A DNA stretch of 64,000 bases from Polyangia bacterium. GTDB taxonomy: Bacteria; Myxococcota_A; Polyangia; Nannocystales; Nannocystaceae. The translations under genes and the position numbers were made by a program. The stretch is taken from the NCBI GenBank assembly GCA_030430565.1, contig JAUIKS010000015.1:1-64000 (forward strand). Direction: 5' to 3'. The notes beneath the pieces were generated by a model, which saw only the letters and a list, made by a program, of their open reading frames with translations, had not been told where the DNA came from and searched no databases. Positions 1 through 64,000 of the stretch are shown in pieces (position 1 is the first letter of the stretch; the number at the start of each line of letters is the position of its first letter).

Positions 1-858
1 CCGTCGCGTCGCCCCGCGACGGCGTCCCCGACGACGGGGGTCCGACCCCCGCCGAAGATCAACGAGCGCCCCCCCAGCCGCCCCGCGACCGCGTCCCCGA
101 CGACGGGGGTCCGACCCCCGCCGAAGATCAACGAGCGCCCCCCCAGCCGCCCGTCGAGTCGCGCCGCGACCGCGACCGCGCCGACCGGCGTACGCCCGCC
201 GCCGAGCCTGACCGCGAGGACCCCGAGCGAGCCGCGCCGACCGGCGACTCCGGCGAAACAAGACCCAAAGGACAGACCACTCACACCGCCCCGCGTCGGC
301 CCCGCGCCGTCGTCAACCGACGCGCTGCGCCCAGGCCCGACCCCGCGCGGCCGCAAGAGCGTCCCGACGGCCCCGCGCGGCATGCGACCGCCGCCGGCCC
401 TCACGGGCAACGCCGGCGCGAGCAGCTCGAGCCGTCGACCCGCGAAGAAGTCCACGAGCTCCGCGAGCGCGACGCGACCCCCGTCCGCGCGAGACTCGAG
501 CCGTCGCAGCAGCGCGCCGGCCCACGGCAACCGGATCCCCGCGCCCGCCCCCGCCTCCACCCCCGCGGCGAAGTCGAGCGGCGCTCGCCCCGATCTCGTG
601 CAGCACGTACGAAACGCGCTGTCGTCGATCGACTCGACCCTGTCGATGCTGCTCGAGATGGTCTACTGGGAGAACATCCCGATACACCAGCTCTCCGAGC
701 TGCTCGGGCTCCCCAGGCACAAGGTCGGCAGCCAGCTCGACAAGGCCAAGATCAACCTGCGCCGCGCGATCGAGCTCAGCAACCTCCCGATGACGACGCA
801 GCGCGACGTGCTGACCAACCTCATCCCGCTGCTGCGCGCCGCGTCGCCGGACGAGTAG
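1..858 (+). CDS. Sigma-70 region-4-like protein with Pro-rich repeats (5' end outside window)
   Basis: The frame is open from base 1, so the N-terminus lies outside the window; 285 residues are visible. Residues 1-195 are Pro/Arg/Ala/Ser-rich and low in complexity, and begin with two copies of a 23-residue repeat containing TGVRPPPKINERPPSRP; TGVRPPP occurs a third time, degenerate. Residues about 198-285 form a helical domain with a helix-turn-helix resembling sigma-70 region 4: an acidic/aromatic helix (LLEMVYWENIPI) followed by HQLSELLGLPRHKVGSQLDKA. The family role would be recognition of the -35 element, so this is likely the C-terminus of an RNA polymerase sigma-like factor carrying a disordered segment. 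Region 2 would have to lie upstream and cannot be seen; a stand-alone region-4 regulator is the alternative. Confidence 0.7.
   Translation, partial: PSRRPATASPTTGVRPPPKINERPPSRPATASPTTGVRPPPKINERPPSRPSSRAATATAPTGVRPPPSLTARTPSEPRRPATPAKQDPKDRPLTPPRVGPAPSSTDALRPGPTPRGRKSVPTAPRGMRPPPALTGNAGASSSSRRPAKKSTSSASATRPPSARDSSRRSSAPAHGNRIPAPAPASTPAAKSSGARPDLVQHVRNALSSIDSTLSMLLEMVYWENIPIHQLSELLGLPRHKVGSQLDKAKINLRRAIELSNLPMTTQRDVLTNLIPLLRAASPDE
11..151 (+). repeat. Tandem 69-bp coding repeat, two copies
   Basis: Two near-identical 69-bp units (11-79 and 80-148, with similarity to about 151) differ at very few bases. 69 bp is 23 codons, so copy-number change keeps the frame of the sigma-like gene and only changes the length of its Pro-rich segment. 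Confidence 0.9.
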
Positions 859-878
859 CGCGCCCGAGCACGGCGCGC

Positions 879-2438
879 CTACACGGGCGGGTTGAAGGGG
901 ACCTGGCAGATGCCGATCTCGAGGATCAGGTACATCAGCACGAGCTCCTGCGGCGTGAGCCCGACGTAGCCGCCGCCCTCGACCGTGTGATAGGCGGTGA
1001 AGAGCACGCGCCCGCAGCCGTACTCGCCGGTCACGGTGAGCGGGTGCTGGCCCTCGGGCGGCGGCACCCCCCAGGTCTCTGAGCCCCAGCCCTCGATCCA
1101 GACCTTGTGCCCGACGTCGACCTGCCCGCCCATGCCGTCGTCGACGAGCACCGGGTGCACCTCGCGGATCCCGGAGTACGCGTAGACGGTCTGCAGAGCT
1201 GGCAAGCCCTCGATCACCGGGTACGGCGCGCCCTGCGGGTCATTGAGCGGGTTGATGTCTTTAAGTTCATCTGGGAGCGCGTCGAGCCACGCCTCGAGCT
1301 CGGGGTCGAGCACGGTCCCGAGCGGATCGTAGTGCCCCAGGTCCGCGGTCGGGTCGTCCGCCCACTGCGGGATCGTCTCGCTGTCTTTCCGCTGCCAGAA
1401 GGTCTGGTACTGCGGGAACGCGGCCGTCACCAGCTCGTTCGACCAGTCCGCGACGTAGAGCTTGCCCCCGTTCGCGACCCAGTTCTGCACGTTCTCGCGC
1501 GCGACGGGGTCGTCGAAGACCGCCGGGTACTCGCCCGCCTGCATCGTGCACGGCACGAAGATGATGTGATACTGTTCCATCAGCTCGTAGCTGGTGAGCA
1601 GCAGCTCGAAGGAGCCCTTCGCGCCCGGGAAGTCGCGCCCCGGCGAGTTATCCCAGATGTCGAACTGCTCGGTCCCGGCGGCGACCTCCTCCGCGTAGTC
1701 CTCGATGACGGTGTCGGCGAGGCCGAGCTTCGCCAGGCCGTTCTCGAGCCGGTCGTGATCGCCGAGCGCGAGCGCGATCCGGGGGATGTACTCGGCGGTC
1801 GGCGGGCTGTTGTGCGCCGGCAGGTCGGTGACCGCCGGACCCAGCGGGTTGTCGCCCGGCGCCGCGTCGATCGGGCTGACGCGCATGAACTGGCCCTTGC
1901 GGACGACGAGGTTGTGGGCGCCGGGAGGCACGCCGAGCGCGAACGAGCCGTCGGGGCCGGTGAACGCGTGCGGCGTGCCGCACGGAAGATCGACGCACTC
2001 CGAGCAGTAGACCGTCTGCGGGATCGTCGGCTCGTCCTGCGTCACGTAGACGAGCGCGCCGCTGATCGGGAGCGCGCCGTTGGGGGCGTGGACCGTGCCG
2101 CTGAGCACCGCGTCGCCCATCGGGTTGCAGCCGTCCGTGTCTCCGCCGGTCATCGGGTTGCCGACGTCGTAGATCGTCCCCGTCGTCTCTGTGGATCCCC
2201 CTGCGGTCGAGTCGCTCGAGTCGCTCGCGCCCGTCGGCCCCGCCGTCCCCCCGCCGGAGGTCCCCGCGCTCGCCTGGGTCGCGCCGGCGCCCGTAGGCCC
2301 TGCGGTCGCGTCCGCGCTCGTTAACCCCGCCGTCGCGCTCGCGCCGTCGTCATCGCCGCAGGCGACCGTGAGCGCGCACGTCAGCGCGATCGTCGTCGCG
2401 TGGGCTGCACCAGCTCGATGTATACGCACAACGCTCAT
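879..2438 (-). CDS. Secreted lipoprotein with carboxypeptidase-regulatory-like domain
   Basis: 519 residues. The ATG at 2438 is chosen because GAGGTG lies about 7 nt upstream and because it gives a clean type II signal peptide with lipobox LTVAC (Cys27); the open frame 28 codons further upstream looks non-coding. After the lipid-attached Cys comes a Thr/Ser/Gly/Ala-rich linker to about residue 85. Then a beta-sandwich segment carries two Cys pairs (YCSECVDLPC) and the carboxypeptidase-regulatory-like signature GPDGSFALGVPPGAHNLVV. The C-terminal half contains an alternating alpha/beta stretch (HIIFVPCTMQAGEY, then WVANGGKLYVADWS) that looks like a glutamine-amidotransferase/ThuA-like fold; this assignment is tentative. 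No enzyme activity can be assigned. Probably displayed on the outer membrane. Confidence 0.8.
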   Translation of the reverse strand: MSVVRIHRAGAAHATTIALTCALTVACGDDDGASATAGLTSADATAGPTGAGATQASAGTSGGGTAGPTGASDSSDSTAGGSTETTGTIYDVGNPMTGGDTDGCNPMGDAVLSGTVHAPNGALPISGALVYVTQDEPTIPQTVYCSECVDLPCGTPHAFTGPDGSFALGVPPGAHNLVVRKGQFMRVSPIDAAPGDNPLGPAVTDLPAHNSPPTAEYIPRIALALGDHDRLENGLAKLGLADTVIEDYAEEVAAGTEQFDIWDNSPGRDFPGAKGSFELLLTSYELMEQYHIIFVPCTMQAGEYPAVFDDPVARENVQNWVANGGKLYVADWSNELVTAAFPQYQTFWQRKDSETIPQWADDPTADLGHYDPLGTVLDPELEAWLDALPDELKDINPLNDPQGAPYPVIEGLPALQTVYAYSGIREVHPVLVDDGMGGQVDVGHKVWIEGWGSETWGVPPPEGQHPLTVTGEYGCGRVLFTAYHTVEGGGYVGLTPQELVLMYLILEIGICQVPFNPPV

Positions 2439-2675
2439 GACCCGCACCTCGCGGGTCACGGTACCAGATCCGCGCGTGCATACGCACCGACCCCGCGGCG
2501 CGGCGGCGCGCCGCCCTCTCATGTGAACTTACAGCCAGATACACCGCGCGGGCGCGCGACCCTACCTGTCCCACACGAGCAGCCCGCAGCGGCGCGTGAC
2601 GACCTCCATGACGGATCGCGGCGAGCAAAGATTCCACTGGCGCTTCAACAAAAATCGAGTATCGTACGCCCCGTT

Positions 2676-3110
2676 GTGGACCGTGGAGACATCATCGCCG
2701 CGCCGCGAGTGCGCGTGCCCGCGAACGCGCTTCGCTGGCGAGCCGTACGCAGCGGCGGGCCCGGCGGCCAGAACGTCAACAAGGTCGCTTCGAAGGTAGA
2801 GCTGCGGGTCGAGCTCGCGGCGATCCACGGCCTCGGCCCGGCGCAGGCTCAGCGCCTGCGCGCGCTCGCGGGCTCACGCCTCACCAACAGCGGCGAGCTC
2901 GTGCTCACCAGCGAGCGGACGCGCGATCAGGCGCGCAACCTCATCGACGCGCGCGGCAAGCTGCACGAGCTGCTGACCCGCGCGCAGCAGCTCCCACGCC
3001 CGCGCAAGGCGACGCGCCCCAGCGCGCGCGTCGTCCGTCGTCGGATCAACAACAAGCGCTTTCAGGGCGCCAAGAAGCGGCTCCGCCGGACGCCGCGCCG
3101 CGACGACTGA
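2676..3110 (+). CDS. arfB: ArfB/YaeJ-like peptidyl-tRNA hydrolase (stalled ribosome rescue)
   Basis: 144 residues from a GTG start, close to the usual 140 for ArfB; an ATG 92 codons upstream would add Arg-rich low-complexity sequence that overlaps the divergent lipoprotein gene. The class I release-factor core is clear: the catalytic GGQ in SGGPGGQNVNK, which in this family hydrolyses the ester bond of peptidyl-tRNA in the ribosomal A site, followed by the ELxLTSExxRxQxxN region. The C-terminus is strongly basic (RRRINNKRFQGAKKRLRR), matching the ArfB tail that inserts into the empty mRNA channel of stalled ribosomes. The domain that reads stop codons in RF1/RF2 is absent. The start codon is less certain than the function. 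Confidence 0.88.
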   Translation: MDRGDIIAAPRVRVPANALRWRAVRSGGPGGQNVNKVASKVELRVELAAIHGLGPAQAQRLRALAGSRLTNSGELVLTSERTRDQARNLIDARGKLHELLTRAQQLPRPRKATRPSARVVRRRINNKRFQGAKKRLRRTPRRDD

Positions 3111-3202
3111 GGGGGCTTCCGCAGACGCGGGCCGCCCGGCCGACGCGAGCGCGGATGACTCAGACCTGCTCACCGTCGGACGAGAAACCCGCGTACTCGC
3201 GC

Positions 3203-3610
3203 TCACGCCTCCTTCGGTTCGTCCGGCCGCGTCATCCACCAAGCCCACGCGAACAGGACGAACTGGAAGCCGACGCGCGTCCACAGCACCCACGGCGACG
3301 CGTCGGGCGTCGCGCTCGTCTCGGGGTGGAGCGCGTGGTGAATGTTCGCCGGGTACACCGCGATGAACAGCGCGAGCACCCCCCACGCGGCGGCGCGGCG
3401 CGTCCGCGGGATCAGCAGGCCGATCGCGCCGAGCAGCTCAAAAACGCCGCTGAGGTACACGAGCTCGAGATGCCATGGGAGCGCGTCGGGCATAATCGAG
3501 ACGAAGAAGGCCGGCGACACGAAGTGCGCGACCCCGGCCCCGCCGACCGCGAGCGCCAACAAGACCCGCAGCGCCGACTTCAACGGGTTCTTCCGCTTCC
3601 GCGTCACCAC
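3203..3610 (-). CDS. DoxX-like four-helix membrane protein
   Basis: 135 residues. There is a short basic N-terminus (MVTRKRKNPLK), then four hydrophobic helices at roughly residues 13-35, 48-66, 74-92 and 108-128. Motifs such as GVAHFVSPAFFVSIMPDALP and FELLGAIGLLIP fit the DoxX/DUF417-type small membrane proteins that resemble quinol-oxidase accessory subunits. The exact role in this family is generally unknown. It is a single gene read against both neighbours, with no operon partner. Confidence 0.75.
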   Translation of the reverse strand: MVTRKRKNPLKSALRVLLALAVGGAGVAHFVSPAFFVSIMPDALPWHLELVYLSGVFELLGAIGLLIPRTRRAAAWGVLALFIAVYPANIHHALHPETSATPDASPWVLWTRVGFQFVLFAWAWWMTRPDEPKEA

Positions 3611-3676
3611 GGGAGCATACCGCAGACGACGTGCGGCCGAGCGCGTCTGCGCGCCGCGCTGTGGTAGGTTCGGCGC

Positions 3677-4870
3677 GTGGTGAATTCGACACGTTGCATT
3701 TACATGTTCTTGTTCGCGTCGCTGACCCTCGCCTGCGGGGACAGCACGGGCACCTCTGACTCGAGCACCGCCGGCGGCACGTCGCCCGGCACCAGCGAGT
3801 CAACCACCGCCGCGCCCGCGACCAGCAGCACCCAGACCGCGTCCACGACGAACCAAGGTGGGAGCGAGTCCGAGTCGGTGGGCACGACGGCGGCGCAGAC
3901 CAGCACCGGCCAGGCGACCACGAGCGCCGAGAGCACCACCACCGGCGCCGGGGAGACCACGGCGAGCTCCGTCGGCGAGACGAGCACCGGCACCACGACC
4001 TCGGGGACCTCCGCGACCACCGGGTTGACGACCACCGGCGTCGAGAGCGAGACCGAGACCGACACCGGCCTCGAGGAGCCCTGCGGCTGCGCGGACATCG
4101 AGGTCCCGCTCGACGACGGCATCTTCGTGCTCTCCGACGACGGCGAGCTGTGGAAGTACCGCCCCGACCAGGACGACTTCGAGAACCTCGGCGCGATCGG
4201 CTGCGGGATGCCGAACACCTTCTCCATGGGCGTCGACCGCCTCGGCTACGCCTGGGTCATGTTCAGCCCGCCCGCGGGCGAGATCCGCAAGGTCGACGTC
4301 ACCAACCCCGCCGACTGCACCGACCCCGGCTACAACCCCGGGCAGCTCGGCGTCGAGCTCTACGGCATGGCCTTCGTCTCGAACAGCCAGGTCGATCAGT
4401 GCGACAACCTGTACGGCAACACCTACAACGGCATCGGCGGCTTCGGCGAGGGCCCGGGGGCGGGCGACTTCCTGACGGTCGACCCCGAGACGCTGCAGCT
4501 CTCGCTGCTCGGCGACACCACGTTTAACGGCGCCGAGCTCACGGGCACCGGGGATGGCCGCGCGTTCATGTTCGGCGGCGTCAACCCGGCGAAGCTGGTC
4601 GAGGTCGACAAGGCCGACGGCTCCTACGTCGACGTGCTCCCGCTCGGCGACCTCGACTTGACCAACGCCTTCGCGTTCGCGTTCTTCGCCGGCGACTTCT
4701 ACTTCTTTACGGAGTCCGGGCTGCCCGGCAGCAACAGCAAGGTCACGCACCTCGACTACGACGACAGCGACAACAACGGCGTCCAGGACCTGACGACGGT
4801 CAACGCCGAGGGGCCGATCCGGATCGTCGGCGCCGGCGTCTCGACCTGCGCGCCCTTCCAGCCGATGTGA
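3677..4870 (+). CDS. Lipoprotein with Thr/Ser-rich linker and propeller-like C-terminus
   Basis: 397 residues. Two adjacent GTG codons (3677 and 3680) are possible starts; no ATG precedes the signal peptide. The lipobox is LTLAC (Cys20). Residues 21-135 are almost entirely Thr, Ser, Gly, Ala and Glu, the long flexible stalk seen in many lipoproteins of this window. From residue 136 (CGCADIEVPLDDGIFVLSDDGELWKY) the sequence becomes a repeating beta-sheet domain with WxY/FxNLG and TVDPETLQLSLLG strands, resembling a beta-propeller of the NHL/PQQ type. No catalytic residues are recognisable. Probably an outer-membrane-anchored surface protein. Confidence 0.8.
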   Translation: MVNSTRCIYMFLFASLTLACGDSTGTSDSSTAGGTSPGTSESTTAAPATSSTQTASTTNQGGSESESVGTTAAQTSTGQATTSAESTTTGAGETTASSVGETSTGTTTSGTSATTGLTTTGVESETETDTGLEEPCGCADIEVPLDDGIFVLSDDGELWKYRPDQDDFENLGAIGCGMPNTFSMGVDRLGYAWVMFSPPAGEIRKVDVTNPADCTDPGYNPGQLGVELYGMAFVSNSQVDQCDNLYGNTYNGIGGFGEGPGAGDFLTVDPETLQLSLLGDTTFNGAELTGTGDGRAFMFGGVNPAKLVEVDKADGSYVDVLPLGDLDLTNAFAFAFFAGDFYFFTESGLPGSNSKVTHLDYDDSDNNGVQDLTTVNAEGPIRIVGAGVSTCAPFQPM

Positions 4871-4925
4871 TGGAGCGAGGCGCGCGTTCGCCCGGCGCGG
4901 AGCCGATCCTGCTACCCTCCGGGCC

Positions 4926-6545
4926 ATGAGCACCTCCTCGCGCGCGGACTCGAGCGCCGGCTTCGTCTCCCTCGTCGGCGCCGGCCCGTGGGACCCGGCG
5001 CTGCTGACCCTCGCCGGGCGTGACCGGCTCGCGCGCGCCGACGTCGTCATCGCCGACTACCTCGTCAACCCCGCGCTGCTCGTGCACTGCCGACCCGACG
5101 CGGAGATCATCCAGCGCTCGCGGGGTCCGGGCTCGCGCCGCGGCCCCGGCCCCAGCCTGCGGCAAGACGCGATCAACGAGCTGCTGGCCGATCGTGCAGG
5201 TCGAGGTCTGCGCGTGGTCCGGCTCAAGGGCGGCGACCCGATGGTCTTCGGCCGCGGCAGCGAGGAGGCGGAGTACCTGCGCGAGCGCGACATCCCCTAC
5301 GAGTTCGTGCCGGGGGTGAGCGCCGCGATCGCGGCGCCCGAGGCCGCCGGGATCCCGATCACGCAGCGTCACCACACGCCCTCGGTCAGCTTCATCTCCG
5401 GCTACGAGGCCTACGAGAAGAGCGGGCGCGCGGTCGGCTGGGAGCACATGGCTCGCCACGGCGGGACCTTGGTGCTGATGATGAGCGTCCGCAACTGCCG
5501 CCAGAACGCCGAGCGCCTGATCGCCGCCGGCAAGGACCCGGCGACCCCGGCCGCGCTGATCCGCTGGGGCACGCGCGGCGTGCAGCGGACGATCGTCGCC
5601 CCGCTCGCGCAGATCGCCGACCGGGCCGAAGAGCAAGGTCTGCGGCCGCCGGCGGTGCTCGTGGTCGGCTCGGTCGTGGACCTGCGCGCGCGCATTCACT
5701 GGTTCGAGCAGCGCCCGCTGTTCGGACGCCGCGTCGTCGTCACGCGCGCGGCCCACCAAGCCGGCGAGCTGCTGCAGCAGCTCGCCGCCCGCGGCGCCGA
5801 CGCGGTCGCGTTCCCCTGTCTCGCGGTCGCGCCCCCGGCGGACCCCGCCGCGCTCGCCGAGGCCGCGCGCGCGCTGCCGGGCTACGACGGCGTGATCCTC
5901 TCCAGCCCCAACGGCGTCCGCGCGTGGTTCAAGGGGCTCATCGAGGACGCCGGGCTCGACGCGCGCGCGCTCGCGGGCAAGCGCGTCGCGGCGATCGGCA
6001 CCGGGACCGCGCGCGCCTGCCTCGCCTTCGGCGTGCGCCCGGACCTCGTCCCGACGCGCGCGCGCGCCGAGGGCTTGATCGAGTCGCTGCGCGAGCGCGA
6101 CCTCCTGCGCGCGCGCTGGCTGCACGTCCGCGCCGACACCGGCCGCGCGCTGCTCGGCGCGGCGATCCGCGAGGCCGGCGGCGACTACCGACTGGTCGTC
6201 GGCTACCGGACCATTCGCCCGCACGTCTCCGAGCTGCTGCTCAACTCGCTCCGCCCGCCGAGCCACGGCTACGGCCACGAGGGGATGGACGCGATCTGCT
6301 TCGCCAGCGGCAAGACCGCCCGTCACTTCCTCGAGTCGATCGATGAGGGCCTAAAGGACACCCTGGGACCCGACGCCGGCAAGACCCTGCTCCGAGAGAC
6401 AGGCGCGAAGCTGATCGCGCTCGGCCCCGTGACCGCCGCCGCGATCGAGTCCATGGGCCTGCGCGTCGACGTCGTCTCGGCGGCCTTCACCGACGAGGCG
6501 ATGGTCGACGCGGTGATCCAGGCGCTCGCGCCCTCGCGCGCCTAG
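4926..6545 (+). CDS. cobA-hemD: Uroporphyrinogen-III C-methyltransferase / uroporphyrinogen-III synthase fusion
   Basis: 539 residues with two full domains. Residues about 12-250 are a SUMT-type methyltransferase: the N-terminal VGAGPWDPALLTLAG loop, VVRLKGGDPMVFGRGSEE and VPGVSAAIAAPEAAGIPITQR are all diagnostic. This domain methylates uroporphyrinogen III at C2 and C7 to precorrin-2 for sirohaem/cobalamin. Residues about 262-539 are uroporphyrinogen-III synthase (HemD): start FGRRVVVTRAAHQ, GVILSSPNGVRAWF in the middle, and LIALGPVTAAAIESMGLRVDVV at the end, the usual C-terminal signature. HemD cyclises hydroxymethylbilane. The fusion channels the branch-point tetrapyrrole. It ends in the cytosol with no signal peptide. 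Confidence 0.95.
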   Translation: MSTSSRADSSAGFVSLVGAGPWDPALLTLAGRDRLARADVVIADYLVNPALLVHCRPDAEIIQRSRGPGSRRGPGPSLRQDAINELLADRAGRGLRVVRLKGGDPMVFGRGSEEAEYLRERDIPYEFVPGVSAAIAAPEAAGIPITQRHHTPSVSFISGYEAYEKSGRAVGWEHMARHGGTLVLMMSVRNCRQNAERLIAAGKDPATPAALIRWGTRGVQRTIVAPLAQIADRAEEQGLRPPAVLVVGSVVDLRARIHWFEQRPLFGRRVVVTRAAHQAGELLQQLAARGADAVAFPCLAVAPPADPAALAEAARALPGYDGVILSSPNGVRAWFKGLIEDAGLDARALAGKRVAAIGTGTARACLAFGVRPDLVPTRARAEGLIESLRERDLLRARWLHVRADTGRALLGAAIREAGGDYRLVVGYRTIRPHVSELLLNSLRPPSHGYGHEGMDAICFASGKTARHFLESIDEGLKDTLGPDAGKTLLRETGAKLIALGPVTAAAIESMGLRVDVVSAAFTDEAMVDAVIQALAPSRA

Positions 6546-6736
6546 GAACGGCGCGCGGATTCACCCGCGCCGTCGAGCGCCCGCTCGAGCCGCTCGAGCC
6601 CGGCGCGCGACCATTCACGAGGATCACGGGACCACGCGCTCGAGCGCCGGCGTAGACCGGTGGAGTCGCGGCCGCAGGAGCTCCTTCAGCAACAGCATGA
6701 GGGCGCCGGCGCGACGAGAGCGAGGGGAGCACCGAC

Positions 6737-7510
6737 GTGACGACCGTGAGCTGGGCGGCCTGGCGCCGACACTTTGAAGACAACGCGCGCAGGCCGATGC
6801 CGCCGCCGCCGCCCGTCGACGCGATCGCGCCGCGCTGGCGACCCGCGCTGATCCACTCGCTCGCGCGCTTCCAGGTCGGCGAGGCCGGCGAGGGACGCAT
6901 CGCGCACCAGATCGATCGCGCGCGGCTCGACGGCGTCGACGCGGACTACCGCGCCGCGCTCAAGCTGTTCGTGCGCGAGGAGGGGCGGCACGCGCGGATC
7001 CTCGCCGGCGCGGTCCGAGCGCTGGGGGGTCAGATCCTCCGCGGGCACTGGAGCGAGCGGCTGTTCGTCCGCGGGCGACGGCTCGCGGGCGTGCGCCTGA
7101 AGCTGCTCGCGCTGCTCGCCGCCGAGGTCGTCGGGATCGAGTTCTACCGACGCGCGGCCTGCAGGCTGCCGCCGGGGGAGCTGCGCGCGCAGCTCGAGGA
7201 GATCCACGCCGACGAGGCGATGCACCTCGAGTTCCACGTCGACTTCTTCCGCGTGCACCTGCGCGGCCCCGGTCAACGGCTGTGCTTCGCGATCGGGTGG
7301 TGGCTGGTCGCGGGCGTCGCCTCGACGCTCGTGGTCCTCGATCACGGCGCGACGCTGCGCGCGCTCGGGGTCCCCACCCACGACTTCGCGCGCGGGCTGC
7401 TCGCGCGCGTCGCCAGCACCGCGCGCGCCGCCCTCGAGCCGGACCACGCGCTCGCCGTGACGCGCCGCGCGGGTCAGGGCCCGACGACGATCCTGCGCGA
7501 CGCGGCCTGA
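6737..7510 (+). CDS. Ferritin-like diiron-fold protein
   Basis: 257 residues, all-helical. Four carboxylate/histidine-bearing helices can be picked out: FQVGEAGEGRIAHQI (about 60), FVREEGRHARILAGAV (about 88), LLAAEVVGIEFYRRAA (about 130) and IHADEAMHLEFHVDFF (about 157). The EEGRH and DEAMH motifs match the ExxH pairs that bind two irons in rubrerythrin/ferritin-like proteins. A hydrophobic stretch follows (LCFAIGWWLVAGVASTLVVL, about 180-200) and may anchor it to a membrane. The substrate is unknown; oxygenase and peroxidase roles are both possible. It is not obviously in an operon: the next gene runs the other way. Confidence 0.68.
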   Translation: MTTVSWAAWRRHFEDNARRPMPPPPPVDAIAPRWRPALIHSLARFQVGEAGEGRIAHQIDRARLDGVDADYRAALKLFVREEGRHARILAGAVRALGGQILRGHWSERLFVRGRRLAGVRLKLLALLAAEVVGIEFYRRAACRLPPGELRAQLEEIHADEAMHLEFHVDFFRVHLRGPGQRLCFAIGWWLVAGVASTLVVLDHGATLRALGVPTHDFARGLLARVASTARAALEPDHALAVTRRAGQGPTTILRDAA

Positions 7511-7539
7511 CGACGCGCGCGCAGGATCCCCCCTGCGCC

Positions 7540-8370
7540 TCAGCTCAGGCCGAGCCGCTTTCGCAGCCGACGCGCGACCTGACGCGACACCGGGACTCGC
7601 TCGCCGCGATCGGTGCACGCCACGAAGCCGCCGGTGTCGACGGGCTCGAGCCGCTCGACCCGCGCGAGGTTGAGCAGCGCGCGTCGGTGCACGCGCTCGA
7701 AGCCAGAGGGCTCGCCCGTGACGCGCGCGAGCTTCTTCTCGAGCTCGTTGAGCGAGCCGTCGGCGATCACGGGGCCGCGGTCGGTGGAGACGGTGACCAG
7801 CGCGCCGTCGAAGCGCGCGTGCGTGATGGAGCTCGGGTCGAGCAGCAGCACCCCCTTCGCGGTCGGGAGGGCGAGACGGGCGAGCGGATCAGGCGCAGGA
7901 GCAGGAGCAGGAGCAGGCGCCCGCGCGTCGACATCGGCCTCCGCGCCCGCGCGCTCGACACCCGCGCTCGGTCGCCCCGCCAGGGCCCGACGCGCCCGCG
8001 CGATCGCCTTGGCCAGTCGACCCGCCTCGATCGGCTTCAGCAGGTAGTCGACCGCGCCGACCTCGAAGGCCTCGAGCGCGTGCTCGGCGTGCGCGGTCGT
8101 GAAGATGACGTATGGGCCATCCTCGGGGATCATCGCGCGCGTCTCGATCCCGCTGATCCCCGGCATGCGGATGTCGAGCAGCAGCACGTCCACGGGCGGG
8201 AGCTCGGCGGACCGCGCCCGCGCGAGCCGCTCGAGCACCTCGTCCCCGCGCGCGCACTCCCCCGCGATCGTGACCGCCGGCATCGCGCGCAGCAGCCGGC
8301 TCAGGCGGCGGCGGGCGATCTGCTCGTCGTCCGCGATCAACACCTGCAGCGTCAACGCTCGCTCAGCCAT
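7540..8370 (-). CDS. LytTR-family response regulator
   Basis: 276 residues. The receiver domain (residues about 8-125) has the acidic pair in IADDEQ, phospho-acceptor Asp66 in VLLLDIRMPGISG, and the Lys in YLLKPIEAG. A short Ala/Pro linker follows (residues about 140-165), then a C-terminal LytTR DNA-binding domain with the typical ...LEKKLARVTGEPSGFERVHRRALLNLARVERLEP pattern. The start overlaps the 3' end of the upstream sensor kinase gene by 8 bp, so the pair is translationally coupled and forms a LytS/LytR-type two-component system. Confidence 0.93.
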   Translation of the reverse strand: MAERALTLQVLIADDEQIARRRLSRLLRAMPAVTIAGECARGDEVLERLARARSAELPPVDVLLLDIRMPGISGIETRAMIPEDGPYVIFTTAHAEHALEAFEVGAVDYLLKPIEAGRLAKAIARARRALAGRPSAGVERAGAEADVDARAPAPAPAPAPDPLARLALPTAKGVLLLDPSSITHARFDGALVTVSTDRGPVIADGSLNELEKKLARVTGEPSGFERVHRRALLNLARVERLEPVDTGGFVACTDRGERVPVSRQVARRLRKRLGLS

Positions 8371-9451
8371 CTCGACGCTCCTCGCCCCGCTCGCGCGGCA
8401 GCTGGAGCGTCGCCCTCGTCGCCCCCTCGAGCGCCTCCAGCGAGAGCGAGGCCGCCGCGCCGTAGGCCAGCGCGATCCTCCGCTCGACCATCGAGACCCC
8501 CTCGCCCCCGGGCCTGCGCCCGCGGAACGGGCCCGGGTTCTCGATCACGACTTCAACATGACCGTTTCGACCTGTCGAATCATTCATCAGTGAAACCGCG
8601 AGCGCGACGCGCCCGCGGTGCCCGGCGGCGGGGCCGTGCTTGACCGCGTTCTCAGCCAGCGGGAGCAGGATCATCGGCGGCACCGTCACGCCCGCGAGCG
8701 CGTCCTCGGGCGGGACCTCCCACGCGAGCGTGAACAGCTCGTCGTCGCGGAACAGGTGCAGCTCGAACAGATCCCGCACCAGCTGCAGCTCCCGCGTGAT
8801 CGCCCAGCGCTCGAGCCTGACGCCCGCGAGCACGGTGCGCAGGATCGCCGAGAGCTTCAAGATCGCCCGCTCCGCGACCTCGCCGTCCTCGCGGCACCAC
8901 TCCGCGATCGCGTTGAGCGTGTTGAAGAGGAAGTGCGGATCGAGATGGCTGCGCAGCGCCAGCAGCTCGGCGCGCTCGGCCGCGCGCGCCAGCGAGCGCG
9001 CCCGCGCCTCCGCGCGCGCCAGCTTCGCCTCGATCTCGATGTCGCGACCCAGACCCCACCCTCCTACCCAGAACAGCGCCGTCGAGACCAAGAGGCTCTC
9101 GCGGCCCGTCAAGAACGTCCGACCCATCCCCAGCGCGCGCGGGATCACGACCCCTAAGAGCGCCACAACGCCGGCGCCGCACGCCGCGTACACCAGCAGC
9201 CCGAGCGCCGCGCGTGCGCGCGGCTGCGCGCGCGCGCCCATTAGCCGACGCCACAGGTAGGGCGCGAGCGAGGCGAACAGGCCGCACATCGCCAGCCCCA
9301 GCGGGAGCGCCATGGGATCCCGGGACAGGCTGCGCTGCGCCGCGACCAAGGGCGCGCAGACCACGACGATCGGGATCAGGCGCCGCGGTGTGCTGAGCGC
9401 CGCGATCGTCTCGCCGAGCAGCCCCGCTCGCGCTCCCGCCTCGTCGCTCAC
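8363..9451 (-). CDS. LytS-type membrane histidine kinase
   Basis: 362 residues from GTG 9451, chosen because GTGA overlaps the stop codon of the upstream sugar transferase; the open frame extends 32 codons further but is Arg-rich and lies inside that gene. About five hydrophobic segments span residues 15-160, followed by a short coiled coil and a HisKA-like/His_kinase domain: LRSHLDPHFLFNTLNAI carries the phospho-acceptor His, PLAENAVKHG is the N box and GGEGVSMVERRIALAYG the G box of the HATPase fold. It lacks a periplasmic sensor domain, so it probably senses a membrane or envelope state. Its partner is the LytTR regulator next door. Confidence 0.92.
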   Translation of the reverse strand: MSDEAGARAGLLGETIAALSTPRRLIPIVVVCAPLVAAQRSLSRDPMALPLGLAMCGLFASLAPYLWRRLMGARAQPRARAALGLLVYAACGAGVVALLGVVIPRALGMGRTFLTGRESLLVSTALFWVGGWGLGRDIEIEAKLARAEARARSLARAAERAELLALRSHLDPHFLFNTLNAIAEWCREDGEVAERAILKLSAILRTVLAGVRLERWAITRELQLVRDLFELHLFRDDELFTLAWEVPPEDALAGVTVPPMILLPLAENAVKHGPAAGHRGRVALAVSLMNDSTGRNGHVEVVIENPGPFRGRRPGGEGVSMVERRIALAYGAAASLSLEALEGATRATLQLPRERGEERRDG

Positions 9452-10083
9452 TCGACGGCGACTCCACCACCCGCGCGCGCGAGCGCGCCGCGTCGCCGCT
9501 CGTCCAGCCGCAGCGCGCCGCGGTCCTTCCCGACGAGGTTCATCCACAGGGTCCGCGTCAGCAGCTTGAGATCCATCGCCACGTCGCGCTCGCGAGCGTA
9601 GGCGCTGTCGAGCGCGGCCGTCAACGCGGGCCCGCGCGCGCGGCAGACCTGGGCGAGCCCGGTCAGCCCGGGCGGGACATCACCGCGCTGGGCGAACGGC
9701 GGGTGCGCGCTCACGAGGCGATCGAGGTCCGCGCGCGTCAGGGGTCGCGGCCCGACCAGGCTCATGTCGCCGCGCAGCACGTTGAACAGCTGCGGCAGCT
9801 CGTCGAGGCCCCGCGCGCGCAGCCATCGGCCGAGGCGTGTCGGTCGGCGCGCCCGCGGATCTGTCTCACAGGTCATCGTCCGCAGCTTGTAGATACGAAA
9901 TTCCCGCCCGCCCTGACCGACGCGCGGCTGCGTGAAGAACACCGGTCGCCCGTCCAGCGCCCACACCACCGCCGCCAGCGCGCCCGTGACCACCGCGAAC
10001 AGCGGCACCGTCGGCGCGAGCAGGAGAAGGTCGAGCGCTCGCTTGCCGGCGCGCGCGCGTTGAGAACCGGTCTTTACGGCCAT
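9448..10083 (-). CDS. Undecaprenyl-phosphate sugar phosphotransferase (bacterial sugar transferase)
   Basis: 211 residues with one N-terminal transmembrane segment (LLLLAPTVPLFAVVTGALAAVVWAL) and the bacterial sugar-transferase domain: GRPVFFTQPRVGQGGREFRIYKLRTM, RLGRWLRARGLDELPQLFNVLRGDMSLVGPRP and the C-terminal RGDVPPGLTGLAQV. Such enzymes transfer a hexose-1-phosphate to undecaprenyl phosphate at the inner membrane to start exopolysaccharide or O-antigen repeat synthesis. The length fits the short PssY/WcaJ C-domain type without the large N-terminal membrane region. It is the first gene of a coupled three-gene unit with the LytS/LytR pair, which suggests that polysaccharide initiation and the two-component system share control. 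Confidence 0.92.
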   Translation of the reverse strand: MAVKTGSQRARAGKRALDLLLLAPTVPLFAVVTGALAAVVWALDGRPVFFTQPRVGQGGREFRIYKLRTMTCETDPRARRPTRLGRWLRARGLDELPQLFNVLRGDMSLVGPRPLTRADLDRLVSAHPPFAQRGDVPPGLTGLAQVCRARGPALTAALDSAYARERDVAMDLKLLTRTLWMNLVGKDRGALRLDERRRGALARAGGGVAVE

Positions 10084-10181
10084 GTAGAGGGTCTCGCACA
10101 GCCCGGTCAGCCGCGCGCCCCCTCATCGCGTGAACGGCCGACGCCCGCGCCTGAGCCGTCGCGAGCGCCACGCGAGCGGCG

Positions 10182-10535
10182 TCACCAGCTCGGGGTCTCG
10201 ACCGACGGATCGGGCGCGGCCTTGGAGCCCCCGTTGCCCGCCGCGTCGCCGCCGTCTCCACCATCGCCTCCACCGTCTCCGCCGCCCTCCTCGAGGGGCT
10301 TGTCGGCGGCCTCGGCGGCCGCGACGGCCTTGGCCTCCGCCTCCTTAACCTTGGCCTCGGCCTCCTTCATGCGCGCCTCGGCCTCCTTCGCGCGCGCCTC
10401 GGCCTTCTTCATCTCGGCCTCGGCCTCCTTCGCCTTGGCCTCCGCCTCCTTCGCCTTCCCGCACCCCATCGGGCCTGCGGTGGTCGTTGCGATCAGCACG
10501 GTCGCGGCAAGAAAACGCTCGAGATCGAACTTCAT
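10182..10535 (-). CDS. Small lipoprotein with Ala/Lys/Glu coiled-coil repeats
   Basis: 117 residues from ATG 10535 (an alternative ATG is at 10544). The signal peptide ends in lipobox GPMGC (Cys about 27). Residues 29-75 are a run of near-identical heptad-like units (KAKEAEA, KKAEARA, KEAEARM) predicted to form a long charged coiled coil. The rest is a Gly/Asp-rich tail (GGGDGGGDGGDGGD) and a Pro-containing end. This layout resembles Lpp/OprI-like or Ala-rich structural lipoproteins, but there is no terminal Lys for peptidoglycan attachment. Function unknown. The repeat DNA (gcctccttcgcgcgcgcctc-like units) is prone to length change. Confidence 0.7.
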   Translation of the reverse strand: MKFDLERFLAATVLIATTTAGPMGCGKAKEAEAKAKEAEAEMKKAEARAKEAEARMKEAEAKVKEAEAKAVAAAEAADKPLEEGGGDGGGDGGDGGDAAGNGGSKAAPDPSVETPSW

Positions 10536-10824
10536 GGGGGGCATGGGGCCGTTATACATCCGGACAAGACCTCGCCGCCAGCCCTGCGCCGCCTTCACCC
10601 CTCCGAGCGCCCAGGGGCGGGGTGAGGCGTGCGCGCCCGAGCGACGGGCGCCAGATCCGCCCGCCGTCGCGCCTCGCCACGCGGCGTCGCCCTCGAGCGC
10701 CGATGTCATGATCCGGATCGACGGGGCTCCATGGTTTTTTCGTAGGGAGACGCTGAGCCGCGTCATGTCGCAGCGCGTGGACATCGAGCCATCCCCGCGC
10801 TACTGTCACATTCAGGTAGACATC

Positions 10825-11664
10825 ATGAATAAGAAGTTGAGCTTCGCGGAGCGGATGAAGTCCTATGAGCACGCCGAGGCGGGACGGCGCTTTCTGCCGA
10901 TGATCCCCGTGATCGCGCGCCTCGACGGCAAGGGCTTCTCCAAGTTCACCGCCGACCTCGCGCGGCCCTACGATCAACGTCTCTCCGAGCTGATGATCGA
11001 CATGACGATCGCGCTCGTGCGCGAGACCTCGGCGTGCGTCGGCTACACGCAGTCCGACGAGCTCAGCCTCGTCTGGTACAGCGACGACTACCAGCGTCAG
11101 ATCTATCACGACGGTCGGATCCAGAAGATGGTCTCGCTGCTGGCGGCGCGCGCGAGCGTCTGGTTCAACGCCGCGCTGCGCGAGCGGATGCCCGAGAAAG
11201 CCGCGCAGGCGCCCGTGTTCGACTGCCGCGCGTTCACGGTGCCGACCAAGGTCGAGGCCGCGAACGTCCTGCTCTGGCGCGAGCGCGACGCCACGCGCAA
11301 CAGCCTCAGCATGGCCGCGCGCGCCCACTACGAGCACGCCGCGCTGCACGGCAAGGGGCACCGCGAGCTCCACGACCTGCTCATGGCCAAGGGCGTCAAC
11401 TGGAACGACTACCCCGCGTTCTTCAAGCGCGGCAGCTACGTGCAGGCGCGGACCGTTCACCGCCCGTTCTCGACCGCCGAGCTCGAGTCGCTGCCGCCGC
11501 GCCACGACGCGCGGCGCGACCCGGAGCTCGTGGTCGAGCGCCGCGTGTTCGAGCGCCTCGAGCTCCCGCCGCTCTCGCGCGTCAGCAACCGCGTCGAGGT
11601 GATCTTCGACGCCGCCGCGCCTGTCCTCGCCGGCGACGCGGGCGACGACGACGACGAGAGCTGA
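10825..11664 (+). CDS. thg1: tRNA-His guanylyltransferase (Thg1)-like protein
   Basis: 279 residues. The start ATG at 10825 lies right before the conserved N-terminus; the frame is open for over 1 kb upstream, but that part is a shadow of the genes on the other strand. Diagnostic Thg1 motifs are present: IARLDGKGFSKFT (metal-binding Asp and Gly-Lys-Gly-Phe), GYTQSDELSLV with the two-metal Asp/Glu pair, and FDCRAFTVP. The family adds nucleotides in the 3'-5' direction to tRNA 5' ends; bacterial members (TLPs) mostly repair truncated tRNAs rather than adding G-1 to tRNA-His. The C-terminal 40 residues are acidic (GDAGDDDDES) and probably disordered. It ends at a strong hairpin. Confidence 0.92.
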   Translation: MNKKLSFAERMKSYEHAEAGRRFLPMIPVIARLDGKGFSKFTADLARPYDQRLSELMIDMTIALVRETSACVGYTQSDELSLVWYSDDYQRQIYHDGRIQKMVSLLAARASVWFNAALRERMPEKAAQAPVFDCRAFTVPTKVEAANVLLWRERDATRNSLSMAARAHYEHAALHGKGHRELHDLLMAKGVNWNDYPAFFKRGSYVQARTVHRPFSTAELESLPPRHDARRDPELVVERRVFERLELPPLSRVSNRVEVIFDAAAPVLAGDAGDDDDES

Positions 11665-11674
11665 TCACGCTCGC

Positions 11675-11706
11675 TCGATCACCTGGCGCTTACGCCAGGT
11701 GGTCGA
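11675..11706. terminator. Hairpin between convergent genes
   Basis: A near-perfect 14-bp stem (tcgatcacctggcg / cgccaggtggtcga, one G-T type mismatch) with loop ctta. It sits 11 nt after the Thg1 stop and 16 nt after the stop of the FG-GAP fragment on the other strand. There is no T-tract, so it may act as a bidirectional 3' stabiliser or attenuator rather than a classic intrinsic terminator. Confidence 0.65.
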
Positions 11707-11721
11707 GCCCGCGCGCGGCGC

Positions 11722-12120
11722 TCAGCCGAGCACCTTGCACTCACCGGTGCCGTTGTCTTTGTTGTTGTCCGTCCGGCACTCCTTCCAGGGGTGCGCGGGC
11801 TCTTCGTCGTCGACCACGACCCACGCGGGCGTCGTGCCGTCCTGCACCGAGAGCGGCACCATGTCCCCGGGGACGAGCACGTCCTCCGCCTGCGCCGGGT
11901 ACAGCACGTTCATCGTCACGCCCTGGGCGAACTGCACGCCGCCGTTGCCGGGCTCGCCCTCGTAGAAGTACACCGGCACGCCGGCGGGCGCCGGCGCCTC
12001 GCCGATGTTCCGCACGCGACCGACGAGCGCGTACTCCTCGTTCGGCGGGCAGCGGCGCTTGAGCTCGACCACGAGATCCGGCGCCGAGAATTCGCCGTCG
12101 GGCTGCACGTTCTGCCGGAA
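11722..12120 (-). pseudogene. C-terminal piece of a split FG-GAP lipoprotein gene
   Basis: 132 in-frame codons starting FRQNVQPDGEFSAPDLVV and ending at a TGA, with no credible start codon or signal peptide. The content is a CARDB/adhesion-like beta domain (ALVGRVRNIGEAPAPAGVPVYFYEGEPG) of the sort that follows FG-GAP repeats. The first residues, FRQN, are also the last ancestral residues of the middle piece at 16086-17432 (PGLNNFRQN). Its upstream end coincides with a 12-bp direct repeat. Fusing the pieces at the repeat keeps the frame, so I read this as the severed 3' end of one gene. Confidence 0.8.
12109..12120. repeat. 12-bp direct repeat, left copy
   Basis: gttctgccggaa, identical to 16086-16097 and in the same orientation. 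It encodes FRQN on the minus strand in both gene pieces and marks the left edge of the 4-kb insert. Confidence 0.85.
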
Positions 12121-12754
12121 CACGCAGCCCCGCCCCTACACGCCTGATCTTCCTCAACAAACCCGGCGCCCGACGCCGCGCGCCAGGGCGCGTGCCCTCG
12201 CTGTGCCAGGCACGCGGCGCGCCCGATCACCGCGCGCGCGTCTCGAGCAGCTCGTGCGTCGCGCGATAGAGCGCGATAGAGCTCGCTGTCGCCATCGCCG
12301 GAGAGAGACCGCATGCTGACGCCCGCCAAGAGGGGACGGTGTAGAGGGGGCGCGGCGACGATCTCCCCGATCGCGACGGCCGCGAATTTGTAGTCGTGAT
12401 CCTCGCTCGCCTTGCGCACGAGCGCCGCCGCGACGCGCGACGAAAGCCTTGAGGTCGCGATCGCCGGGGCGGCGGCGCTCCCCGGGGCGCCGATCTACTC
12501 CGTCGTGGTCGGCGTCGCGATCCTCGACGAGCTGGACGAGGCGGGCGTCAACCCGCACGAGACGCTCAACGCGGCGGCGCTCGCCGGCGGCCTCCCACTC
12601 GACGCCCCCACGCGCGTCCACAACGTCCACAGCGAGCAGGAGCTCCGCGACGCGCTCGCCTGGGCCCGCGACGCGGCGGTCCTCTGCGAGCTCGCGCTCC
12701 CGAGCCCGCTACCCCATCAGCAGCGGCTCGCCGGCGGTGGTACGCTGTGCGCCG
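12121..12754. other. 634 bp with degenerate coding remnants
   Basis: No intact gene. On the minus strand a protein-like stretch (LVRKASEDHDYKFAAVAIGE...) runs into a 10-bp tandem duplication (gcgatagagc twice at about 12261-12281). Removing one copy restores an ending ELYRATHELLETRAR followed by a stop, so this looks like a frameshifted gene end whose 5' part is scrambled. On the plus strand about 12430-12720 has good GC3 bias and a protein-like translation (IYSVVVGVAILDELDEAGVN) but no proper end before the next gene. I cannot assign either to a family. Confidence 0.4.
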
Positions 12755-13330
12755 ATGCGGCTGTGCCCCAAATGTCAAAAGCACGTCCGGGTGCGCGAGC
12801 TCGAGTGCCCCTTCTGCGACCAGCGCGTTCGCCTCGCCACCTGGATCCCCGCTCGCCTGCTCTCGCTCGCCTCCATGGCGACCGCGCTCGGCGGCGCGGC
12901 GAGCTGCGCGGGCGGAGACGGCGGGGGCACCAGCGACGGCGGCACCAACGCCAGCTCGACGAGCTTCGGCGCGACCTCGACGACCGGCGGCGTGCAGACG
13001 ACGTCCACGAATTCGACGTCCACGAGCAGCATGGGCGGGACAGGGACGACCGCGGGTCCGGGCACGAGCTCGACGAGCTTCGGGAGCACCGGCTCGTCCG
13101 GGGGTTCGTCGTCAACCACCTTCTCGACCACCGGCGCGACGACCTTCGCGACGACGCTCGCTACCACGATGACGACGGCCTTCACGACCGGGATGACGAC
13201 GGGCACCACCGAGGACATGTCGACGACGGTCGTCCTGCCCTACGCCGGCGCCGCCCCGGACGATGAGCCGCCCTACGAGAACGGGCTGCAGCCCGACGAG
13301 GATCCTCCAGACGACGAGCCCTCGCCGTAG
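12755..13330 (+). CDS. Zinc-ribbon / Ser-Thr-rich membrane-anchored protein
   Basis: 191 residues from ATG 12755. The first 25 residues form a four-Cys zinc ribbon (MRLCPKCQKHV ... LECPFCDQRV). A hydrophobic segment follows (ARLLSLASMATALGGAASC, ending in a lipobox-like AASC), then about 120 residues dominated by Gly, Ser and Thr, and an acidic Pro-rich tail (DDEPPYENGLQPDEDPPDDEP). A metal-binding motif before the membrane anchor is unusual: the ribbon should stay in the cytoplasm while the stalk is exported. Its 3' end overlaps the convergent radical SAM gene by 58 bp. Function unknown. Confidence 0.72.
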   Translation: MRLCPKCQKHVRVRELECPFCDQRVRLATWIPARLLSLASMATALGGAASCAGGDGGGTSDGGTNASSTSFGATSTTGGVQTTSTNSTSTSSMGGTGTTAGPGTSSTSFGSTGSSGGSSSTTFSTTGATTFATTLATTMTTAFTTGMTTGTTEDMSTTVVLPYAGAAPDDEPPYENGLQPDEDPPDDEPSP

Positions 13331-14643
13331 TCGGTCAACGGCGCGCCGACGCCCAGCGGGTCCATGACGCGGCTCGTCCGCGGCGGCTCGACCGCGACGC
13401 GCTCACCGGTCTCGATCCGCTCGAGCACCAGACGAAACAGCCCGTTGTCGAAGGGCCGCCCGGTCCCCGCGCGGACCTGCTCGATCCGCTCCTGCAGACC
13501 GCGGGCGCGCAGGTCCAGCGCGCGGTGATGACAGAACGGGTTGTTGCCAGGGCGCCCGAACAGCGGCTCGGTCATCGTCGTGCAGCCGGCCTTGCACGTC
13601 TCGGCGTAATAGCAGCTCGCGCAGTAGCCCCACAGCGAGTCCACGCCGCGCTCGCGAAAGAAGCGCAGCGCCGCGGAGCGCCCCCAGAGCTCGCTAAGAT
13701 CGTGATCGCGCAGCGAGCCCGCGCCGTTGATCTCGCCGTCGAGGCTCGGGCAGCCCTTGAGCCGCCCGTCGCTCTCGATGCCGAGCCCGGCGATCCCCGC
13801 CGCGCAGCCGCGGTAGTGACCCTCGGAGTCGAAGGGGCGGCGCATCGGGTGCTCGAGCGGGCCGAAGTAGCCGACGCTGTTACCTGGCCAAAAGCGCACC
13901 CCGAGCGCGCGGCAGCGATCGAGCGCGAGCTCCAGGACGTCGAAGACCTCGGGGATCATGTAGGGCTGCAGCAGGATCTCCGGATGATCCGCCGCGTTGC
14001 CGTGGGCGACCGTGAGCTGGACCTGCCACGAGCGGATCCCCTCCGGCGCCGCCAGCTCCAAGAGCGGCAGCAGCTCGCGGTAGGTCCACGCGTTGATCTG
14101 CGAGTTCATCGAGACCTGCACGCCCGCGGCGCGAAGCCGGCGCATCGCCGTGAACGCGCGCTCCCAGCTGCGCGCCCGACCGCGCAGGCGATCGTGGGTC
14201 TCGGCGAGCCCGTCGATCGACAGCGTCACGACCTGGACGCCGGCCTCGACCATCAGCGCGACGCGGCGCTCGTCGAGGTTGTAGCCGCCGGTCGTGACCA
14301 TGCAGGTCATGCCCCGCGCGCGGATCGATCGGACGATCTCAGCGAAGTCCCCGCGCAGGTACGCCTCGCCGCCGATCAACGAGACCTCGCTGACGCCGAG
14401 CGCCGCGAGCTGCTCGACCACCCGCAGACACTCCGCCGTCGTGAGCTCGTTCGGTCGCGCGCGCCCGGCTCGCGGACCGCAGTGGAGACAGCGCTGGTCA
14501 CACGCGAGCGTCAGCTCCCAGACCGCGAGCCCCGGCCGCGGCGCGTCGCTCGGCGTCCTCAGGTCGCGCGCGCGCCGAGCGTAGCGCGACGAGCTCGGCT
14601 GCTCGAGCAGCGGTAGACGGACGCGGCGCTCACGGGATCCCAC
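13273..14643 (-). CDS. Radical SAM/SPASM-domain enzyme
   Basis: 456 residues. The radical SAM core begins with WELTLACDQRCLHCGPRAG, giving the Cx3Cx2C that binds the SAM-coordinated 4Fe-4S cluster, followed by the GGEAYLRGDF loop and VVTLSIDGLAETHDRLRG. A SPASM-type C-terminal region has further cysteines (GCAAGIAGLGIESDGRLKGCPSL, then GYCASCYYAETCKAGCTTM and a later FCHH), able to hold auxiliary clusters. Relatives mature RiPP peptides, sulfatases or quinone cofactors by H-atom abstraction. The C-terminus ends in GSSSGGSSSGCSPFS, read antisense to the zinc-ribbon gene. It lies outside the RiPP block delimited by the 13-bp repeats, so a role in that pathway is not demonstrated. Confidence 0.88.
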   Translation of the reverse strand: MGSRERRVRLPLLEQPSSSRYARRARDLRTPSDAPRPGLAVWELTLACDQRCLHCGPRAGRARPNELTTAECLRVVEQLAALGVSEVSLIGGEAYLRGDFAEIVRSIRARGMTCMVTTGGYNLDERRVALMVEAGVQVVTLSIDGLAETHDRLRGRARSWERAFTAMRRLRAAGVQVSMNSQINAWTYRELLPLLELAAPEGIRSWQVQLTVAHGNAADHPEILLQPYMIPEVFDVLELALDRCRALGVRFWPGNSVGYFGPLEHPMRRPFDSEGHYRGCAAGIAGLGIESDGRLKGCPSLDGEINGAGSLRDHDLSELWGRSAALRFFRERGVDSLWGYCASCYYAETCKAGCTTMTEPLFGRPGNNPFCHHRALDLRARGLQERIEQVRAGTGRPFDNGLFRLVLERIETGERVAVEPPRTSRVMDPLGVGAPLTDYGEGSSSGGSSSGCSPFS

Positions 14644-14690
14644 GCGCCCACGCTAGCACGCGCGCCGCGTGCAGCCGGCGACGCGCTCGT

Positions 14691-15425
14691 TCAGCCGTGA
14701 CGCGTCGCGAACGCGGTGATCCGCTCGACCCACTCCGCCGACACTGGCATCGTGTGCTGCAGGCCCTCGACGATGTGCACCTCGGGATCGGTGAACTCCC
14801 GCGCCAGCGCGCGGATCCCCTCGGGGTCCGAGAAGATCGCGTCGGCCGTCCCCGCCGCGAACAAGCCCGCGACATCCGGCACCGGCCACAGCTCGATCTC
14901 CGGTCGCGCGAAGGCGGGCTTGAAGCCCGCGACGTACACCCCGAAGCGCAGCGTGTCGCCGAAGGGCAGCGCCCCGCGCTTCGCCGCGCCGCTCACGACC
15001 GCCGCCATCGCGCACCCTTGGCTGAAGCCCAGGACCCCGACGACGCGTCGACCCGAGGTCGCCGCGCGCACGCGCTCGAGGCTCGGCGCGAGCGCGCGGT
15101 AGGTCTTCTCACCGCTCGCGGGATCCGTGACGGCGTCAAACCAATCACCGTGCTCGCCGCCCTGCCAAAACACCCCCTCGCAGAACGCCGCGTCGGCGTC
15201 CTGACCGACCTTGGCGTAGGTCGAGCGCGCCCACGACACGAGCCCCGCGACCTGCTCCTTCGACATCCTCCCGGCGGCGTCCGGCGCCACCAGCTCGAAG
15301 CCCGCCGCGCGCAGCGAGTCGGCGATCGGCCCGAGCAGCGCGAGCATCGAGCGCCCGGACATCGTGACCCCGTGGAGCACGAGGATCGTCGGCTTCTGCG
15401 TGGAGTCCAGCGACGGCGTGTGCAT
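14691..15425 (-). CDS. FSH1-like serine hydrolase
   Basis: 244 residues from ATG 15425; the extra 31 upstream codons are Arg-rich and rejected. It has an alpha/beta-hydrolase fold beginning with ILVLHGVTMSGRSML (oxyanion His-Gly region), a nucleophile elbow GFSQG, an Asp in AGTADAIFSD and a catalytic His in GLQHTMPVSAEWV. The overall layout, including the LGFSQGCAMAAVV helix and the late PxSxEWxxRI ending, matches the FSH1/OVCA2 family of small cytosolic carboxylesterases. The substrate is unknown. It runs in the same direction as the radical SAM gene, 48 bp upstream of it, and could be co-transcribed. Confidence 0.82.
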   Translation of the reverse strand: MHTPSLDSTQKPTILVLHGVTMSGRSMLALLGPIADSLRAAGFELVAPDAAGRMSKEQVAGLVSWARSTYAKVGQDADAAFCEGVFWQGGEHGDWFDAVTDPASGEKTYRALAPSLERVRAATSGRRVVGVLGFSQGCAMAAVVSGAAKRGALPFGDTLRFGVYVAGFKPAFARPEIELWPVPDVAGLFAAGTADAIFSDPEGIRALAREFTDPEVHIVEGLQHTMPVSAEWVERITAFATRHG

Positions 15426-15477
15426 GACCCTCGCAGTGTACTGCCCGCCGCCGCCGCGCGAGCGCCGAGCGCATACC

Positions 15478-15831
15478 TCACGCCGCGGCGTCGTGACCGG
15501 GGACCTCGATCCGCACACCTCGACTCGGGACCGCGAGGCTGACCGTCACGGCGCGATCGGGCGCGTGCCGCTCCCGCGCGACGACCGTGACGACGCACCG
15601 CGGCGCCGAATACTCGCGGATCAGAAAGCGCCCCTTTGGGTCCGCGAAGAACTCGTAGCTTCGCTCGCCGCAGCGCGCCTGCACGAGGTACGCCGCCGCG
15701 GGATCGACGGAGTCGATGGTCCCCGAGATGACGCGCGGCGGGCCGTAGGGACCGCACGCGTCGGCCTCCGGAGACGTGGCCGTCGCCAAGAGCAGGACAC
15801 AGAGAGCTGCGATGATCTTTCCAAGGCGCAT
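15478..15831 (-). CDS. Small secreted Cys-containing protein
   Basis: 117 residues. A clear Sec signal peptide (MRLGKIIAALCVLLLATATSPEADA) is followed by a mature beta-rich domain of about 90 residues with three Cys (CGPYGPP, ARCGERSYEF, PRCVVTVV) and a repeated strand pattern including FFADPKGRFLIREY, reminiscent of carboxypeptidase-regulatory-like or transthyretin-like folds. No catalytic motif. Same strand as the hydrolase, 52 bp before its start. Function unknown. Confidence 0.72.
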   Translation of the reverse strand: MRLGKIIAALCVLLLATATSPEADACGPYGPPRVISGTIDSVDPAAAYLVQARCGERSYEFFADPKGRFLIREYSAPRCVVTVVARERHAPDRAVTVSLAVPSRGVRIEVPGHDAAA

Positions 15832-16085
15832 ACTCGCTCCAACGGGCCCGCGCGGCGCGGGTTTCTCGATTCGTCGTGAACACCGCTGTAACGCGACGCT
15901 TCACGATCACGCGCGGACGCGCGCAGCGACGCGCGCAGCCGAGCGCGACGTGCCATCAACCCCGCACAGCCCCGCGGCCCGTCGCGACGCGCCGCGTACT
16001 CGGGGTCTGACGCGCGCCCGCGCGTGCTTCCCCGCAGCCCCCGCTACGCGGCGCGCAGGGCCATCCGTGAGCCGCGAGGCGTCGT

Positions 16086-16097
16086 GTTCTGCCGGAA
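16086..16097. repeat. 12-bp direct repeat, right copy
   Basis: gttctgccggaa, identical to 12109-12120; the last ancestral codons of the middle FG-GAP piece. Confidence 0.85.
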
Positions 16098-17419
16098 GTT
16101 GTTGAGCCCGGGCTCGAGCCAGTTCGCCAGCTCCGGCGACGGGATCGAGCCGTCCTCGTTCACATTCGTGACGTGATAGCTGTGCTGATTCCAGATCCGG
16201 CGCGTCCGCACCCACTGCCCCTGCGCGTCGCCGAACACCCGCACGCCTGTCTGCTTGGTCCCCTCGCAGGTGATGCTCGAGTAGTTGTTCGAGACCGCGA
16301 CGATATCCGCCTGCCCGTCGTTCTCGACATCGGCGACCAGCGGGAACTCGCGCAGCGTGCCGGTGGTGTTGCAGGTCTGCCACAGCACCTCGCCGTCGGT
16401 GCCGCGATAGATCCGCAGGTAGTGCTCGTCGGAGTAGACGACCTCCGCGCTCCCGTCACCGTCGAAGTCGAACACCGAGGAGCCCGTCTGCGCCGAGGAG
16501 CAGTCCTTGGTCTGCTTGATCCACAAGACGGTATCGACATCCGCGACCTGCGGATCCATCAGCTTCGCGCCGTCGAAGACCGCGTAGCCGACCCCGCCCG
16601 CGACCGCGACGTCGGGCGTCCCGTCGCCGTTGAAGTCCGCGACCGTCGGCGGCCCGCCGCCGCCCTTGTAGCCCGCGGAGTTCACCGGGCACAGCGCGTT
16701 GCTCAGCGGACCGTTGATATCGATCCCGTCGCGGATGATCTCGACGTTGCCCGGCATGTTGGGGTCGTGACGCCAGACGATCAGGTGATGGCGGTTGATG
16801 TTGCCGTTGTTGTCGATGACCGCGACCTCGGGCTTGCCGTCCAGGTCGAAGTCACCGATCGCCGGGTGCAGCCCGCCCAGGCTCGTCTCCGCGACCAGGC
16901 CGCCGCCGATGTTGTAGGCCTTCGTCGCGCCGACGATCTCCATCTCGCCGTCGTCGTTGACGTCGAGGCCGGTCACCGTGCCGATCCACTCCGGGATGTC
17001 CAGCTTCGTCGCCCCGGTGGCGCCGTCGAGCATCGCGCGCTCGACCAGCACCTCCGCGAAGCCGTCTCCGTCCATGTCGACGATCGAGGGGTGGATGCAG
17101 CCGCCGGCGTAGGTCGAGGTCCACAGCGGGTTCCCCTCGGCGTCGACCGCCCGCACCTTATTGTTCTCGGTGCACATGACGATCTCGACGCCCGGCTGCC
17201 CGTCGAGATCGCCCGCCGCGATCTCGCGCCCCGGGTGAACCCGATCCGTCCCGGGCTGAAACGCCCACTTCTCGACGATCTCGCCGTCGATGATCGAGAT
17301 CGCGTGCAGCCGGCCGTTGTTGTTGTAGGCGCCCGAGAAGAACTCGTTGAAGAGGATCTCGGGGATGTCCTTCTCGTCGACGACGCCGTCGCAGTTGTCG
17401 TCGTCGAGCTGCACGACGA

Positions 17420-17432
17420 TCGGCGCCATCAT
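17420..17432. repeat. 13-bp direct repeat, left copy
   Basis: tcggcgccatcat, identical to 34226-34238 and in the same orientation; encodes part of VMMAP on the minus strand. Marks the left edge of the RiPP block. Confidence 0.85.
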
Positions 17433-17683
17433 CACCCGGCGCCGTAAGCACCTGAATTCAAAGCCATATCTTGTGGCGCGAGCCGGTGTTCCCGCGATGT
17501 ACCACGGACCGCGAAAGAGCCCCGCGCGCCGCTTCACAAAAAATTCGATGCGTCGGTGATCGAACTCGGAGTCGGCCTGTCTACCCCACCGCGAGCACGA
17601 GGCACCGAGCGACGACGGTATCGCCGCCTATCACCGCCCCGCGCTCGCGTCCCCCGACACCGAACCACGAAAGCGACACCATC
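17433..17683 (+). promoter_or_regulatory. Upstream region of the RiPP cluster
   Basis: This 251-bp stretch before the precursor gene should hold the cluster promoter. An AT-rich patch (cacaaaaaattcga, about 17537-17550) stands out, but I cannot pick a convincing -35/-10 pair. Three short blocks, gtctaccc (17579), tcaccgccccgc (17631) and aaagcgaca (17670), recur in the same order before the toroid gene at 29431. Confidence 0.4.
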
Positions 17684-17875
17684 ATGAACAAGCCCAACAA
17701 CGACGTCCGTATCTCCCTCGACACCGCCCGCGAGCGCGACAACGCTGACAGCGACATCGAGCTCGTCGACATCGACGACCTCCGCGCCGCCTTCGGCGGC
17801 GAGGGCACAGGCCCCGCCCCTGAGCCGCAGGCCGGCATCTACGCCCCCACCCGCATGTGCAGCGGCTGGACCTAA
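17684..17875 (+). CDS. RiPP precursor peptide
   Basis: 63 residues. The leader (1-39) is acidic and ends in a double-glycine site: ELVDIDDLRAAFGG, with Leu33 at -7 and Val28 at -12 relative to the cut after Gly39, the pattern recognised by C39 peptidases; one is encoded at 25369. The predicted 24-residue core is Pro/Gly-rich and ends GIYAPTRMCSGWT, with a single Cys59, dehydratable Thr42, Thr56, Ser60 and Thr63, and a penultimate Trp62. It contains no Asp or Asn. A LanB-type dehydratase, a prenyl-synthase-like protein and a C39 transporter follow on the same strand, which supports the role. The start has only a weak ribosome-binding site (gaaagcg). Being far shorter than its neighbours and the first gene of the block is also typical. 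Confidence 0.82.
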   Translation: MNKPNNDVRISLDTARERDNADSDIELVDIDDLRAAFGGEGTGPAPEPQAGIYAPTRMCSGWT

Positions 17876-17961
17876 GTTCACCTCGCGGGGGGCGGCGCTG
17901 CGGCGTCGCCCCTCGCGCTCCCCTACCTCCCCAACGCTCCCCCCGACCCCTCCAACAGACC

Positions 17962-18987
17962 ATGCAGCTCCCCCGCCCCCAGAACGCGCACGACCTCGAG
18001 TCCCTGGTCACGGGCTGTGACGCGCGCGTGCGCCGAGCGCTCGACGATCCGCGGATCTCGACCGCGCTGCGCCCGACGCTGCTCGCCTACTGGAACACGG
18101 TGCGCGGCTCGGATCAGCAGCGCCAGCGCGAGCACGCGGGGCTCTCGACGATCGCGGCGATCTTCCTGCTCGTGGCCCTCAGCGAGGGCGTCACGAGCTT
18201 CGACGAGACGCTGCTCGAGGCGGCCGCCGGCTGCGAGCTCTACGTGCTCAGCGTCTCGATGTTCGACGCGATCCAAGACGACGAGCTCGAGCCGCCGCTG
18301 TCGCAGCTCGGCGCGGCGCGGGTCAGCAACGCCGCGCTGATCGTCTTCGTGCTCGCCTGTGATCGCATCATGCAGCTCGGCGATCGCGTCGACCCTGACG
18401 CGCGCGCGCGCCTGCGTGAGCTGGTGCTCGATCGTTCGCTGCTCTCTGGGCGCGGACAAGATCGCGACCTCGCGCGCGCGCTCCCTGACAGCGTCGAGGC
18501 GGCCGCGACGCAGGCCCAGGACAAGACGGCCGCGATCCCGATGACGGCCGAGCTCGCCGCGATGGCGGTCGGCTGCGACGCGGATCGGATCGCGCTGTAC
18601 CGCCGCCTCGGTCGCCAGAGCGCGCTGGTGCGGCAGGCCGGCAACGACCTGCGCGACCTGTTCGGAAAGCGCAGCAGCGACGACCTCGAGTCGGGCACCT
18701 GGTCGCTGCCGCTGGTCGCGTTCTGGCGCGGCGCCAGCGCGGCGCAGCGCCGAGAATTCACCGCGCTCCGCGAGGCGCTCCCAGGCAGCGTCGCGGCGCT
18801 TCGCCAGCTGCTGTTCACCTCCGGGGCCGTGTCGACGACCGCGCGGGTGATGGAGCGCGCGCGGCTCGACATCCACGCCACCCTGGGCGCGCTCGAGCGT
18901 GAAGACGCTCCCGTCGCGCTGCTCGGCGCGCTCGCCGACACGGCCACCGCGCGCCTGTACTCGCGCACAAAAGGAACCAAGAGATGA
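17962..18987 (+). CDS. Isoprenyl diphosphate synthase-fold protein (ComQ-like)
   Basis: 341 residues, all-helical, starting at ATG 17962. Polyprenyl-synthase hallmarks appear in order: an Asp-rich first motif FDAIQDDE (Asp102, Asp106, Asp107), GQDRD (165-169), KT at 188-189 and QAGNDLRDL (225-233, second Asp motif), then the SGTWSLPLVAFW turn seen as 'K/R-TLPL' in relatives. The first motif is DxxxDD rather than DDxxD, as in divergent members such as ComQ, which uses a bound isoprenoid to modify Trp of the ComX pheromone. Coming directly after a precursor whose penultimate residue is Trp (with Cys nearby), it may prenylate the peptide; making a free polyprenyl diphosphate is the alternative. 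Its stop overlaps the next start (ATGA). Confidence 0.78.
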   Translation: MQLPRPQNAHDLESLVTGCDARVRRALDDPRISTALRPTLLAYWNTVRGSDQQRQREHAGLSTIAAIFLLVALSEGVTSFDETLLEAAAGCELYVLSVSMFDAIQDDELEPPLSQLGAARVSNAALIVFVLACDRIMQLGDRVDPDARARLRELVLDRSLLSGRGQDRDLARALPDSVEAAATQAQDKTAAIPMTAELAAMAVGCDADRIALYRRLGRQSALVRQAGNDLRDLFGKRSSDDLESGTWSLPLVAFWRGASAAQRREFTALREALPGSVAALRQLLFTSGAVSTTARVMERARLDIHATLGALEREDAPVALLGALADTATARLYSRTKGTKR

Positions 18988-20474
18988 CCCAAGAGACCTC
19001 TCTGTCCTCGACCCCTCTGCGGCTGCGCCTGCGCGAGGATGTCGAGCTCACGCTGATCTACGACGACCGCACGCCCTTCGGCGCCGGCTTCACGGGCCTG
19101 TGCGACGCGCTGCTGCAGCGGACCTGCGCGCCCTTCGAGCGCGAGCTCAAGCGCGTCGGGACCGACCGCGTGGAGGCGCTGGCGAAGGAGTGGATGCCCC
19201 GGATCATGGGCCCGCGCGCGCTCGGTCGCCTGTACACCGGCCCGCGGACGCTGCGCGAGGACTGCCTCTACCCGAAGACGGAGCTGGTGACCCCGGTCGC
19301 GCTCGAGCTCAAGATCCCCGACCGGGCCGGCGGGCGTCGCCGCGTGCTGCTTCGCCTCGACGCGCGCGCGCGCTGCCAGCTCGCGCCGTGGATCGGGCGG
19401 TGGTCACGCGGAGCGGCGCGCCCCCGCGACCCGGCTGCCGCCAGGCTCTGGGACCAGGTCCACGCGGCCGGCGGCTTCGAAGCCGTGGCGCCGCCGAAGC
19501 AGCCGCTGGCGGACGGCGTGACCTTCGTGGGCCACGCGGCGGTCGCGTTTCAGGGCGAGGGCGCGCAGCTGCTGGTCGACCCCTTCTTGCTCCCGCCGTC
19601 GCCCGAGGACCCGCCGGGGATGCGACCGCACACGCCCTGTGACCTCGCCCCGTCTGCGGTGTTCATCACGCACTCGCACCCTGACCACTACGACATCCCG
19701 ACGCTGCTGCGCCTCGGCCACGACACGCCGATCTACGTCCCGGCGGTCCCGCGCGAGACGCTGCTGGCGACGGACATGGTGCTGCGGCTGCGCGAGCTGG
19801 GCTTCTCCAACGTCCGCGCGATGGCGTGGCACGACGAGGCGCGCGTCGGCCCGTTCAAGGTGATCGCGCTGCCGTTTTACGGCGAGCAGCCGACCGACGG
19901 CCGGATCCTGCACCCCGAGGCGCGCAACCTCGGCAACACCTACGTGGTCGAGGGCATGGGGCGCCGCGTCGCCATGCTCGCGGACGCCGGGCGCGACGCG
20001 GCCGGCTGCACGATCGAGCTGGCCGCGTGGGCGCGCGAGCGACATGGCCCTGTGGACATGCTGTTCGGGGGCTACCGCGCCTGGCGACTGCAGCCGATCC
20101 GCTACCTGTTCAGCTCGGTCGCCCGCTACCTCCTGCTCGTGCCGCCCAGCGAGCGCACGCGCTGGCAGAAGATCATGCACGACGCCGACGACCTCGTGGC
20201 GGCGGCCTCGGCCTGGGGCGCGCGCGAGCTGGTGCCCTACGCCAACGGCGGCGCCCCGTGGTTCGCGCGCATCGGCCTCGGGCCGCACGGCACCGACGAG
20301 CGCCCCGATGACCACGACATCGATCCGCCGCTGAGCTGCGTCGAGGAGGCGCTCGCGCGCGCCGGCGCCCACGCGCCGCGCCTGTACCCGATGACGACCG
20401 GCGAGACCTCGCCGCTGACGATGACGATGACGATGACGAGCCGAGGCGACGCGCGCGTCGCCGCGGGGATGTGA
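18984..20474 (+). CDS. Metallo-beta-lactamase-fold hydrolase with extra N-terminal domain
   Basis: 496 residues. Residues 1-about 175 form an uncharacterised mixed domain (LREDVELTLIYDDRTPFGAGFTG...), with no match I recognise. Residues about 175-440 are a UlaG-like metallo-beta-lactamase domain: VTFVGHAAVAFQ, VDPFLLP and the zinc motif HSHPDHYD (His230, His232, Asp234, His235), with further candidate ligands in PFYGEQ and MLADAGRD. The C-terminus ends in a Thr/Met repeat (LTMTMTMTS). Such folds hydrolyse phosphodiesters, thioesters or lactams; within a RiPP cluster the substrate could be a modified or glutamylated peptide. It is translationally coupled to the prenyl-synthase-like gene (4-bp overlap), so the two probably work together. 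Confidence 0.8.
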   Translation: MTQETSLSSTPLRLRLREDVELTLIYDDRTPFGAGFTGLCDALLQRTCAPFERELKRVGTDRVEALAKEWMPRIMGPRALGRLYTGPRTLREDCLYPKTELVTPVALELKIPDRAGGRRRVLLRLDARARCQLAPWIGRWSRGAARPRDPAAARLWDQVHAAGGFEAVAPPKQPLADGVTFVGHAAVAFQGEGAQLLVDPFLLPPSPEDPPGMRPHTPCDLAPSAVFITHSHPDHYDIPTLLRLGHDTPIYVPAVPRETLLATDMVLRLRELGFSNVRAMAWHDEARVGPFKVIALPFYGEQPTDGRILHPEARNLGNTYVVEGMGRRVAMLADAGRDAAGCTIELAAWARERHGPVDMLFGGYRAWRLQPIRYLFSSVARYLLLVPPSERTRWQKIMHDADDLVAAASAWGARELVPYANGGAPWFARIGLGPHGTDERPDDHDIDPPLSCVEEALARAGAHAPRLYPMTTGETSPLTMTMTMTSRGDARVAAGM

Positions 20475-20478
20475 GCCG

Positions 20479-20859
20479 ATGACACAGCAAGACCAACAAC
20501 TGACCGTAGGCGCCCTCGAGGCCGAGTCGGCCGCGCGCCTGCGCGTGCTCCTGGGCGTGCTCGCCGAGGAGGAGCGCGCGCGCCACATGCTCCCCGTGCT
20601 CCGCGACGAGCTCGACGAGCGGACGCGCTGGTACCGGGCGCGCATGGGGCTGGTGCGACGCCACGAGTTCTCGGCCTTCCTCGACTTCGCCGGGCTCACG
20701 CCCAGCGACTTCCGGGCGCAGATGCACACGCTGTGCGCCGTCGCCAAGGTCGGGGGCCTGCGCCGCGCCGAGGTCTCGGCTCGCATGCCGCGCTACCGCG
20801 GCGTGTTCTCGGCGCGCGACTGGCTGCTGCGACGCGAGCTGCGACGGGAGGGCCTGTAA
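20479..20859 (+). CDS. Small helical protein, paralogue A
   Basis: 126 residues, all helical, no signal peptide. The core LRVLLGVLAEEERARHMLPVLRD, then TRWYRARMGLVRRHEFSAFLDFAGLTPSDFRAQM and MPRYRGVFSARDW, is shared almost position for position with the protein at 21728. The WYRxRxGL...FxxFLxxAGLxxxxFxxxM pattern resembles the SurA/PpiC N-terminal helical domain used by peptide-maturation proteins, though this is a motif-level impression only. It may bind the leader or hold the peptide for the modifying enzymes. It starts 4 nt after the previous stop. Confidence 0.72.
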   Translation: MTQQDQQLTVGALEAESAARLRVLLGVLAEEERARHMLPVLRDELDERTRWYRARMGLVRRHEFSAFLDFAGLTPSDFRAQMHTLCAVAKVGGLRRAEVSARMPRYRGVFSARDWLLRRELRREGL

Positions 20860-20861
20860 CG

Positions 20862-21686
20862 ATGGACACGTATCAAAAGCTCGCCCAGTTTCAGCAGCTC
20901 ATGACGCGCGCGCGCGCGCGCCACCCCGCGGGCGCGCTCGCGCGGATCGAGCACGGCTTCGCGGTCATCACCGGCCGCGCGCCGGCGGACTCCGTGCCCA
21001 GGCACCCGCATCAGCGCAGCGGCTTTGTGCTGCGGGATCTCGAGGCGCGGGCCTGGCATGACGCAGGCGCGCTCGAGCAGGTCCGCGCGCTCGAGCGCGG
21101 CTGGGAGGCGATCCGCGACGAGGCGCTGCGCGTGCGCGCGGAGCAGTCCGGCTTCCGCGTCAATAACCAAGACAACGCGCCCCACCGCGGCGCCTGGAAC
21201 ATCTCGCGCATCAAGTCGGTCGGCGGCATCAGCCCGGCCGAGCGCGCGCGCTGGCCGGTGACCTCCGCGGTGCTCGACTCGCTGCCGCGCCTCGGCAAGA
21301 TGGCGATGGTCTCGGCGCTCAACCCGGGGTGCCACATCACGCCACACTGTGGGCCGTGGAACGCGAACCTCACGATCCACCTCCCGCTGGTCGTGCCGCC
21401 CGGCGACTGCGCGCTGCGAGTCGGCGACGAGGCCCGTCGATGGGAGGAGGGCCGCTGCCTGGTGTTCGACGACAGCTTTGAGCACGAGGCCTGGAACCGC
21501 GGCGGCTACACGCGGATGATCCTGCTCGTCGACATCTGGCACCCCAGCCTGAGCGAGGTCGAGATCGAGCTGCTGCAGGCCTTCTCGGACCTGATGGTGA
21601 CGCAGGGCGGCTTCGACGAGGAGGCCGCGCGCCGCGAGGACGCCCGCGTCCGCGGGCGGTGGTGGGTCGAGCGAAAGATCGCGTGA
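20862..21686 (+). CDS. Aspartyl/asparaginyl beta-hydroxylase-like 2-oxoglutarate dioxygenase
   Basis: 274 residues from ATG 20862, 2 nt after the previous stop. The C-terminal two-thirds is an Asp/Asn beta-hydroxylase (AspH) domain: LNPGCHITPHCGPWNANLTIHLPL with iron-ligand candidate His162, the RWEEGRCLVFDDSFEHEAWN block with His208, and Arg218 in YTRMILLVDIWHP for 2-oxoglutarate. From memory, the His-His and His-Arg spacings (46 and 10) equal those of human AspH. The family hydroxylates Asp, Asn or Pro side chains. The predicted core of this cluster has no Asp or Asn but has four Pro (44, 46, 48, 55), so Pro hydroxylation, leader modification or another target is implied. Confidence 0.87.
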   Translation: MDTYQKLAQFQQLMTRARARHPAGALARIEHGFAVITGRAPADSVPRHPHQRSGFVLRDLEARAWHDAGALEQVRALERGWEAIRDEALRVRAEQSGFRVNNQDNAPHRGAWNISRIKSVGGISPAERARWPVTSAVLDSLPRLGKMAMVSALNPGCHITPHCGPWNANLTIHLPLVVPPGDCALRVGDEARRWEEGRCLVFDDSFEHEAWNRGGYTRMILLVDIWHPSLSEVEIELLQAFSDLMVTQGGFDEEAARREDARVRGRWWVERKIA

Positions 21687-21727
21687 TCGAAACCGGCGCG
21701 CCGTGGTCTCTCACCACGGAGCCCGAC

Positions 21728-22117
21728 ATGTACCTCATCGACATCGACGACCACGACGCGCTCCCCGGGGGCCAGACGCGCGCGAGCCTGCGCGCGCGCG
21801 TCCTCCTGGGGGTTCTTGTAGATGCCGAGGCGGCCCGGCTGCAGCTCGAGCCGACCCGCGCCCAGCTCGCAGAGACCACGCGCTGGTTTCGGGCGCAGTT
21901 CGACATGCGTCAGCGCGCCGACGTCGAGGACTTCCTCGCGTTCGCGGGCCTCGATCTGCGCGAGCTCAGCGCCCAGATGCGCACCTTCAGCAACATCAGC
22001 GAGGTCGGGGCCGCGCGCGACGGCGATGTCGCCCGGCTCCTGCCGCGCTACCGCGGGATCCAGCGGGTCGGCGACTGGCACGACCAGCGCCTCGTCGGCG
22101 GGGAGGGCCCGCGATGA
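21728..22117 (+). CDS. Small helical protein, paralogue B
   Basis: 129 residues from ATG 21728 with GGAG 8 nt upstream; a GTG at 21683 overlapping the previous stop (GTGA) is an alternative start. It shares LLGVLxxxExAR, TTRWFRAQFDMRQRADVEDFLAFAGLDLRELSAQM and LLPRYRGIQRVGDW with the protein at 20479, and differs in having an acidic N-terminus (MYLIDIDDHDAL) that resembles the ELVDIDDL part of the precursor leader. The two genes flank the dioxygenase, so they arose by duplication within the cluster and may form a heterodimer. Its stop overlaps the dehydratase start (ATGA). Confidence 0.72.
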   Translation: MYLIDIDDHDALPGGQTRASLRARVLLGVLVDAEAARLQLEPTRAQLAETTRWFRAQFDMRQRADVEDFLAFAGLDLRELSAQMRTFSNISEVGAARDGDVARLLPRYRGIQRVGDWHDQRLVGGEGPR

Positions 22118-24591
22118 CCGCCGCGATCTCGATTGTGTCTCATAAGACAGCTAAGACACACGAGCCCGAGGCGGACGCGGTCGAGCTCGCGCCGGCCGCG
22201 GTGGTCCGCGTCGCCGGCTGGTCGCTCGACGCGGTCCGCGAGCTCGACGACCCGCAGCTCGGCGCGCTCGCCCGCGAGACTACGCCGGGCGGGTCGGGGT
22301 GGCGGGAGTACGTCGCGCGCTACGACGACGCGATCGAGCGCGGGCGCCGGACCCTGTGGGGACGCACCGTCGAGAGCCGACGGTTCATGCGCGCGCTCGC
22401 GGTCGTCAACCCGGCGCTCGCCCGCGGCTTCCTCGGGCGCGTCCTCTCCGAGCGCCGCAACAAGAAAGCGCGTCATCGCGAGACGACGCTGTACCGCTAC
22501 CTCGCGCGCGCGGCCTCGCGGACCGAGCCCTGCGCGCTGTGGACCGGCGTCGCGCTGGCGAGCTGGGGGCCGCGTCGCCGCGTGCGTCGAGCGGCCCCGA
22601 AGTTCTCGGTCGCCCCGGACCTCGCGCCGTTTCGCGCGATCGTCATGGCGCTGGCGGAGCGCGCCCCCTACCCCGCCCGCGGGCGCTACAAGCTCAACCC
22701 CACGCTCACGCGGGGAGCGGACGGCGCGTACAGCTTCTGGACCCCGCCGACGCGCGGCCCGTCGATCAAGCGCCACCTGTCCGTTCGCGCCGGTCTCGAC
22801 GCCTTGCTCAACACGCTCGCCCGCGCCCCCTCGTGGACCGAGGCCGAGGCTGTCCGTGCGCTGGGTACCCGCGGGCTCCCGGCGGCCGCGGTGACGCGGC
22901 TGTTTCACACGCTGCGCGAGCAGGGCGTGCTGGTCGGCGGGCTCGTGTTCCCGCGCCAGTTCACCGACCCGTGGGCTGCCTTGCTCGCGGCGGAGTCCCT
23001 GCTCGATCCATCCCACGTGGCGCCGTGGCGAGCGGCGCGGACGCGGCTCTGCGCGCTCGCCGACTCGCTGCGCGCCCAGCTCGCTAGCTGCGAGGCGAGC
23101 GTGGTCATCGCGATCATGGACCAGGCCCGCGAGGCGCTGCAGTCGCTGTGCGACGCCCTCGAGACGCCGCTGCCCTCGCTCCCGCGCGCGCCGCTTCGCT
23201 GCGACGCGGCCGCGCCCTGGCGGGTCGAGCTCGGCCCCGAGGACGCCGCGCGCCTCGGTCGCGCCTGCGCGGCCGCCAGCCGTCACGAGCACGCCGTCGG
23301 GGTGCGGGCGCCGCTCGTGCGCGCGGCGACGCGGCGGATCCTCGGCGAGGATCAAGATGTCTCTTTGGACACCGTGAAGCCGCTCGCCCGCGCCGCCGCC
23401 GACCCCAGCGGCCTGCTGCAATGGGACACCCTCGTCGATCACCTGGGCGGCGCCCCGGAGCTGCGAGCCCGCGGCGACGCGACGCGACGTATGCTCGCGG
23501 CCGGCGAAGAGCGGCGCTGGAGCGCCTCGACCCCCCCGCGCCCCGCCGGGCCCGCGCTGCAGACCCTCCAGCTCTCCTTCACCCCGCCCGCGCTCGGCGG
23601 CGACGCGCTCGTGCACGGCGTCGGCGTCGACGCGACCTCGGCCTACGCCCGCGTCGCGACGCTGCTCGCCGGCGAGGGCGCGCCGCTCGAGGGCTGGCTC
23701 AAACGCCAGTACCACGCGCTCTCGCGGGCGCTCGGCGTCGACTTCGTGGCGCTCGCCTACGATCACCCGGTCCCCAACGTGCTCGCGCAGCCGCAGCTGT
23801 GGGACGAGACCCTCGATCTCTGGGGCGTGAACGACTCGACGCTGCCCTCGCGCGGCCTCCGGCTCACCCGCGATCCGCACACGGACCTCCCGCTCGCGCG
23901 GCTGCCCGGGCGCGCGCGACCGATCTGCCCGATCGCGCCGACGGCCGCCTCGTTCCCCGCCGGAGATCCCTGCCTGCAGGCGCTGCTGCTGACCTCGCTG
24001 CACGTTCCGCCGGTGGTGCCGGCCGGCGCGCGCGTGGTCCACACGCGCGCGGCCGAGACTGAGGCGCCGCAGCACCAGCCGCGCCTGCGCCTCGAGGATG
24101 ACAGCGTCGTCCGGACGCGGCGTGTCGAGCTGCGCGGCCCGGCGCTCGCGAGCCTGACCGAGACCCGCGGCGCCCACCGCTTCGCGCGCTGGTCTCAGCT
24201 CGCCCACGAGCTCGGGTGGAGCAAGCTGCTGCTGCTCGAGCGCGACGGCTACCCGCCGCTGCTGGTCGACCGCGACAGCCCGCTCGCGATCGAGGCCGCC
24301 TTCGAAGGCGCCGGCAAGACCAAGAGCCTGCGGGTCGAGGAGTTTATCCGCGACGCCTGGATAGGAGACGAAGATGATGATGATGATGACGACACCGACC
24401 ACGACCGCGACCTCAACCCCGCTTGCGACCCCGATCTCGACGCTCGAGGCGCTGCCCGGCGTCACGTCGCCGAGCTCGTCCTGCCCTTCATGCGGCGCGC
24501 CGGCGATCCTCGCGACCTCCGCGAGCGACCTGCGCTGGCTGCAGGTCAACGTCGCCCTGCGCGCCCGGGGCGGATCGCTCCTGCCGGCTGA
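22114..24591 (+). CDS. LanB-type dehydratase, glutamylation (N-terminal) domain protein
   Basis: 825 residues. The family signature YRYLARAASRTEPCALWTGVALASWG (about 128-152) and FMRALAVVNPALARG match the N-terminal domain of class I lanthipeptide dehydratases, which use glutamyl-tRNA to glutamylate Ser/Thr side chains. The region KLNPTLTRGADGAYSFW and LLLLERDGYPPLLVDRDSPLAIEAAF (about 700-750) are typical of its later part. The usual fused elimination domain is absent here and is encoded by the next gene, as in thiopeptide-type split systems. The last about 70 codons (after EDDDDDDDTD) overlap the next gene and look like out-of-frame read-through. Coupled to the upstream gene by ATGA. Confidence 0.85.
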   Translation: MTAAISIVSHKTAKTHEPEADAVELAPAAVVRVAGWSLDAVRELDDPQLGALARETTPGGSGWREYVARYDDAIERGRRTLWGRTVESRRFMRALAVVNPALARGFLGRVLSERRNKKARHRETTLYRYLARAASRTEPCALWTGVALASWGPRRRVRRAAPKFSVAPDLAPFRAIVMALAERAPYPARGRYKLNPTLTRGADGAYSFWTPPTRGPSIKRHLSVRAGLDALLNTLARAPSWTEAEAVRALGTRGLPAAAVTRLFHTLREQGVLVGGLVFPRQFTDPWAALLAAESLLDPSHVAPWRAARTRLCALADSLRAQLASCEASVVIAIMDQAREALQSLCDALETPLPSLPRAPLRCDAAAPWRVELGPEDAARLGRACAAASRHEHAVGVRAPLVRAATRRILGEDQDVSLDTVKPLARAAADPSGLLQWDTLVDHLGGAPELRARGDATRRMLAAGEERRWSASTPPRPAGPALQTLQLSFTPPALGGDALVHGVGVDATSAYARVATLLAGEGAPLEGWLKRQYHALSRALGVDFVALAYDHPVPNVLAQPQLWDETLDLWGVNDSTLPSRGLRLTRDPHTDLPLARLPGRARPICPIAPTAASFPAGDPCLQALLLTSLHVPPVVPAGARVVHTRAAETEAPQHQPRLRLEDDSVVRTRRVELRGPALASLTETRGAHRFARWSQLAHELGWSKLLLLERDGYPPLLVDRDSPLAIEAAFEGAGKTKSLRVEEFIRDAWIGDEDDDDDDDTDHDRDLNPACDPDLDARGAARRHVAELVLPFMRRAGDPRDLRERPALAAGQRRPARPGRIAPAG

Positions 24592-25372
24592 GCGGCGCCT
24601 GTTCACCGCGCTCGCGCCGGTCGTCGCGGAGCTGCGCGCGCGCGGTCTGCTCAAGCGGTTTTGGTTCGTGCGCAAAGACCCCGGCCTCCGCCTGCGCTTC
24701 GCCGGATCCGCGAGCTCGAGCGCGTATGAATTCGAGACGCTGCAGCGCGCGATCGAGGCCGCGCTGGAGACCTTGACCGTCGAGGGCGCCGTCGCCCACA
24801 GCTTCGCCAGCGTCTACGAGCCCGAGGTGTTCTTCTTGGGCGGGCCCGCGAGCCTCGAGCTGCTGCACCGCTACTTCGACGCCGACACGAGCGCGTGGAT
24901 GGACTGGGAGGCCGCGCACGAGCGCGTCCGGCCGCCCTTCGCCGGCGCGGTGCTCTCGCTCGGCGTGCTCAGCGATCTGTTTCGCCGCTGCGTCGGCGCC
25001 CCCGAGGAGATCTGGGACGTGTGGTGCAACGTCGCGCGGATCTACGGCCCGCCGGCGGCCCCGCTCGACGCGCCGCCGATCGACCTGCACGGCCTCGCGC
25101 GGATCGGGGGCGCCCGCGCGACGCTGCTGATCGAGCGCTACGCCGCGGCCAACACCGCGCTCGCCGACGGCCTCGATGAGACCTGGCGATCGGGCCAGCT
25201 CGCGGTCGGCCGCCGCGCGCTGCTGCCGACCGTCGCGGCCTTCCTGTGGAACCGCCACCGCGTCAAGGCCCAGACCATCTCGCGGCTCGCCCAGGCCATG
25301 ACCGCCGCGCTCGACCCTCGCCGCGGCCTGATCGGCGTCACGCCCGCGACGCCGCCGGAGCCCCGCGCATGA
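24374..25372 (+). CDS. LanB-type dehydratase, elimination (thiopeptide-type C-terminal) domain protein
   Basis: 332 residues. ATG 24374 is supported by AGGAGA 5-6 nt upstream. The domain body begins at DLRWLQVNVALRARGG (about 52) and shows the elimination-domain hallmarks: FWFVRKDPGLRLRFAG and EVFFLGGPASLELLHRYFDADTSAW. In this family it removes glutamate from glutamylated Ser/Thr to leave dehydroalanine/dehydrobutyrine. Residues 1-50 are a Thr/Pro-rich extension with a CPSC pair. The start lies inside the preceding dehydratase gene (218-nt overlap), within a (GAT) run encoding MMMMM here and poly-Asp in the other frame. Confidence 0.85.
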   Translation: MMMMMTTPTTTATSTPLATPISTLEALPGVTSPSSSCPSCGAPAILATSASDLRWLQVNVALRARGGSLLPAERRLFTALAPVVAELRARGLLKRFWFVRKDPGLRLRFAGSASSSAYEFETLQRAIEAALETLTVEGAVAHSFASVYEPEVFFLGGPASLELLHRYFDADTSAWMDWEAAHERVRPPFAGAVLSLGVLSDLFRRCVGAPEEIWDVWCNVARIYGPPAAPLDAPPIDLHGLARIGGARATLLIERYAAANTALADGLDETWRSGQLAVGRRALLPTVAAFLWNRHRVKAQTISRLAQAMTAALDPRRGLIGVTPATPPEPRA

Positions 25373-27585
25373 CCATCGCTCTGCCGCGCCGCGCCGCGAT
25401 CCCCTTCGTCGCCCAGATGACCGCGAGCGAGTGCTCGGTCGCCTGCCTCGCCATGGTGCTCGCGCACCACGGCCGCCGCGTCAGCCGCCGCGACGTCCGC
25501 GTGGCCCTCGGGACAGGAAGAGACGGCGCCAGCGCCCACGCGCTGCTCGAGGCCGGGCGCGCGCTCGGTCTGCGCGGCCGCGGCCTCCGGGTCCCCCCCG
25601 GCAAGCTCGAGCGCCTCTCGCCGGGCGCCGTCCTCCACTGGGACAAGAATCACTTCGTGGTCTTAGAGCGCGTCACGTCGCGGCGCGTCTACATCCTCGA
25701 CCCCGCGCGCGGGCGCCGTCGCTTCGCGAGGCGCGACCCGGCGCTGACCCGCGCGCTCTCGGGCCTGGCGCTCGAGTTCGAAGCGGACCCCGACGCGCGC
25801 AGCCGTGAAGACGCCGACGCGACGCGACGCCCGCGCTCCCCCACGCGCGCGCTGCTCCGCGCCGCGCTCCTGCGCCCGCGCGTGCTCCTGCAGGTCCTCG
25901 CCTCCTCGTCCGCCGTGATCGCGCTGGGCGTGCTGGTCGCGGTGATGATGGAGCGCTTGGCCGCGCGCGCGCTCACGAGTGCCCCTGGCTTTACAGACCT
26001 GTCGCTCGTGATCGCGGCGCTCGTGATCGCGGCCGCGCTCGCCCACGTCGCGCGCAGCTGGAGCCTCGAGGCGGCCGGCCGCGCCGTCGCGCGCGGCCTC
26101 GAGGACGCGCTCACGCGCGGCCTGCTCGAGCTCCCCTGGGAGTTCTTCCGGCTGCGCTCGACCGCCGACCTGCGCGCGCGGCTCGCCAGCGTCGCGCGCC
26201 TGCGGGGCGACCTCACCGACGCGCTCCGAACCGCGACCACCGGCCTGCCGATGATCGTGGTCTACACCGTCGTGCTGGCGCGCTGGTCCGCGCCCATGGC
26301 CGTCGCCACGCTCGCGCTCGCGGCCCTGCACGGGCTGACGAGCCTCGCGGTCCGCCGCGGGCTGCTGCGCGTGGGCCAGACCCGCCGCGGCGGCGCGAGC
26401 CGAGCGGCCCGCCTCGAGGAGCAGGTCCTCGGGGGCATCTACGAGCTCAAGGCGGCCGGCTGCGAGCCCGCGCTCGAGCGACGCTGGTCCGACGCCCGCG
26501 CCGACGCGCGACGGGACGCCCGCGCGCGCGACCGGCTCGCGGGCGCGGTGACCAGCGCGCTCGAGGGCTTCGCCGTGCTCATCCCGCTCGCGCTCATGGC
26601 GGTCAGCGCCCAGCAGGTCAGCGTCGGCGCGCTCACGCTGCCCGGGCTGGTCGGCGCGAACTGCCTCGCGGCCTTCGTGCTCGGGCCGGTCGTCGAGCTG
26701 CTCGAGACGCTCTCGCGCGCCCCGGCGATCGCGTCGACGATCGAGCGCCTCGATGACGTGCTCCTCGAGACATGCTCTGAAGAGCAAGCGAGCGAAGAGC
26801 CCCGCGCGAGCGCGAGCGCGAGCGCGACGCGGCCGATCGCGCTGACGCTCGACGCCGTGACGAGCCCGCACGCCGCGGGCGAGCGCCCCGCGCTCTCACA
26901 GGTCACGGCGCGCCTGCCCCGGGCGCGTCACGTGGTGATCGTCGGCGGCGCCGGCTCCGGGCGCTCGAGCCTCGCCGCGCTGCTCGTCGGCCTCACGCGC
27001 CCCGCGAGCGGCCGCGTGCTGCTCGACGGCCACGCGCCCCGACGCGGCCACGCGCCCCGCGGCGTCCTGGTGCCCCCGACGCCGCTGCTGCTCGACGGCG
27101 ATCTTCGCGACAACATCACGCTCGGCGCGGAGGGTCCGCTCGACGAGCACGAGCTGCGCGAGCTCGCGGCGCTCACCGGCCTCGACGCCCTCGTCGACGG
27201 GCTGCCGCTCGGCTACCGCACCGCCGTGCGCGACGGCGGCGCGGGCCTGCCCGAGGAGCTGCGCCGCCGCGTCGTGCTCACGCGCGCGCTCGCCTCGCGC
27301 CCGCGGCTGCTCGTGCTCGACGGGTCGACCGCGGCGCTGGGCGGCGCCCGTGAACAAGCGCTGATCGAAACGCTGCTCGCGGCGTCTACCAGCACGGGTC
27401 ACGGACCGTCGACCATCGTCACCGTCTCCGCGCACCGGCAGACGGTCACGCGCGCGGACCAAGTCATCGTGCTCGACGACGGTCGCGTCGTCGACGCTGG
27501 CGCCCCCGCGGCGCTCGCCCGGCGCTGCTCGCTGCTCCGCGACCTGCTCCAGCTCCCCCCGCAGCACCACGAGACGAGCCCGTGA
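25369..27585 (+). CDS. C39 peptidase-ABC transporter with degenerate ATPase
   Basis: 738 residues from ATG 25369 (ATGA overlap). Residues 1-about 140 are a C39 bacteriocin-processing peptidase: oxyanion Gln16 and Cys22 in QMTASECSVACLAMV, the His in WDKNHFVVLERV and Asp in ILDPARGRR. It should cut the precursor after Gly39. A six-helix transmembrane domain follows (about 165-450). The nucleotide-binding domain (about 480-738) is degraded at key points: Walker A GGAGSGRSS (Lys to Arg), Q-loop VPP instead of VPQ, signature GLPEEL instead of LSGGQ, and Walker B LDGSTAAL (catalytic Glu to Gly); the H-loop His (SAHR) remains. It may act mainly as a membrane-bound protease, with a second ABC exporter encoded downstream. 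Confidence 0.88.
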   Translation: MTIALPRRAAIPFVAQMTASECSVACLAMVLAHHGRRVSRRDVRVALGTGRDGASAHALLEAGRALGLRGRGLRVPPGKLERLSPGAVLHWDKNHFVVLERVTSRRVYILDPARGRRRFARRDPALTRALSGLALEFEADPDARSREDADATRRPRSPTRALLRAALLRPRVLLQVLASSSAVIALGVLVAVMMERLAARALTSAPGFTDLSLVIAALVIAAALAHVARSWSLEAAGRAVARGLEDALTRGLLELPWEFFRLRSTADLRARLASVARLRGDLTDALRTATTGLPMIVVYTVVLARWSAPMAVATLALAALHGLTSLAVRRGLLRVGQTRRGGASRAARLEEQVLGGIYELKAAGCEPALERRWSDARADARRDARARDRLAGAVTSALEGFAVLIPLALMAVSAQQVSVGALTLPGLVGANCLAAFVLGPVVELLETLSRAPAIASTIERLDDVLLETCSEEQASEEPRASASASATRPIALTLDAVTSPHAAGERPALSQVTARLPRARHVVIVGGAGSGRSSLAALLVGLTRPASGRVLLDGHAPRRGHAPRGVLVPPTPLLLDGDLRDNITLGAEGPLDEHELRELAALTGLDALVDGLPLGYRTAVRDGGAGLPEELRRRVVLTRALASRPRLLVLDGSTAALGGAREQALIETLLAASTSTGHGPSTIVTVSAHRQTVTRADQVIVLDDGRVVDAGAPAALARRCSLLRDLLQLPPQHHETSP

Positions 27586-29354
27586 CCATGATCGCCGCGT
27601 TCGACCTGCTCTCCAACTTCTCCTCCAACTTCTCCGCCGCGCTCGTCGACCTGTTCGCCGCGCCCCGACCCGCGCTCCCGCTCGCGCTCGGCCGCCTCGC
27701 GCTCGGCCTCGTGCTCACCGTCGACGGCGTCAAGATGCTGCGCGAGCACGGGCTGTGGTACGCGGACGACGGCCTGCGCCGACGCCTCGGGGACGAGGAG
27801 CGCCTGCCCCCCGCGCTCGACCTGTTCGCCTGGGCCGAGCAGCTCGGGCTGTCCTCGCGCGCGGTCCTGTGGACCATGGTGATCAGCGCGCTCGCGTTCG
27901 CGCTCGGCCTCGCCACGCCGATCTCCGGCGTGCTGCTGCTGCTGGCGCTCTTGGCGATCCCGCCCCGCAACCTGCTCGTCGTCTACGGCGGCGACGCCTT
28001 CGCCCGCACCACGCTGCTGCTGCTGCTGCTCTCGCCCTGCGCCGCCTCGCTCTCCGTCGACGCGCTGCTGCGCGAGGGCTCGCTCGCGCTCACGAGCCAG
28101 CGCGCGCCCTGGGCCGGTCGCCTGATCGTCTTCGAGGTCGCGCTGCTCTACCTCTACAACTTCCTGTGCAAGCTCCCAAACAGCGCCTGGCGCCGCGGCC
28201 TCGTGATGTTCGACCTCCTGCGCAACCGCGACTTCGCGCGCGCCGACGTGCCCACCTGGCTCAAGACCGCCTGGGCCTCGCGCGCGCTGACCTGGGGCGC
28301 GCTCGCGGCCGAGCTGGCGTTCGCGCCAGGTTTACTGATCCCGCAGACCGCCGCGCTGTGCTGCCTCGCGGCCGTCGCCTTTCACCTCACGATCGCGCGC
28401 CTGCTCGACGTGCACCTCTTCAGCCAGGTCATGGCCGCGACCCTGCTCGCGTGCCTGCCCGGCGCGTGGCTGCTCGACGCGCTGGGCCTCGCGCCCGCGC
28501 TGGTGGCCGCGCCGTCGCCGACCCGCCTCGACGCGCTCACCCAGGGCGCCGGCGTCGCGCTGTGTCTCGCCTACGCGGTCTACGCCGTGTTCTGGGCGCC
28601 GCCGTGGCGAAGCCGCGTGTCGCGTGCGCTTCGTCGACCGCTCGCGCCCTTCCTCGATCGACTCCACTGGGTCCGCGGCTGGCGGCTGTTCACCAACTCC
28701 TGCCCGCAGCAGCTCGACATCGAGCTCGTCATGCTCGACGCGCGCGGCGAGCTCACGCGCTGGCAGTGGAACCGCGCCGACGCGCTCGTGCGCCCCTCGC
28801 CCGAGCTCGCGGCGCGGCCCACCGTCCCCGGGCACCGGTTCCAGCGCTTCAAGTTCGCGCTCGTCGACCGCGAGGACGCCCGCGAGCGACTCATCGCCCG
28901 CTTCCGGCGCGAGCTCGAGGGCGCCGGCCTGCGCCCGCGCGCGGTCTCGATCGACGCGCTGTTCGTCGATGTCCGCGGCGCGCGGCCGATCGTCGGGGGC
29001 CGGAGCCTTCACACCCAGCTCGCCGCGCGCGGGCGCGGCGAGGGCGTGGACTTCGACGCCCTCGCCCAGCTCGCGTGCGCGGTCCGCTGCCCGCCGACCC
29101 GCGTCAAGCTGCTCGAGCTGCTGCTGCTCACGGGGCTGCGCGCGGCTCGCGAAGACCGAGCCCGCGACGGCCTCGGGCCCGCGCTCGAGCTCGTGCTCCG
29201 CGACCGGGCGGCCCGCGTGCGCCCGCCGGCGCTCCCGGCCCGCTCGCTCGCGGGGCTGCGGCGGATGTGCGCCCAGGTCCCCGATCCCGACGAGCGCGCG
29301 CGGCTCAGCCAGGCGCTCACGGCCATCGAGCGCGCGACCTCCGGCGAGCGCTGA
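27582..29354 (+). CDS. HTTM-domain (vitamin K-dependent gamma-carboxylase-like) membrane protein
   Basis: 590 residues from GTG 27582 (GTGA overlap; ATG 27588 is an alternative). The N-terminal two-thirds is a horizontally transferred transmembrane (HTTM) domain with about seven helices; RLALGLVLTVDGVKM and YLYNFLCKLPNSAWRRG are typical. The latter aligns by eye with the human gamma-glutamyl carboxylase stretch holding its active-site Lys218, placing Lys197 at that position. The C-terminal 200 residues are soluble and include RLFTNSCPQQLDIELV and a region rich in Arg. The known member carboxylates Glu to Gla using reduced vitamin K; the core peptide here has Glu40 and Glu47. Carboxylation of the RiPP is an inference. 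Confidence 0.75.
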   Translation: MTMIAAFDLLSNFSSNFSAALVDLFAAPRPALPLALGRLALGLVLTVDGVKMLREHGLWYADDGLRRRLGDEERLPPALDLFAWAEQLGLSSRAVLWTMVISALAFALGLATPISGVLLLLALLAIPPRNLLVVYGGDAFARTTLLLLLLSPCAASLSVDALLREGSLALTSQRAPWAGRLIVFEVALLYLYNFLCKLPNSAWRRGLVMFDLLRNRDFARADVPTWLKTAWASRALTWGALAAELAFAPGLLIPQTAALCCLAAVAFHLTIARLLDVHLFSQVMAATLLACLPGAWLLDALGLAPALVAAPSPTRLDALTQGAGVALCLAYAVYAVFWAPPWRSRVSRALRRPLAPFLDRLHWVRGWRLFTNSCPQQLDIELVMLDARGELTRWQWNRADALVRPSPELAARPTVPGHRFQRFKFALVDREDARERLIARFRRELEGAGLRPRAVSIDALFVDVRGARPIVGGRSLHTQLAARGRGEGVDFDALAQLACAVRCPPTRVKLLELLLLTGLRAAREDRARDGLGPALELVLRDRAARVRPPALPARSLAGLRRMCAQVPDPDERARLSQALTAIERATSGER

Positions 29355-29430
29355 GTTTGCGTGATCGATCGTCGCCCGCCGCGGTCTACCCACGCGACTC
29401 ACCGCCCCGCAACGATCGGAACAAAGCGAC

Positions 29431-30513
29431 ATGTCCTACGCGACCGACCGCGCCCGCGCGCCCCTCCCCCGACCTACCGACACGATCACGCCGCGACGCG
29501 GCGCCCCCGTCATCGACGCCGCGCTCGCGCGCGCGGCGAGCTACCTCGAGACCGCGCTCGAGCGCGCCGGCGGCCGCCTGTGGCGCGACTACACCGACGC
29601 GCAGGGCCGCAAGGGCTCGAACGTGTGGGCGGCCGCCTTCATCGCCGCGCACGTCGGCGAGGTCCCGGAGACGCGCGCGCTCGCGGCCCGGGTCACGCGC
29701 GCGCTGCTCGAGCAGCGGAGGCCGAGCGGCGGCTGGGGCTACGACGAAGCGCTGCTCGAGGACTGCGACTCGACCGCGTGGGTCCTGCTCGCGGCTCGCA
29801 GCGCGCGCGTCCGCGTCGATCGCAAGCAGCTGATCCACGGCCTGCGCTTCATCCTCGATCACCAGCGCCCCGGCGGCGGCTTCGTCACCTACGGCCCCGT
29901 GGGCGTCGAGCTGTTCGGAGACATCGCGCAGCGCGACGGCTGGTTCACCCCCCAGACCTGCGTGAGCGCGGCGGCCCTCGCCGCCCTCGCGACCTACGCG
30001 CCGCGCGGCCTCCCGGCGAGCGAGCAGGCCGTCGCCTACCTGCTCAGCGCGCGCGGCGAAGATCGACTCTGGCGCCCCTACTGGTGGCACGGCTTCACCT
30101 ACGCGACCTATCACGCCGTCCGCGCCCTGCGGCTCGCCGGCCAGCTCGAGCGCGACCCCGCGCTCGCCTGCGCGATCGTTCAGGCGACCTCGCAACGACG
30201 CTGCAGCGACGGCGGCTGGTCGGGCGCGACCGCTGGGCGCGTCAACGGCTTCGCCACCGCGCTCGCCGTTTTAACGCTCTGCGAGGTGATCGAATCCTCG
30301 CCCGACGGGTCTATCGAGACCGCGACCCCGATCCTCCACGAGGCGCTCGCCACCCTGCTCTCGCTGGAGCGCCCGGGCGGCGGATTTGCAGCCAGCGCCG
30401 AGCTCCTGGTCCCCGGCGGGAGCAGCGGCGGCACGATGACGATGCTCGACCGCGGACCCTTCACGACCGCCTGCATCGTCCACGCGCTCGACCGCCTCCG
30501 CGCGCACCTGTGA
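29431..30513 (+). CDS. Terpene-cyclase/prenyltransferase-type alpha-alpha toroid protein
   Basis: 360 residues. It contains repeated helix pairs with QW-like motifs: RRPSGGWGYDEALLED, QRPGGGFVTYG, RRCSDGGWSG and ERPGGGFAAS. Asp111-Cys-Asp113-Ser-Thr-Ala-Trp resembles the DxDDTA acid motif of class II terpene cyclases and squalene-hopene cyclase; the middle Asp, which protonates the substrate in that family, is kept while the last Asp is Ser. The protein is about half the length of a full hopene cyclase, so a single toroid domain. In this cluster it could cyclise a peptide-attached isoprenoid, or stand in for a LanC cyclase, which has the same fold but needs zinc ligands not seen here. Confidence 0.72.
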   Translation: MSYATDRARAPLPRPTDTITPRRGAPVIDAALARAASYLETALERAGGRLWRDYTDAQGRKGSNVWAAAFIAAHVGEVPETRALAARVTRALLEQRRPSGGWGYDEALLEDCDSTAWVLLAARSARVRVDRKQLIHGLRFILDHQRPGGGFVTYGPVGVELFGDIAQRDGWFTPQTCVSAAALAALATYAPRGLPASEQAVAYLLSARGEDRLWRPYWWHGFTYATYHAVRALRLAGQLERDPALACAIVQATSQRRCSDGGWSGATAGRVNGFATALAVLTLCEVIESSPDGSIETATPILHEALATLLSLERPGGGFAASAELLVPGGSSGGTMTMLDRGPFTTACIVHALDRLRAHL

Positions 30514-30535
30514 GCCGAACAAGAGGGACACCACG

Positions 30536-31417
30536 ATGACGAGCGAGCCCGCCACGACCACCACGCCCCGCGAAGCCGCCCCGAGACCTCGCGCGCTCCG
30601 CCTCCGGAGCCGCCTCGAGGACTTCGTCCCCTTCGACACCATCCCCTGGGAGCAGCAGGCCGAGCAGCTCCTGCGCTGCCGCGACGGCGACGGCTACATG
30701 GGCCTGCGGCCGCCCGCCCGGGTCGAGCGAGAGGTCGCGGCGCTGCTCGAGCGCCTCGAGCTCACGCCGGGCGACGCGATCCTCGACCTCGGCTGCGGAC
30801 CGGGCATGTACAGCCAGCGCATGGCCGCGCGCGGCTACGCCGTGACCGGCATCGACATCGCCGCGCCCGTCATCGAGCACGCGCGGGCCGAGGCCGCCGC
30901 CGCCGGCCTGTCGTGCCGCTACCTCGCCGCCTCCTTCCTCAGCATGGACTTCACCGCAGAGTTCGACGGCGCCTTCCTCACCAACTCGACCATCAACCAT
31001 CTCTCCGGCGACCGTCTCGATGAGCTGCTGCGCCGGGTCCGGCGCGCGCTCAAGCCCGGCGCGCGCTTCGCCTGCGAGCTCATCATCGAGCCCCAGGGCT
31101 TTCACGCGCAGCGACCGACCGAGACCCGCCAGCTCTTCGAGCTCCCGCGCTCGCCGTGGAGCGACCGCCCGCACCGCTGGCTCGAGCGCAAGCTCAGCTT
31201 CCCCGCCGCCGGCGAGCGCGTCGTCCACCACATCATCGTGCCCGAGCGGGGCGCCCCGCGGGAGTACTGGTCGCGCTTCGCCATGCTCGCGCCCGAGGCC
31301 TTCACCGCCCGCCTCGCCCGCGCCGGCTTCGCGCTCGAGCGATGGCTCGAGCAGGACCTGCGCGCGCCCGTCAACCCCGACAGCGAGCTGGTGTGGGCGC
31401 TGGCCCGCGCGGAGTGA
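30536..31417 (+). CDS. Class I SAM-dependent methyltransferase
   Basis: 293 residues. The Rossmann core is clear: motif I ILDLGCGPGMYSQRMA (about 84-98), acidic residue at the end of strand 2 (GYAVTGIDIAAPVI), LSMDFTAEFDGAFLTNSTINHL (motif IV region) and LKPGARFACELII. The N-terminal 60 residues and the C-terminal PREYWSRFAMLAPEAFTARLARAG segment are typical of small-molecule or peptide O/N-methyltransferases. It is 22 nt downstream of the toroid gene and just before the exporter gene, so it probably methylates the peptide. Which residue is unknown. Confidence 0.85.
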   Translation: MTSEPATTTTPREAAPRPRALRLRSRLEDFVPFDTIPWEQQAEQLLRCRDGDGYMGLRPPARVEREVAALLERLELTPGDAILDLGCGPGMYSQRMAARGYAVTGIDIAAPVIEHARAEAAAAGLSCRYLAASFLSMDFTAEFDGAFLTNSTINHLSGDRLDELLRRVRRALKPGARFACELIIEPQGFHAQRPTETRQLFELPRSPWSDRPHRWLERKLSFPAAGERVVHHIIVPERGAPREYWSRFAMLAPEAFTARLARAGFALERWLEQDLRAPVNPDSELVWALARAE

Positions 31418-31422
31418 TCGAC

Positions 31423-33258
31423 ATGACCGATCAAGCAGATCCTTCCCAAGAGGACATCACCGAAGATCAGCGCGGGCTCCGCCCCGTCGCGCGCCTGCTC
31501 GCGCTCACCCGCCCCCACGCCCCGCGCCTCGCGCTCGCGGCCGCCTTCCTGCTCGGCGGCGGCGCGCTCAGCCTGCTCTACCCGCGCCTGCTCGGCTCGA
31601 TCATCGACGCCTCCTTCACCGACCACGACCTCAGCGCGCTCGCCGGCCTCACGCTGACGCTGCTCGCGATCTTCGTCGCCCAGGCGGTCATCGTGTTCTT
31701 CCGCCAGTACCTGCTCGGCTGGGTCGGCGAGCGCGTCGTCGCCGACCTCCGCGTCGAGCTCGCCACGCGCCTGCTCCACCAGTCGCAGGCCTACTATCAC
31801 CGCGCGCGCACCGGCGAGCTGCTCGCGCGCGTGACCGCAGACGTGACCCGCGTGCAGGAGACCGTCACGACGGCGCTGCCCGAGGGCGCCGTCAACCTCC
31901 TGACCATCGCCGGCGGCCTCGCGGTCCTGCTCTACACCAACCCGCTGCTCACCGCGGTCATGCTCGCGGTCGTGCCGCCGACCGTCATCGCCACCGTGCT
32001 CGTCGGCCGCCGGATCCGCGCGCTCAGCCAGCGCGCCCAGGACCAGCTCGCGCTCGCCAGCGGCGAGCTCCAAGAGGCGATCGCCGGCGTCGAGATGGTT
32101 CAGTCATTCTGTCGCGAAGAGCATGTCGCCAACGGCTACCGCGAGGGGGTCGAGCGCGGCTTCGAGCTCTCGATCCGCAGCCTCCTCGCCGGCAGCGCGT
32201 TCTCCTCCTGCGCGACCCTGGCCGCCTGCGTCACGATGACCGGCGTGTTCTGGCTCGGCGGCGCCATGGTCGCGCGCGGCGAGCTCTCCGCCGGCGCGCT
32301 CACCGAGTTCATGCTCTACACCATCATCATCGGCGCCGCGGTGGCCCCCTCCGCCGCGCTCTGGGGTCAGCTGCAGGGGGCCGCCGGCGCGACGGCGCGG
32401 CTGTTCGGGATCCTCGAGGCGCGCCCCGAGATCACCACGCCTGCGACCCCGGCGGCGCTCCCCGCCGCCCGCGGCGAGCTGACCTTCGAGGACCTCAGCT
32501 TCGGCTACCGCGGCCGCGACCAGCTCGTCCTCCGAGACATCAACCTGCGCATCAAGCCAGGCACCACCTGCGCGCTCGTCGGCGGCAGCGGCTCCGGCAA
32601 GAGCACGCTCTCGCGCCTCGCGCGGCGCCTCCACGACCCCCATCTCGGCCGCGTGCTGCTCGACGGACACGACCTCCGGCGGCTCGCGCTCCACGACCTG
32701 CGCGCCCCCATGGCCGTGGTCTCGCAGGAGCCCACGCTGCTCTCCGGCACGATCGCCGACAACATCCGCTTCGGCCGCCTCGACGCCAGCGACGCCGAGC
32801 TCGAGGCCGCCGCCCGCCAAGCCAACGCCCACGACTTCATCCTCGACTTCCCCGACGGCTACCAGACCCGCGTCGGCGAGCGCGGCGCTCAGCTCAGCGG
32901 CGGCCAGCGCCAGCGCGTCGCCATCGCCCGCGCCATCCTCCGAGACCCGCGCGTGCTCATCCTCGACGAGGCCACCAGCGCCCTCGACGCCCACAGCGAG
33001 GGCCTCGTCCAGGACGCGCTCGACCGCCTCAAGCGCGGCCGCACGACCCTCATCATCGCCCACCGCCTCAGCACGATCGTCAGCGCCGATCACATCGCCG
33101 TGCTCGAGCGCGGGCGCGTCGTCGAGGAGGGTCGTCACGAGCAGCTGCTCGCGCGAGGAGGCGCCTACGCGCAGCTGGTCGCCCGCCAGACAGAAGGCGC
33201 CGCGCCCCCAGCCGCGCTCGCCAACGTCTCCTCGCACGCGCTCAAGCGCTCGGCGTAG
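31423..33258 (+). CDS. ABC exporter (MsbA/LmrA-type half transporter)
   Basis: 611 residues starting 5 nt after the methyltransferase stop. Six transmembrane helices (about 30-310) precede a complete nucleotide-binding domain: Walker A GGSGSGKST, Q-loop VVSQEPTLLSGTI, signature QLSGGQRQRVAIARAI, Walker B VLILDEATSALD and H-loop AHRLSTI. There is no peptidase domain. All ATPase motifs that are broken in the C39 protein of the same cluster are intact here, so this is the likely energy source for export of the mature peptide, or a self-immunity pump. Confidence 0.93.
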   Translation: MTDQADPSQEDITEDQRGLRPVARLLALTRPHAPRLALAAAFLLGGGALSLLYPRLLGSIIDASFTDHDLSALAGLTLTLLAIFVAQAVIVFFRQYLLGWVGERVVADLRVELATRLLHQSQAYYHRARTGELLARVTADVTRVQETVTTALPEGAVNLLTIAGGLAVLLYTNPLLTAVMLAVVPPTVIATVLVGRRIRALSQRAQDQLALASGELQEAIAGVEMVQSFCREEHVANGYREGVERGFELSIRSLLAGSAFSSCATLAACVTMTGVFWLGGAMVARGELSAGALTEFMLYTIIIGAAVAPSAALWGQLQGAAGATARLFGILEARPEITTPATPAALPAARGELTFEDLSFGYRGRDQLVLRDINLRIKPGTTCALVGGSGSGKSTLSRLARRLHDPHLGRVLLDGHDLRRLALHDLRAPMAVVSQEPTLLSGTIADNIRFGRLDASDAELEAAARQANAHDFILDFPDGYQTRVGERGAQLSGGQRQRVAIARAILRDPRVLILDEATSALDAHSEGLVQDALDRLKRGRTTLIIAHRLSTIVSADHIAVLERGRVVEEGRHEQLLARGGAYAQLVARQTEGAAPPAALANVSSHALKRSA

Positions 33259-33367
33259 CGCGCCGCCCGACGCGTCGGCGCGACCCCCCGCCGCCGGCGC
33301 CGCTGGATCGGGCTCGACGCGCTGGGCGCAGGATCGCGTCACGGAGTATGGTCGTCACGGCCTCACC

Positions 33368-34033
33368 GTGACGACCCCCCGCTCGATCTCTTTTTGTGGC
33401 TGCTCGTGGTTGATGATCTACCACCTCGGCGTGCTCGAGGCGCTGCGCTGCTCGTTCGACACCGCCGGCTGGCGCTTCGCCGGCGCTTCGTCGGGATCGC
33501 TGACCGCCGCGTTGGCGGCGACCGGAGTGCCGACCGCCAGGGCCCGCGACTGGATGTTTCATCTGGCTGATGAGTCACGTCGGTTTCGAATCGGCCCAGC
33601 CGGGCGCATGACGGCCTTCGTCCGCCGCGGCCTTGATGACGTGCTGCCCGCCGACGCCCACGCGCGCGCGTCGGGGCGTCTCCGGATCTCCATCACCCAG
33701 ATCCGCGGGTGGCGCAACTGGATCGTCGACGACTACCGCAGCCGCGCGGACCTGATGAGCGCCGTGCTCGCGTCGTGCTACATCCCGATCTACTACGAGC
33801 GCCCGGCGCGGTTCCGCGGGCGCTGGTGCATCGACGGCGGGCTGACGGACAACAGCCCGCGGTTCTCGGACGCGACCGTCACCGTCGCGCCACGACCTGG
33901 CCCTTTCGACATCACGCCCACCGAGACCGCGCCGAGGATCGAGAGCTACCTCCCCGGCTCGACCGCGCGCCTGTCCGAGCTGTACGCGAACGGGCGACGC
34001 GACGGCGAGCGCTGGGCGGCCGCTCAGGGTTGA
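33368..34033 (+). CDS. Patatin/PNPLA-like acyl hydrolase
   Basis: 221 residues from GTG 33368. The order SISFCGCSWLMIYHLGVLEALR, FAGASSGSL (GxSxG nucleophile, Ser41) and CIDGGLTDN (Asp156 of the Ser-Asp dyad) is that of patatin-like phospholipases. The SFxGCxxLxIYHLG start, SAVLASCYIPIYY and the FSDATVTVAPRPGPFDITP block look more like the animal PNPLA (ATGL/adiponutrin) branch than the usual bacterial patatins. It lacks transmembrane segments and is shorter than most. It lies at the right end of the RiPP block, 109 bp after the exporter, so it may be a tailoring (acyl/ester-cleaving) gene or a passenger. Confidence 0.82.
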   Translation: MTTPRSISFCGCSWLMIYHLGVLEALRCSFDTAGWRFAGASSGSLTAALAATGVPTARARDWMFHLADESRRFRIGPAGRMTAFVRRGLDDVLPADAHARASGRLRISITQIRGWRNWIVDDYRSRADLMSAVLASCYIPIYYERPARFRGRWCIDGGLTDNSPRFSDATVTVAPRPGPFDITPTETAPRIESYLPGSTARLSELYANGRRDGERWAAAQG

Positions 34034-34225
34034 TAACCGCGAGAGCGCGCAGGGACGCCGCGCCGTGTTCCAACAATGCGCAAAGAGCCGAGCGCCCCCG
34101 CGCGTGTCGCCGCGTCCGCCCGCGTTGTGAGACGACGCGCCAGGTCACCGAGAACCCCGCGTGAAGCGACGAATTCAGCCCGCTGCGGAGATTCGAGGGT
34201 GTCTCGGCGATCCGCCGCGTCATGT

Positions 34226-34238
34226 TCGGCGCCATCAT
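34226..34238. repeat. 13-bp direct repeat, right copy
   Basis: tcggcgccatcat, identical to 17420-17432; encodes part of VMMAP at the end of the N-terminal FG-GAP piece. Confidence 0.85.
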
Positions 34239-34949
34239 GACGGTGCCCGCCGACCAGTGGTGCTTGACCACCGGCGTGAACGTCCCGTCTGGTACGTACT
34301 CGCACTCCGTCAGGCAGTCGATGTCCTCGCCCTCCATCGGCTCCTCGCCCGGCGGGCAGATCGGCGGCTCCGGCAGGCACTTGCCGGTCGCGGGTTCGAA
34401 GCCGCCGGCGCACTCGCCCATGCCCTCCATCGCGGGCTCCCCGAGGCTGAACTCGCAGTACTCATCGCCCGCGCAGTCGCTGTTGTCGATACAGACCGAG
34501 CCCGGCGCGACGCACTGCTGGAACGAGCAGACCTGGTCATTGGGACAACAGACATCACCGCAGGCGAGATCCGGCGAGCAGCAGATGTTGCCGACGCAGA
34601 CGCCGCCCATGTCCTCGCAGTCCTCGGGACACGGCTCCTCGACGCCGGTCTCGGTCGCGCCGGTGGTCGTCTCGTCGTCGCTGGTGGTGGTGCTGCTGCC
34701 GGTGCCGGGCGTCGTGGTGCTCGCGCTGGTCTCCGTGCCGGAGACGCTGACGCCGGTCGTCCCCGTGGTCGCGCCGCCTGTCGTCGTCCCCGCTGCGGTG
34801 TCGCTCCCGGCGCTGGTCGTGTCCAGCGTCCCGCCGCTGTCGCTGCCGCGCGTGTCGCCGTCGTCTCCGCTGCACGCGAGCGCGACGCAGCTGAGCACGA
34901 GCAGCGGGACGCTCGCGCGCGCCTCGAAATTCCAAAGACTCAAGATCAT
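34226..34949 (-). pseudogene. N-terminal piece of a split FG-GAP lipoprotein gene
   Basis: About 241 codons. ATG 34949 has AAGGAG about 6-9 nt upstream. A signal peptide with lipobox VALAC, a Thr/Ser/Gly stalk (about 27-95) and a Cys-rich region (DLACGDVCCPNDQVC, CIDNSDCAGDEYC) lead to FTPVVKHHWSAGTVMMAP. The coding-like character stops at VMMAP; the frame stays open by chance to about 33912. The same residues VMMAP open the FG-GAP piece at 17432. Joining at the 13-bp repeat gives one frame. The lipoprotein head could still be made as a truncated surface protein. Confidence 0.82.
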
Positions 34950-35251
34950 GATCCACTCCTTCGCGGCCGCGCGACCGCGGGCGATGAGTCCATATCAACA
35001 TGTCCCTGTGGACATTCAAACTGAATCGCGCCGACGCGCCGGCCCGGGGCGCGGCGCCACGCCGGGATCAGCTCGCAACACGCCGCGCGACGTCACGCTT
35101 GGCTCCACGACGTCCGCGACCCGCGCTAACCCTGCGTCACGCGCGTCGGCCTCGCCCGGTGCGGCGCAGACTCCTCAATCGACCCCCCGCCGCGGCTGGC
35201 GGCGCTTCGCGTTCAGTGGCACAGTTGCGCGCAGTCGCCCAGGAGCACGCC
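34950..35251. other. Divergent intergenic region
   Basis: 302 bp between the FG-GAP N-terminal piece and the divergent phosphatase gene. It contains cccgcggcgcg-type GC-rich sequence and an AT-rich stretch near 34988-35015 that may hold promoters; no clear element can be named. Confidence 0.35.
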
Positions 35252-36115
35252 GTGGAAGACGCCGCCGAGCCCACCTCTGACCACGCCCCCCCGCCGCTGA
35301 CCGACGACGAGCTGCGCCGGCTGCTGGACTTCGCCGCCACCCTCGCGGACGCGGCCGCCGAGATCACGCGCCCGCGATTTCGCGCGACGCTGGCCGTCGA
35401 GAACAAGGCCGGGGCGTCAGCCTTCGACCCGGTGACGCAAGCCGACCGCGCCGCCGAGTCGGCGATCCGCGCGCGCATCGTCGAGACCTTCCCCCGTCAC
35501 GGGATCCTCGGCGAGGAGCACGGCTACCGGGCCCCGACCCCGGAGGACGGCGAGGCGCGCCTCACCTGGGTCCTGGACCCGATCGACGGGACTCGCTCGT
35601 TCATCACCGGGATCCCGCTGTGGGGCACGCTGATCGCCCTCAACGACGGGCGGCGCCCGATCCTCGGCGTCGCCGATCAGCCCTTCACCGGCGAGCGCTT
35701 CACCGGCAGCCGGCTGGGCGCGACGCTCGAGCGCGCGGGCTCGCGGCGCGAGCTGAGGACGCGCGCGTGCGCCGAGCTGCGCGCGGCGATCGTCGGCTGC
35801 ACGACCCCGGACCTGTTCACTCGCGACGAGCGCGTCGCCTTCGACGAGCTCACGCGCGCGACCCGGCTCGTGCGCTACGGCGCCGACTGCTACGCGTACT
35901 GCATGCTCGCGCTCGGGCAGATGGACCTGGTCGTTGAGTCAGGTCTAAAGCCCTACGACATCCAGGCGCTCATCCCGATCATCGCGGCCGCCGGCGGCGT
36001 CGTCACGACCTGGGCGGGGGGCGACCCGTCCAACGGCGGGCAGATCATCGCGGCCGCCGATCGACGCGCGCACGCGCACGCGCTCGAGCTGCTCGCGCCC
36101 GCCGCTGACCGCTGA
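35252..36115 (+). CDS. Inositol monophosphatase-family phosphatase (HisN-like)
   Basis: 287 residues from GTG 35252, supported by AGGAG 6 nt upstream; the 84 upstream codons are Arg/Pro-rich and rejected. The metal-site motifs are complete: GEEHG (motif 1), WVLDPIDGTRSFITG (motif 2, DPIDGT) and GLKPYDIQALIPIIAAAGG (the 'W/YD..A...I...AGG' end). Mg-dependent members dephosphorylate inositol-1-phosphate, histidinol phosphate or nucleoside phosphates; the IPLWGTLIAL stretch fits histidinol-phosphate phosphatase (HisN) best. The next gene starts 13 nt later, so the two are probably co-transcribed. Confidence 0.87.
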   Translation: MEDAAEPTSDHAPPPLTDDELRRLLDFAATLADAAAEITRPRFRATLAVENKAGASAFDPVTQADRAAESAIRARIVETFPRHGILGEEHGYRAPTPEDGEARLTWVLDPIDGTRSFITGIPLWGTLIALNDGRRPILGVADQPFTGERFTGSRLGATLERAGSRRELRTRACAELRAAIVGCTTPDLFTRDERVAFDELTRATRLVRYGADCYAYCMLALGQMDLVVESGLKPYDIQALIPIIAAAGGVVTTWAGGDPSNGGQIIAAADRRAHAHALELLAPAADR

Positions 36116-36128
36116 GAGGCCCGACGAC

Positions 36129-36803
36129 ATGACCACGACGTCCGCGACGCTCGATCCCGCGCGACTCCGCGGCCTCCTGGTGGACGCGGCCGGCACCCTG
36201 CTCGCGCCGACGGAGCCCATCGCCACGGTCTACGGACGACACGCGCGCGCGTTCGGTGGATCACGGAGCGCGCGAGAGGTCGCGTCCGGGATCCGCGAGG
36301 CGATGGCCGACCCCGCGCTGCGGGCGACGCGGCTGCACGAGCCGTCGTGGCACGAATTCTGGGGCGGGGTCGTGCGCCGGGCGACGGGCGTCGAGGACCC
36401 CGCGCTGCTGGACGCGCTCTACCAGCACTACGAGCAGCGCACGGCGTGGCGCGTCGCCGCCGACGCGCGCGCGTGCTGTGAGGCCGCGCGCGCCCGCGGG
36501 ATCCAGGTCGCGGTCGTCTCCAACTGGGACACCCGGCTCCGCCCGCTGCTGGAGGCGCTCGGGGTGATGCGCTGGATCGACGCGGCGGTGATCTCGGGGG
36601 AGTACGGGCACGAGAAGCCCGATCCGCAGATCTTCCGCTACGCCTGCCAGCGGCTCGCTATCGCGCCCGCCCGCGCGCTGCACGTCGGCGACAGCGCGCG
36701 CGCCGACGTCGAGGGGGCGCGCGCGGCCGGCTGTCACGCGCTGCAGTTCGGCGTCGACGTCCGCGACTTTCGCGAGCTCGCGCGTCGGCTCGGCGTCGCG
36801 TGA
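36129..36803 (+). CDS. HAD-superfamily hydrolase
   Basis: 224 residues. Motif I is LLVDAAGTLL (Asp19 nucleophile; position +2 is Ala instead of Asp, which also occurs in HDHD3-like members), motif II VVSNWDTRL, motif III Lys in GHEKPDPQIF and motif IV HVGDSARADVEGA. The helical cap lies between motifs I and II (subclass C1). Loss of the second Asp usually lowers or changes phosphatase activity, so the reaction is unknown. It forms a likely two-gene unit with the phosphatase upstream. Confidence 0.85.
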   Translation: MTTTSATLDPARLRGLLVDAAGTLLAPTEPIATVYGRHARAFGGSRSAREVASGIREAMADPALRATRLHEPSWHEFWGGVVRRATGVEDPALLDALYQHYEQRTAWRVAADARACCEAARARGIQVAVVSNWDTRLRPLLEALGVMRWIDAAVISGEYGHEKPDPQIFRYACQRLAIAPARALHVGDSARADVEGARAAGCHALQFGVDVRDFRELARRLGVA

Positions 36804-36902
36804 TCGAGCGGCACCACGAGCGCGGCCAGATCGCGCGGGCTGACGGCCTGAGTTAGGGGGGAGCCGTCGCGGCCGCGGATCTGGCCGAAGAGACAATTCG
36901 CG

Positions 36903-37283
36903 CTAGGAGGGGCCGCCGGCGGTCGGCTTGCGCATCTTGAAGCCGACGACGCAGCGCGTGCCGCTCGTCCCGGTCCGCCACGTGGGCGCGATGTTGACGT
37001 TGGCGTTGTTGACCGCGCTGGCGAGCAGATCGACCTGGCTGGTCGAGAGGTTCATGTGAGAGCACTTCTGCCCGCCAAAGTAGTAGGTGCGAAGCGTCCC
37101 GCCCTGCTCCTTGATCTTCAGCTCGCCGCGACGATTTGAATAGAGAGTGCTGGAGGAGCTGTAGACCGTGAGCTCCTCGACGGAGCCCTCCGCGCCCATG
37201 GAGTCGGCGAGGGCGACGGCGGCGGGCATAACGACCGCGACGCCGAGAAGCACGGGGAGGACCTGCTTGAGACGTAGAAGCAT
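36903..37283 (-). CDS. Small secreted protein of unknown function
   Basis: 126 residues. Sec signal peptide (MLLRLKQVLPVLLGVAVVMPAAVALA) followed by a compact beta-rich mature part with two Cys (GGQKCSHMNL and TSGTRCVVGF) that could form one disulfide. It also has a Ser-rich stretch (YSSSSTLYSNRRGE). No family recognised. It lies alone between a HAD gene and the cytochrome genes. Confidence 0.7.
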   Translation of the reverse strand: MLLRLKQVLPVLLGVAVVMPAAVALADSMGAEGSVEELTVYSSSSTLYSNRRGELKIKEQGGTLRTYYFGGQKCSHMNLSTSQVDLLASAVNNANVNIAPTWRTGTSGTRCVVGFKMRKPTAGGPS

Positions 37284-37530
37284 GACTGACCTTTTTCGGG
37301 GGAAGAGTGACTAACCGACGCGTTGGACTGCGGGGCGTCGGGCTGCATTCAGCGCCGCGCGACGTCGCCCCGTGAGGGGGCTCCATAACGGGCGCCGGGC
37401 CGGTTGCATATCACACCGCCGACGCCGAGAGCGGCCCACGCCGCGCCGGCGCGCGCCTCCGTCCGGAGAGATCGCTCCGTGTTCGACGACACAAGCGGGA
37501 CGGTCGGTGATCCCGCGAGCGCCTCCGCGC

Positions 37531-39246
37531 TCACTCGGACGCGGGCTCGCCCTGCGCCGCGATGAACTCGGCGAGCGCGGCGATCTGCGCCTCGTCGAGC
37601 TTGTCCTTGAATTTGGGCATCTCCGCGGTGTCGGCGAACAGGTCCGGCGCGGACGAGTCCGCGATCACGCGCGCGATCCAGGCGACCGAGCCGCGCTTGG
37701 CGAGCGTCGGCGCGGCGCCTTCTGCTCCCGCCTCGACCTCGTGACAGCCGCTGCACTCCAGGGTGTCGTCCCACAGCTGCTCGCCCTTCTTCGCCTTGGT
37801 CGAGTCGACATCCTCCGCGTCTCCCCGCAGCGAGTAGAGGTACTCGACGGTCGCCCACAGGTCCTCATCGGAGACATCGGAGGCGGGCAGCGGGTCCATC
37901 GCGTCGTGATCCTTGGTCCCGCCGAAGAAGCGCTTGTCGGCCGGGTCGCGCACGAGGTCAAACAGCCACTGGCGACTGCGGTAGCCGTCGAAGCTCGGCG
38001 CCTCCTCGCCGCCCTTGCCGTTGATCACGTGGCAGGTCGCGCAGTGCTCCTGGTACAGCGCGCGCACCTTGAAGTCGGGGTCGTTCTCCCACACCGAGGT
38101 GCTGCTGGCCGAAGGGACACCAAGCTTCGCGAACGCGCGCGCGCGCTCGCCCTCGCGCAGCTGCTGCTCGCGCGCCTCCTTGAACTTCTCGCTGCCGGCG
38201 TCCTCGACGATCGCCATCGCCGTGAGCCCGCCGACGCCCGCCATGACGGTCGCGACGAAGACGAGCACAGGGATCCGACGCCGGGGGCCGCGATCTGGCG
38301 CGCGGTCGAGGAAGGGGAGCGCCAGCATGAGCGTGATGACGGCGCCGGGGATGATGCCGGTGGCGATGATCTGCAGCGGCCCCTCGAACAGCTTGACGAG
38401 CTGGAACAAGAACAGGAAGTTCCACTCGGGCCGCGCGACGAAGGCCGCGGTCGGGTCCGCCGGCGCGTAGAGCTCCGCGCCGTGGGTGTAGACGGTGAGC
38501 CCGATCAACACGGCGCCGGTGACCGCCATCGCCACGATGTCGAGAAAGCGCTGATACGGCCAGTACGGCGCCGCGCGCCGCTCGAGCGCCTCGGCGTCGA
38601 GGCCCGCCGGCGGGGTCACGCCGTGCTTGCGCAGCGCGAGCACGTGGATCGCCAAGAGCGCGACCGTCGCGAGCGGCAGCAAGAACGCGTGGATCACGTA
38701 AAAGCGCGTGATGGTGAGGTTGCCGAGCTCGTCGCCGCCCTGCGCGAGCACGCGCAGCGGCTCCCCGCCGGGCAGCGACCCGAGGATGCCGGTGCGAACC
38801 TGCGTGCCCCAGTACGCGTTCTGATCCCAGGGCAGCAGGTAGCCGCTCATGGAGAAGCCGAGCACGATCAGCCCCATCAAGATCCCGCTCCACCAGATCA
38901 GCTCCCGCGGCTTGCGATACGCGCCGACCCAGACGACCCGCAGCAGGTGCAGCACGAGCAGCACGATCATCGCCGAGGAGGTGTGCAGGTGCAGGCCGCG
39001 GATAAACCAGCCCGCCGTGACCTGATCTTGGATGTACGCGGTGCTCGCCCACGCGTCCGTCGCCGACGGGCTGTAGTAGAGCGAGAGCAGCACCCCGAGC
39101 ACCAGCTCCTGCAAGAACAGGTAGACCAGCACAGCGCCGAACACGTACTGGAGGCGCGGCCCGCCGGGGACGTCGCGCCGGGCGACGCGACGCGCCAGCT
39201 CGCGCGCGCCGATCCGCTCGTCAAGCCAGTCGATCACGCGACCCAC
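37531..39246 (-). CDS. Cytochrome b fused to a dihaem cytochrome c domain (bc complex)
   Basis: 571 residues. Residues 1-about 330 are a bc1/b6f-type cytochrome b with eight hydrophobic helices and the haem-ligand histidines in GLHLHTSSAM and FYVIHAFLLPLATVALLAIHVL; the quinol-site motif is present as RPEWNFLFLFQ (PEWY/PEWF variant). Residues about 390-571 carry two c-type haem motifs, CATCH (about 398) and CSGCH (about 498), with Met candidates nearby. The complex oxidises quinol in the inner membrane and passes electrons to cytochrome c; fusing the acceptor haems to cytochrome b replaces a separate cytochrome c1. It directly follows the Rieske gene. Confidence 0.92.
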   Translation of the reverse strand: MGRVIDWLDERIGARELARRVARRDVPGGPRLQYVFGAVLVYLFLQELVLGVLLSLYYSPSATDAWASTAYIQDQVTAGWFIRGLHLHTSSAMIVLLVLHLLRVVWVGAYRKPRELIWWSGILMGLIVLGFSMSGYLLPWDQNAYWGTQVRTGILGSLPGGEPLRVLAQGGDELGNLTITRFYVIHAFLLPLATVALLAIHVLALRKHGVTPPAGLDAEALERRAAPYWPYQRFLDIVAMAVTGAVLIGLTVYTHGAELYAPADPTAAFVARPEWNFLFLFQLVKLFEGPLQIIATGIIPGAVITLMLALPFLDRAPDRGPRRRIPVLVFVATVMAGVGGLTAMAIVEDAGSEKFKEAREQQLREGERARAFAKLGVPSASSTSVWENDPDFKVRALYQEHCATCHVINGKGGEEAPSFDGYRSRQWLFDLVRDPADKRFFGGTKDHDAMDPLPASDVSDEDLWATVEYLYSLRGDAEDVDSTKAKKGEQLWDDTLECSGCHEVEAGAEGAAPTLAKRGSVAWIARVIADSSAPDLFADTAEMPKFKDKLDEAQIAALAEFIAAQGEPASE

Positions 39247-39852
39247 CTAGACCTCGACCTTCTCGCGGATGTTCTGGCGAAACCGTCGATAGCGGATCGC
39301 CACCAGCTCGGACTCCTGCTTGATCTCCAAGGTGTCGAGCGCGCGCGGCGAGGGGCCAAACGCGGGCGCGCCGTCGAGGTCAAATTCGGAGCGGTGACAC
39401 GGGCAGCGAAACACGCTGGCCTCCGCGTCAAAGTCGATCGCGCAGCCGAGATGCGGACACACCGTCGAGAACGCCTTGAGCTCGCCCTCGCGCTCGAGCA
39501 CCCAGCACGAGCCGATCTTCACCTGACGCGTGACCGACCAGGCGTCTTTGCGATCGGCGAACAGGTCGACCTTGATCGGGACCGTCGGGCCGAACTGCGC
39601 GCGCCCGCCGACCTCGATGAAGTCGTCGCCGGCCGAGGTGATCGTGTTGGAGAGCGGGTACACGAGGTAGCCGAGCGCCGGGATCAGCGGGACCGCAGCG
39701 AGCCCCCCGCCCAGCACGCCGACGCCGATCGACAGCGCGCGCCGACGCGACGGGTCGCGCGGCTGATTCGACGCGTCGGTCGTCGACCGCTCGCCGCCGT
39801 CGTCGCCGGTCGCTTGACTCGATGATGTTGGTTCTCGATCGCGCTCGGACAT
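39247..39852 (-). CDS. Rieske iron-sulfur subunit of a bc complex
   Basis: 201 residues. A twin-arginine-type signal/anchor (PSRRRALSIGVGVLGGGLAAVPL) precedes the Rieske domain with both cluster-binding boxes, CPHLGC and CPCHRSEF, which hold a 2Fe-2S cluster through two Cys and two His. It lies immediately upstream of the cytochrome b-c gene with no spacer, so they form the quinol:cytochrome c oxidoreductase operon. Confidence 0.95.
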   Translation of the reverse strand: MSERDREPTSSSQATGDDGGERSTTDASNQPRDPSRRRALSIGVGVLGGGLAAVPLIPALGYLVYPLSNTITSAGDDFIEVGGRAQFGPTVPIKVDLFADRKDAWSVTRQVKIGSCWVLEREGELKAFSTVCPHLGCAIDFDAEASVFRCPCHRSEFDLDGAPAFGPSPRALDTLEIKQESELVAIRYRRFRQNIREKVEV

Positions 39853-40100
39853 TTCGCCCCCTCACTATCGCGCCGACAGGCGACGAACCGCAAACATTGT
39901 CCGCTCGTCGCTGTCGCGGCGAGCGGGAGGCGCGTCCGAGGGTGCCAGCGTGCGCGCGCGCGCGACCTCGAGCGCGCGGATTCACGAGCGAGACGCGGGT
40001 CCTTCGCCAGCCCAGTCGACTCAACGCGCGCGCGCTCGTGAAGGTACGAGCGGCGGTCGGCGCCCGTGACCAAGGTCGACACGAGTTGGTATGAGTGCGC

Positions 40101-41027
40101 ATGGACGCGCCGCGACAGCTCCTCCGCCCCGAACCCGGGCCCCACACGCTCAAGGAGACGCGGTGGGGCGGCACGAGGCTCGCGCGCCTGCGCGGCTCCG
40201 ACCCCAGCGCGCAGGCTGAGAACATCGGCGAGTCGTGGGAATTCTCGACGCTCGCGGGTCGCGAGAGCCGCGCGCTCGGCCGCCCGCTGTCGCGGGTGCT
40301 GGGCGGTCCGTTGCCGTTTCTCGCCAAGCTGATCGACACGGCGCGTCCGCTCAGCATCCAGCTCCACCCCGACGACGACCCCGTCGCCAACACGCCGGGC
40401 AAAGAAGAGGCCTGGATCATCCTCGACGCCGAGCCTGGCGCCGCAGTGCTCGCCGGGCTCGCGCCGGGCGTCACGCGCCAGACCTTCGCGCGCGCGGTAT
40501 CGCGAGCCAACGCGGCGCCCGAGGCCTGCGGCCCCGAGCTGCTCGCGTGCCTGAACAAGATCCCGGCGCGCGCCGGGATGGTCATCCTGATCCCGGCGCG
40601 CACGGTCCACGCCATCGGCGGCGGGATCCTGCTCGCCGAGATCCAGCAGCCGAGCGACTGCACCTACCGCCTGCACGACTACGGCAGCGGGCGCCCGCTT
40701 CACGTCGAGCAGGGCCTCGCAACCATCGACCCCAGCGCCCGCGCGCGAGTCTTCGACCCGCTCGACCCAACAGCGCCCTCCTCAATTGACGGCAAGCACC
40801 TGCGCCTGCGGGTCTGCGGAGCCGGGCGTCACGAGCTCGACGTCTCCCGCGCGCAGCCGCAGCTGCTGGTCGCGCACACCAGCCCGTGTCAGGTTCGGGC
40901 GCGCGCCGGCGAGGCGCCGACCGCCCTCGTCGCCGGAGACCTCGCGCTCGCGCTCACGGGGCGTCTCACGCTCGAGGTCCCCGAGGGCGGGCAGGCGGTG
41001 ATCGGGCACCTCGCGCGCGCGTCGTGA
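40101..41027 (+). CDS. manA: Mannose-6-phosphate isomerase (class I, short type)
   Basis: 308 residues from ATG 40101 (GTG 40095 is an alternative). The zinc-site motifs are in order: the Gln and His of SIQLHPDD, the Glu of GKEEAW and the His of RTVHAIGGG. LLAEIQQPSDCTYRLHDYG is the usual active-site strand. The length fits the short Bacillus/actinobacterial type lacking the extra C-terminal domain. It interconverts fructose-6-phosphate and mannose-6-phosphate for sugar-nucleotide and polysaccharide supply. Confidence 0.93.
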   Translation: MDAPRQLLRPEPGPHTLKETRWGGTRLARLRGSDPSAQAENIGESWEFSTLAGRESRALGRPLSRVLGGPLPFLAKLIDTARPLSIQLHPDDDPVANTPGKEEAWIILDAEPGAAVLAGLAPGVTRQTFARAVSRANAAPEACGPELLACLNKIPARAGMVILIPARTVHAIGGGILLAEIQQPSDCTYRLHDYGSGRPLHVEQGLATIDPSARARVFDPLDPTAPSSIDGKHLRLRVCGAGRHELDVSRAQPQLLVAHTSPCQVRARAGEAPTALVAGDLALALTGRLTLEVPEGGQAVIGHLARAS

Positions 41028-41046
41028 GCCCGCGGGCAGCGGTCTG

Positions 41047-42087
41047 CTACGCCTCGAGCACGAGCTTGCCGACGGTCTGCCCCGACTCGAGATCGCGGTG
41101 GGCCCGCGCGACCTCCTGCAGCGGGTAGCAGGTGATCGCCGGGACCTTGAGCGAACCGTCCGCGAGCGCGGCGAGCAGCAGCGCCACGCCCTCGCGCAGC
41201 AGGTCGTTGCGATCGAAGAGGTACGAGAGGTTGAAGCCCATGACCGAGCGGTTCTCCTGCGTGAGCTTCAGCGGGCTGAACCGCGGCGTCCGCAGGTAGT
41301 CCCACGCGAGCCGGAGCCAGCGCGTGCGCCCGCCTCGCGGCATCATCGTGTGGAAGCCGTAGACGACCAGGCGCCCCGTCGGCGCGAGATGCTGATAGCT
41401 CTCACGCAGCGTCTCGACGCCGTTCGCGTCGCACACCAGCGCGTAGCCGTCCGGCGCGTGCCGCTCGGCCTCGGCCCACAGCGGCTGCCGCGACTTGTCG
41501 ATCACCGCCGCGGCCCCGAGCGCGCGCGCGGCCTCGACCTTGTGACTCGCGCCCACGACCCCGATCGGGACGCAACCTGTCCGCTTCGCCAGCTGCACGA
41601 GCGTGCTCCCGACGCCGCCCGCCGCCGAGTGAATCAACACGCGGTCGCCGGCGCGCGCGTCCCCGAGTCGATGCAGCGCGAACCAAGCGGTCAAGAACAC
41701 GCAGGGCAGCGCGGCCGCCTGCGCGGGCGACAGCCCCGCCGGCAGGCGAAACACCTGGGCCGCGGGCACGGTGAGCGCGCTCGTGTAGCCGCCGAAGCGC
41801 GTCACCGCGAACACGGCGTCGCCGACCCGCCAGCCCTCGCAGCCCTCGCCGACCGCCTCGATCTCGCCCGCGACCTCGAAGCCCGGCGTGATCGGCCAGC
41901 CGACGTACTCTCGCGCCGACGCGTACAGTCCGCGACGAACGATGCAGTCGGCGTAGTTGACCCCGATCGCGCGTACGCGGATCCGCAGCTCATCACGCGC
42001 CGGCTCGCGCCGCGTCGCTCGCTCGAGCTGCAGTCGCTCATAGCCCCCAGGTCCATGGATCATGACGCGCGTCAGCGAGCTGCTCAC
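41047..42087 (-). CDS. Zinc-independent quinone oxidoreductase-like MDR protein
   Basis: 346 residues from GTG 42087 (ATG 42063 is an alternative); further upstream codons are non-coding-like. It is a medium-chain dehydrogenase/reductase with no structural or catalytic zinc Cys cluster: [28 protein letters not shown] and the nucleotide site [15 protein letters not shown] followed by [14 protein letters not shown]. This is the layout of NADPH:quinone oxidoreductase/VAT-1-like proteins. [19 protein letters not shown] is typical of the VAT-1-like branch. The substrate is probably a quinone or an activated alkene. Confidence 0.88.
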
Positions 42088-42187
42088 GGCGCGCAGCGTA
42101 CCCCACGCCCCCCGTGACTTCGTACACGCGAGCCGCGCGCGCGCGCGCGACCGACACCGCGGCGGACGGGCTACGCTCGCGCCGTCC

Positions 42188-43618
<1,431 letters not shown>

Positions 43619-43681
43619 GTAAGCGAGCGCTCGCCGAGAGATCACCGCTCGAGATCGCGCCGGCGCGCGCGCATGTCGTAT

Positions 43682-43719
43682 CCCCCGGGCGCGCATCGGT
43701 GTGCGCCCTGGGGTTTTTT
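43682..43719 (+). terminator. Rho-independent terminator after fumC
   Basis: A GC-rich stem, cccc-gggcgc paired with gcgccc-t-gggg (one bulged base), loop around gcatcggtgt, then six T. This is the clearest intrinsic terminator in the window. Confidence 0.85.
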
Positions 43720-43954
43720 AGGCGCCGCGACACGTCGCGCATGGGAGATGCGTCCGTATGTGAAACCACGCGTCTGACGTTCTCCTCAGATGTAGATCTC
43801 GTGAATCTGCGGCCCGAATGGCCATAAATACGCTGTTCTTGCGCTTTACAACTGCGGTTCGAAGACCCTTCGAAACACCCCGGCCCGTCGCGGGACAGGG
43901 GCTCCACACCAAAATTCCGGGCGCCAGCGCGTCTGTCGTCACTGGTTTTCCCGG

Positions 43955-43983
43955 TTGATACGCCGCGCGCCGTTCAATACTGT
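43955..43983 (+). promoter_or_regulatory. Sigma-70-type promoter of the halogenase-like gene
   Basis: TTGATA, 17-bp spacer, TACTGT; 49 nt before the start codon. It is one of the few good -35/-10 pairs in this GC-rich window. Confidence 0.65.
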
Positions 43984-43994
43984 GTGAGGTGAGC

Positions 43995-44006
43995 GTGTAC
44001 ATACAC
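43995..44006. promoter_or_regulatory. Palindrome GTGTAcaTACAC overlapping the transcription start region
   Basis: A perfect 12-bp inverted repeat starting 11 bp after the -10 element. Its position suits a repressor site controlling the halogenase-like/Rieske pair; the regulator is not identified. Confidence 0.45.
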
Positions 44007-44032
44007 GGTCACTCGGACGGAGGGTCATACGG

Positions 44033-45700
44033 ATGACGGATGCAGAGCAAGTCGATGTCGTAGTGCTCGGCGGCGGCCTCGCGGGCCTCACGCTCGCGCT
44101 TCAGCTGCGCGGGGAGATCCCAGAGGCCTCGATCGTCGTGCTCGAGCGCGGGAAGCCGCCGTTCCCGGACGCCGCGTTCAAGATCGGCGAGTCGACCGTC
44201 GAGATCGGCGGCCAGTACCTCGTGCGCCTCCTGGGCCAGGAGTACCTGGAGACGCAGCACATCCGAAAATCCGGCCCGCGCTTCTACTTCACCGGCGAAG
44301 AGAACGGCGACATCACCAACCGCCTCGAGTACGGCACCAGCGAGTTCTTGCCGATCCACAGCTACCAGATCGACCGCGGGCGCCTCGAGAACGAGCTGTG
44401 GGCGCGGGTGAGCGCCAGCGGCGTCGATCTGCGCCCCGGCAGCAAGGTCCTCGACATCGCGATCGAGGGCGACGGTCCCCACCGCGTGACCTACGAGCGC
44501 GACGGTCAGCCCGCCACCGTCCAGGCGCGCTGGGTGGTCGACGGGACTGGCCGCGCCGGCCTGCTCAAGCGCAAGCTCGGCCTCGAGGCCGCGTCGACGC
44601 ACAAGGCCGGCGCCGCCTGGTGGCGGATGCAGGCCCGCACCGACCTCGACACCTGGTCGTGCTCGGAGAGCTGGCGCAGCGCCGCCCCGACCGACCACCG
44701 CTACAAGGCCACCACCCACCTCATGGGCGACGGCTACTGGGTCTGGATCATCCCGCTGCCGACCGGCGGCTCGAGCTTCGGGATCGTCGCCCACCCCGAC
44801 TACCACCCCTTCAACGAGTACCGCACCTTCGACCGCGCGCTCGCGTGGCTGCGCAAGCACGAGCCCCAGTGCGCGCGCGAGGTCGAGGCCCAGCGCGACA
44901 GGCTGCTCGACTTCGCCTGCGTGCGCCACTACTCCTACGGCGCCACGCGGGTGTTCTCGAAGGATCGCTGGGCGCTCGCCGGCGAGGCCGGCGTGTTCCT
45001 CGATCCCTTCCTGTCCCCGGGGACCGACTACATCGCGATCGGCAACACGATGATCACCAACATGATCGCGATGGACCTGCGCGGCGAGGACTACGCGCGG
45101 TACGTCGAGTTCGCCAACGGCCTGTACCTGCAGCTCTACGACCTCATGCTGCCGTGGTTCAACGAGCTCTACACGACCCTCGGGCGCCAGCAGGCCATGG
45201 TCCTGTGGGTCGCCTGGTACTTCGCGATGTACATCTCCGTGCCGGCGACCCTGTTCCTCCATGACCGCCTGGCCAACGCGGAGTTCATGGCGACGATGCA
45301 GGAGGAGTTCAAGCGCTTCGCCCAGCTCGCGAGCCGCGGCATTCAGCTGCTCAAAGAATTCGGCGCGCGCTACAACGAGCCGCACGTCGCCCAGTTCGTC
45401 AACATCTCCAAGCTCGAGCACCTCATCGCGCTCCAGCGCGAGCTCATCGGCAAGCGCGAGCTCGACGACCAGGGCGTCCGCGATCTGGTGCACCGCAACC
45501 TCGGCATGCTCGAGGCCACGCTGGTCGAGTACTTCGACCGCATCACCAAGAAGCTGGAGCTCGATCCGGGCGTCGACAACGTAAACCCCTACGCCGTCAG
45601 CCTCGACGCCGAGCGCTGGCCGGAGGATGGCCTCGAGCACAGCGCCGACCTCCGCCGCGACGACATCCACAAGAACATCGGCGCGATCTGGTACAGCTGA
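44033..45700 (+). CDS. Flavin-dependent halogenase-like monooxygenase
   Basis: 555 residues. FAD-binding LGGGLAGLTLALQL near the N-terminus, KIGESTVEIGGQYL (the 'GES/T' element of this group), VVDGTGRAGLL, the diagnostic GYWVWIIPLPTGG (WxWxIP of flavin-dependent halogenases) and GEAGVFLDPFLSPGTDYIAIGN. Family members chlorinate or brominate aromatic or alkyl carriers using FADH2, oxygen and halide; several relatives with this layout are plain oxygenases, so halogenation is likely but not proven. The C-terminal 200 residues are helical (EEFKRFAQLASRGIQLL...), a lid domain for larger substrates. It is followed by a Rieske protein gene that could supply electrons. Confidence 0.8.
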   Translation: MTDAEQVDVVVLGGGLAGLTLALQLRGEIPEASIVVLERGKPPFPDAAFKIGESTVEIGGQYLVRLLGQEYLETQHIRKSGPRFYFTGEENGDITNRLEYGTSEFLPIHSYQIDRGRLENELWARVSASGVDLRPGSKVLDIAIEGDGPHRVTYERDGQPATVQARWVVDGTGRAGLLKRKLGLEAASTHKAGAAWWRMQARTDLDTWSCSESWRSAAPTDHRYKATTHLMGDGYWVWIIPLPTGGSSFGIVAHPDYHPFNEYRTFDRALAWLRKHEPQCAREVEAQRDRLLDFACVRHYSYGATRVFSKDRWALAGEAGVFLDPFLSPGTDYIAIGNTMITNMIAMDLRGEDYARYVEFANGLYLQLYDLMLPWFNELYTTLGRQQAMVLWVAWYFAMYISVPATLFLHDRLANAEFMATMQEEFKRFAQLASRGIQLLKEFGARYNEPHVAQFVNISKLEHLIALQRELIGKRELDDQGVRDLVHRNLGMLEATLVEYFDRITKKLELDPGVDNVNPYAVSLDAERWPEDGLEHSADLRRDDIHKNIGAIWYS

Positions 45701-45703
45701 CGC

Positions 45704-46042
45704 GTGCCACCTGGAGACGACCACGGCCGCTTCGTGAGCGTCGGGCGCCTGACCCTGCGTGACGGCGAGGGCGTCTGCGTGCGCGCCCGCAACCGGGCGA
45801 TCGCGGTGTTCAAGGTCGACGGCGCGCTGCTCGCGATCGACGACCGCTGCCCGCACCAAGAGGCCTCGCTCGCCGAGGGCGAGCTCGACGGCCACGAGGT
45901 CCTCTGCCCGCTGCACTGCTGGGCCTTCGACCTCCGGACCGGCGAGCGCAAGGACGCGCCGACGGGGCACCGCGTGCGGACCTACGCGACCAAGCGGCAG
46001 GGCGACGAGGTGCTCGTCGCCCTGCCTGAAGAGCCTGTGTAG
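45704..46042 (+). CDS. Rieske-type 2Fe-2S ferredoxin
   Basis: 112 residues from GTG 45704, 3 nt after the halogenase-like stop. It has a single Rieske domain with DDRCPHQEASL and CPLHCWAFDL boxes (two Cys, two His), the NirD/BphF-like small ferredoxin layout. It probably hands electrons to the adjacent flavoenzyme or a partner oxygenase. No reductase is encoded nearby. Confidence 0.88.
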   Translation: MPPGDDHGRFVSVGRLTLRDGEGVCVRARNRAIAVFKVDGALLAIDDRCPHQEASLAEGELDGHEVLCPLHCWAFDLRTGERKDAPTGHRVRTYATKRQGDEVLVALPEEPV

Positions 46043-46079
46043 CGCCTGTGTAGCGCCCGCGCAGAGACCTCGGCGGCGC

Positions 46080-47945
46080 CTACTCAGCGCCGTCGATCTT
46101 CGCGCGGCGGATCGTCGCCTTCACCTCGGCCTCCTCCGCGGCCGGCGGCTCGCCCGGCAGCAGGATGAACTCGAGGTCGTTCTGCTTCAGCGCGACCCAG
46201 CGCGGCTTCCCGGTCTGCACGTCGACGTGGAAGCTCGCGGTCGTGCCCTGGTAGTCCTTGTAGAAGAACTCGTGCTCGCCGAGCGCGTACATCCGCCGCG
46301 TGCCGTGGACCGGGATGTACATGTAGAGGCTGCCGTCTTTGGGGAAGAACTCGACGCGCTTGAGCTGGTCGAGCATGTCGCCCTCGATGACATCCTTGAA
46401 GTGCTCCCGTGACTTCTCGCTGAGCGTGAAGTGCCCGGAGTAGGTCGGCAGGCGCGCGGCGTCGAGCGGGACCTCGGCGTGCTCCGCCGGCTCCTCGACC
46501 TCGCGGCTGTAGACCAGCGCCGACACGTCGTCGGCGATGTCGCGACAGTCGAGCACGTCCGAGTTGGTCATGCACAGCACGGTCGTGTCGTCCTCGAGGT
46601 AGTGGACCAGCACCGAGTTGAAGCCGTCGATGCCGCCGGGATGGCTGACCGACCACTGCCCGAAGCGCTCCTCGACGATCCAGCCGTGCGAGTAGTCCGG
46701 CTCGATGACCCGATCGAACATCAGCGCGCGCGTCTCGAGCTTGAGCAGGCGCCCGTCGAACAGCGCGCGGTCGAAGGCCAGCATGTCCTTCGGCGTCGAC
46801 ACGAGGCCGCCCGCGGCCCCGTAGGAGGCGACCTCGAAGCCCTGGCTCCACACCAGCTTGTCGTCGTCGCCGCGCGTGTAGCCGTTGGCCATGCGCGTGT
46901 CCTCGCCGAGCGCCGGCTCGCCCAGGCGCGTCTCCTTCATCTCGGCCGGCGTGACGATGCGCTCGGCGATGTAGCGCTCGTAGGGCATCCCGCTGACCTC
47001 CTCGATCAACGCCCCGAGCACCGCGTAGCCCGAGTTGGTCGGGTTGAACTGAAGCCCCGGCACGTGCTCAAGCGGCTCATCCTTGAAGACCTCGACCAGC
47101 GCGTCGCTGTCGAGCGTCTTCGTGCGCAGCTCGTCCCACTCGGGCATGTCCGTGAAGTTCGGCAGCCCCGAGGTGTGGCTGAGCAGGTGGCGCACCGAGA
47201 TCGGCGCGTAGGTCTCGGGCAGCGCCGGCAGGTGCACCGTCACGCTGTCGTCGAGGTCGATCTTCTCGGCCTCGACCAGCTGCATGACCGCGACCGCCGT
47301 GATCTGCTCGGTGAGCGAGCCCAGCCGAAACATCGTGTTGTGGGCGTGGGTCATGGGCGGCGAGCCGCGCTGCGCGAGCCCGTACGAGCGGATGAAGTGG
47401 GTCTCGCCGCGGCGGGCGACCGCGACCGTCCCGTTGAAGCGGAACTGCTCGCCGTAGGCGCGCCCGTAGCTCTGGATGTAGCCCTCGATCTTCTGGTGCA
47501 GGTCGTCCGGGAACGGCTTGCCGCGATCGCTCTTGTCGCCGTCGTCGCCGCGCTGGTGCGCCTTGTCCTGCGGCGACACCTTGTCCGCCTCGTGGATCGA
47601 GACCGTGTTGTCCTGCTGCCGCTTCTCCGGCGGCTCGATCGGAGCGGGCCGCGAGGCGAGGTGAAACGCGATCGCGGTGCCGATGAAGGCCGCCGCCACC
47701 GCGATCCCGAGCCACGGCCGCTTCCACGGCACGAACAGCTCGTCGACCTCGTCCTTGCCGGCGTGCGGCAGGCTCGCGCGCCCGCGCCTTGAACCAGAAC
47801 CACTCGATCGCGCGTCGTCCTCGCTCGCCGCCATCACGCGCTCGACGAAGCCGACCGGCGGCTCCATCGGCGTCCAGGCGTCGATCGCTCGCATCTCCAG
47901 GCGATCTAGCTTCTTGGACAGCTCGAGTTGATTGTTAGAATCCAC
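46080..47945 (-). CDS. Anti-sigma-like membrane protein with beta-lactamase-like pseudoenzyme domain
   Basis: 621 residues from GTG 47945, overlapping the sigma-factor stop by 11 nt. Cytoplasmic residues 1-75 look like a short anti-sigma domain (AWTPMEPPVGFVERVMAA). A transmembrane helix follows at about 77-95 (PWLGIAVAAAFIGTAIAF). Periplasmic residues about 145-490 are a class C beta-lactamase/serine-hydrolase fold, but the catalytic motifs are altered: FRLGSLTEQI gives Ser210-x-x-Glu213 instead of SxxK, and FNPTNSGY replaces the usual YSN Tyr with Pro302. The HxGG motif (SHPGGIDGF) is intact. Loss of the Lys and Tyr bases predicts a binding, not cleaving, domain. Together with the coupled sigma factor this suggests a cell-wall or beta-lactam sensor. 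Confidence 0.8.
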   Translation of the reverse strand: MDSNNQLELSKKLDRLEMRAIDAWTPMEPPVGFVERVMAASEDDARSSGSGSRRGRASLPHAGKDEVDELFVPWKRPWLGIAVAAAFIGTAIAFHLASRPAPIEPPEKRQQDNTVSIHEADKVSPQDKAHQRGDDGDKSDRGKPFPDDLHQKIEGYIQSYGRAYGEQFRFNGTVAVARRGETHFIRSYGLAQRGSPPMTHAHNTMFRLGSLTEQITAVAVMQLVEAEKIDLDDSVTVHLPALPETYAPISVRHLLSHTSGLPNFTDMPEWDELRTKTLDSDALVEVFKDEPLEHVPGLQFNPTNSGYAVLGALIEEVSGMPYERYIAERIVTPAEMKETRLGEPALGEDTRMANGYTRGDDDKLVWSQGFEVASYGAAGGLVSTPKDMLAFDRALFDGRLLKLETRALMFDRVIEPDYSHGWIVEERFGQWSVSHPGGIDGFNSVLVHYLEDDTTVLCMTNSDVLDCRDIADDVSALVYSREVEEPAEHAEVPLDAARLPTYSGHFTLSEKSREHFKDVIEGDMLDQLKRVEFFPKDGSLYMYIPVHGTRRMYALGEHEFFYKDYQGTTASFHVDVQTGKPRWVALKQNDLEFILLPGEPPAAEEAEVKATIRRAKIDGAE

Positions 47946-48561
47946 CGTACACCTCCTCGAGCGCGCGCCTCAGTGCCTTGCGCGCGCGGCTGATCCTGGA
48001 TTTCACAGTGCCGAGATCCACGTTCAGCGCCCGCGAGATCTCGGCGTAGCTCATGTCGTGAAACGCCCGCAGCAGAAACGCCGCGCGGTACTCCGGCGCG
48101 AGCTCCTCGATCGCGTGCTGCAGCACCCGCGCGAGCGCCCGCCCCTCGACCTCGTCCTGCGCCGTGTGGGCAGCCGCCGCGAGCGACTCGAGGTTCACCG
48201 CGTCTTTGGGTAAGCGCGGCCTCCTCCGCCGCAGCTCGTCGATGGCGCGGTTGCTGGCGATCGTCAGGATCCACGTCGACAGCCGGGCCGAGCCGTTGCG
48301 CTTGAAGTTCGGGAGCGCCTTGAACACGCGGAGAAATGTCTCCTGGGCCATGTCTTCGACGAGCGCCCGTGATCCGCGACCGTGGAGCATCCGCGACAGC
48401 AGCGCGAACACGGGTCGCTGATAACGCTCGACGAGCGCGCGCCGAGCTCTGGCGTCGCCGCGCTGCGCGCGAGCGATGGTCAGCTCGTCGAGTTCGGCCG
48501 CACGCGCAGGCCGCTTCCGAACCTGTACCTCGGGCGGGGACACGAGTGTGGCTAGATTCAC
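47935..48561 (-). CDS. ECF sigma factor
   Basis: 208 residues from GTG 48561; the frame stays open to a TTG at 48666, so the start is uncertain. Region 2: AQRGDARARRALVERYQRPVFALLSRMLHG, then EDMAQETFLRVFKAL and LSTWILTIASNRAIDELRRR (-10 recognition). Region 4: ELAPEYRAAFLLRAFHDMSYAEISRALNVDLGTVKSRISRARKALR, the -35-binding helix-turn-helix. It overlaps the downstream membrane gene by 11 nt, so the pair is coupled and the membrane protein is its expected anti-sigma. No auto-regulated promoter could be picked with confidence. Confidence 0.9.
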   Translation of the reverse strand: MNLATLVSPPEVQVRKRPARAAELDELTIARAQRGDARARRALVERYQRPVFALLSRMLHGRGSRALVEDMAQETFLRVFKALPNFKRNGSARLSTWILTIASNRAIDELRRRRPRLPKDAVNLESLAAAAHTAQDEVEGRALARVLQHAIEELAPEYRAAFLLRAFHDMSYAEISRALNVDLGTVKSRISRARKALRRALEEVYGGF

Positions 48562-48785
48562 ATGCCGTCGCACGGCACGGCCCGAGAAAAGTTCCCAACG
48601 CTTGATCACGCGCGAATTCGCCGGTCGCTCAGCGCGATCAACGCCGTCAGATTCACCCAAAAACAACGTAATTGTCAGGTTTCCGCCGATTGGGAGACAC
48701 GCTTCCCCCCGCCGCGGCCAGCTGGCACCGTGGGGCGCCGCGCCCCTCTCCGCGCGCGGACCTCCCCACCAAGCTCGTCTTCCCC

Positions 48786-50849
48786 ATGTCCAACCCCGAC
48801 AACCCGCTCCTCGCCATTCAGCTCCCCATCCCGTTTCGCGAGATCAAGGCGGAGCACGTCGAGCCCGCGATCACCCAGCTCCTCGCGGACGCGCGCGCCG
48901 ACATGCAGGCGATCATCGACGTCGCGGGGCCCCGCACCTACGACAACACCCTCGGCGCGCTCGAGCGGATGACGGAGCGGCTGTGGTACGCGATGACGAT
49001 CGTCGGGCACCTCGAGTCGGTCGTCACGAGCCCGGAGCTGCGCGCCGCCTACAACGCCGTGCAGGCGCCCGTCTCCGAGTTCGCCAGCTCGATCACGCTG
49101 TCCGCCGGGCTGTACGACGCGCTCAAGCGCTTCGCCGCGACCGAGGAGGCCGGCGCGCTCTCCAGCGCCAAGCGTCGCCTGCTCGAGAAGACGCTCGACG
49201 ACTTCCGCCGCCACGGCGCCGAGCTCGACGAGCAGGGCAAGCGGCGGCTGGCCGCGCTCAACGTCGAGCTCGCCGAGATCACGACCCAGTTCTCGCAGAA
49301 CGTCGTCGACTCCACCGACGCCTTCGAGCTCCTCATCGAGGACGAGGCCCGTCTCGCGGGGCTCCCCGACTCCGCCCGCCAGGCCGCGCGCGACAGCGCC
49401 GAGGCCAAGGGGCACGCGGGCGCGTGGCGCTTCACCCTGCACTGGCCCAGCTACGTCGCGGTCATCACCTACCTCGACGACCGCGCGCTGCGAGAGCAGC
49501 TCTGGCGGGCCTACAACACCCGCGCGACCGAGGCCGAGCGCGACAACCGGCCGCTCGTCGCCAAGATCCTCGAGCTGCGACGCGAGCGCGCGACCCTGCT
49601 CGGCTTCGCCAACTTCGCCGACCTCGTGCTCGAGGACCGCATGGCCAAGTCCGGCGCCGCCGCGCGCGACTTCGTCGACGGCCTGCGCGCGCGCGTCACC
49701 CCCTTCTTCGTCCGCGAGAACGGGGAGCTCGCCGCCTTCGCCCGCGCGCAGGGCCTGCTCGACGGGCCGCTCGCCCCCTGGGACCTGGGCTACATGGCGG
49801 AGAAGCAGCGCCGCGCGCTCTACGACTTCGACGACGAGGCGCTGCGTCCCTACTTCCCCGTCGAAGGTGTGCTTAAGGGCATGTTCGAGGTCGTCACGCG
49901 GCTCTACGGCATCACCGTCGAGGAGGCCGCCGGCGTCGAGACCTGGCACCCCGACGTGCGTACCTACGCGATCAAGGACGAGGACGGCGCCGAGCTTGGG
50001 CTGTTTTACGCCGACCTCCACCCCCGCGAGGGCAAGCGCGGCGGCGCCTGGATGAACGGGCTGATCTCCGGCGTCGTCGGGCCGAGCGGCGAGCGCGACG
50101 AGGACTCGCGCCACCTCGGCCTGATCTGCGCCAACGCGACCCCGGCGACCTCCGATCGACCGGCGCTCTTGACCCACCGCGAGGTCGAGACGCTGTTCCA
50201 CGAGTTCGGCCACCTGATGCACCACATGCTCAGCCAGGTCGAGGTCCGCAGCCTCGCCGGCACCAACGTCGCCTGGGACTTCGTCGAGCTGCCCTCGCAG
50301 ATCATGGAGAACTGGTGCTGGGAGCGCGAGGCGCTCGACCTGTTCGCGCGTCACCACGAGACCGGCGCCCCGATCCCCGACGAGCTGTTCGCCCGGATGC
50401 AGCGCGCTCGCAACCACCGCGCGGCCTACCGCGCGATTCGTCAGCTCGGCTTCGCGAGCCTCGACCTCGCGCTGCACACCGACTACGAGCCCGCGCGCGA
50501 CGGCGACGTGATCCGCCACGCCCGCGCGCTCGCCCAAGACTTCAGCGCCACGCCGCTGCCCGACGACTACGCCATGATCACCGGCTTCGGGCACCTGTTC
50601 GCCAGCTCCGTCGGCTACGCGGCCGGTTACTACTCGTACAAGTGGGCCGAGGTGCTCGACGCCGACGCGTTCACGCGATTCAAGCAGGCCGGCGTGTTCA
50701 GCCGAGCGGTCGGCGAGGAGTTCCGCCGCGCCATCCTCGAGCGCGGCGACAGCGAGGACCCCGCCGTCCTGTTCGAGCGCTTCATGGGGCGCGAGCCAGA
50801 CCCCGAGGCGCTGCTGCGTCGCGACGGCCTGGCGGCCGGCGCCGCGTAG
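48786..50849 (+). CDS. prlC: M3-family oligopeptidase (oligopeptidase A-like)
   Basis: 687 residues from ATG 48786. The zinc site [16 protein letters not shown] (HEFGH near residue 472, with the downstream Glu in [10 protein letters not shown]) is that of M3 metallopeptidases. The N-terminal helical half ([20 protein letters not shown]) and [20 protein letters not shown] match the PrlC/OpdA type, which degrades cytosolic peptides, including cleaved signal peptides. No signal peptide. It diverges from the ECF sigma gene. Confidence 0.94.
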
Positions 50850-50920
50850 CCGATAGACCGCGACGCAGCTGACGTCGCGGACAGTACGCCGGCGGGCGAT
50901 CGTGATCTATCGTGGAATCG

Positions 50921-52186
50921 ATGACTCGCACGCGTCACAAACGTCACGCCAATTTGACGACTCTGTGGAGCCTGTGCCTCGCGCCCGCGCTCGCGCTCGC
51001 TTCCGGCTGCGGCGACGACGGGCGCACGACCGCGGGCGTGACCGACGCCTCGACGACCGCCGGGAGCGCGGCGAGCTCCGACGCGGCGTCCACCGACAGC
51101 ACGGCGGGCACGGGCGACAACACGAACGGCACCGGCAGCACGGGCAGCGGCGGCGCCACGGGGACGACGACCGCCGCGACGACGAACGGCAGCGCCGCGA
51201 CGGACGCGACGACGACCACGACCGATCCCGACACCGACAGCACGACCGACGGGTGGACGCCGACCCCGGGCGCGCTGTGTGAGCCGATCCCGAACTGCCT
51301 CGCCGCGCTGCCCGGGGACCCCGACATCCCCGACGCGCTCAACCACCGCGGCCGCGACATGTTCTACGTCGAGGGCGAGGATCAGTGGGTGCTCGCCAAG
51401 TTCGCCGAGGCCGGGCTCCTGGACTTCGACCTCGAGGACGAGGAGGTCGAGCTCTACGTGCTGCGCGGCTGCGAGGGCGACTTCGAGTACCTCGGCACCG
51501 CGACGACCACCGACGACGGCGACCACCCGACCATCGAGGGCATCGAGGACACCGGCGGGCGCCTGTACTTCAAGATCCCCGAGGACCAGAAGCTCGGGCC
51601 GGGCCGTCACCGGATCCACATGATCCTGACCTCCGACAACTCGCGCGCCGACCAGTACATCGACGTCGTCCCGCCCGGCGCGCCGATGTTCGTCAGCGAC
51701 GTCGACGGCACCCTGACGACCGCCGAGTTCGAGGAGTTCATCGACCTGCTGATCGGCGACATCCCCGACTCCAACGACTTCGCGAACGAGGCGCTGACGA
51801 TCCTGCGCGAGAAGGGCTACCGCCCGATGTACATCACGGCGCGCCCCGAATTCCTGTACAAGCGGACGCGCGAATTCGTCGAGACGCGCGGCTTCCCCAA
51901 CGGCATCATCCACACCTCGCTCTCCAAGGACGGCGCGCTCGGCGACGAGGCGATCACCTACAAGACGAATGAATTCGCTATGCTCGAGGCAAAGGGGTTA
52001 AAGCCGGCCTTCGTGTTCGGCAACACCGAGAGCGACGCCGAGGCCTACCACAACGCCGACATCCAGCCGCTCGAGCACCGGATCTTCTTCCAATTTGACG
52101 ACCCCTTCGGCGGGCGTACGATCAACTCCTACTCCGAGCTCCTCGAGGAGTTCGAAGCGCTGCCCGACCACTGCGAACCTCCATGA
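50921..52186 (+). CDS. Surface lipoprotein with lipin-like (LNS2) phosphatase domain
   Basis: 421 residues from ATG 50921 (GTG 50912 also possible). Lipobox LALASGC (Cys30), then a Thr/Ser/Ala/Asp-rich stalk to about 115. The C-terminal part carries the lipin/Smp2 signature FVSDVDGTLTTAEF (Asp260-x-Asp262, DxDGT) and YITARPEFLYKRTREFVETRGFPNG, then KTNEFAMLE and FGNTESDAEAY. LNS2 domains dephosphorylate phosphatidate, or are inactive homologues that bind phospholipid. The predicted location on the outer side of the cell is unusual for this otherwise cytosolic family. Its stop overlaps the next start (ATGA). Confidence 0.85.
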   Translation: MTRTRHKRHANLTTLWSLCLAPALALASGCGDDGRTTAGVTDASTTAGSAASSDAASTDSTAGTGDNTNGTGSTGSGGATGTTTAATTNGSAATDATTTTTDPDTDSTTDGWTPTPGALCEPIPNCLAALPGDPDIPDALNHRGRDMFYVEGEDQWVLAKFAEAGLLDFDLEDEEVELYVLRGCEGDFEYLGTATTTDDGDHPTIEGIEDTGGRLYFKIPEDQKLGPGRHRIHMILTSDNSRADQYIDVVPPGAPMFVSDVDGTLTTAEFEEFIDLLIGDIPDSNDFANEALTILREKGYRPMYITARPEFLYKRTREFVETRGFPNGIIHTSLSKDGALGDEAITYKTNEFAMLEAKGLKPAFVFGNTESDAEAYHNADIQPLEHRIFFQFDDPFGGRTINSYSELLEEFEALPDHCEPP

Positions 52187-52785
52187 GCACCACCGCCCCA
52201 CCCTCGAGCAGACTCCGGCGCGCGCTCGCGCTCACGCTGGTCTGCGCGACGCTGGGGCTCGTGGGTCTCGCGGTCACCTCGACGCTGCGCGCCCCGGAGG
52301 CCGAGGACGACGTCGGGGCCGCGAGCGGGCTCGAGCGCCTCGAGCGGCAGGCCGCGCGCGCGCGCTCCAACCAGCTGCGGCTCCGCGACCTCGACGTCCT
52401 CGAGGCCCGACGCAGCTACCAGCAGGCGCAGCGCGAGCGGGCCTACAGCGACCGCGACCCCAAGGTCGCCACATTCACGCGCGACGAGGCGGTCGCCAGC
52501 TTCGAAGCGCTCATGGACCACCTCGACGCGATGGCCGCCAGCGACAAGCGGCTCGGCAAGAAGCAAAAAGCCGAGCTCTACCGCGCGGCCAACGACACCT
52601 TCGCGGCCATGGCCAGCAAGCTCGACCCGACCGAGCACGACGACGCGACCCAGCTCGAGAACGCGTCGATCACCCTGCGCGAGCAGCTCCTGCGCCTCGG
52701 CATCGAGCCGACCCCCTTCCAAGAAGAGGGGCAGCTCCTCAAGCGAACGCGACGACAGCGCCCGAGCGGGCGCCGTCATGGCTGA
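52183..52785 (+). CDS. Membrane-anchored helical protein of unknown function
   Basis: 200 residues. One N-terminal transmembrane helix (ALALTLVCATLGLVGLAV), followed by a charged, mostly alpha-helical periplasmic region with coiled-coil character (LERLERQAARARSNQLRLRDL...). The C-terminus is basic (KRTRRQRPSGRRHG). No family recognised. The 4-bp overlap with the lipin-like lipoprotein gene shows the two are translated together, perhaps as a surface complex. Confidence 0.7.
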   Translation: MSTTAPPSSRLRRALALTLVCATLGLVGLAVTSTLRAPEAEDDVGAASGLERLERQAARARSNQLRLRDLDVLEARRSYQQAQRERAYSDRDPKVATFTRDEAVASFEALMDHLDAMAASDKRLGKKQKAELYRAANDTFAAMASKLDPTEHDDATQLENASITLREQLLRLGIEPTPFQEEGQLLKRTRRQRPSGRRHG

Positions 52786-52791
52786 GCCGGT

Positions 52792-54369
52792 TCACTCCGG
52801 GATGTCCGCGCCCGCGAAGGTCGGCGTCCCGTCGGTCATCGGGCGGAGGTCGCCGTCAAAGTCCGTGCGCGGGTCGCCCTCGCTCCACAGCGCGAGGTCG
52901 GTCAGCGGCGACGGCTCGTCCCCGACCATGGCCTCGGCGCTGTAGATGCCCGGGTTCATGTACGAGAACCAACCGTCGACGTCGGAGGCCGTCGCCATGA
53001 TGTTGTTCATGCCCGCGTCGACCAGCTCGTCGACCGCCGAGTTGTTGATCGCCACGCCCTCGCAGTCGAAGGACTGACCGGCGAGCGCGACGACGACGGA
53101 GTTGCGGATGTTGGTGGTGCCCCCGGAGGCGCACTGAAGCGACGAGACGCCGCCGTTCGTGATGTTGACGAGGACCGACGAGTAGCTGATCTCGAGGTTG
53201 TGCATATCGGCGACCTGCAGGCCGCCGAAGGTCGCCTGCGGCGAGCCGTTCTCGGTGATGAACGAGGTCTCGATCTTTGAGACCGGATCATCCATCCCGT
53301 TGGCGCCGTGGATCACGACGCCGCCGCTCTTGTTGGAGTAGACGACCGAGCGGCGCATGTAGAGCGTGCAGTCGATCGAGTAGATGCCGTGCTGCTCGTT
53401 GTCGTTGAAGCGCGAGTCGTCAATCCACGCGACGCCCGACTCGCAGCGGAAGCCGTGGTACGAGCTGTGGTTCGACAGGTTGAAGTTGCGCATGTAGACG
53501 GTGTCGCCCGTCATCACCGCGAAGTTGGCCGCGTTCTGGTCGTTGTTGGACGACTCGACCGTGACCTGCCCGCCGCCGGCGCCCAGCAGCGCGAGCTTGA
53601 TGCCCATCCCGGGCGTCTCGAGGGTGTCCTGTGAGTACACCCCCGGCGCGATCCAGATCGTCCACGAGCCCAGCGGGTTGACCGTGACGGCGTGGTCGAG
53701 CGCCAGCTGGATCGTGCAGAAGGGCGCGCCCTCGCTGCCGTCGGAGTTGTCGCAGTCGTTGAAGTTCTTGTCGACGTAGAGGATCAGATCCTCCGGGAAG
53801 CAGATCCCCGCCTCGAGGTTGCAAGCCGTCGCGCCGCACTGCTGGTGCTCCGTGCACTTGTCGCAGGTGTAGCTCAGCTCGTCGCAGATCGGCGTCGCGC
53901 CGCTGCACTTATCCGCAGCGTCGGGCGTGCACTCGACGCAGGTCGCCGAGTTCTGCTCGCAGACCGGCGTGTCCTCGCTCTGGCCGGCGCACGCCTCGTC
54001 GCCGTTCGCGAGGTCGAAGCAGGAGACGCACTCGCCCCCGCTGCAAAACGGCGTCGCGGCGTCGCAGGCCTCGTCGGCGACGCCATCCTCGGCGAGGCAG
54101 TCAGGCGCCGGCCCCGTCGAGGTCGAGTCCGTCGTCGGCTCCGTCGTCGACGGGTCGGGCTCGGTCGAGCCAGACGTGCCGGGCTCAGTCGTCGAGGGGT
54201 CGACCGTCGTCGTCGTCAGATCTGGCCCCTCCGTCGTCGAGCCGGTCGTAGGATCGGTGTCCGCGTCCGTCGTCCCGGTCGTCTCTACAGGGCCACCGTT
54301 GCAGGCGACCAGCACGAGACAGGTAAGTGAGGCCAGGCTAGAAATCCAGGTGTAGCTCGCTCGGTCCAT
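52792..54369 (-). CDS. Beta-helix surface lipoprotein, array member 1
   Basis: 525 residues from ATG 54369. Lipobox VLVAC (Cys about 23), then a Thr/Ser/Pro-rich stalk and a Cys-rich EGF-like module (SGGECVSCFDLANG, NSATCVECTPDAADKC...). After ICFPEDLILYVDKNFNDCDN comes a right-handed parallel beta-helix of about 250 residues built from short strands (YMRNFNLSNHS, WIDDSRFND, YMRRSVVYSN). The C-terminus is the array-specific DPRTDFDGDLRPMTDG...AGADIP. No active-site residues can be named, so it may be a carbohydrate-binding or adhesive surface protein. It is the last of four related genes on this strand, each with its own promoter region. Confidence 0.82.
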   Translation of the reverse strand: MDRASYTWISSLASLTCLVLVACNGGPVETTGTTDADTDPTTGSTTEGPDLTTTTVDPSTTEPGTSGSTEPDPSTTEPTTDSTSTGPAPDCLAEDGVADEACDAATPFCSGGECVSCFDLANGDEACAGQSEDTPVCEQNSATCVECTPDAADKCSGATPICDELSYTCDKCTEHQQCGATACNLEAGICFPEDLILYVDKNFNDCDNSDGSEGAPFCTIQLALDHAVTVNPLGSWTIWIAPGVYSQDTLETPGMGIKLALLGAGGGQVTVESSNNDQNAANFAVMTGDTVYMRNFNLSNHSSYHGFRCESGVAWIDDSRFNDNEQHGIYSIDCTLYMRRSVVYSNKSGGVVIHGANGMDDPVSKIETSFITENGSPQATFGGLQVADMHNLEISYSSVLVNITNGGVSSLQCASGGTTNIRNSVVVALAGQSFDCEGVAINNSAVDELVDAGMNNIMATASDVDGWFSYMNPGIYSAEAMVGDEPSPLTDLALWSEGDPRTDFDGDLRPMTDGTPTFAGADIPE

Positions 54370-54381
54370 GGTCCAACGGAG

Positions 54382-54411
54382 AGTATTCACCACGAAGCCG
54401 GGTGCGAGCAA
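54382..54411 (-). promoter_or_regulatory. Promoter of array member 1
   Basis: TTGCTC, 18-bp spacer, AATACT; the -10 ends 12 nt before the ATG, leaving almost no 5' leader. Confidence 0.5.
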
Positions 54412-54630
54412 CGTGCTGCAGAAAAGCGGCTCACCGGACCGAAATCACCACGCCTGGGGACAGGGCGAAGAGCGCAGATCCTCAGACGCAGAAGTACCCC
54501 GCGGCGAGACCTCGCGCGGCGGGGATTCTTCCCGGGAGACCTCTCCATACACGGCTCACGCGGCGCCGGCCGGCAGCCCTGTCCGAGCGTGACGCCCGCC
54601 CGTGCGCCCCGCGTCGCGCGGTCCGAGCGC

Positions 54631-56247
54631 TCAGGGGATACGATCCGCGCCCGCGTAGTCCTCGGCGCCGTCCTCTACGGGCCGCGCGTCCCCCTCGAAG
54701 TCAAACTCGGGGTCCCCGTCGCGCCACTCGCCGAGCGTCCGCAGGCCGTTGCCGTCGCCTGGCTGCGGCCGGTACAGCCCGGCCTCCGCGTCCTGACCGG
54801 CCGTGACGACGTAGTTGTCGATCGTCGTCATCTTCAGCTGGAGGATCTTGTCGTTCGAGACCTCGGGCGCCATGACCTCGTAGTCGTAGGCGCAACTGGC
54901 CGTCGTGACCTCGCAGTCCGCGAGCTCGATCGAGTCCGGGCTCGCGCCGTAGATGACCGAGTTGCGCAGCTCGATCTTCGGCTGCGGGTCCCCCGAGCAG
55001 ATGATCGAGCCCGGTCCGCCGGCCGTGCCCGCGTTGCCGAACACCGTCGAGTACAGGATCGAGATGTCCGCCACCCCCTGCGTGACGATCCCGGCGCCGC
55101 CCGAGATGTCGATGACGCTGTTGTCGGAGATAAAGCTGTTGACGACGTCGAGCTTGCCGCCGGTCACGAGCAAGCCCGACGAGCCGTTGAAGAACACCAG
55201 CGACTCGTTGATCGTGGTGGTGCAGGAGCTGAGGACCAACCCGGTGGTCGCGTTCTCGAGCACGTCGACCTTGTCCAGCCGCAGCGACGACAGGCTGCAC
55301 GCGATCCCGTCCGTGCTCGAGGCGATAGAGAGGCCCTCGAGCGCGACCGTGGCCCCCGGCTCGATCGTCAGCGCCGTGCCCATCTCCGTCGAGATGATGA
55401 CCTCGCCGCTGTCCTCGACCGCCCGGATCGCGACGATGCTCGTCGCGCCGACCGTGACCCCGCCCTCGTAGCTGCCGCCGTGAACCATGATCGTCGTCGG
55501 CCCGTCGACCACGGCGAGCGCGTGCGCGAGCGTGCAAAACGGCTTGTTGAGCGTGCCTTGATCGTTGCTGCAGCTCGGGTTGCCCCCGTCGACCCACACC
55601 ACGCCCTCGAGCGGGAAGCAGGCCCCAGAGACGAAGTCGCAGGCGCTGCCCGGGCAGTCGGCGTGCGCGTCGCAGAATTCGCAGAGCTCCGCGACGGCGT
55701 CACACACCGGGCGATCCGACGGGCAGGCGTCGGGCGCGTCCACGGAGCACTCTACGCAGCGCCCCGAGCTCGAGCAGACCGGCGTCGCGCCGTCGAGCGA
55801 CTCGCAGCTCGCCAGCTCGTTGCAGCCGACGCAGACCCCCGCGTCGCTGCAGTAGGGGCGCGCCGCGTCCGCGCCCTCGCACGCCGCGTTCACGCTGCCG
55901 TCCGCCGGCGCGCAGTCATCCGCGCCGGCCGTCGTCGTCCCCGAGCCCGAGCCCGTGGCGCCCGTCCCGGTGGTCCCGTCGCTCGTGCTCCCCGTCTGCT
56001 CGCCGTCGGGGTCGACGCAGACGTCCTGCGCGCACACCAGCGTTTCATCGCAGCCGCCTCCTCCGAGGCACGGGCAGCCGACCTCGCCCGGCGGGCACTC
56101 GGCGGCCGTCGTGGCGTCTGTGGTCATCCCAGGAGGATCGCCGCACGCGCACAGCGCGAGCGCCCAGACGACGGCCAGCGCGGCGGCGGCGGACGTCACA
56201 GGGCCCTCGGCCGCTCCAGCGGCGACTGGAGGCACACGCGGTTCCAT
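54631..56247 (-). CDS. Beta-helix surface lipoprotein, array member 2
   Basis: 538 residues from ATG 56247. Lipobox ALCAC, then a short EGF-like Cys cluster (GCPCLGGGGCDETLVCAQDVC), a Thr/Gly stalk, a second Cys-rich region (CVGCNELASCESLDG, RCVECSVDAPDACPSDRPVCD) and the conserved CFPLEGVVWVDGGNPSCSND entry into a parallel beta-helix (DVLENATTGLVLSSC, FNGSSGLLVTGGK). It ends with DPEFDFEGDARPVEDGAEDYAGAD. It shares order and motifs with the three neighbouring genes but is diverged, so the duplication is old. Confidence 0.82.
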   Translation of the reverse strand: MEPRVPPVAAGAAEGPVTSAAAALAVVWALALCACGDPPGMTTDATTAAECPPGEVGCPCLGGGGCDETLVCAQDVCVDPDGEQTGSTSDGTTGTGATGSGSGTTTAGADDCAPADGSVNAACEGADAARPYCSDAGVCVGCNELASCESLDGATPVCSSSGRCVECSVDAPDACPSDRPVCDAVAELCEFCDAHADCPGSACDFVSGACFPLEGVVWVDGGNPSCSNDQGTLNKPFCTLAHALAVVDGPTTIMVHGGSYEGGVTVGATSIVAIRAVEDSGEVIISTEMGTALTIEPGATVALEGLSIASSTDGIACSLSSLRLDKVDVLENATTGLVLSSCTTTINESLVFFNGSSGLLVTGGKLDVVNSFISDNSVIDISGGAGIVTQGVADISILYSTVFGNAGTAGGPGSIICSGDPQPKIELRNSVIYGASPDSIELADCEVTTASCAYDYEVMAPEVSNDKILQLKMTTIDNYVVTAGQDAEAGLYRPQPGDGNGLRTLGEWRDGDPEFDFEGDARPVEDGAEDYAGADRIP

Positions 56248-56587
56248 AGCAAGTCGAGTATTCCGCAGCTGGACCAGGCTGACAACTCGAGGGCGCGCGC
56301 GTCGGGCCGCGCGGCCGTGAGCCTTCGCTATGACCTGTTCCCACGGCCATATACATAGAGTGGTCTCCTGCCCATGCAGACATGACCAAAAGTGCACAAG
56401 CGCTTGCGTAGCCGCCGCGCGCCGGCGAGCTCGTGGGAACGCGCGAGCGGCTCGAGAACGACCGAGCGCCGGCGCATCAGGCGACCGCGCGGTTCCGCCG
56501 TCGCGGCCGTCGTGCGCGTCCTCGAGAGCCCCCTGGCGCGACGCGACCGCACGCGTCCCCGTCCGGGCGCGGCGAGCCGAGACGGAC
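56248..56587. other. Intergenic region of the lipoprotein array
   Basis: 340 bp between members 2 and 3. It contains the member 2 promoter at 56257-56285; the remainder is GC-rich without a credible gene. Confidence 0.5.
56257..56285 (-). promoter_or_regulatory. Promoter of array member 2
   Basis: TTGTCA, 17-bp spacer, AATACT; nine bases lie between the -10 and the ATG, which suggests a leaderless or near-leaderless transcript. Confidence 0.6.
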
Positions 56588-58177
56588 CTAGGGGATGTCC
56601 GCGCCGGCGAAGTCCGGCGACGAGTCGACGACCGGGCGCGCCTCGCCGTCGTAGTCGACGCTCGGGTCGCCGTCGCTCCACACCGCGACGCCGTTGAACT
56701 CCGGCCCGTTGCCGGTGAGATGGAAGTCCCCGCCGAGCACGTCGACGAACCACCCGAGCTGGAGCTCGCCTGGGCTGAAGAACTTGTTCATGCTGCCCAT
56801 CAGGTCGTTGGAGTCCACCGCGCTGGTCGTGAACTCGATCGACGTGCACTCGACGGAGTTCTGATCCCCCGAGCCGAACACGATCGAGTTGCGGATCGAC
56901 CCGGTCGCGCCCTGGGAGCAGGCGAGCGCCTGCGGGCCGAAGGCGAAGTTGAACGCGATCGTCGAGTAGAGGATGTCGACCTCGACGCTGCCGTCGAGCG
57001 TCAGCCCGCTGACCATCGCGCCGCCGCTGCCGTTGTTGCCGATGATCGAGTTAACGATCTCGACGGCGCCGCTCGTCGCCTTAATCCCGCCGCCTGAGTT
57101 GTTGTACAGGCGGGAGCCCTCGAGCGTGAGCTGACAGTCGTTGCTGATCGCGCCCGTCCCCCGCTTGTCGATGATCTCGGAGCGGGTCAGCGAGAGCAGC
57201 GCCGCGTTGCAGACCACGCCCGCGGCGGTCGTCGGGCCCTCGCCGCGGATCGACAAGTCCTCAATGTAGACCTTGGCGTTCTGCGCGACCTGGATCGAGT
57301 CGGCGTTCGCGACCTGCAGGACGATCGGGTCGGTCTCGTCCGACTCGCGCATGATCGCGATCGTCAAGCCCGAGGAGACGTCGATCTGCTTGGTGTACAT
57401 CGCCGACGGCTTGACGCGGATCAGCCGCGGGTCGGTGTCGATGACGCTCTCGACCGCGTCCGCGATCTCGCAGAACGGCTTGTCGTTGGAGCCCGTCGCC
57501 TGCAGACAGTTCGCGCCGAGCCGGTTCACCCAGATCACCGAGTCGGCGGGGAAGCACGCGCCGGTGTCGAGCACGCACGCGCCGGACTGACAGTCCGAGT
57601 TGCTCGTGCACGGCTGGCAGGTCATCGCGTCGCCGTCGCAGACCGGCGTGTCGCCCGTGCACGCCGCCGCCTGTCCCTCGAGGCACTCGACGCAGGTCCC
57701 CGAGCTCGGGTCGCAGACCGGCGTGTTGGGATCGACGGCGGCGCACGAGTCATCGCCCGCGAGCTCGCTGCAGTCGACGCACTCTCCGCCCGAGCTGCAG
57801 TAGGCGCCCGTCTCGCAGTCCGGGTTGTTGCTGACGCCGTTCGCGGGATCGCAGGCGGGCTGCTCGGTCGTCGAGCCGCTGGTCGTCGTCGTCCCCGACC
57901 CCGTGCCGGGCTCGGTCGTCATGTCGGTCGAGCTCGTCGTCTCGACCGACCCCGTGGAGGTGCCCGGGTCGTCGCCGGGGATGCACTCGTTCGAAGCGCA
58001 GATCAGCCCTTCGTCGCAGGAGTTGTCCTCCATGCACACGCACCCCAGCGAGCCCGGCTCGCAGCCGGTCGCGTCGCTGGTCGTGTCGGTGGTCGTCCCC
58101 GGCGACACCGGTACGCAGCCCAGCCCTCCAAAACCCAGCCCAAGCGCAAAACCCAATGCAGACCACGTAAGGCGCAT
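56588..58177 (-). CDS. Beta-helix surface lipoprotein, array member 3
   Basis: 529 residues from ATG 58177. Lipobox GGLGC, then GCVCMEDNSCDEGLICASNEC, a Thr/Ser stalk, the Cys-rich repeats (CVDCSELAGDDSCAAVDP, CVECLEGQAAACTG, CQPCTSNSDCQSGAC), the entry motif CFPADSVIWVNRLGANC and a parallel beta-helix (DLSIRGEGPTTAAG, SRLYNNSGGGIKATSG). It ends DPSVDYDGEARPVVDSSPDFAGADIP. Closest in layout to member 1. Confidence 0.82.
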   Translation of the reverse strand: MRLTWSALGFALGLGFGGLGCVPVSPGTTTDTTSDATGCEPGSLGCVCMEDNSCDEGLICASNECIPGDDPGTSTGSVETTSSTDMTTEPGTGSGTTTTSGSTTEQPACDPANGVSNNPDCETGAYCSSGGECVDCSELAGDDSCAAVDPNTPVCDPSSGTCVECLEGQAAACTGDTPVCDGDAMTCQPCTSNSDCQSGACVLDTGACFPADSVIWVNRLGANCLQATGSNDKPFCEIADAVESVIDTDPRLIRVKPSAMYTKQIDVSSGLTIAIMRESDETDPIVLQVANADSIQVAQNAKVYIEDLSIRGEGPTTAAGVVCNAALLSLTRSEIIDKRGTGAISNDCQLTLEGSRLYNNSGGGIKATSGAVEIVNSIIGNNGSGGAMVSGLTLDGSVEVDILYSTIAFNFAFGPQALACSQGATGSIRNSIVFGSGDQNSVECTSIEFTTSAVDSNDLMGSMNKFFSPGELQLGWFVDVLGGDFHLTGNGPEFNGVAVWSDGDPSVDYDGEARPVVDSSPDFAGADIP

Positions 58178-58185
58178 GATGGAGG

Positions 58186-58214
58186 AGTATTCCCCAATCA
58201 GCAGGTGCTCGCAA
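58186..58214 (-). promoter_or_regulatory. Promoter of array member 3
   Basis: TTGCGA, 17-bp spacer, AATACT; the -10 ends 8 nt before the ATG. Confidence 0.55.
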
Positions 58215-58490
58215 CGCGAGCCAAGTGGACACAATCGCGCGTGACCGCGAGCTCACGAGGACGCGACGCGCCCGAGCGGCTAGCAGACCAAACAAACAGC
58301 TTGAACAATAGGGCAGATTAACCAAGCGCCGTTGACCGCGGCGCGCTCGACTCTAGGAGCGCTCGAGCTGGCGAGGAGCACGCGGTGCGCGGCGAGCTGC
58401 GCAGTGACCTGGCTCCCCGGATTGATCAAGAGAGCTCGTCGCGCAACTCCGCGCGCCGGTACGCCGACGGCGTCTTCGCCAGCGAGACGC

Positions 58491-58560
58491 GCAGGAGGAA
58501 GCGAGGAGGAAGCGAGGAGGAAGCGCAGGAGGAAGCGAGGAGGAAGCGCGGGAGAAAGCG
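58491..58560. repeat. Minisatellite of 11-12-bp units
   Basis: About six tandem copies of aggaggaagcg / aggaggaagcgc. Purine-rich on the plus strand; non-coding. Confidence 0.8.
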
Positions 58561-58670
58561 CGCGTCCACGCGAGCGCGCGGTTGCATGTACACGCGGCTC
58601 GGCGCGTCACCTACCCGTCAACGACGTCGAGCGAGGTCGAGCGACGTCGCGCGACTCATGACAGCGCGAC

Positions 58671-60389
58671 TCACGGAAGATCGGCGCCCGCGTAGTCGGC
58701 GGCGTCGTTTTCGAGCGGGCGCGCGTCGCCGTCGTAGTCCATGAACGGGTCGTCCATATTCCGCGTCGCGAGGCCCATCAACTCGCCGCCGTCGAGCGCG
58801 CGGTAGATGCCGTCCACAGGATCGCCCGCGAACACGTCGCTGAGATTGACCTGCGAGAGCATCTGCGGGTAGGCGATCTGGAGGTTCGTCTCGGGGTCGA
58901 TCACGCTCCCGCAGCCCATGTTGAGCCCGTTTTGCTCGAGCGGCGTCTTGCCGATGAGCACCGAGTTCCGGACCCGAGAGTTGTCGACGTTGTTCACGCC
59001 GATGCAGTCGAGCACGCTGGCGAACAAGCTCCCGTTGGCGACGAAGGTCGTGTAGGTGACCTCCACCACGCCGGCGCCGTTGACCCGCAGCGGCGCGTAC
59101 TTGTTGGCGCCCGGCGGCATCCCCTCCGTCACGTTCGGCGTGCCGTTGTGCGCGAAGAAGGTGTTCTCGAGCGTCAGCTTCCCGCTGGTCACGAGCACGC
59201 CCTCCTCGTTGTCGTGGATCGAGCTCCGCCGCACGGTCAGATCGCCGCCGTTGACCCACGCGAGCGAGCTGTTGTTCATCAGCTCGCTGCGGTCGATGAA
59301 CAGCTGGGTGCCGCCGTCGCTGATCGCGATCATCGGCTGGGCGATCGCCTGCGGGTTGCCGTCGAAGCGGAGGCCGTCGATGAACACCACGGCGCCGTCC
59401 TGAACGAGCAGCGCCGAGTTCTCGCTGTCGGTGGTCCGGAAGCGGGGCATCGGATCACCGCCGGGCTCGCCGTTCACGATCGCGACGATGTAGTCGCCGA
59501 CGATGCTGAGCGAGTCGCTCTGCGGGTACATCTCGCCGCCGTCGAGGACCTTGAAGGTGATCGACTGCTGCGGCAGCGCTTTTTGTGAGAACGCGTCGGC
59601 CAACGAGCAGTAGGGGTTCTCCTCGCTCCCGTCCTCGACGGCGCAGTTCTCCCGGTTGTGCACCCAGATGATCTTGTCCTCCTGCCCGGGGAAGCACATC
59701 CCGCTCTCGATGTTGCACGCCATGCTCGCGCACTGGTCGTGCTCGAAGCAGGGGGCGCACTCCAGGGTGTAGGGGTTGCAGATCGCCTCGTTCGGGTTCG
59801 AGCAGGCCGCGAGGTCGCTCGTGGTGCACTCGACGCAGAAGCCGCTGTCGGCGTCGCACGCCGGTGTCCCCGAGTCGATGTCGCTGCAGCTCTTGGAGTC
59901 GAGCTCGGAGCACTGACCGCACTGGTCCGCCGCGACGCAGTAGGGCGCGCCGGGCTCGCCGCAGCCGTCCTTCGGAGACTCGGGGTCACAGCTGGGCACG
60001 CCGGTCGTCTCCGTCGGCGTGTCGGTGGTCGTCTCCGTCGTCGTCTCCGTCGTCGGATCTGTGGGCTGGTCCTCGGTGGTCACCGGCCCCTGGGTCGTCT
60101 GGTCCTGCGTCGTCGCGTCCATCGTCGCGGGGCTCGTCGTCCCCGAGTCGGTCCCGTTGAAGGCGCAGACCCCCTGCGGCGCCTCCGCGACGCAGCCGTT
60201 GTTGGCCACCGCGCACTCATCACAGACCAGGCCCTCGGGACAGCTCCCTTGGTTCAGCGCGCAGTGGTTTTCGTTGATCAGCAGGCAGCCCTCGCTGGCG
60301 ATCCCCAGCCCGGCGGACGCCAGCGCGAGCCCGAGCGCGCCCGCGACACGTGCGAGCCTCCGCGTACTGTCGTGAGAAACAAAAATCAT
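58671..60389 (-). CDS. Beta-helix surface lipoprotein, array member 4
   Basis: 572 residues from ATG 60389. Signal peptide with lipobox ASEGC, an early Cys cluster (NENHCALNQGSCPEGLVCDEC), a stalk rich in Thr (QTTQGPVTTEDQPTDPTTE), Cys-rich repeats (CGQCSELDSKSCSD, CVECTTSDLAACSN, CAPCFEHDQCASMACN), CFPGQEDKIIWVHNRENC and a beta-helix with FIDGLRFDGN and TVRRSSIHDNEEG. It ends DPFMDYDGDARPLENDAADYAGADLP. Unlike members 1-3 it lacks the AATACT promoter close to the start codon. Confidence 0.82.
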   Translation of the reverse strand: MIFVSHDSTRRLARVAGALGLALASAGLGIASEGCLLINENHCALNQGSCPEGLVCDECAVANNGCVAEAPQGVCAFNGTDSGTTSPATMDATTQDQTTQGPVTTEDQPTDPTTETTTETTTDTPTETTGVPSCDPESPKDGCGEPGAPYCVAADQCGQCSELDSKSCSDIDSGTPACDADSGFCVECTTSDLAACSNPNEAICNPYTLECAPCFEHDQCASMACNIESGMCFPGQEDKIIWVHNRENCAVEDGSEENPYCSLADAFSQKALPQQSITFKVLDGGEMYPQSDSLSIVGDYIVAIVNGEPGGDPMPRFRTTDSENSALLVQDGAVVFIDGLRFDGNPQAIAQPMIAISDGGTQLFIDRSELMNNSSLAWVNGGDLTVRRSSIHDNEEGVLVTSGKLTLENTFFAHNGTPNVTEGMPPGANKYAPLRVNGAGVVEVTYTTFVANGSLFASVLDCIGVNNVDNSRVRNSVLIGKTPLEQNGLNMGCGSVIDPETNLQIAYPQMLSQVNLSDVFAGDPVDGIYRALDGGELMGLATRNMDDPFMDYDGDARPLENDAADYAGADLP

Positions 60390-60438
60390 CGCCTAGTCCC
60401 TTGTTGCTCGTGCGAACGGCTCGCGCGAAAAGCCCGCC

Positions 60439-61329
60439 TCAGAATCGCCCCGCCCACGAGACGCCCGCGACGCCGGGTCCGATGACCGGTGTCACGGCGC
60501 TGCGACGCTGCTTCTGTCGGTTCCGATCCACGATGAACAGCGCGACGCCGGTCACCAGCGTGACGCCGCCGATCGCCAGCAGCGCGGCGCCCGGCGGGCG
60601 CGTGCTGATAAACCTGTAGCCGTTGGTTTCCTTCTCTTGCTTGGGCGGGTTGATCGTCAGCCCGAGCCCGACGGCCACGCCGAGCCCGCCGACCGCCATC
60701 ATCCCGATCCCGGCCTTGCCGGTGGTGCTCATGCCCGTGGTCGGCTGGTCCTGACCTGGCGGCTGCCCGTTGGGCGGCGGCGGCTGGGACCCGGTGTTGC
60801 TCGCCGCGTCCTCCTGCTGCTTGGCCGCCTCGGCCTCGCGTGCCGCGAGCGCCCGCGCGACCTCGCGGTCCTCGAGGAAGGTGACGATCGCCGGTCGAAT
60901 CTTCGCGAACTCCTCGCGGATCTTCGACGAGAGCTCGCCCTCCGTGCACAGCTCGCACTCGACCTCGACAGGCTCTCCGAGCAGGCTGCGGCTGTCGCCG
61001 ATCGCGTCGATCGCGACCGCGTAGCCCTCGTCGCCGTACTCACCCATCGCGGTGATCTTGACGTAGACCTGCGGGTCGTCGTCAGCCCGCGACGCGCCGA
61101 CCCCCTCCGCGCCGATCGCCTCGAGCGCCTGGTTCTCGAGCGAGCGCGCCTCGGCCTCGGTGAAGCCGGCGAGCTCGACGTTGACCTTGGCCGCGATCGG
61201 CCCGTCGACCATCGCGGCGACGCTCGCCACCGGCGAGACCATCGTTCGCGTCGTCACTGGGGCTTGTGCGGCCATCACAGCGGGACTGGGGAGCGCGATG
61301 GTGAGGGCGAGTGCGTACGAGAACTGCAT
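60439..61329 (-). CDS. Secreted/membrane protein with two C-terminal transmembrane segments
   Basis: 296 residues. Signal peptide at 1-21 (MQFSYALALTIALPSPAVMAA), then a soluble region of about 130 residues (VELAGFTEAEARSLENQALEAIGAEGV ... VYVKITAMGEYGDEGYAVAID) containing CELC, a Glu/Ala coiled-coil, a Pro/Gly/Gln-rich linker and two hydrophobic helices separated by a loop (GIGMMAVGGLGVAVGLGLTI and GAALLAIGGVTLVTGVALFIV). The first part resembles small periplasmic sensor or assembly modules, but no family is recognised. Tandem gtaccgaaaa repeats lie about 50-75 bp upstream of its start. Confidence 0.68.
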   Translation of the reverse strand: MQFSYALALTIALPSPAVMAAQAPVTTRTMVSPVASVAAMVDGPIAAKVNVELAGFTEAEARSLENQALEAIGAEGVGASRADDDPQVYVKITAMGEYGDEGYAVAIDAIGDSRSLLGEPVEVECELCTEGELSSKIREEFAKIRPAIVTFLEDREVARALAAREAEAAKQQEDAASNTGSQPPPPNGQPPGQDQPTTGMSTTGKAGIGMMAVGGLGVAVGLGLTINPPKQEKETNGYRFISTRPPGAALLAIGGVTLVTGVALFIVDRNRQKQRRSAVTPVIGPGVAGVSWAGRF

Positions 61330-61779
61330 GAGCGGTGATACGGGCGAGGAGTACGTTCGGCGTGTGCCTCGGTAGCGAAGGTACCGAAAATAGTACCGAA
61401 AACGCCAAGGCGGATCGCGGAGATTTGATCCAACAACAAGTTGGCGGCGATCACCACCCTGGTGTCTTCACGGTCATTTTCACACATCGGCGTGATCGAC
61501 GAGAGAAACCCGCGCAAGCGCTACAGGAGCCCTCGTCAGCTGCTCGACCGGCTAGCTCAACAGAGCGAGCGGCTACGCGTCGCGTCCACGCGTGACGAGA
61601 CGCGCACGTTGGCGACGAAGTCGTGACGGTACGCCGAGCAGCGGCCGCCCCGCACGCTCGCGCGAATGAACTTTCGCGCACCCCCGCACAATGCGAGTCG
61701 GCTCACGCGATGCATGCACCTCTGCACGCGGAGACGTGAACGTTCGTACGGTCACGAAGAGATCGCGTGAGGGGCGTGC
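61330..61779. other. Intergenic region
   Basis: 450 bp without a credible gene. It holds the repeats gtagcgaag, gtaccgaaaa, gtaccgaaaa at about 61372-61402, spaced about one helical turn, which could be binding sites for a regulator of the downstream (minus-strand) membrane protein gene. Confidence 0.4.
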
Positions 61780-64000
61780 CTAATTGTTCTCCATCTCGAG
61801 GCGGCGCTCGCAGATGTTCACCCAGCGCTTCACGCGATCGTCGTTGACCGATCTCCCGATCTGCACGCAGCGCGCGAACTGCTTGGTCTCTTTGTACGCG
61901 AGCGTGCGAAGGATCTTGTGCTCCTTCTTGTTCCGCCAGCAGTGACGGTCGCGCAAGTTAGCGAGCAGCGCCCGAAAGTCACCGTTGGAGCGCGCCTCGG
62001 CGGCGGCCGCGACGGTCTGCTTACAAACGGCCGAATCGGGTGAGGGCTTCGTCGGCTTCTTGGTCGGCTTGTCCGGCTTCCCGCCAGAGTCGCCAGAGTC
62101 GCCAGAGTCACCAGAGTCACCAGAGTCGTCGCCAGAGTCGTCCGTGTCGCCGGAGTCGCCAGAGTCGTTCGTGTCGTTCGCAGAGTCGTTCGTGTCGTTC
62201 GAGTCGTTCGTGTCGTTCGCCGAGTCGTTCGAGTCGTTCGAGTCGTTCGTGTCGTTCGCCGTGTCCGCGCCCGCTGTCGCGGCCGGTGTGGCCGAGGAGT
62301 CGTTCGTCGCCTTGCCTGCGGTCGGATCGGCCTTGGTGTTTGTCGGGTCAGCTTCGCTCGAGCCGGACTTGGTCGGATCGGGGACCGGGCCGCCCGTCGC
62401 CGAAGCGCTCTGTTTGCTGTCACCCTGGGAGGTCTTGTCCGGGCCGGAGAGCTGCCCTGCGCTGCTTTGGTCGCCGCTCTCCCCCGCCGAGGTCTTGCTC
62501 GCGATCGGCCCGCTCGTGGTGCCCGCGCCGCCCTTCTTCGGCGTGTACATCATCCCCCAGATCAGCAGGATGATGCCGAGCAGCAGGACCGCGCCGTAGC
62601 CGAGCTTGCGCGCGTTGCCGGGGTCGACCGGCGTCACGACCGACACGTCCTCTGGGCCCGAGCGACCGCGCGGCCCGGTCTCCTCCGGGCGCGGCATCAC
62701 GACCGGCGCCATCGTGCTCGGGAACTCGTCGCCGCGCTCCTCGGGCGGCAGGCTCCGCAGCACGTCGTCCATGCGCACGAGGAAGTCGCGGGCGGACTGC
62801 GGGCGCGCGCCCGGGTCGATCTCGAGGCAGTCGTCGACGAGGTCGACGAGGTTACGCGGGAGGTCTGGACGCTTCTCGCCGAGCGAGGGCGCCGCCTCCG
62901 TCGACTTGCGCGCCATGATCTCGACGAGGTTGTTCGAGATGAACGGCGGCTCCCCGACGAGGCACTCGTAGAGCATCACGCCGAGCGCGTAGAGGTCGAA
63001 GAGCTCGGTCGCGTCTTTGCCCTTCGCCTGCTCCGGCGCCATGTACTCGGGCGTGCCCAGGGCGTGCCCCGGCACGGTCAGGCGCGCCTGGCTCTCGCTG
63101 CGCTCGGCGCCGGCGGAGATGCCGAAGTCGAGGACCTTGACGGTCTCACCCTCGCCCTCCGGCAGCGGGACGAACATGACGTTGTCGGGCTTGAGATCGC
63201 GGTGGATGATGCCTACGTCGTGGGCGGCTCGGATCGCGCGCCCGACCGCGCGGATGATCCGACACGCGCGCCCGACCGGCAGCGTCCCGAGGTCCTGGAT
63301 CTCGTCGTAGAGGTTGCGCCCGGTCAGGTACTCCATGACCAGGTACAGGCGACCGTCCGGGAGCTCGCCCGCGTCGAAGACCTCGATGATGTTCGGGTGG
63401 CCGGCCGCGCTCGCCGCCCGCGCCTCCGCGCGAAAACGCTTGGCGACCAGCTCGTTGCGGCTCCACTGGTGAGTCAGGACCTTGATCGCGACCTGACGGC
63501 CCACGGTCGTGTGCTCGCCGAGGTAGACCGTGCCCATCCCGCCGCGGCCGATGCGGTTGATGATGCGGTAGCGCTCGGCGATGATCGTCCCCGACTCGAT
63601 GTGCTCGATGTCCGTCGGGTCAGGTTTCTCCTCGGGCTTCTTCTCGGACTCACCATCCTCGGAGTCCTCGAGCCCGTCGACGTCGACGTCGAACTCGTCG
63701 CCCGACTCGCTCGCCTCGTGGGGGAACACCTCGGTGCGCGAGATCTCGGAGAGCAGCTTCTCCCGGTTCTCGCGCTCGCGCAGCTGCGCGTCGCCGAACA
63801 GCATCGCGAGGAACTCACCGACCTGCTCCTGCCCGGTCCCGGCCGCGTGCCCCGCGAGCCAGTCGCTCAGCGCCTCCATGAATTCGCCCGCGGTCGCGTA
63901 GCGCTCCTCGCGATCGTGGGTGAGCGCCTTGACAACGACCGCGTCGAGCACCGGGTCAACGCGGCTCGAGAGGCTGCTCGGCGGCGGCGCGACGAAGTTC
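61780..64000 (-). CDS. Tandem-domain Ser/Thr protein kinase (5' end outside window)
   Basis: 740 visible residues; the N-terminus lies beyond base 64000. The first about 50 residues ([31 protein letters not shown]) are the end of a kinase C-lobe, so a first kinase domain precedes. A second, complete domain spans about 145-410: [14 protein letters not shown] glycine loop, AIKVL Lys, [22 protein letters not shown] and [13 protein letters not shown]. After a transmembrane helix ([20 protein letters not shown], about 465-485) comes an extracytoplasmic region rich in Asp/Ser/Asn/Thr (tandem DSGDSG and NDSNDT units) and a small C-terminal domain with [17 protein letters not shown] and three more Cys. 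Two kinase domains in one chain are uncommon even in myxobacteria. Confidence 0.9.
62080..62262 (-). repeat. Asp/Ser/Asn-rich coding repeats in the kinase gene
   Basis: About 60 codons of tandem 9-12-bp units, encoding [12 protein letters not shown] and DSGDSGDSG stretches of the extracytoplasmic region. Length change would keep the frame. Confidence 0.8.

Follow-up and report, generated by a model that had tools for sequence, protein, structure and literature searches.

The window (the whole stretch of 64,000 nucleotides analysed here) carries a precursor ORF followed by 13 further plus-strand ORFs, up to position 34033, with GC3 values of 0.88-0.96. The features are given below in gene order; L048 denotes the most similar of the related clusters in other genomes.

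17684..17875, plus strand: precursor peptide of 63 aa with an ATG start; the leader ends in ...ELVDIDDLRAAFGG and the core is EGTGPAPEPQAGIYAPTRMCSGWT
17962..18987, plus strand: putative ComQ-like (trans-IDS-like) Trp prenyltransferase (PF00348, 3.8e-6; signature residues; fold)
18984..20474, plus strand: putative CmlA/FrsH-like metallo-beta-lactamase (MBL)-fold diiron monooxygenase (profile match to CmlA, 2e-17; ligands)
20479..20859, plus strand: sm1, small helical protein, predicted to be a peptide-binding or scaffold subunit (sm fusions elsewhere)
20862..21686, plus strand: AspH-family Fe/2OG hydroxylase, accessory (Asp_Arg_Hydrox, PF05118, 2.4e-45; among the six clusters, in the window only)
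21728..22117, plus strand: sm2, paralogue of sm1 (40% identity)
22114..24591, plus strand: LanB-N, glutamylation module (Lant_dehydr_N, PF04738, 1.8e-14; R132/R136 equivalent to NisB R83/R87)
24374..25372, plus strand: LanB-C (SpaB_C), elimination-type module (TIGR03891, 3e-21; true start perhaps further downstream)
25369..27585, plus strand: C39 peptidase-ABC exporter, predicted to serve leader cleavage and export (Peptidase_C39, 9.9e-25)
27582..29354, plus strand: HTTM membrane protein, accessory (PF05090, 1.5e-12; also present in L048)
29431..30513, plus strand: MstE-type monodomain class II terpene cyclase (toroid), motif DCDSTA (8pak, 6e-21; MstE, 1e-19)
30536..31417, plus strand: SAM methyltransferase, accessory (Methyltransf_25, 2.8e-20)
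31423..33258, plus strand: second ABC exporter, predicted to serve export or self-protection (ABC_membrane, 3.4e-50; 61% identical gene in L048)
33368..34033, plus strand: patatin-like lipase, membership doubtful (Patatin, PF01734, 4.3e-20; no match in L048)

Eight of the 13 junctions overlap or are at most 5 bases long, the remaining ones spanning 22 to 109 bases. The 109-base gap precedes the patatin ORF, which has no counterpart within 1.6 kb downstream of the ABC gene in L048, and its membership is doubtful for both reasons. We regard the operon as real, with 12 of the 13 ORFs probably belonging to it; the twelve genes counted after the precursor in the initial annotation are correct if the patatin ORF is set aside, and one short of the plus-strand ORFs present. 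The reading of the locus as a RiPP cluster was supported.

The leader ends in ...AAFGG, and the 24-aa core, which has an unmodified mass of 2476.115 Da, carries Thr56, Met58, Cys59 and Trp62, within a T-x-M-C-x-x-W arrangement common to nine precursors of the related clusters L049-L052. The core is preceded by Gly-Gly and the operon encodes a C39 exporter, in agreement with the removal of a GG leader by C39 that had been proposed earlier; exceptions to GG are one L051 precursor (AG) and that of L052 (GA).

The same bacterial family (Nannocystis relatives) yielded five related intact clusters, and the ComQ-like protein, the MBL-fold protein, a small helical protein, the split LanB and the C39 exporter are present in all six. 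Since the order comQ-MBL-sm-lanBN-lanBC-C39 is kept in five other genomes, the gene set is more than a chance assembly. A further copy, L055, was classed as decayed and kept outside the counts of intact clusters, having no LanB or sm gene in the stretch examined, HxHxAH and a remnant core ...MCPSR. What the sequences show directly is which genes are present, the families they belong to, the conserved catalytic motifs and the recurrence of the set.

The MBL-fold protein (Lactamase_B_2, 2.4e-13), absent from the initial annotation, resembles the diiron monooxygenases CmlA and FrsH as far as its sequence goes. The alignment to CmlA spans HxHxDH and the Glu, and H230, H232, D234, H235, E301 and D334 are invariant in the six clusters; we take the CmlA ligands to be HxHxDH, Glu and Asp, with His432 as the seventh. 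The protein could also be a hydrolase or lyase rather than an oxygenase, given that the MBL fold is mostly hydrolytic, that the Pfam match is to the general Lactamase_B_2 model, and that no alignment reliably reached the position of the seventh ligand (CmlA His432). We consider this unlikely, because the matches to CmlA (2e-17) and FrsH (2.8e-17) are far better than that to NAPE-PLD (1.2e-6), and because 30 of 31 aligned relatives, all but a mis-cut fragment, keep the Glu that aligns with the diagnostic one of CmlA. As for the hydroxylation previously proposed, AspH, found in one of the six clusters, does not fit the part of main hydroxylase, whereas the conserved putative oxygenase is the CmlA-like protein.

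The assignment of LanB-type enzymes was confirmed by the matches to Lant_dehydr_N (1.8e-14, covering the N-terminal part of the model only) and TIGR03891 (3e-21). Equivalents of NisB R83/R87 are present in all 13 aligned LanB-N proteins, and those of R784/R786 in all 14 aligned LanB-C proteins; the R826 equivalent occurs in seven of the 14 and is missing in the window and four of its five close relatives. In NisB, R83 and R87 serve glutamylation, and R784, R786, R826 and H961 elimination. The elimination His (NisB H961, at a site covered by no alignment) also seems to be missing from LanB-C, and both points make elimination by the window protein uncertain. That LanB-N acts as an aminoacyl-tRNA peptide ligase (PEARL) seemed less likely, given the SpaB_C protein alongside. 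The proteins sm1 and sm2 reached no family cut-off. In L058 and L067 sm forms one protein with LanB-C, and in L057 one with the CmlA-like protein. Foldseek (best E 0.62, none below 0.001) and a Pfam SurA_N_3 match at 0.071 on the fused sm copy in L053 give no more than a hint of a SurA-like chaperone domain.

No protein of the window matched LANC_like, and in none of the 10 genomes tested did the cluster contain a LanC, which makes thioether rings doubtful. Nine of these genomes have LanC-like genes elsewhere (the nearest about 14 kb off, in G308), and one MAG, G306, shows no LanC at all. The cluster might nevertheless make a class I lanthipeptide, in which Thr56 would be dehydrated, a LanC encoded elsewhere would close a methyllanthionine to Cys59 (i, i+3) and the terpene would be secondary. 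Such a product would suit the LanB pair, the outlying LanC-like genes and the fact that no residues are more constant than a Thr (or Ser) and a Cys three positions away from it; it sits badly with the clusters lacking LanC, with G306 and with the lost R826 equivalent, and we hold it to be improbable.

Beyond the bacterial family, Nostoc, actinomycetes and a gammaproteobacterium also have the CmlA-like and LanB set, next to [ST]-x-M-C precursors in which the motif is usually followed by P/C and Trp. These distant loci were found via the CmlA-like gene, so its presence in them is by construction. L115, L116, L117 and L118 repeat L058, L059, L060 and L057 and were otherwise counted once; the CmlA-like relatives L061-L064 and L068-L087, which are more distant and for the most part lack LanB matches, were set aside. 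Of 10,247 stop-terminated frames from 48 loci (900,128 bases, overlapping loci included), 19 have T-x-M-C within their last 10 residues, and all 19, a raw count including the repeat L116, are precursor sites. A motif-first pattern gave three matches in 394 genomes of the actinomycete class, one being the known Actinocorallia precursor; the other two, whose surroundings showed neither a CmlA-like nor a LanB gene, were taken as chance.

In Actinocorallia (L058), a single run holds a precursor with ...TSIMCPW, the LanB pair, the CmlA-like gene, a toroid (6e-20) and a Trp_DMAT-type prenyltransferase (PF11991, 2.4e-6, above cut-off) that is unrelated to the ComQ-like enzyme. A DMAT-like frame is present in L067, and Trp halogenases lie beside the set in three Nostocales genomes. 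Overall, a Trp-directed enzyme accompanies nine of the 12 clusters with a Trp soon after the motif, versus none of the three without such a Trp; L056, L057 and L059 have the Trp and no Trp-directed enzyme within the stretch examined. We give about even chances to a pan-phylum RiPP class in which a CmlA-type diiron oxygenase would cooperate with a LanB pair and a small SurA-N-like adaptor to install an undescribed modification on [ST]-x-M-C, the following Trp being a swappable slot for prenyl plus cyclase (with two unrelated prenyltransferase folds) or halogen.

The ComQ-like protein falls slightly below the PF00348 cut-off (26.7 bits, cut-off 27). FARM D102 and D106 (Asp1 and Asp5), the pseudo-SARM N228-D229 (of the NDxxx/GDxxx type) and Q225, the Gln upstream of the SARM, are invariant in all six intact clusters. 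The decayed copy L055 has Glu-Asp at the SARM, and three prenyl synthases aligned for comparison have Asp-Asp where the ComQ-like protein has Asn-Asp. Trp prenylation by ComQ requires NDxxx or GDxxx together with FARM Asp1 and Asp5 (PMC5331326, in excerpt), and the Gln is a Trp-recognition residue (PMC13290415, in excerpt). Because the ComQ signature is kept in six of six intact clusters, the enzyme looks like a Trp prenyltransferase and not a GGPP synthase, its ComQ type being judged from published signature residues; the Asn is ComQ's signature and not that of every peptide Trp prenyltransferase, since PalQ retains Asp in its SARM (PMC10853753).

An ordinary polyprenyl diphosphate synthase supplying GPP, FPP or GGPP, with the toroid or HTTM protein transferring the chain or with the toroid making a free terpene unattached to the peptide, would agree with the fold and the best solved matches, which are GGPP and polyprenyl synthases in a comparison set holding no ComQ structure. 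It is quite improbable, though, considering that the Asn-Asp kept in all intact clusters is tied to Trp prenylation (PMC5331326, in excerpt), that four of the six clusters have the ComQ-like gene without toroid or HTTM, and that precursors adjoin this gene in all five intact clusters for which upstream DNA was available. A ComQ-like query run over 282 genomes of the phylum matched in nine: the gene itself and eight weak matches (4e-7 to 5e-4), taken as other prenyl synthases with no further cluster gene within their 1.5 kb flanks.

The terpene cyclase candidate (SQHop_cyclase_C, 6.7e-10) is a single toroid of about 360 aa, and the top eight of its 19 solved-structure matches are 8pak, five MstE chains, 8paj and 6ij1. 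The acid motif is of the DxDxT type (DCDSTA in the window, DADSTA in L048, DSDSTA in L058; DADTTG for MstE in the alignment). The suggestion in the initial annotation that the toroid cyclises the prenyl chain is supported by these MstE-type relatives and by the published action of a prenyltransferase and such a cyclase on peptide Trp (PMC13290415, in excerpt). The same annotation had envisaged a prenyl-synthase/toroid pair beside the precursor, and this held for the ComQ-like gene (five of five, the opposite of its never lying there) and only in part for the toroid, which is present in two of the six intact clusters and missing from four. When the toroid was used as a query, 21 of 29 genomes of the order matched, only that of L048 strongly (5.6e-103); the others, at 2e-12 or worse, were taken as squalene-cyclase-type genes. 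A pattern-based genome-wide scan with the toroid gave 39 matches and no confirmed relative. The toroid was also considered as an FTase, and rejected because its solved relatives are MstE-type terpene cyclases.

In yeast a-factor, a prenylated Cys goes together with a methyltransferase and an ABC exporter. A CaaX-like prenylation of Cys59, named earlier alongside Trp62, would fit the methyltransferase and second ABC exporter of the window and the Nannocystis cores that end exactly in CPSW (Cys at -4 in L049-L051), but it is highly improbable, since the window and L052 have their Cys at -5, clusters where no prenyltransferase was seen (L056, L057, L059, L060, L065, L066) carry [ST]xMC as well, the toroid is not FTase-like, and the characterised trans-IDS-like peptide enzymes act on Trp (PMC13290415, in excerpt). 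The terpene site is likely Trp62, as the ComQ signature in the six intact clusters suggests. That Trp62 is penultimate in the window core (W-T) was counted against our main proposal, Trp position preference differing among known enzymes.

On balance, we think it fairly probable that the cluster makes a secreted terpene-bearing RiPP by a LanB/CmlA-like/ComQ-like/toroid route, whose reactions, sites and order we infer as follows. The sm proteins would hold LanB-N, LanB-C and the CmlA-like oxygenase together, and the LanB pair and the oxygenase would modify the T56-R-M-C59 segment: Thr56 would most likely be glutamylated and then eliminated to dehydrobutyrine, and the diiron enzyme would hydroxylate or otherwise oxidise a residue of T-x-M-C. 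The ComQ-like enzyme would attach a prenyl chain to Trp62, probably at indole C3 with formation of a pyrroloindoline; the MstE-type toroid would protonate and cyclise this chain. AspH, the methyltransferase (best NCBIfam match daptide methyltransferase, under cut-off) and perhaps HTTM may add lineage-specific changes; the carboxylation once ascribed to HTTM found nothing in its favour beyond the broad Pfam fold match. The C39-ABC protein would cut the leader after Gly39 and export the product, the second ABC transporter exporting it too or protecting the cell.

Among known systems, CmlA (chloramphenicol) and the FrsH-type beta-hydroxylases share the MBL fold, HxHxDH and the Glu and Asp ligands with the CmlA-like protein. 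Both act on carrier-protein-bound amino acids, whereas the operon partner in the window is a ribosomal peptide, and the clusters provide a test set for this type of diiron oxygenase, known from non-ribosomal pathways, acting on ribosomal peptides. The LanB glutamylation module, in which NisB R83/R87 have their equivalents, and the separate SpaB_C protein are shared with class I lanthipeptides and thiopeptides; the window cluster differs in having no LanC and in a LanB-C without the R826 equivalent.

Hubrich 2024 reportedly described the ChrPC and NctPC RiPPs with polycyclic isoprenoids. As presented in excerpted parts of the review PMC13290415, there, too, a prenyltransferase of the trans-IDS-like or ABBA kind acts on peptide Trp together with a cyclase, which is MstE-like in NctPC; the two are fused, whereas the window has separate genes in a split-LanB, CmlA-like, [ST]xMC setting. 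Cyclised Trp prenylation of ribosomal peptides is thus already known, and the earlier statement that no described RiPP class has this gene set fails for the cyclised-isoprenoid Trp, published in 2024, and holds for the family itself: we found neither the split-LanB and CmlA-like combination nor an [ST]xMC core motif described in the literature searched, although the clusters mined by Hubrich 2024 might overlap with this family. With its [ST]xMC signature, the family is easily searched for.

A lanthipeptide precursor modified by MppC also carries a geranylated Trp, leader-dependently, the enzyme there being of the ABBA type and the synthetase of class II (PMC12715784, in excerpt). ComQ-ComX and PalQ-PalX resemble the window in having a trans-IDS-like enzyme with the FARM kept, next to a precursor that has a leader and a conserved Trp at the C-terminus or close to it. 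They differ in that the PalX cluster is described as consisting of no more than the precursor, the prenyltransferase and a histidine kinase (PMC10853753), and comQXPA, in the excerpted text of PMC4008528, has no LanB, CmlA-like enzyme or terpene cyclase; moreover, PalQ keeps the SARM Asp and needs a terminal Trp and ComQ an internal one, whereas the window Trp is penultimate. Around a similar core, the clusters offer a comparison set for Trp terpenylation, with a prenyltransferase only (L049-L052), a cyclase in addition (window, L048, L058) or a halogenase (Nostocales), and the design of lipidated peptides would benefit from a leader-guided way of making terpene-bearing ones.

The operon lies on the plus strand of the window (G+C content 71%) and consists of a precursor ORF and 13 downstream ORFs reaching position 34033; 8 of the 13 junctions are overlapping or at most 5 bases long. 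The precursor leader ends in AAFGG, leaving a 24-aa core, EGTGPAPEPQAGIYAPTRMCSGWT. Family scans of the window proteins bore out the gene families assigned in the initial annotation and also revealed a metallo-beta-lactamase-fold (MBL-fold) gene that had gone unnamed there, while the small helical ORFs sm1 and sm2 reached no family cut-off in the same scans.

Features of the window
13273-14643 (-), radical SAM/SPASM protein (PF04055, 2.7e-26), a few kb upstream of the operon on the opposite strand, possibly a separate peptide-modifying gene
17684-17875 (+), 63-aa precursor
18984-20474 (+), MBL-fold, CmlA-like protein
20479-20859 and 21728-22117 (+), sm proteins with leader-like N-termini
33912-34949 (-), Thr-rich ORF, with Cys, overlapping the patatin gene at its 3' end, on the opposite strand

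A search with sm1 matched 6 of 29 genomes of the order, the window's own among them. The order comQ-MBL-sm-lanBN-lanBC-C39 recurred in five stretches from other genomes, L048 to L052 (L049, L050 and L051 belong to one genus). L048 begins at comQ, so its precursor would fall off the contig end; its HTTM, toroid, methyltransferase and second ABC exporter genes follow the window's order, without AspH. The co-occurrence proposed in the initial annotation held for the ComQ-like and split LanB genes in 6/6 intact clusters, as for the whole core set, with precursors in L049-L052, and for toroid and HTTM in 2/6. AspH was found in 1/6, and neither HTTM, toroid nor AspH had a match in the L049-L052 stretches examined. 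A seventh genome, Nannocystis poenicansa (L055, 8214-11377), was left out of these counts: it keeps comQ and CmlA-like genes, but neither LanB nor sm gave a match within the part examined, and its precursor remnant ends in MCPSR, without Trp. With a metal motif reading HxHxAH and a Glu in place of the ComQ pseudo-SARM Asn, it is a decayed copy.

A profile of the six MBL-fold sequences matched CmlA (2e-17) and the diiron monooxygenase 8a90 (2.8e-17) much better than NAPE-PLD (1.2e-6). All six intact clusters keep HxHxDH, E301 and D334 unchanged, and the E301-equivalent Glu is present in 30 of 31 aligned relatives, the exception being a mis-cut fragment (L059). By sequence, the protein is most likely an O2-using oxygenase; we found no CmlA-like enzyme linked to RiPPs in the open-licence literature, relevance being judged from titles.

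In LanB-N, the equivalents of NisB R83 and R87 were conserved (13/13 aligned), as were those of R784 and R786 in LanB-C (14/14). Because the R826 equivalent, present in 7/14 LanB-C sequences, is missing from the window's, and because the cluster has no LanC, dehydration of Thr56 is plausible though not certain, and formation of a thioether in the product is doubtful. A LanC-like gene lay inside the cluster in 0/10 genomes tested and elsewhere in the genome in 9/10; the MAG G306 had none anywhere. In the Actinocorallia genome, a second LanB-C match adjoins a LanC match (G308:C3:235038-237082) about 14 kb from the cluster, probably another lanthipeptide-type cluster.

Gene fusions join sm to LanB-C (L058, L067), to the CmlA-like protein (L057) and to another metallo-beta-lactamase-type protein (L053), an argument for a single complex in which LanB-C, sm and the oxygenase act together. 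The sm model (pLDDT 91.5) consists of helices only; its best structural matches, SurA and PrsA domains, were not significant (E ≥0.62). The sm N-termini (YLIDIDDHDALPGG in the window's sm2, NFHDDDNFVPGG in L049) resemble the leader stretch LVDIDDLRAAFGG, a likeness that may reflect leader mimicry or chance.

Stretches L049, L050, L051 and L052 hold 2, 2, 4 and 1 precursors. Most of their leaders resemble ELTLVDLDDLRAAFGG, and the cores end in KTVMCPSW, KTIMCPSW, RTLMCPSW or STVMCPQWY. With the window's precursor this makes ten, all identical at the four fixed positions of T-x-M-C-x-x-W. Farther afield, leaders differ and [ST]xMC-type cores are kept.

Precursor motifs beyond the Nannocystis relatives; the first seven entries have CmlA-like, LanB-N and LanB-C genes together
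L053 and L112 (two stretches of the same contig), Nostoc: KETVMCCW (L112)
L056, gammaproteobacterial MAG: GSTVMCPW
L057, Streptomyces paradoxus: GTAMCWHGG...
L058, Actinocorallia: GTSIMCPW
L059, Actinomadura: ISTIMCPWFC
L060, Acidimicrobiales MAG: GTIMCPG...
L067, actinomycete MAG: GGTIMCPW
L113, Nostoc FACHB-152, CmlA-like gene and LanB-C on separate contigs (L054, L113): KSTIMCCW
L065 and L066, two myxobacterial MAGs with a CmlA-like gene: STIMCAF, STVMCAF

Across 48 loci, T-x-M-C fell within the last ten residues of 19 of 10,247 stop-terminated frames, all 19 at precursor sites (one locus is counted twice, and the decayed remnant is included); this strict test did not capture L057, L058 and L060. 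Because the loci had been picked by their MBL, sm or LanB-C genes, finding these genes together with the motif is by construction as far as the genes go; the motif itself played no part in the choice. Scanning 394 genomes by motif first returned the known Actinocorallia precursor and two further matches, neither with a cluster gene nearby.

An MBL alignment scan of 84,980 species genomes gave at least 35 confirmed loci, and among the matches listed 13 clusters, including the six from Nannocystaceae, combine CmlA-like, LanB-N and LanB-C genes. The family is rare: at 1e-30 the MBL profile matched 3/297 genomes of the Actinocorallia family and 11/291 of the Nostoc order, strongly in only 2 of the 11. 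Another Nostocales genome (L114) has CmlA-like, LanB-N and sm genes. In Paraliomyxa miuraensis (L078, 8273-14071), a CmlA-like frame immediately precedes a single frame that matches LanB-N (2.8e-9) as well as LanB-C (6e-4) and may be an undivided LanB.

Where Trp soon follows the motif, 9 of 12 clusters carry a Trp-directed enzyme in the stretches examined (window, L049-L052, L053/L112, L113, L058 and L067; none in L056, L057 and L059); where it does not (L060, L065, L066), 0/3 do. L058 presents a single run of precursor, LanB-C, LanB-N, B12-radical SAM, CmlA-like, toroid and Trp_DMAT-type prenyltransferase genes, the last exceeding its cut-off (PF11991, 2.4e-6); L067 has a DMAT-like frame (2e-41), and the Nostocales stretches L053, L112, L113 and L114 have Trp halogenases, with YcaO and TfuA also in L112 and L113. 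Both of these Nostoc loci apparently hold two halogenase genes (L112, 941-3604; L113, 9734-13857; one per locus by Pfam, the second by eye), one with a 380-aa N-terminal extension. Numbers being small and clusters related, the pairing supports, without proving, Trp as a tailoring slot.

For ComQ it is reported that Asp 1 and 5 of the FARM are essential, the pseudo-SARM has to be NDxxx or GDxxx, and changing its Asn to Asp drastically reduces activity (PMC5331326); the Gln immediately before the SARM is described as a Trp-recognition residue of trans-IDS-like Trp prenyltransferases (PMC13290415). In the ComQ-like enzyme (PRENYLTRANSFERASE), D102, D106, Q225, N228 and D229 are invariant across the six intact clusters, and three aligned prenyl synthases have Asp-Asp in place of its Asn-Asp. 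PalQ, however, is reported to retain the SARM Asp residues, counter to a general Asn rule (PMC10853753). The AlphaFold model (pLDDT 88.1) has an isoprenyl diphosphate synthase fold, which would fit a Trp prenyltransferase or a prenyl synthase alike. The likely acceptor is Trp62.

We did not find the family defined by split LanB, CmlA-type oxygenase, sm and [ST]xMC core in the open-licence literature, which leaves out most subscription papers, and the modification of the [ST]xMC segment has a fair chance of being new chemistry. Trp prenylation and cyclisation would be the tailoring of one lineage within this family, and have precedents: prenylated Trp (ComX, PalX), Trp with cyclised isoprenoids (ChrPC, NctPC) and, as reported in PMC12715784, prenylated lanthipeptides. 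The toroid retains DxDST; among solved structures it comes closest to monodomain class II terpene cyclases (8pak, 6e-21; MstE, 1e-19). As described in PMC13290415, ChrPC joins a trans-IDS-like prenyltransferase domain to a cyclase domain and NctPC an ABBA-type domain to an MstE-like one, both acting on a peptide Trp; there the two are domains of one protein, whereas in the window the same two kinds of enzyme are encoded by separate genes.
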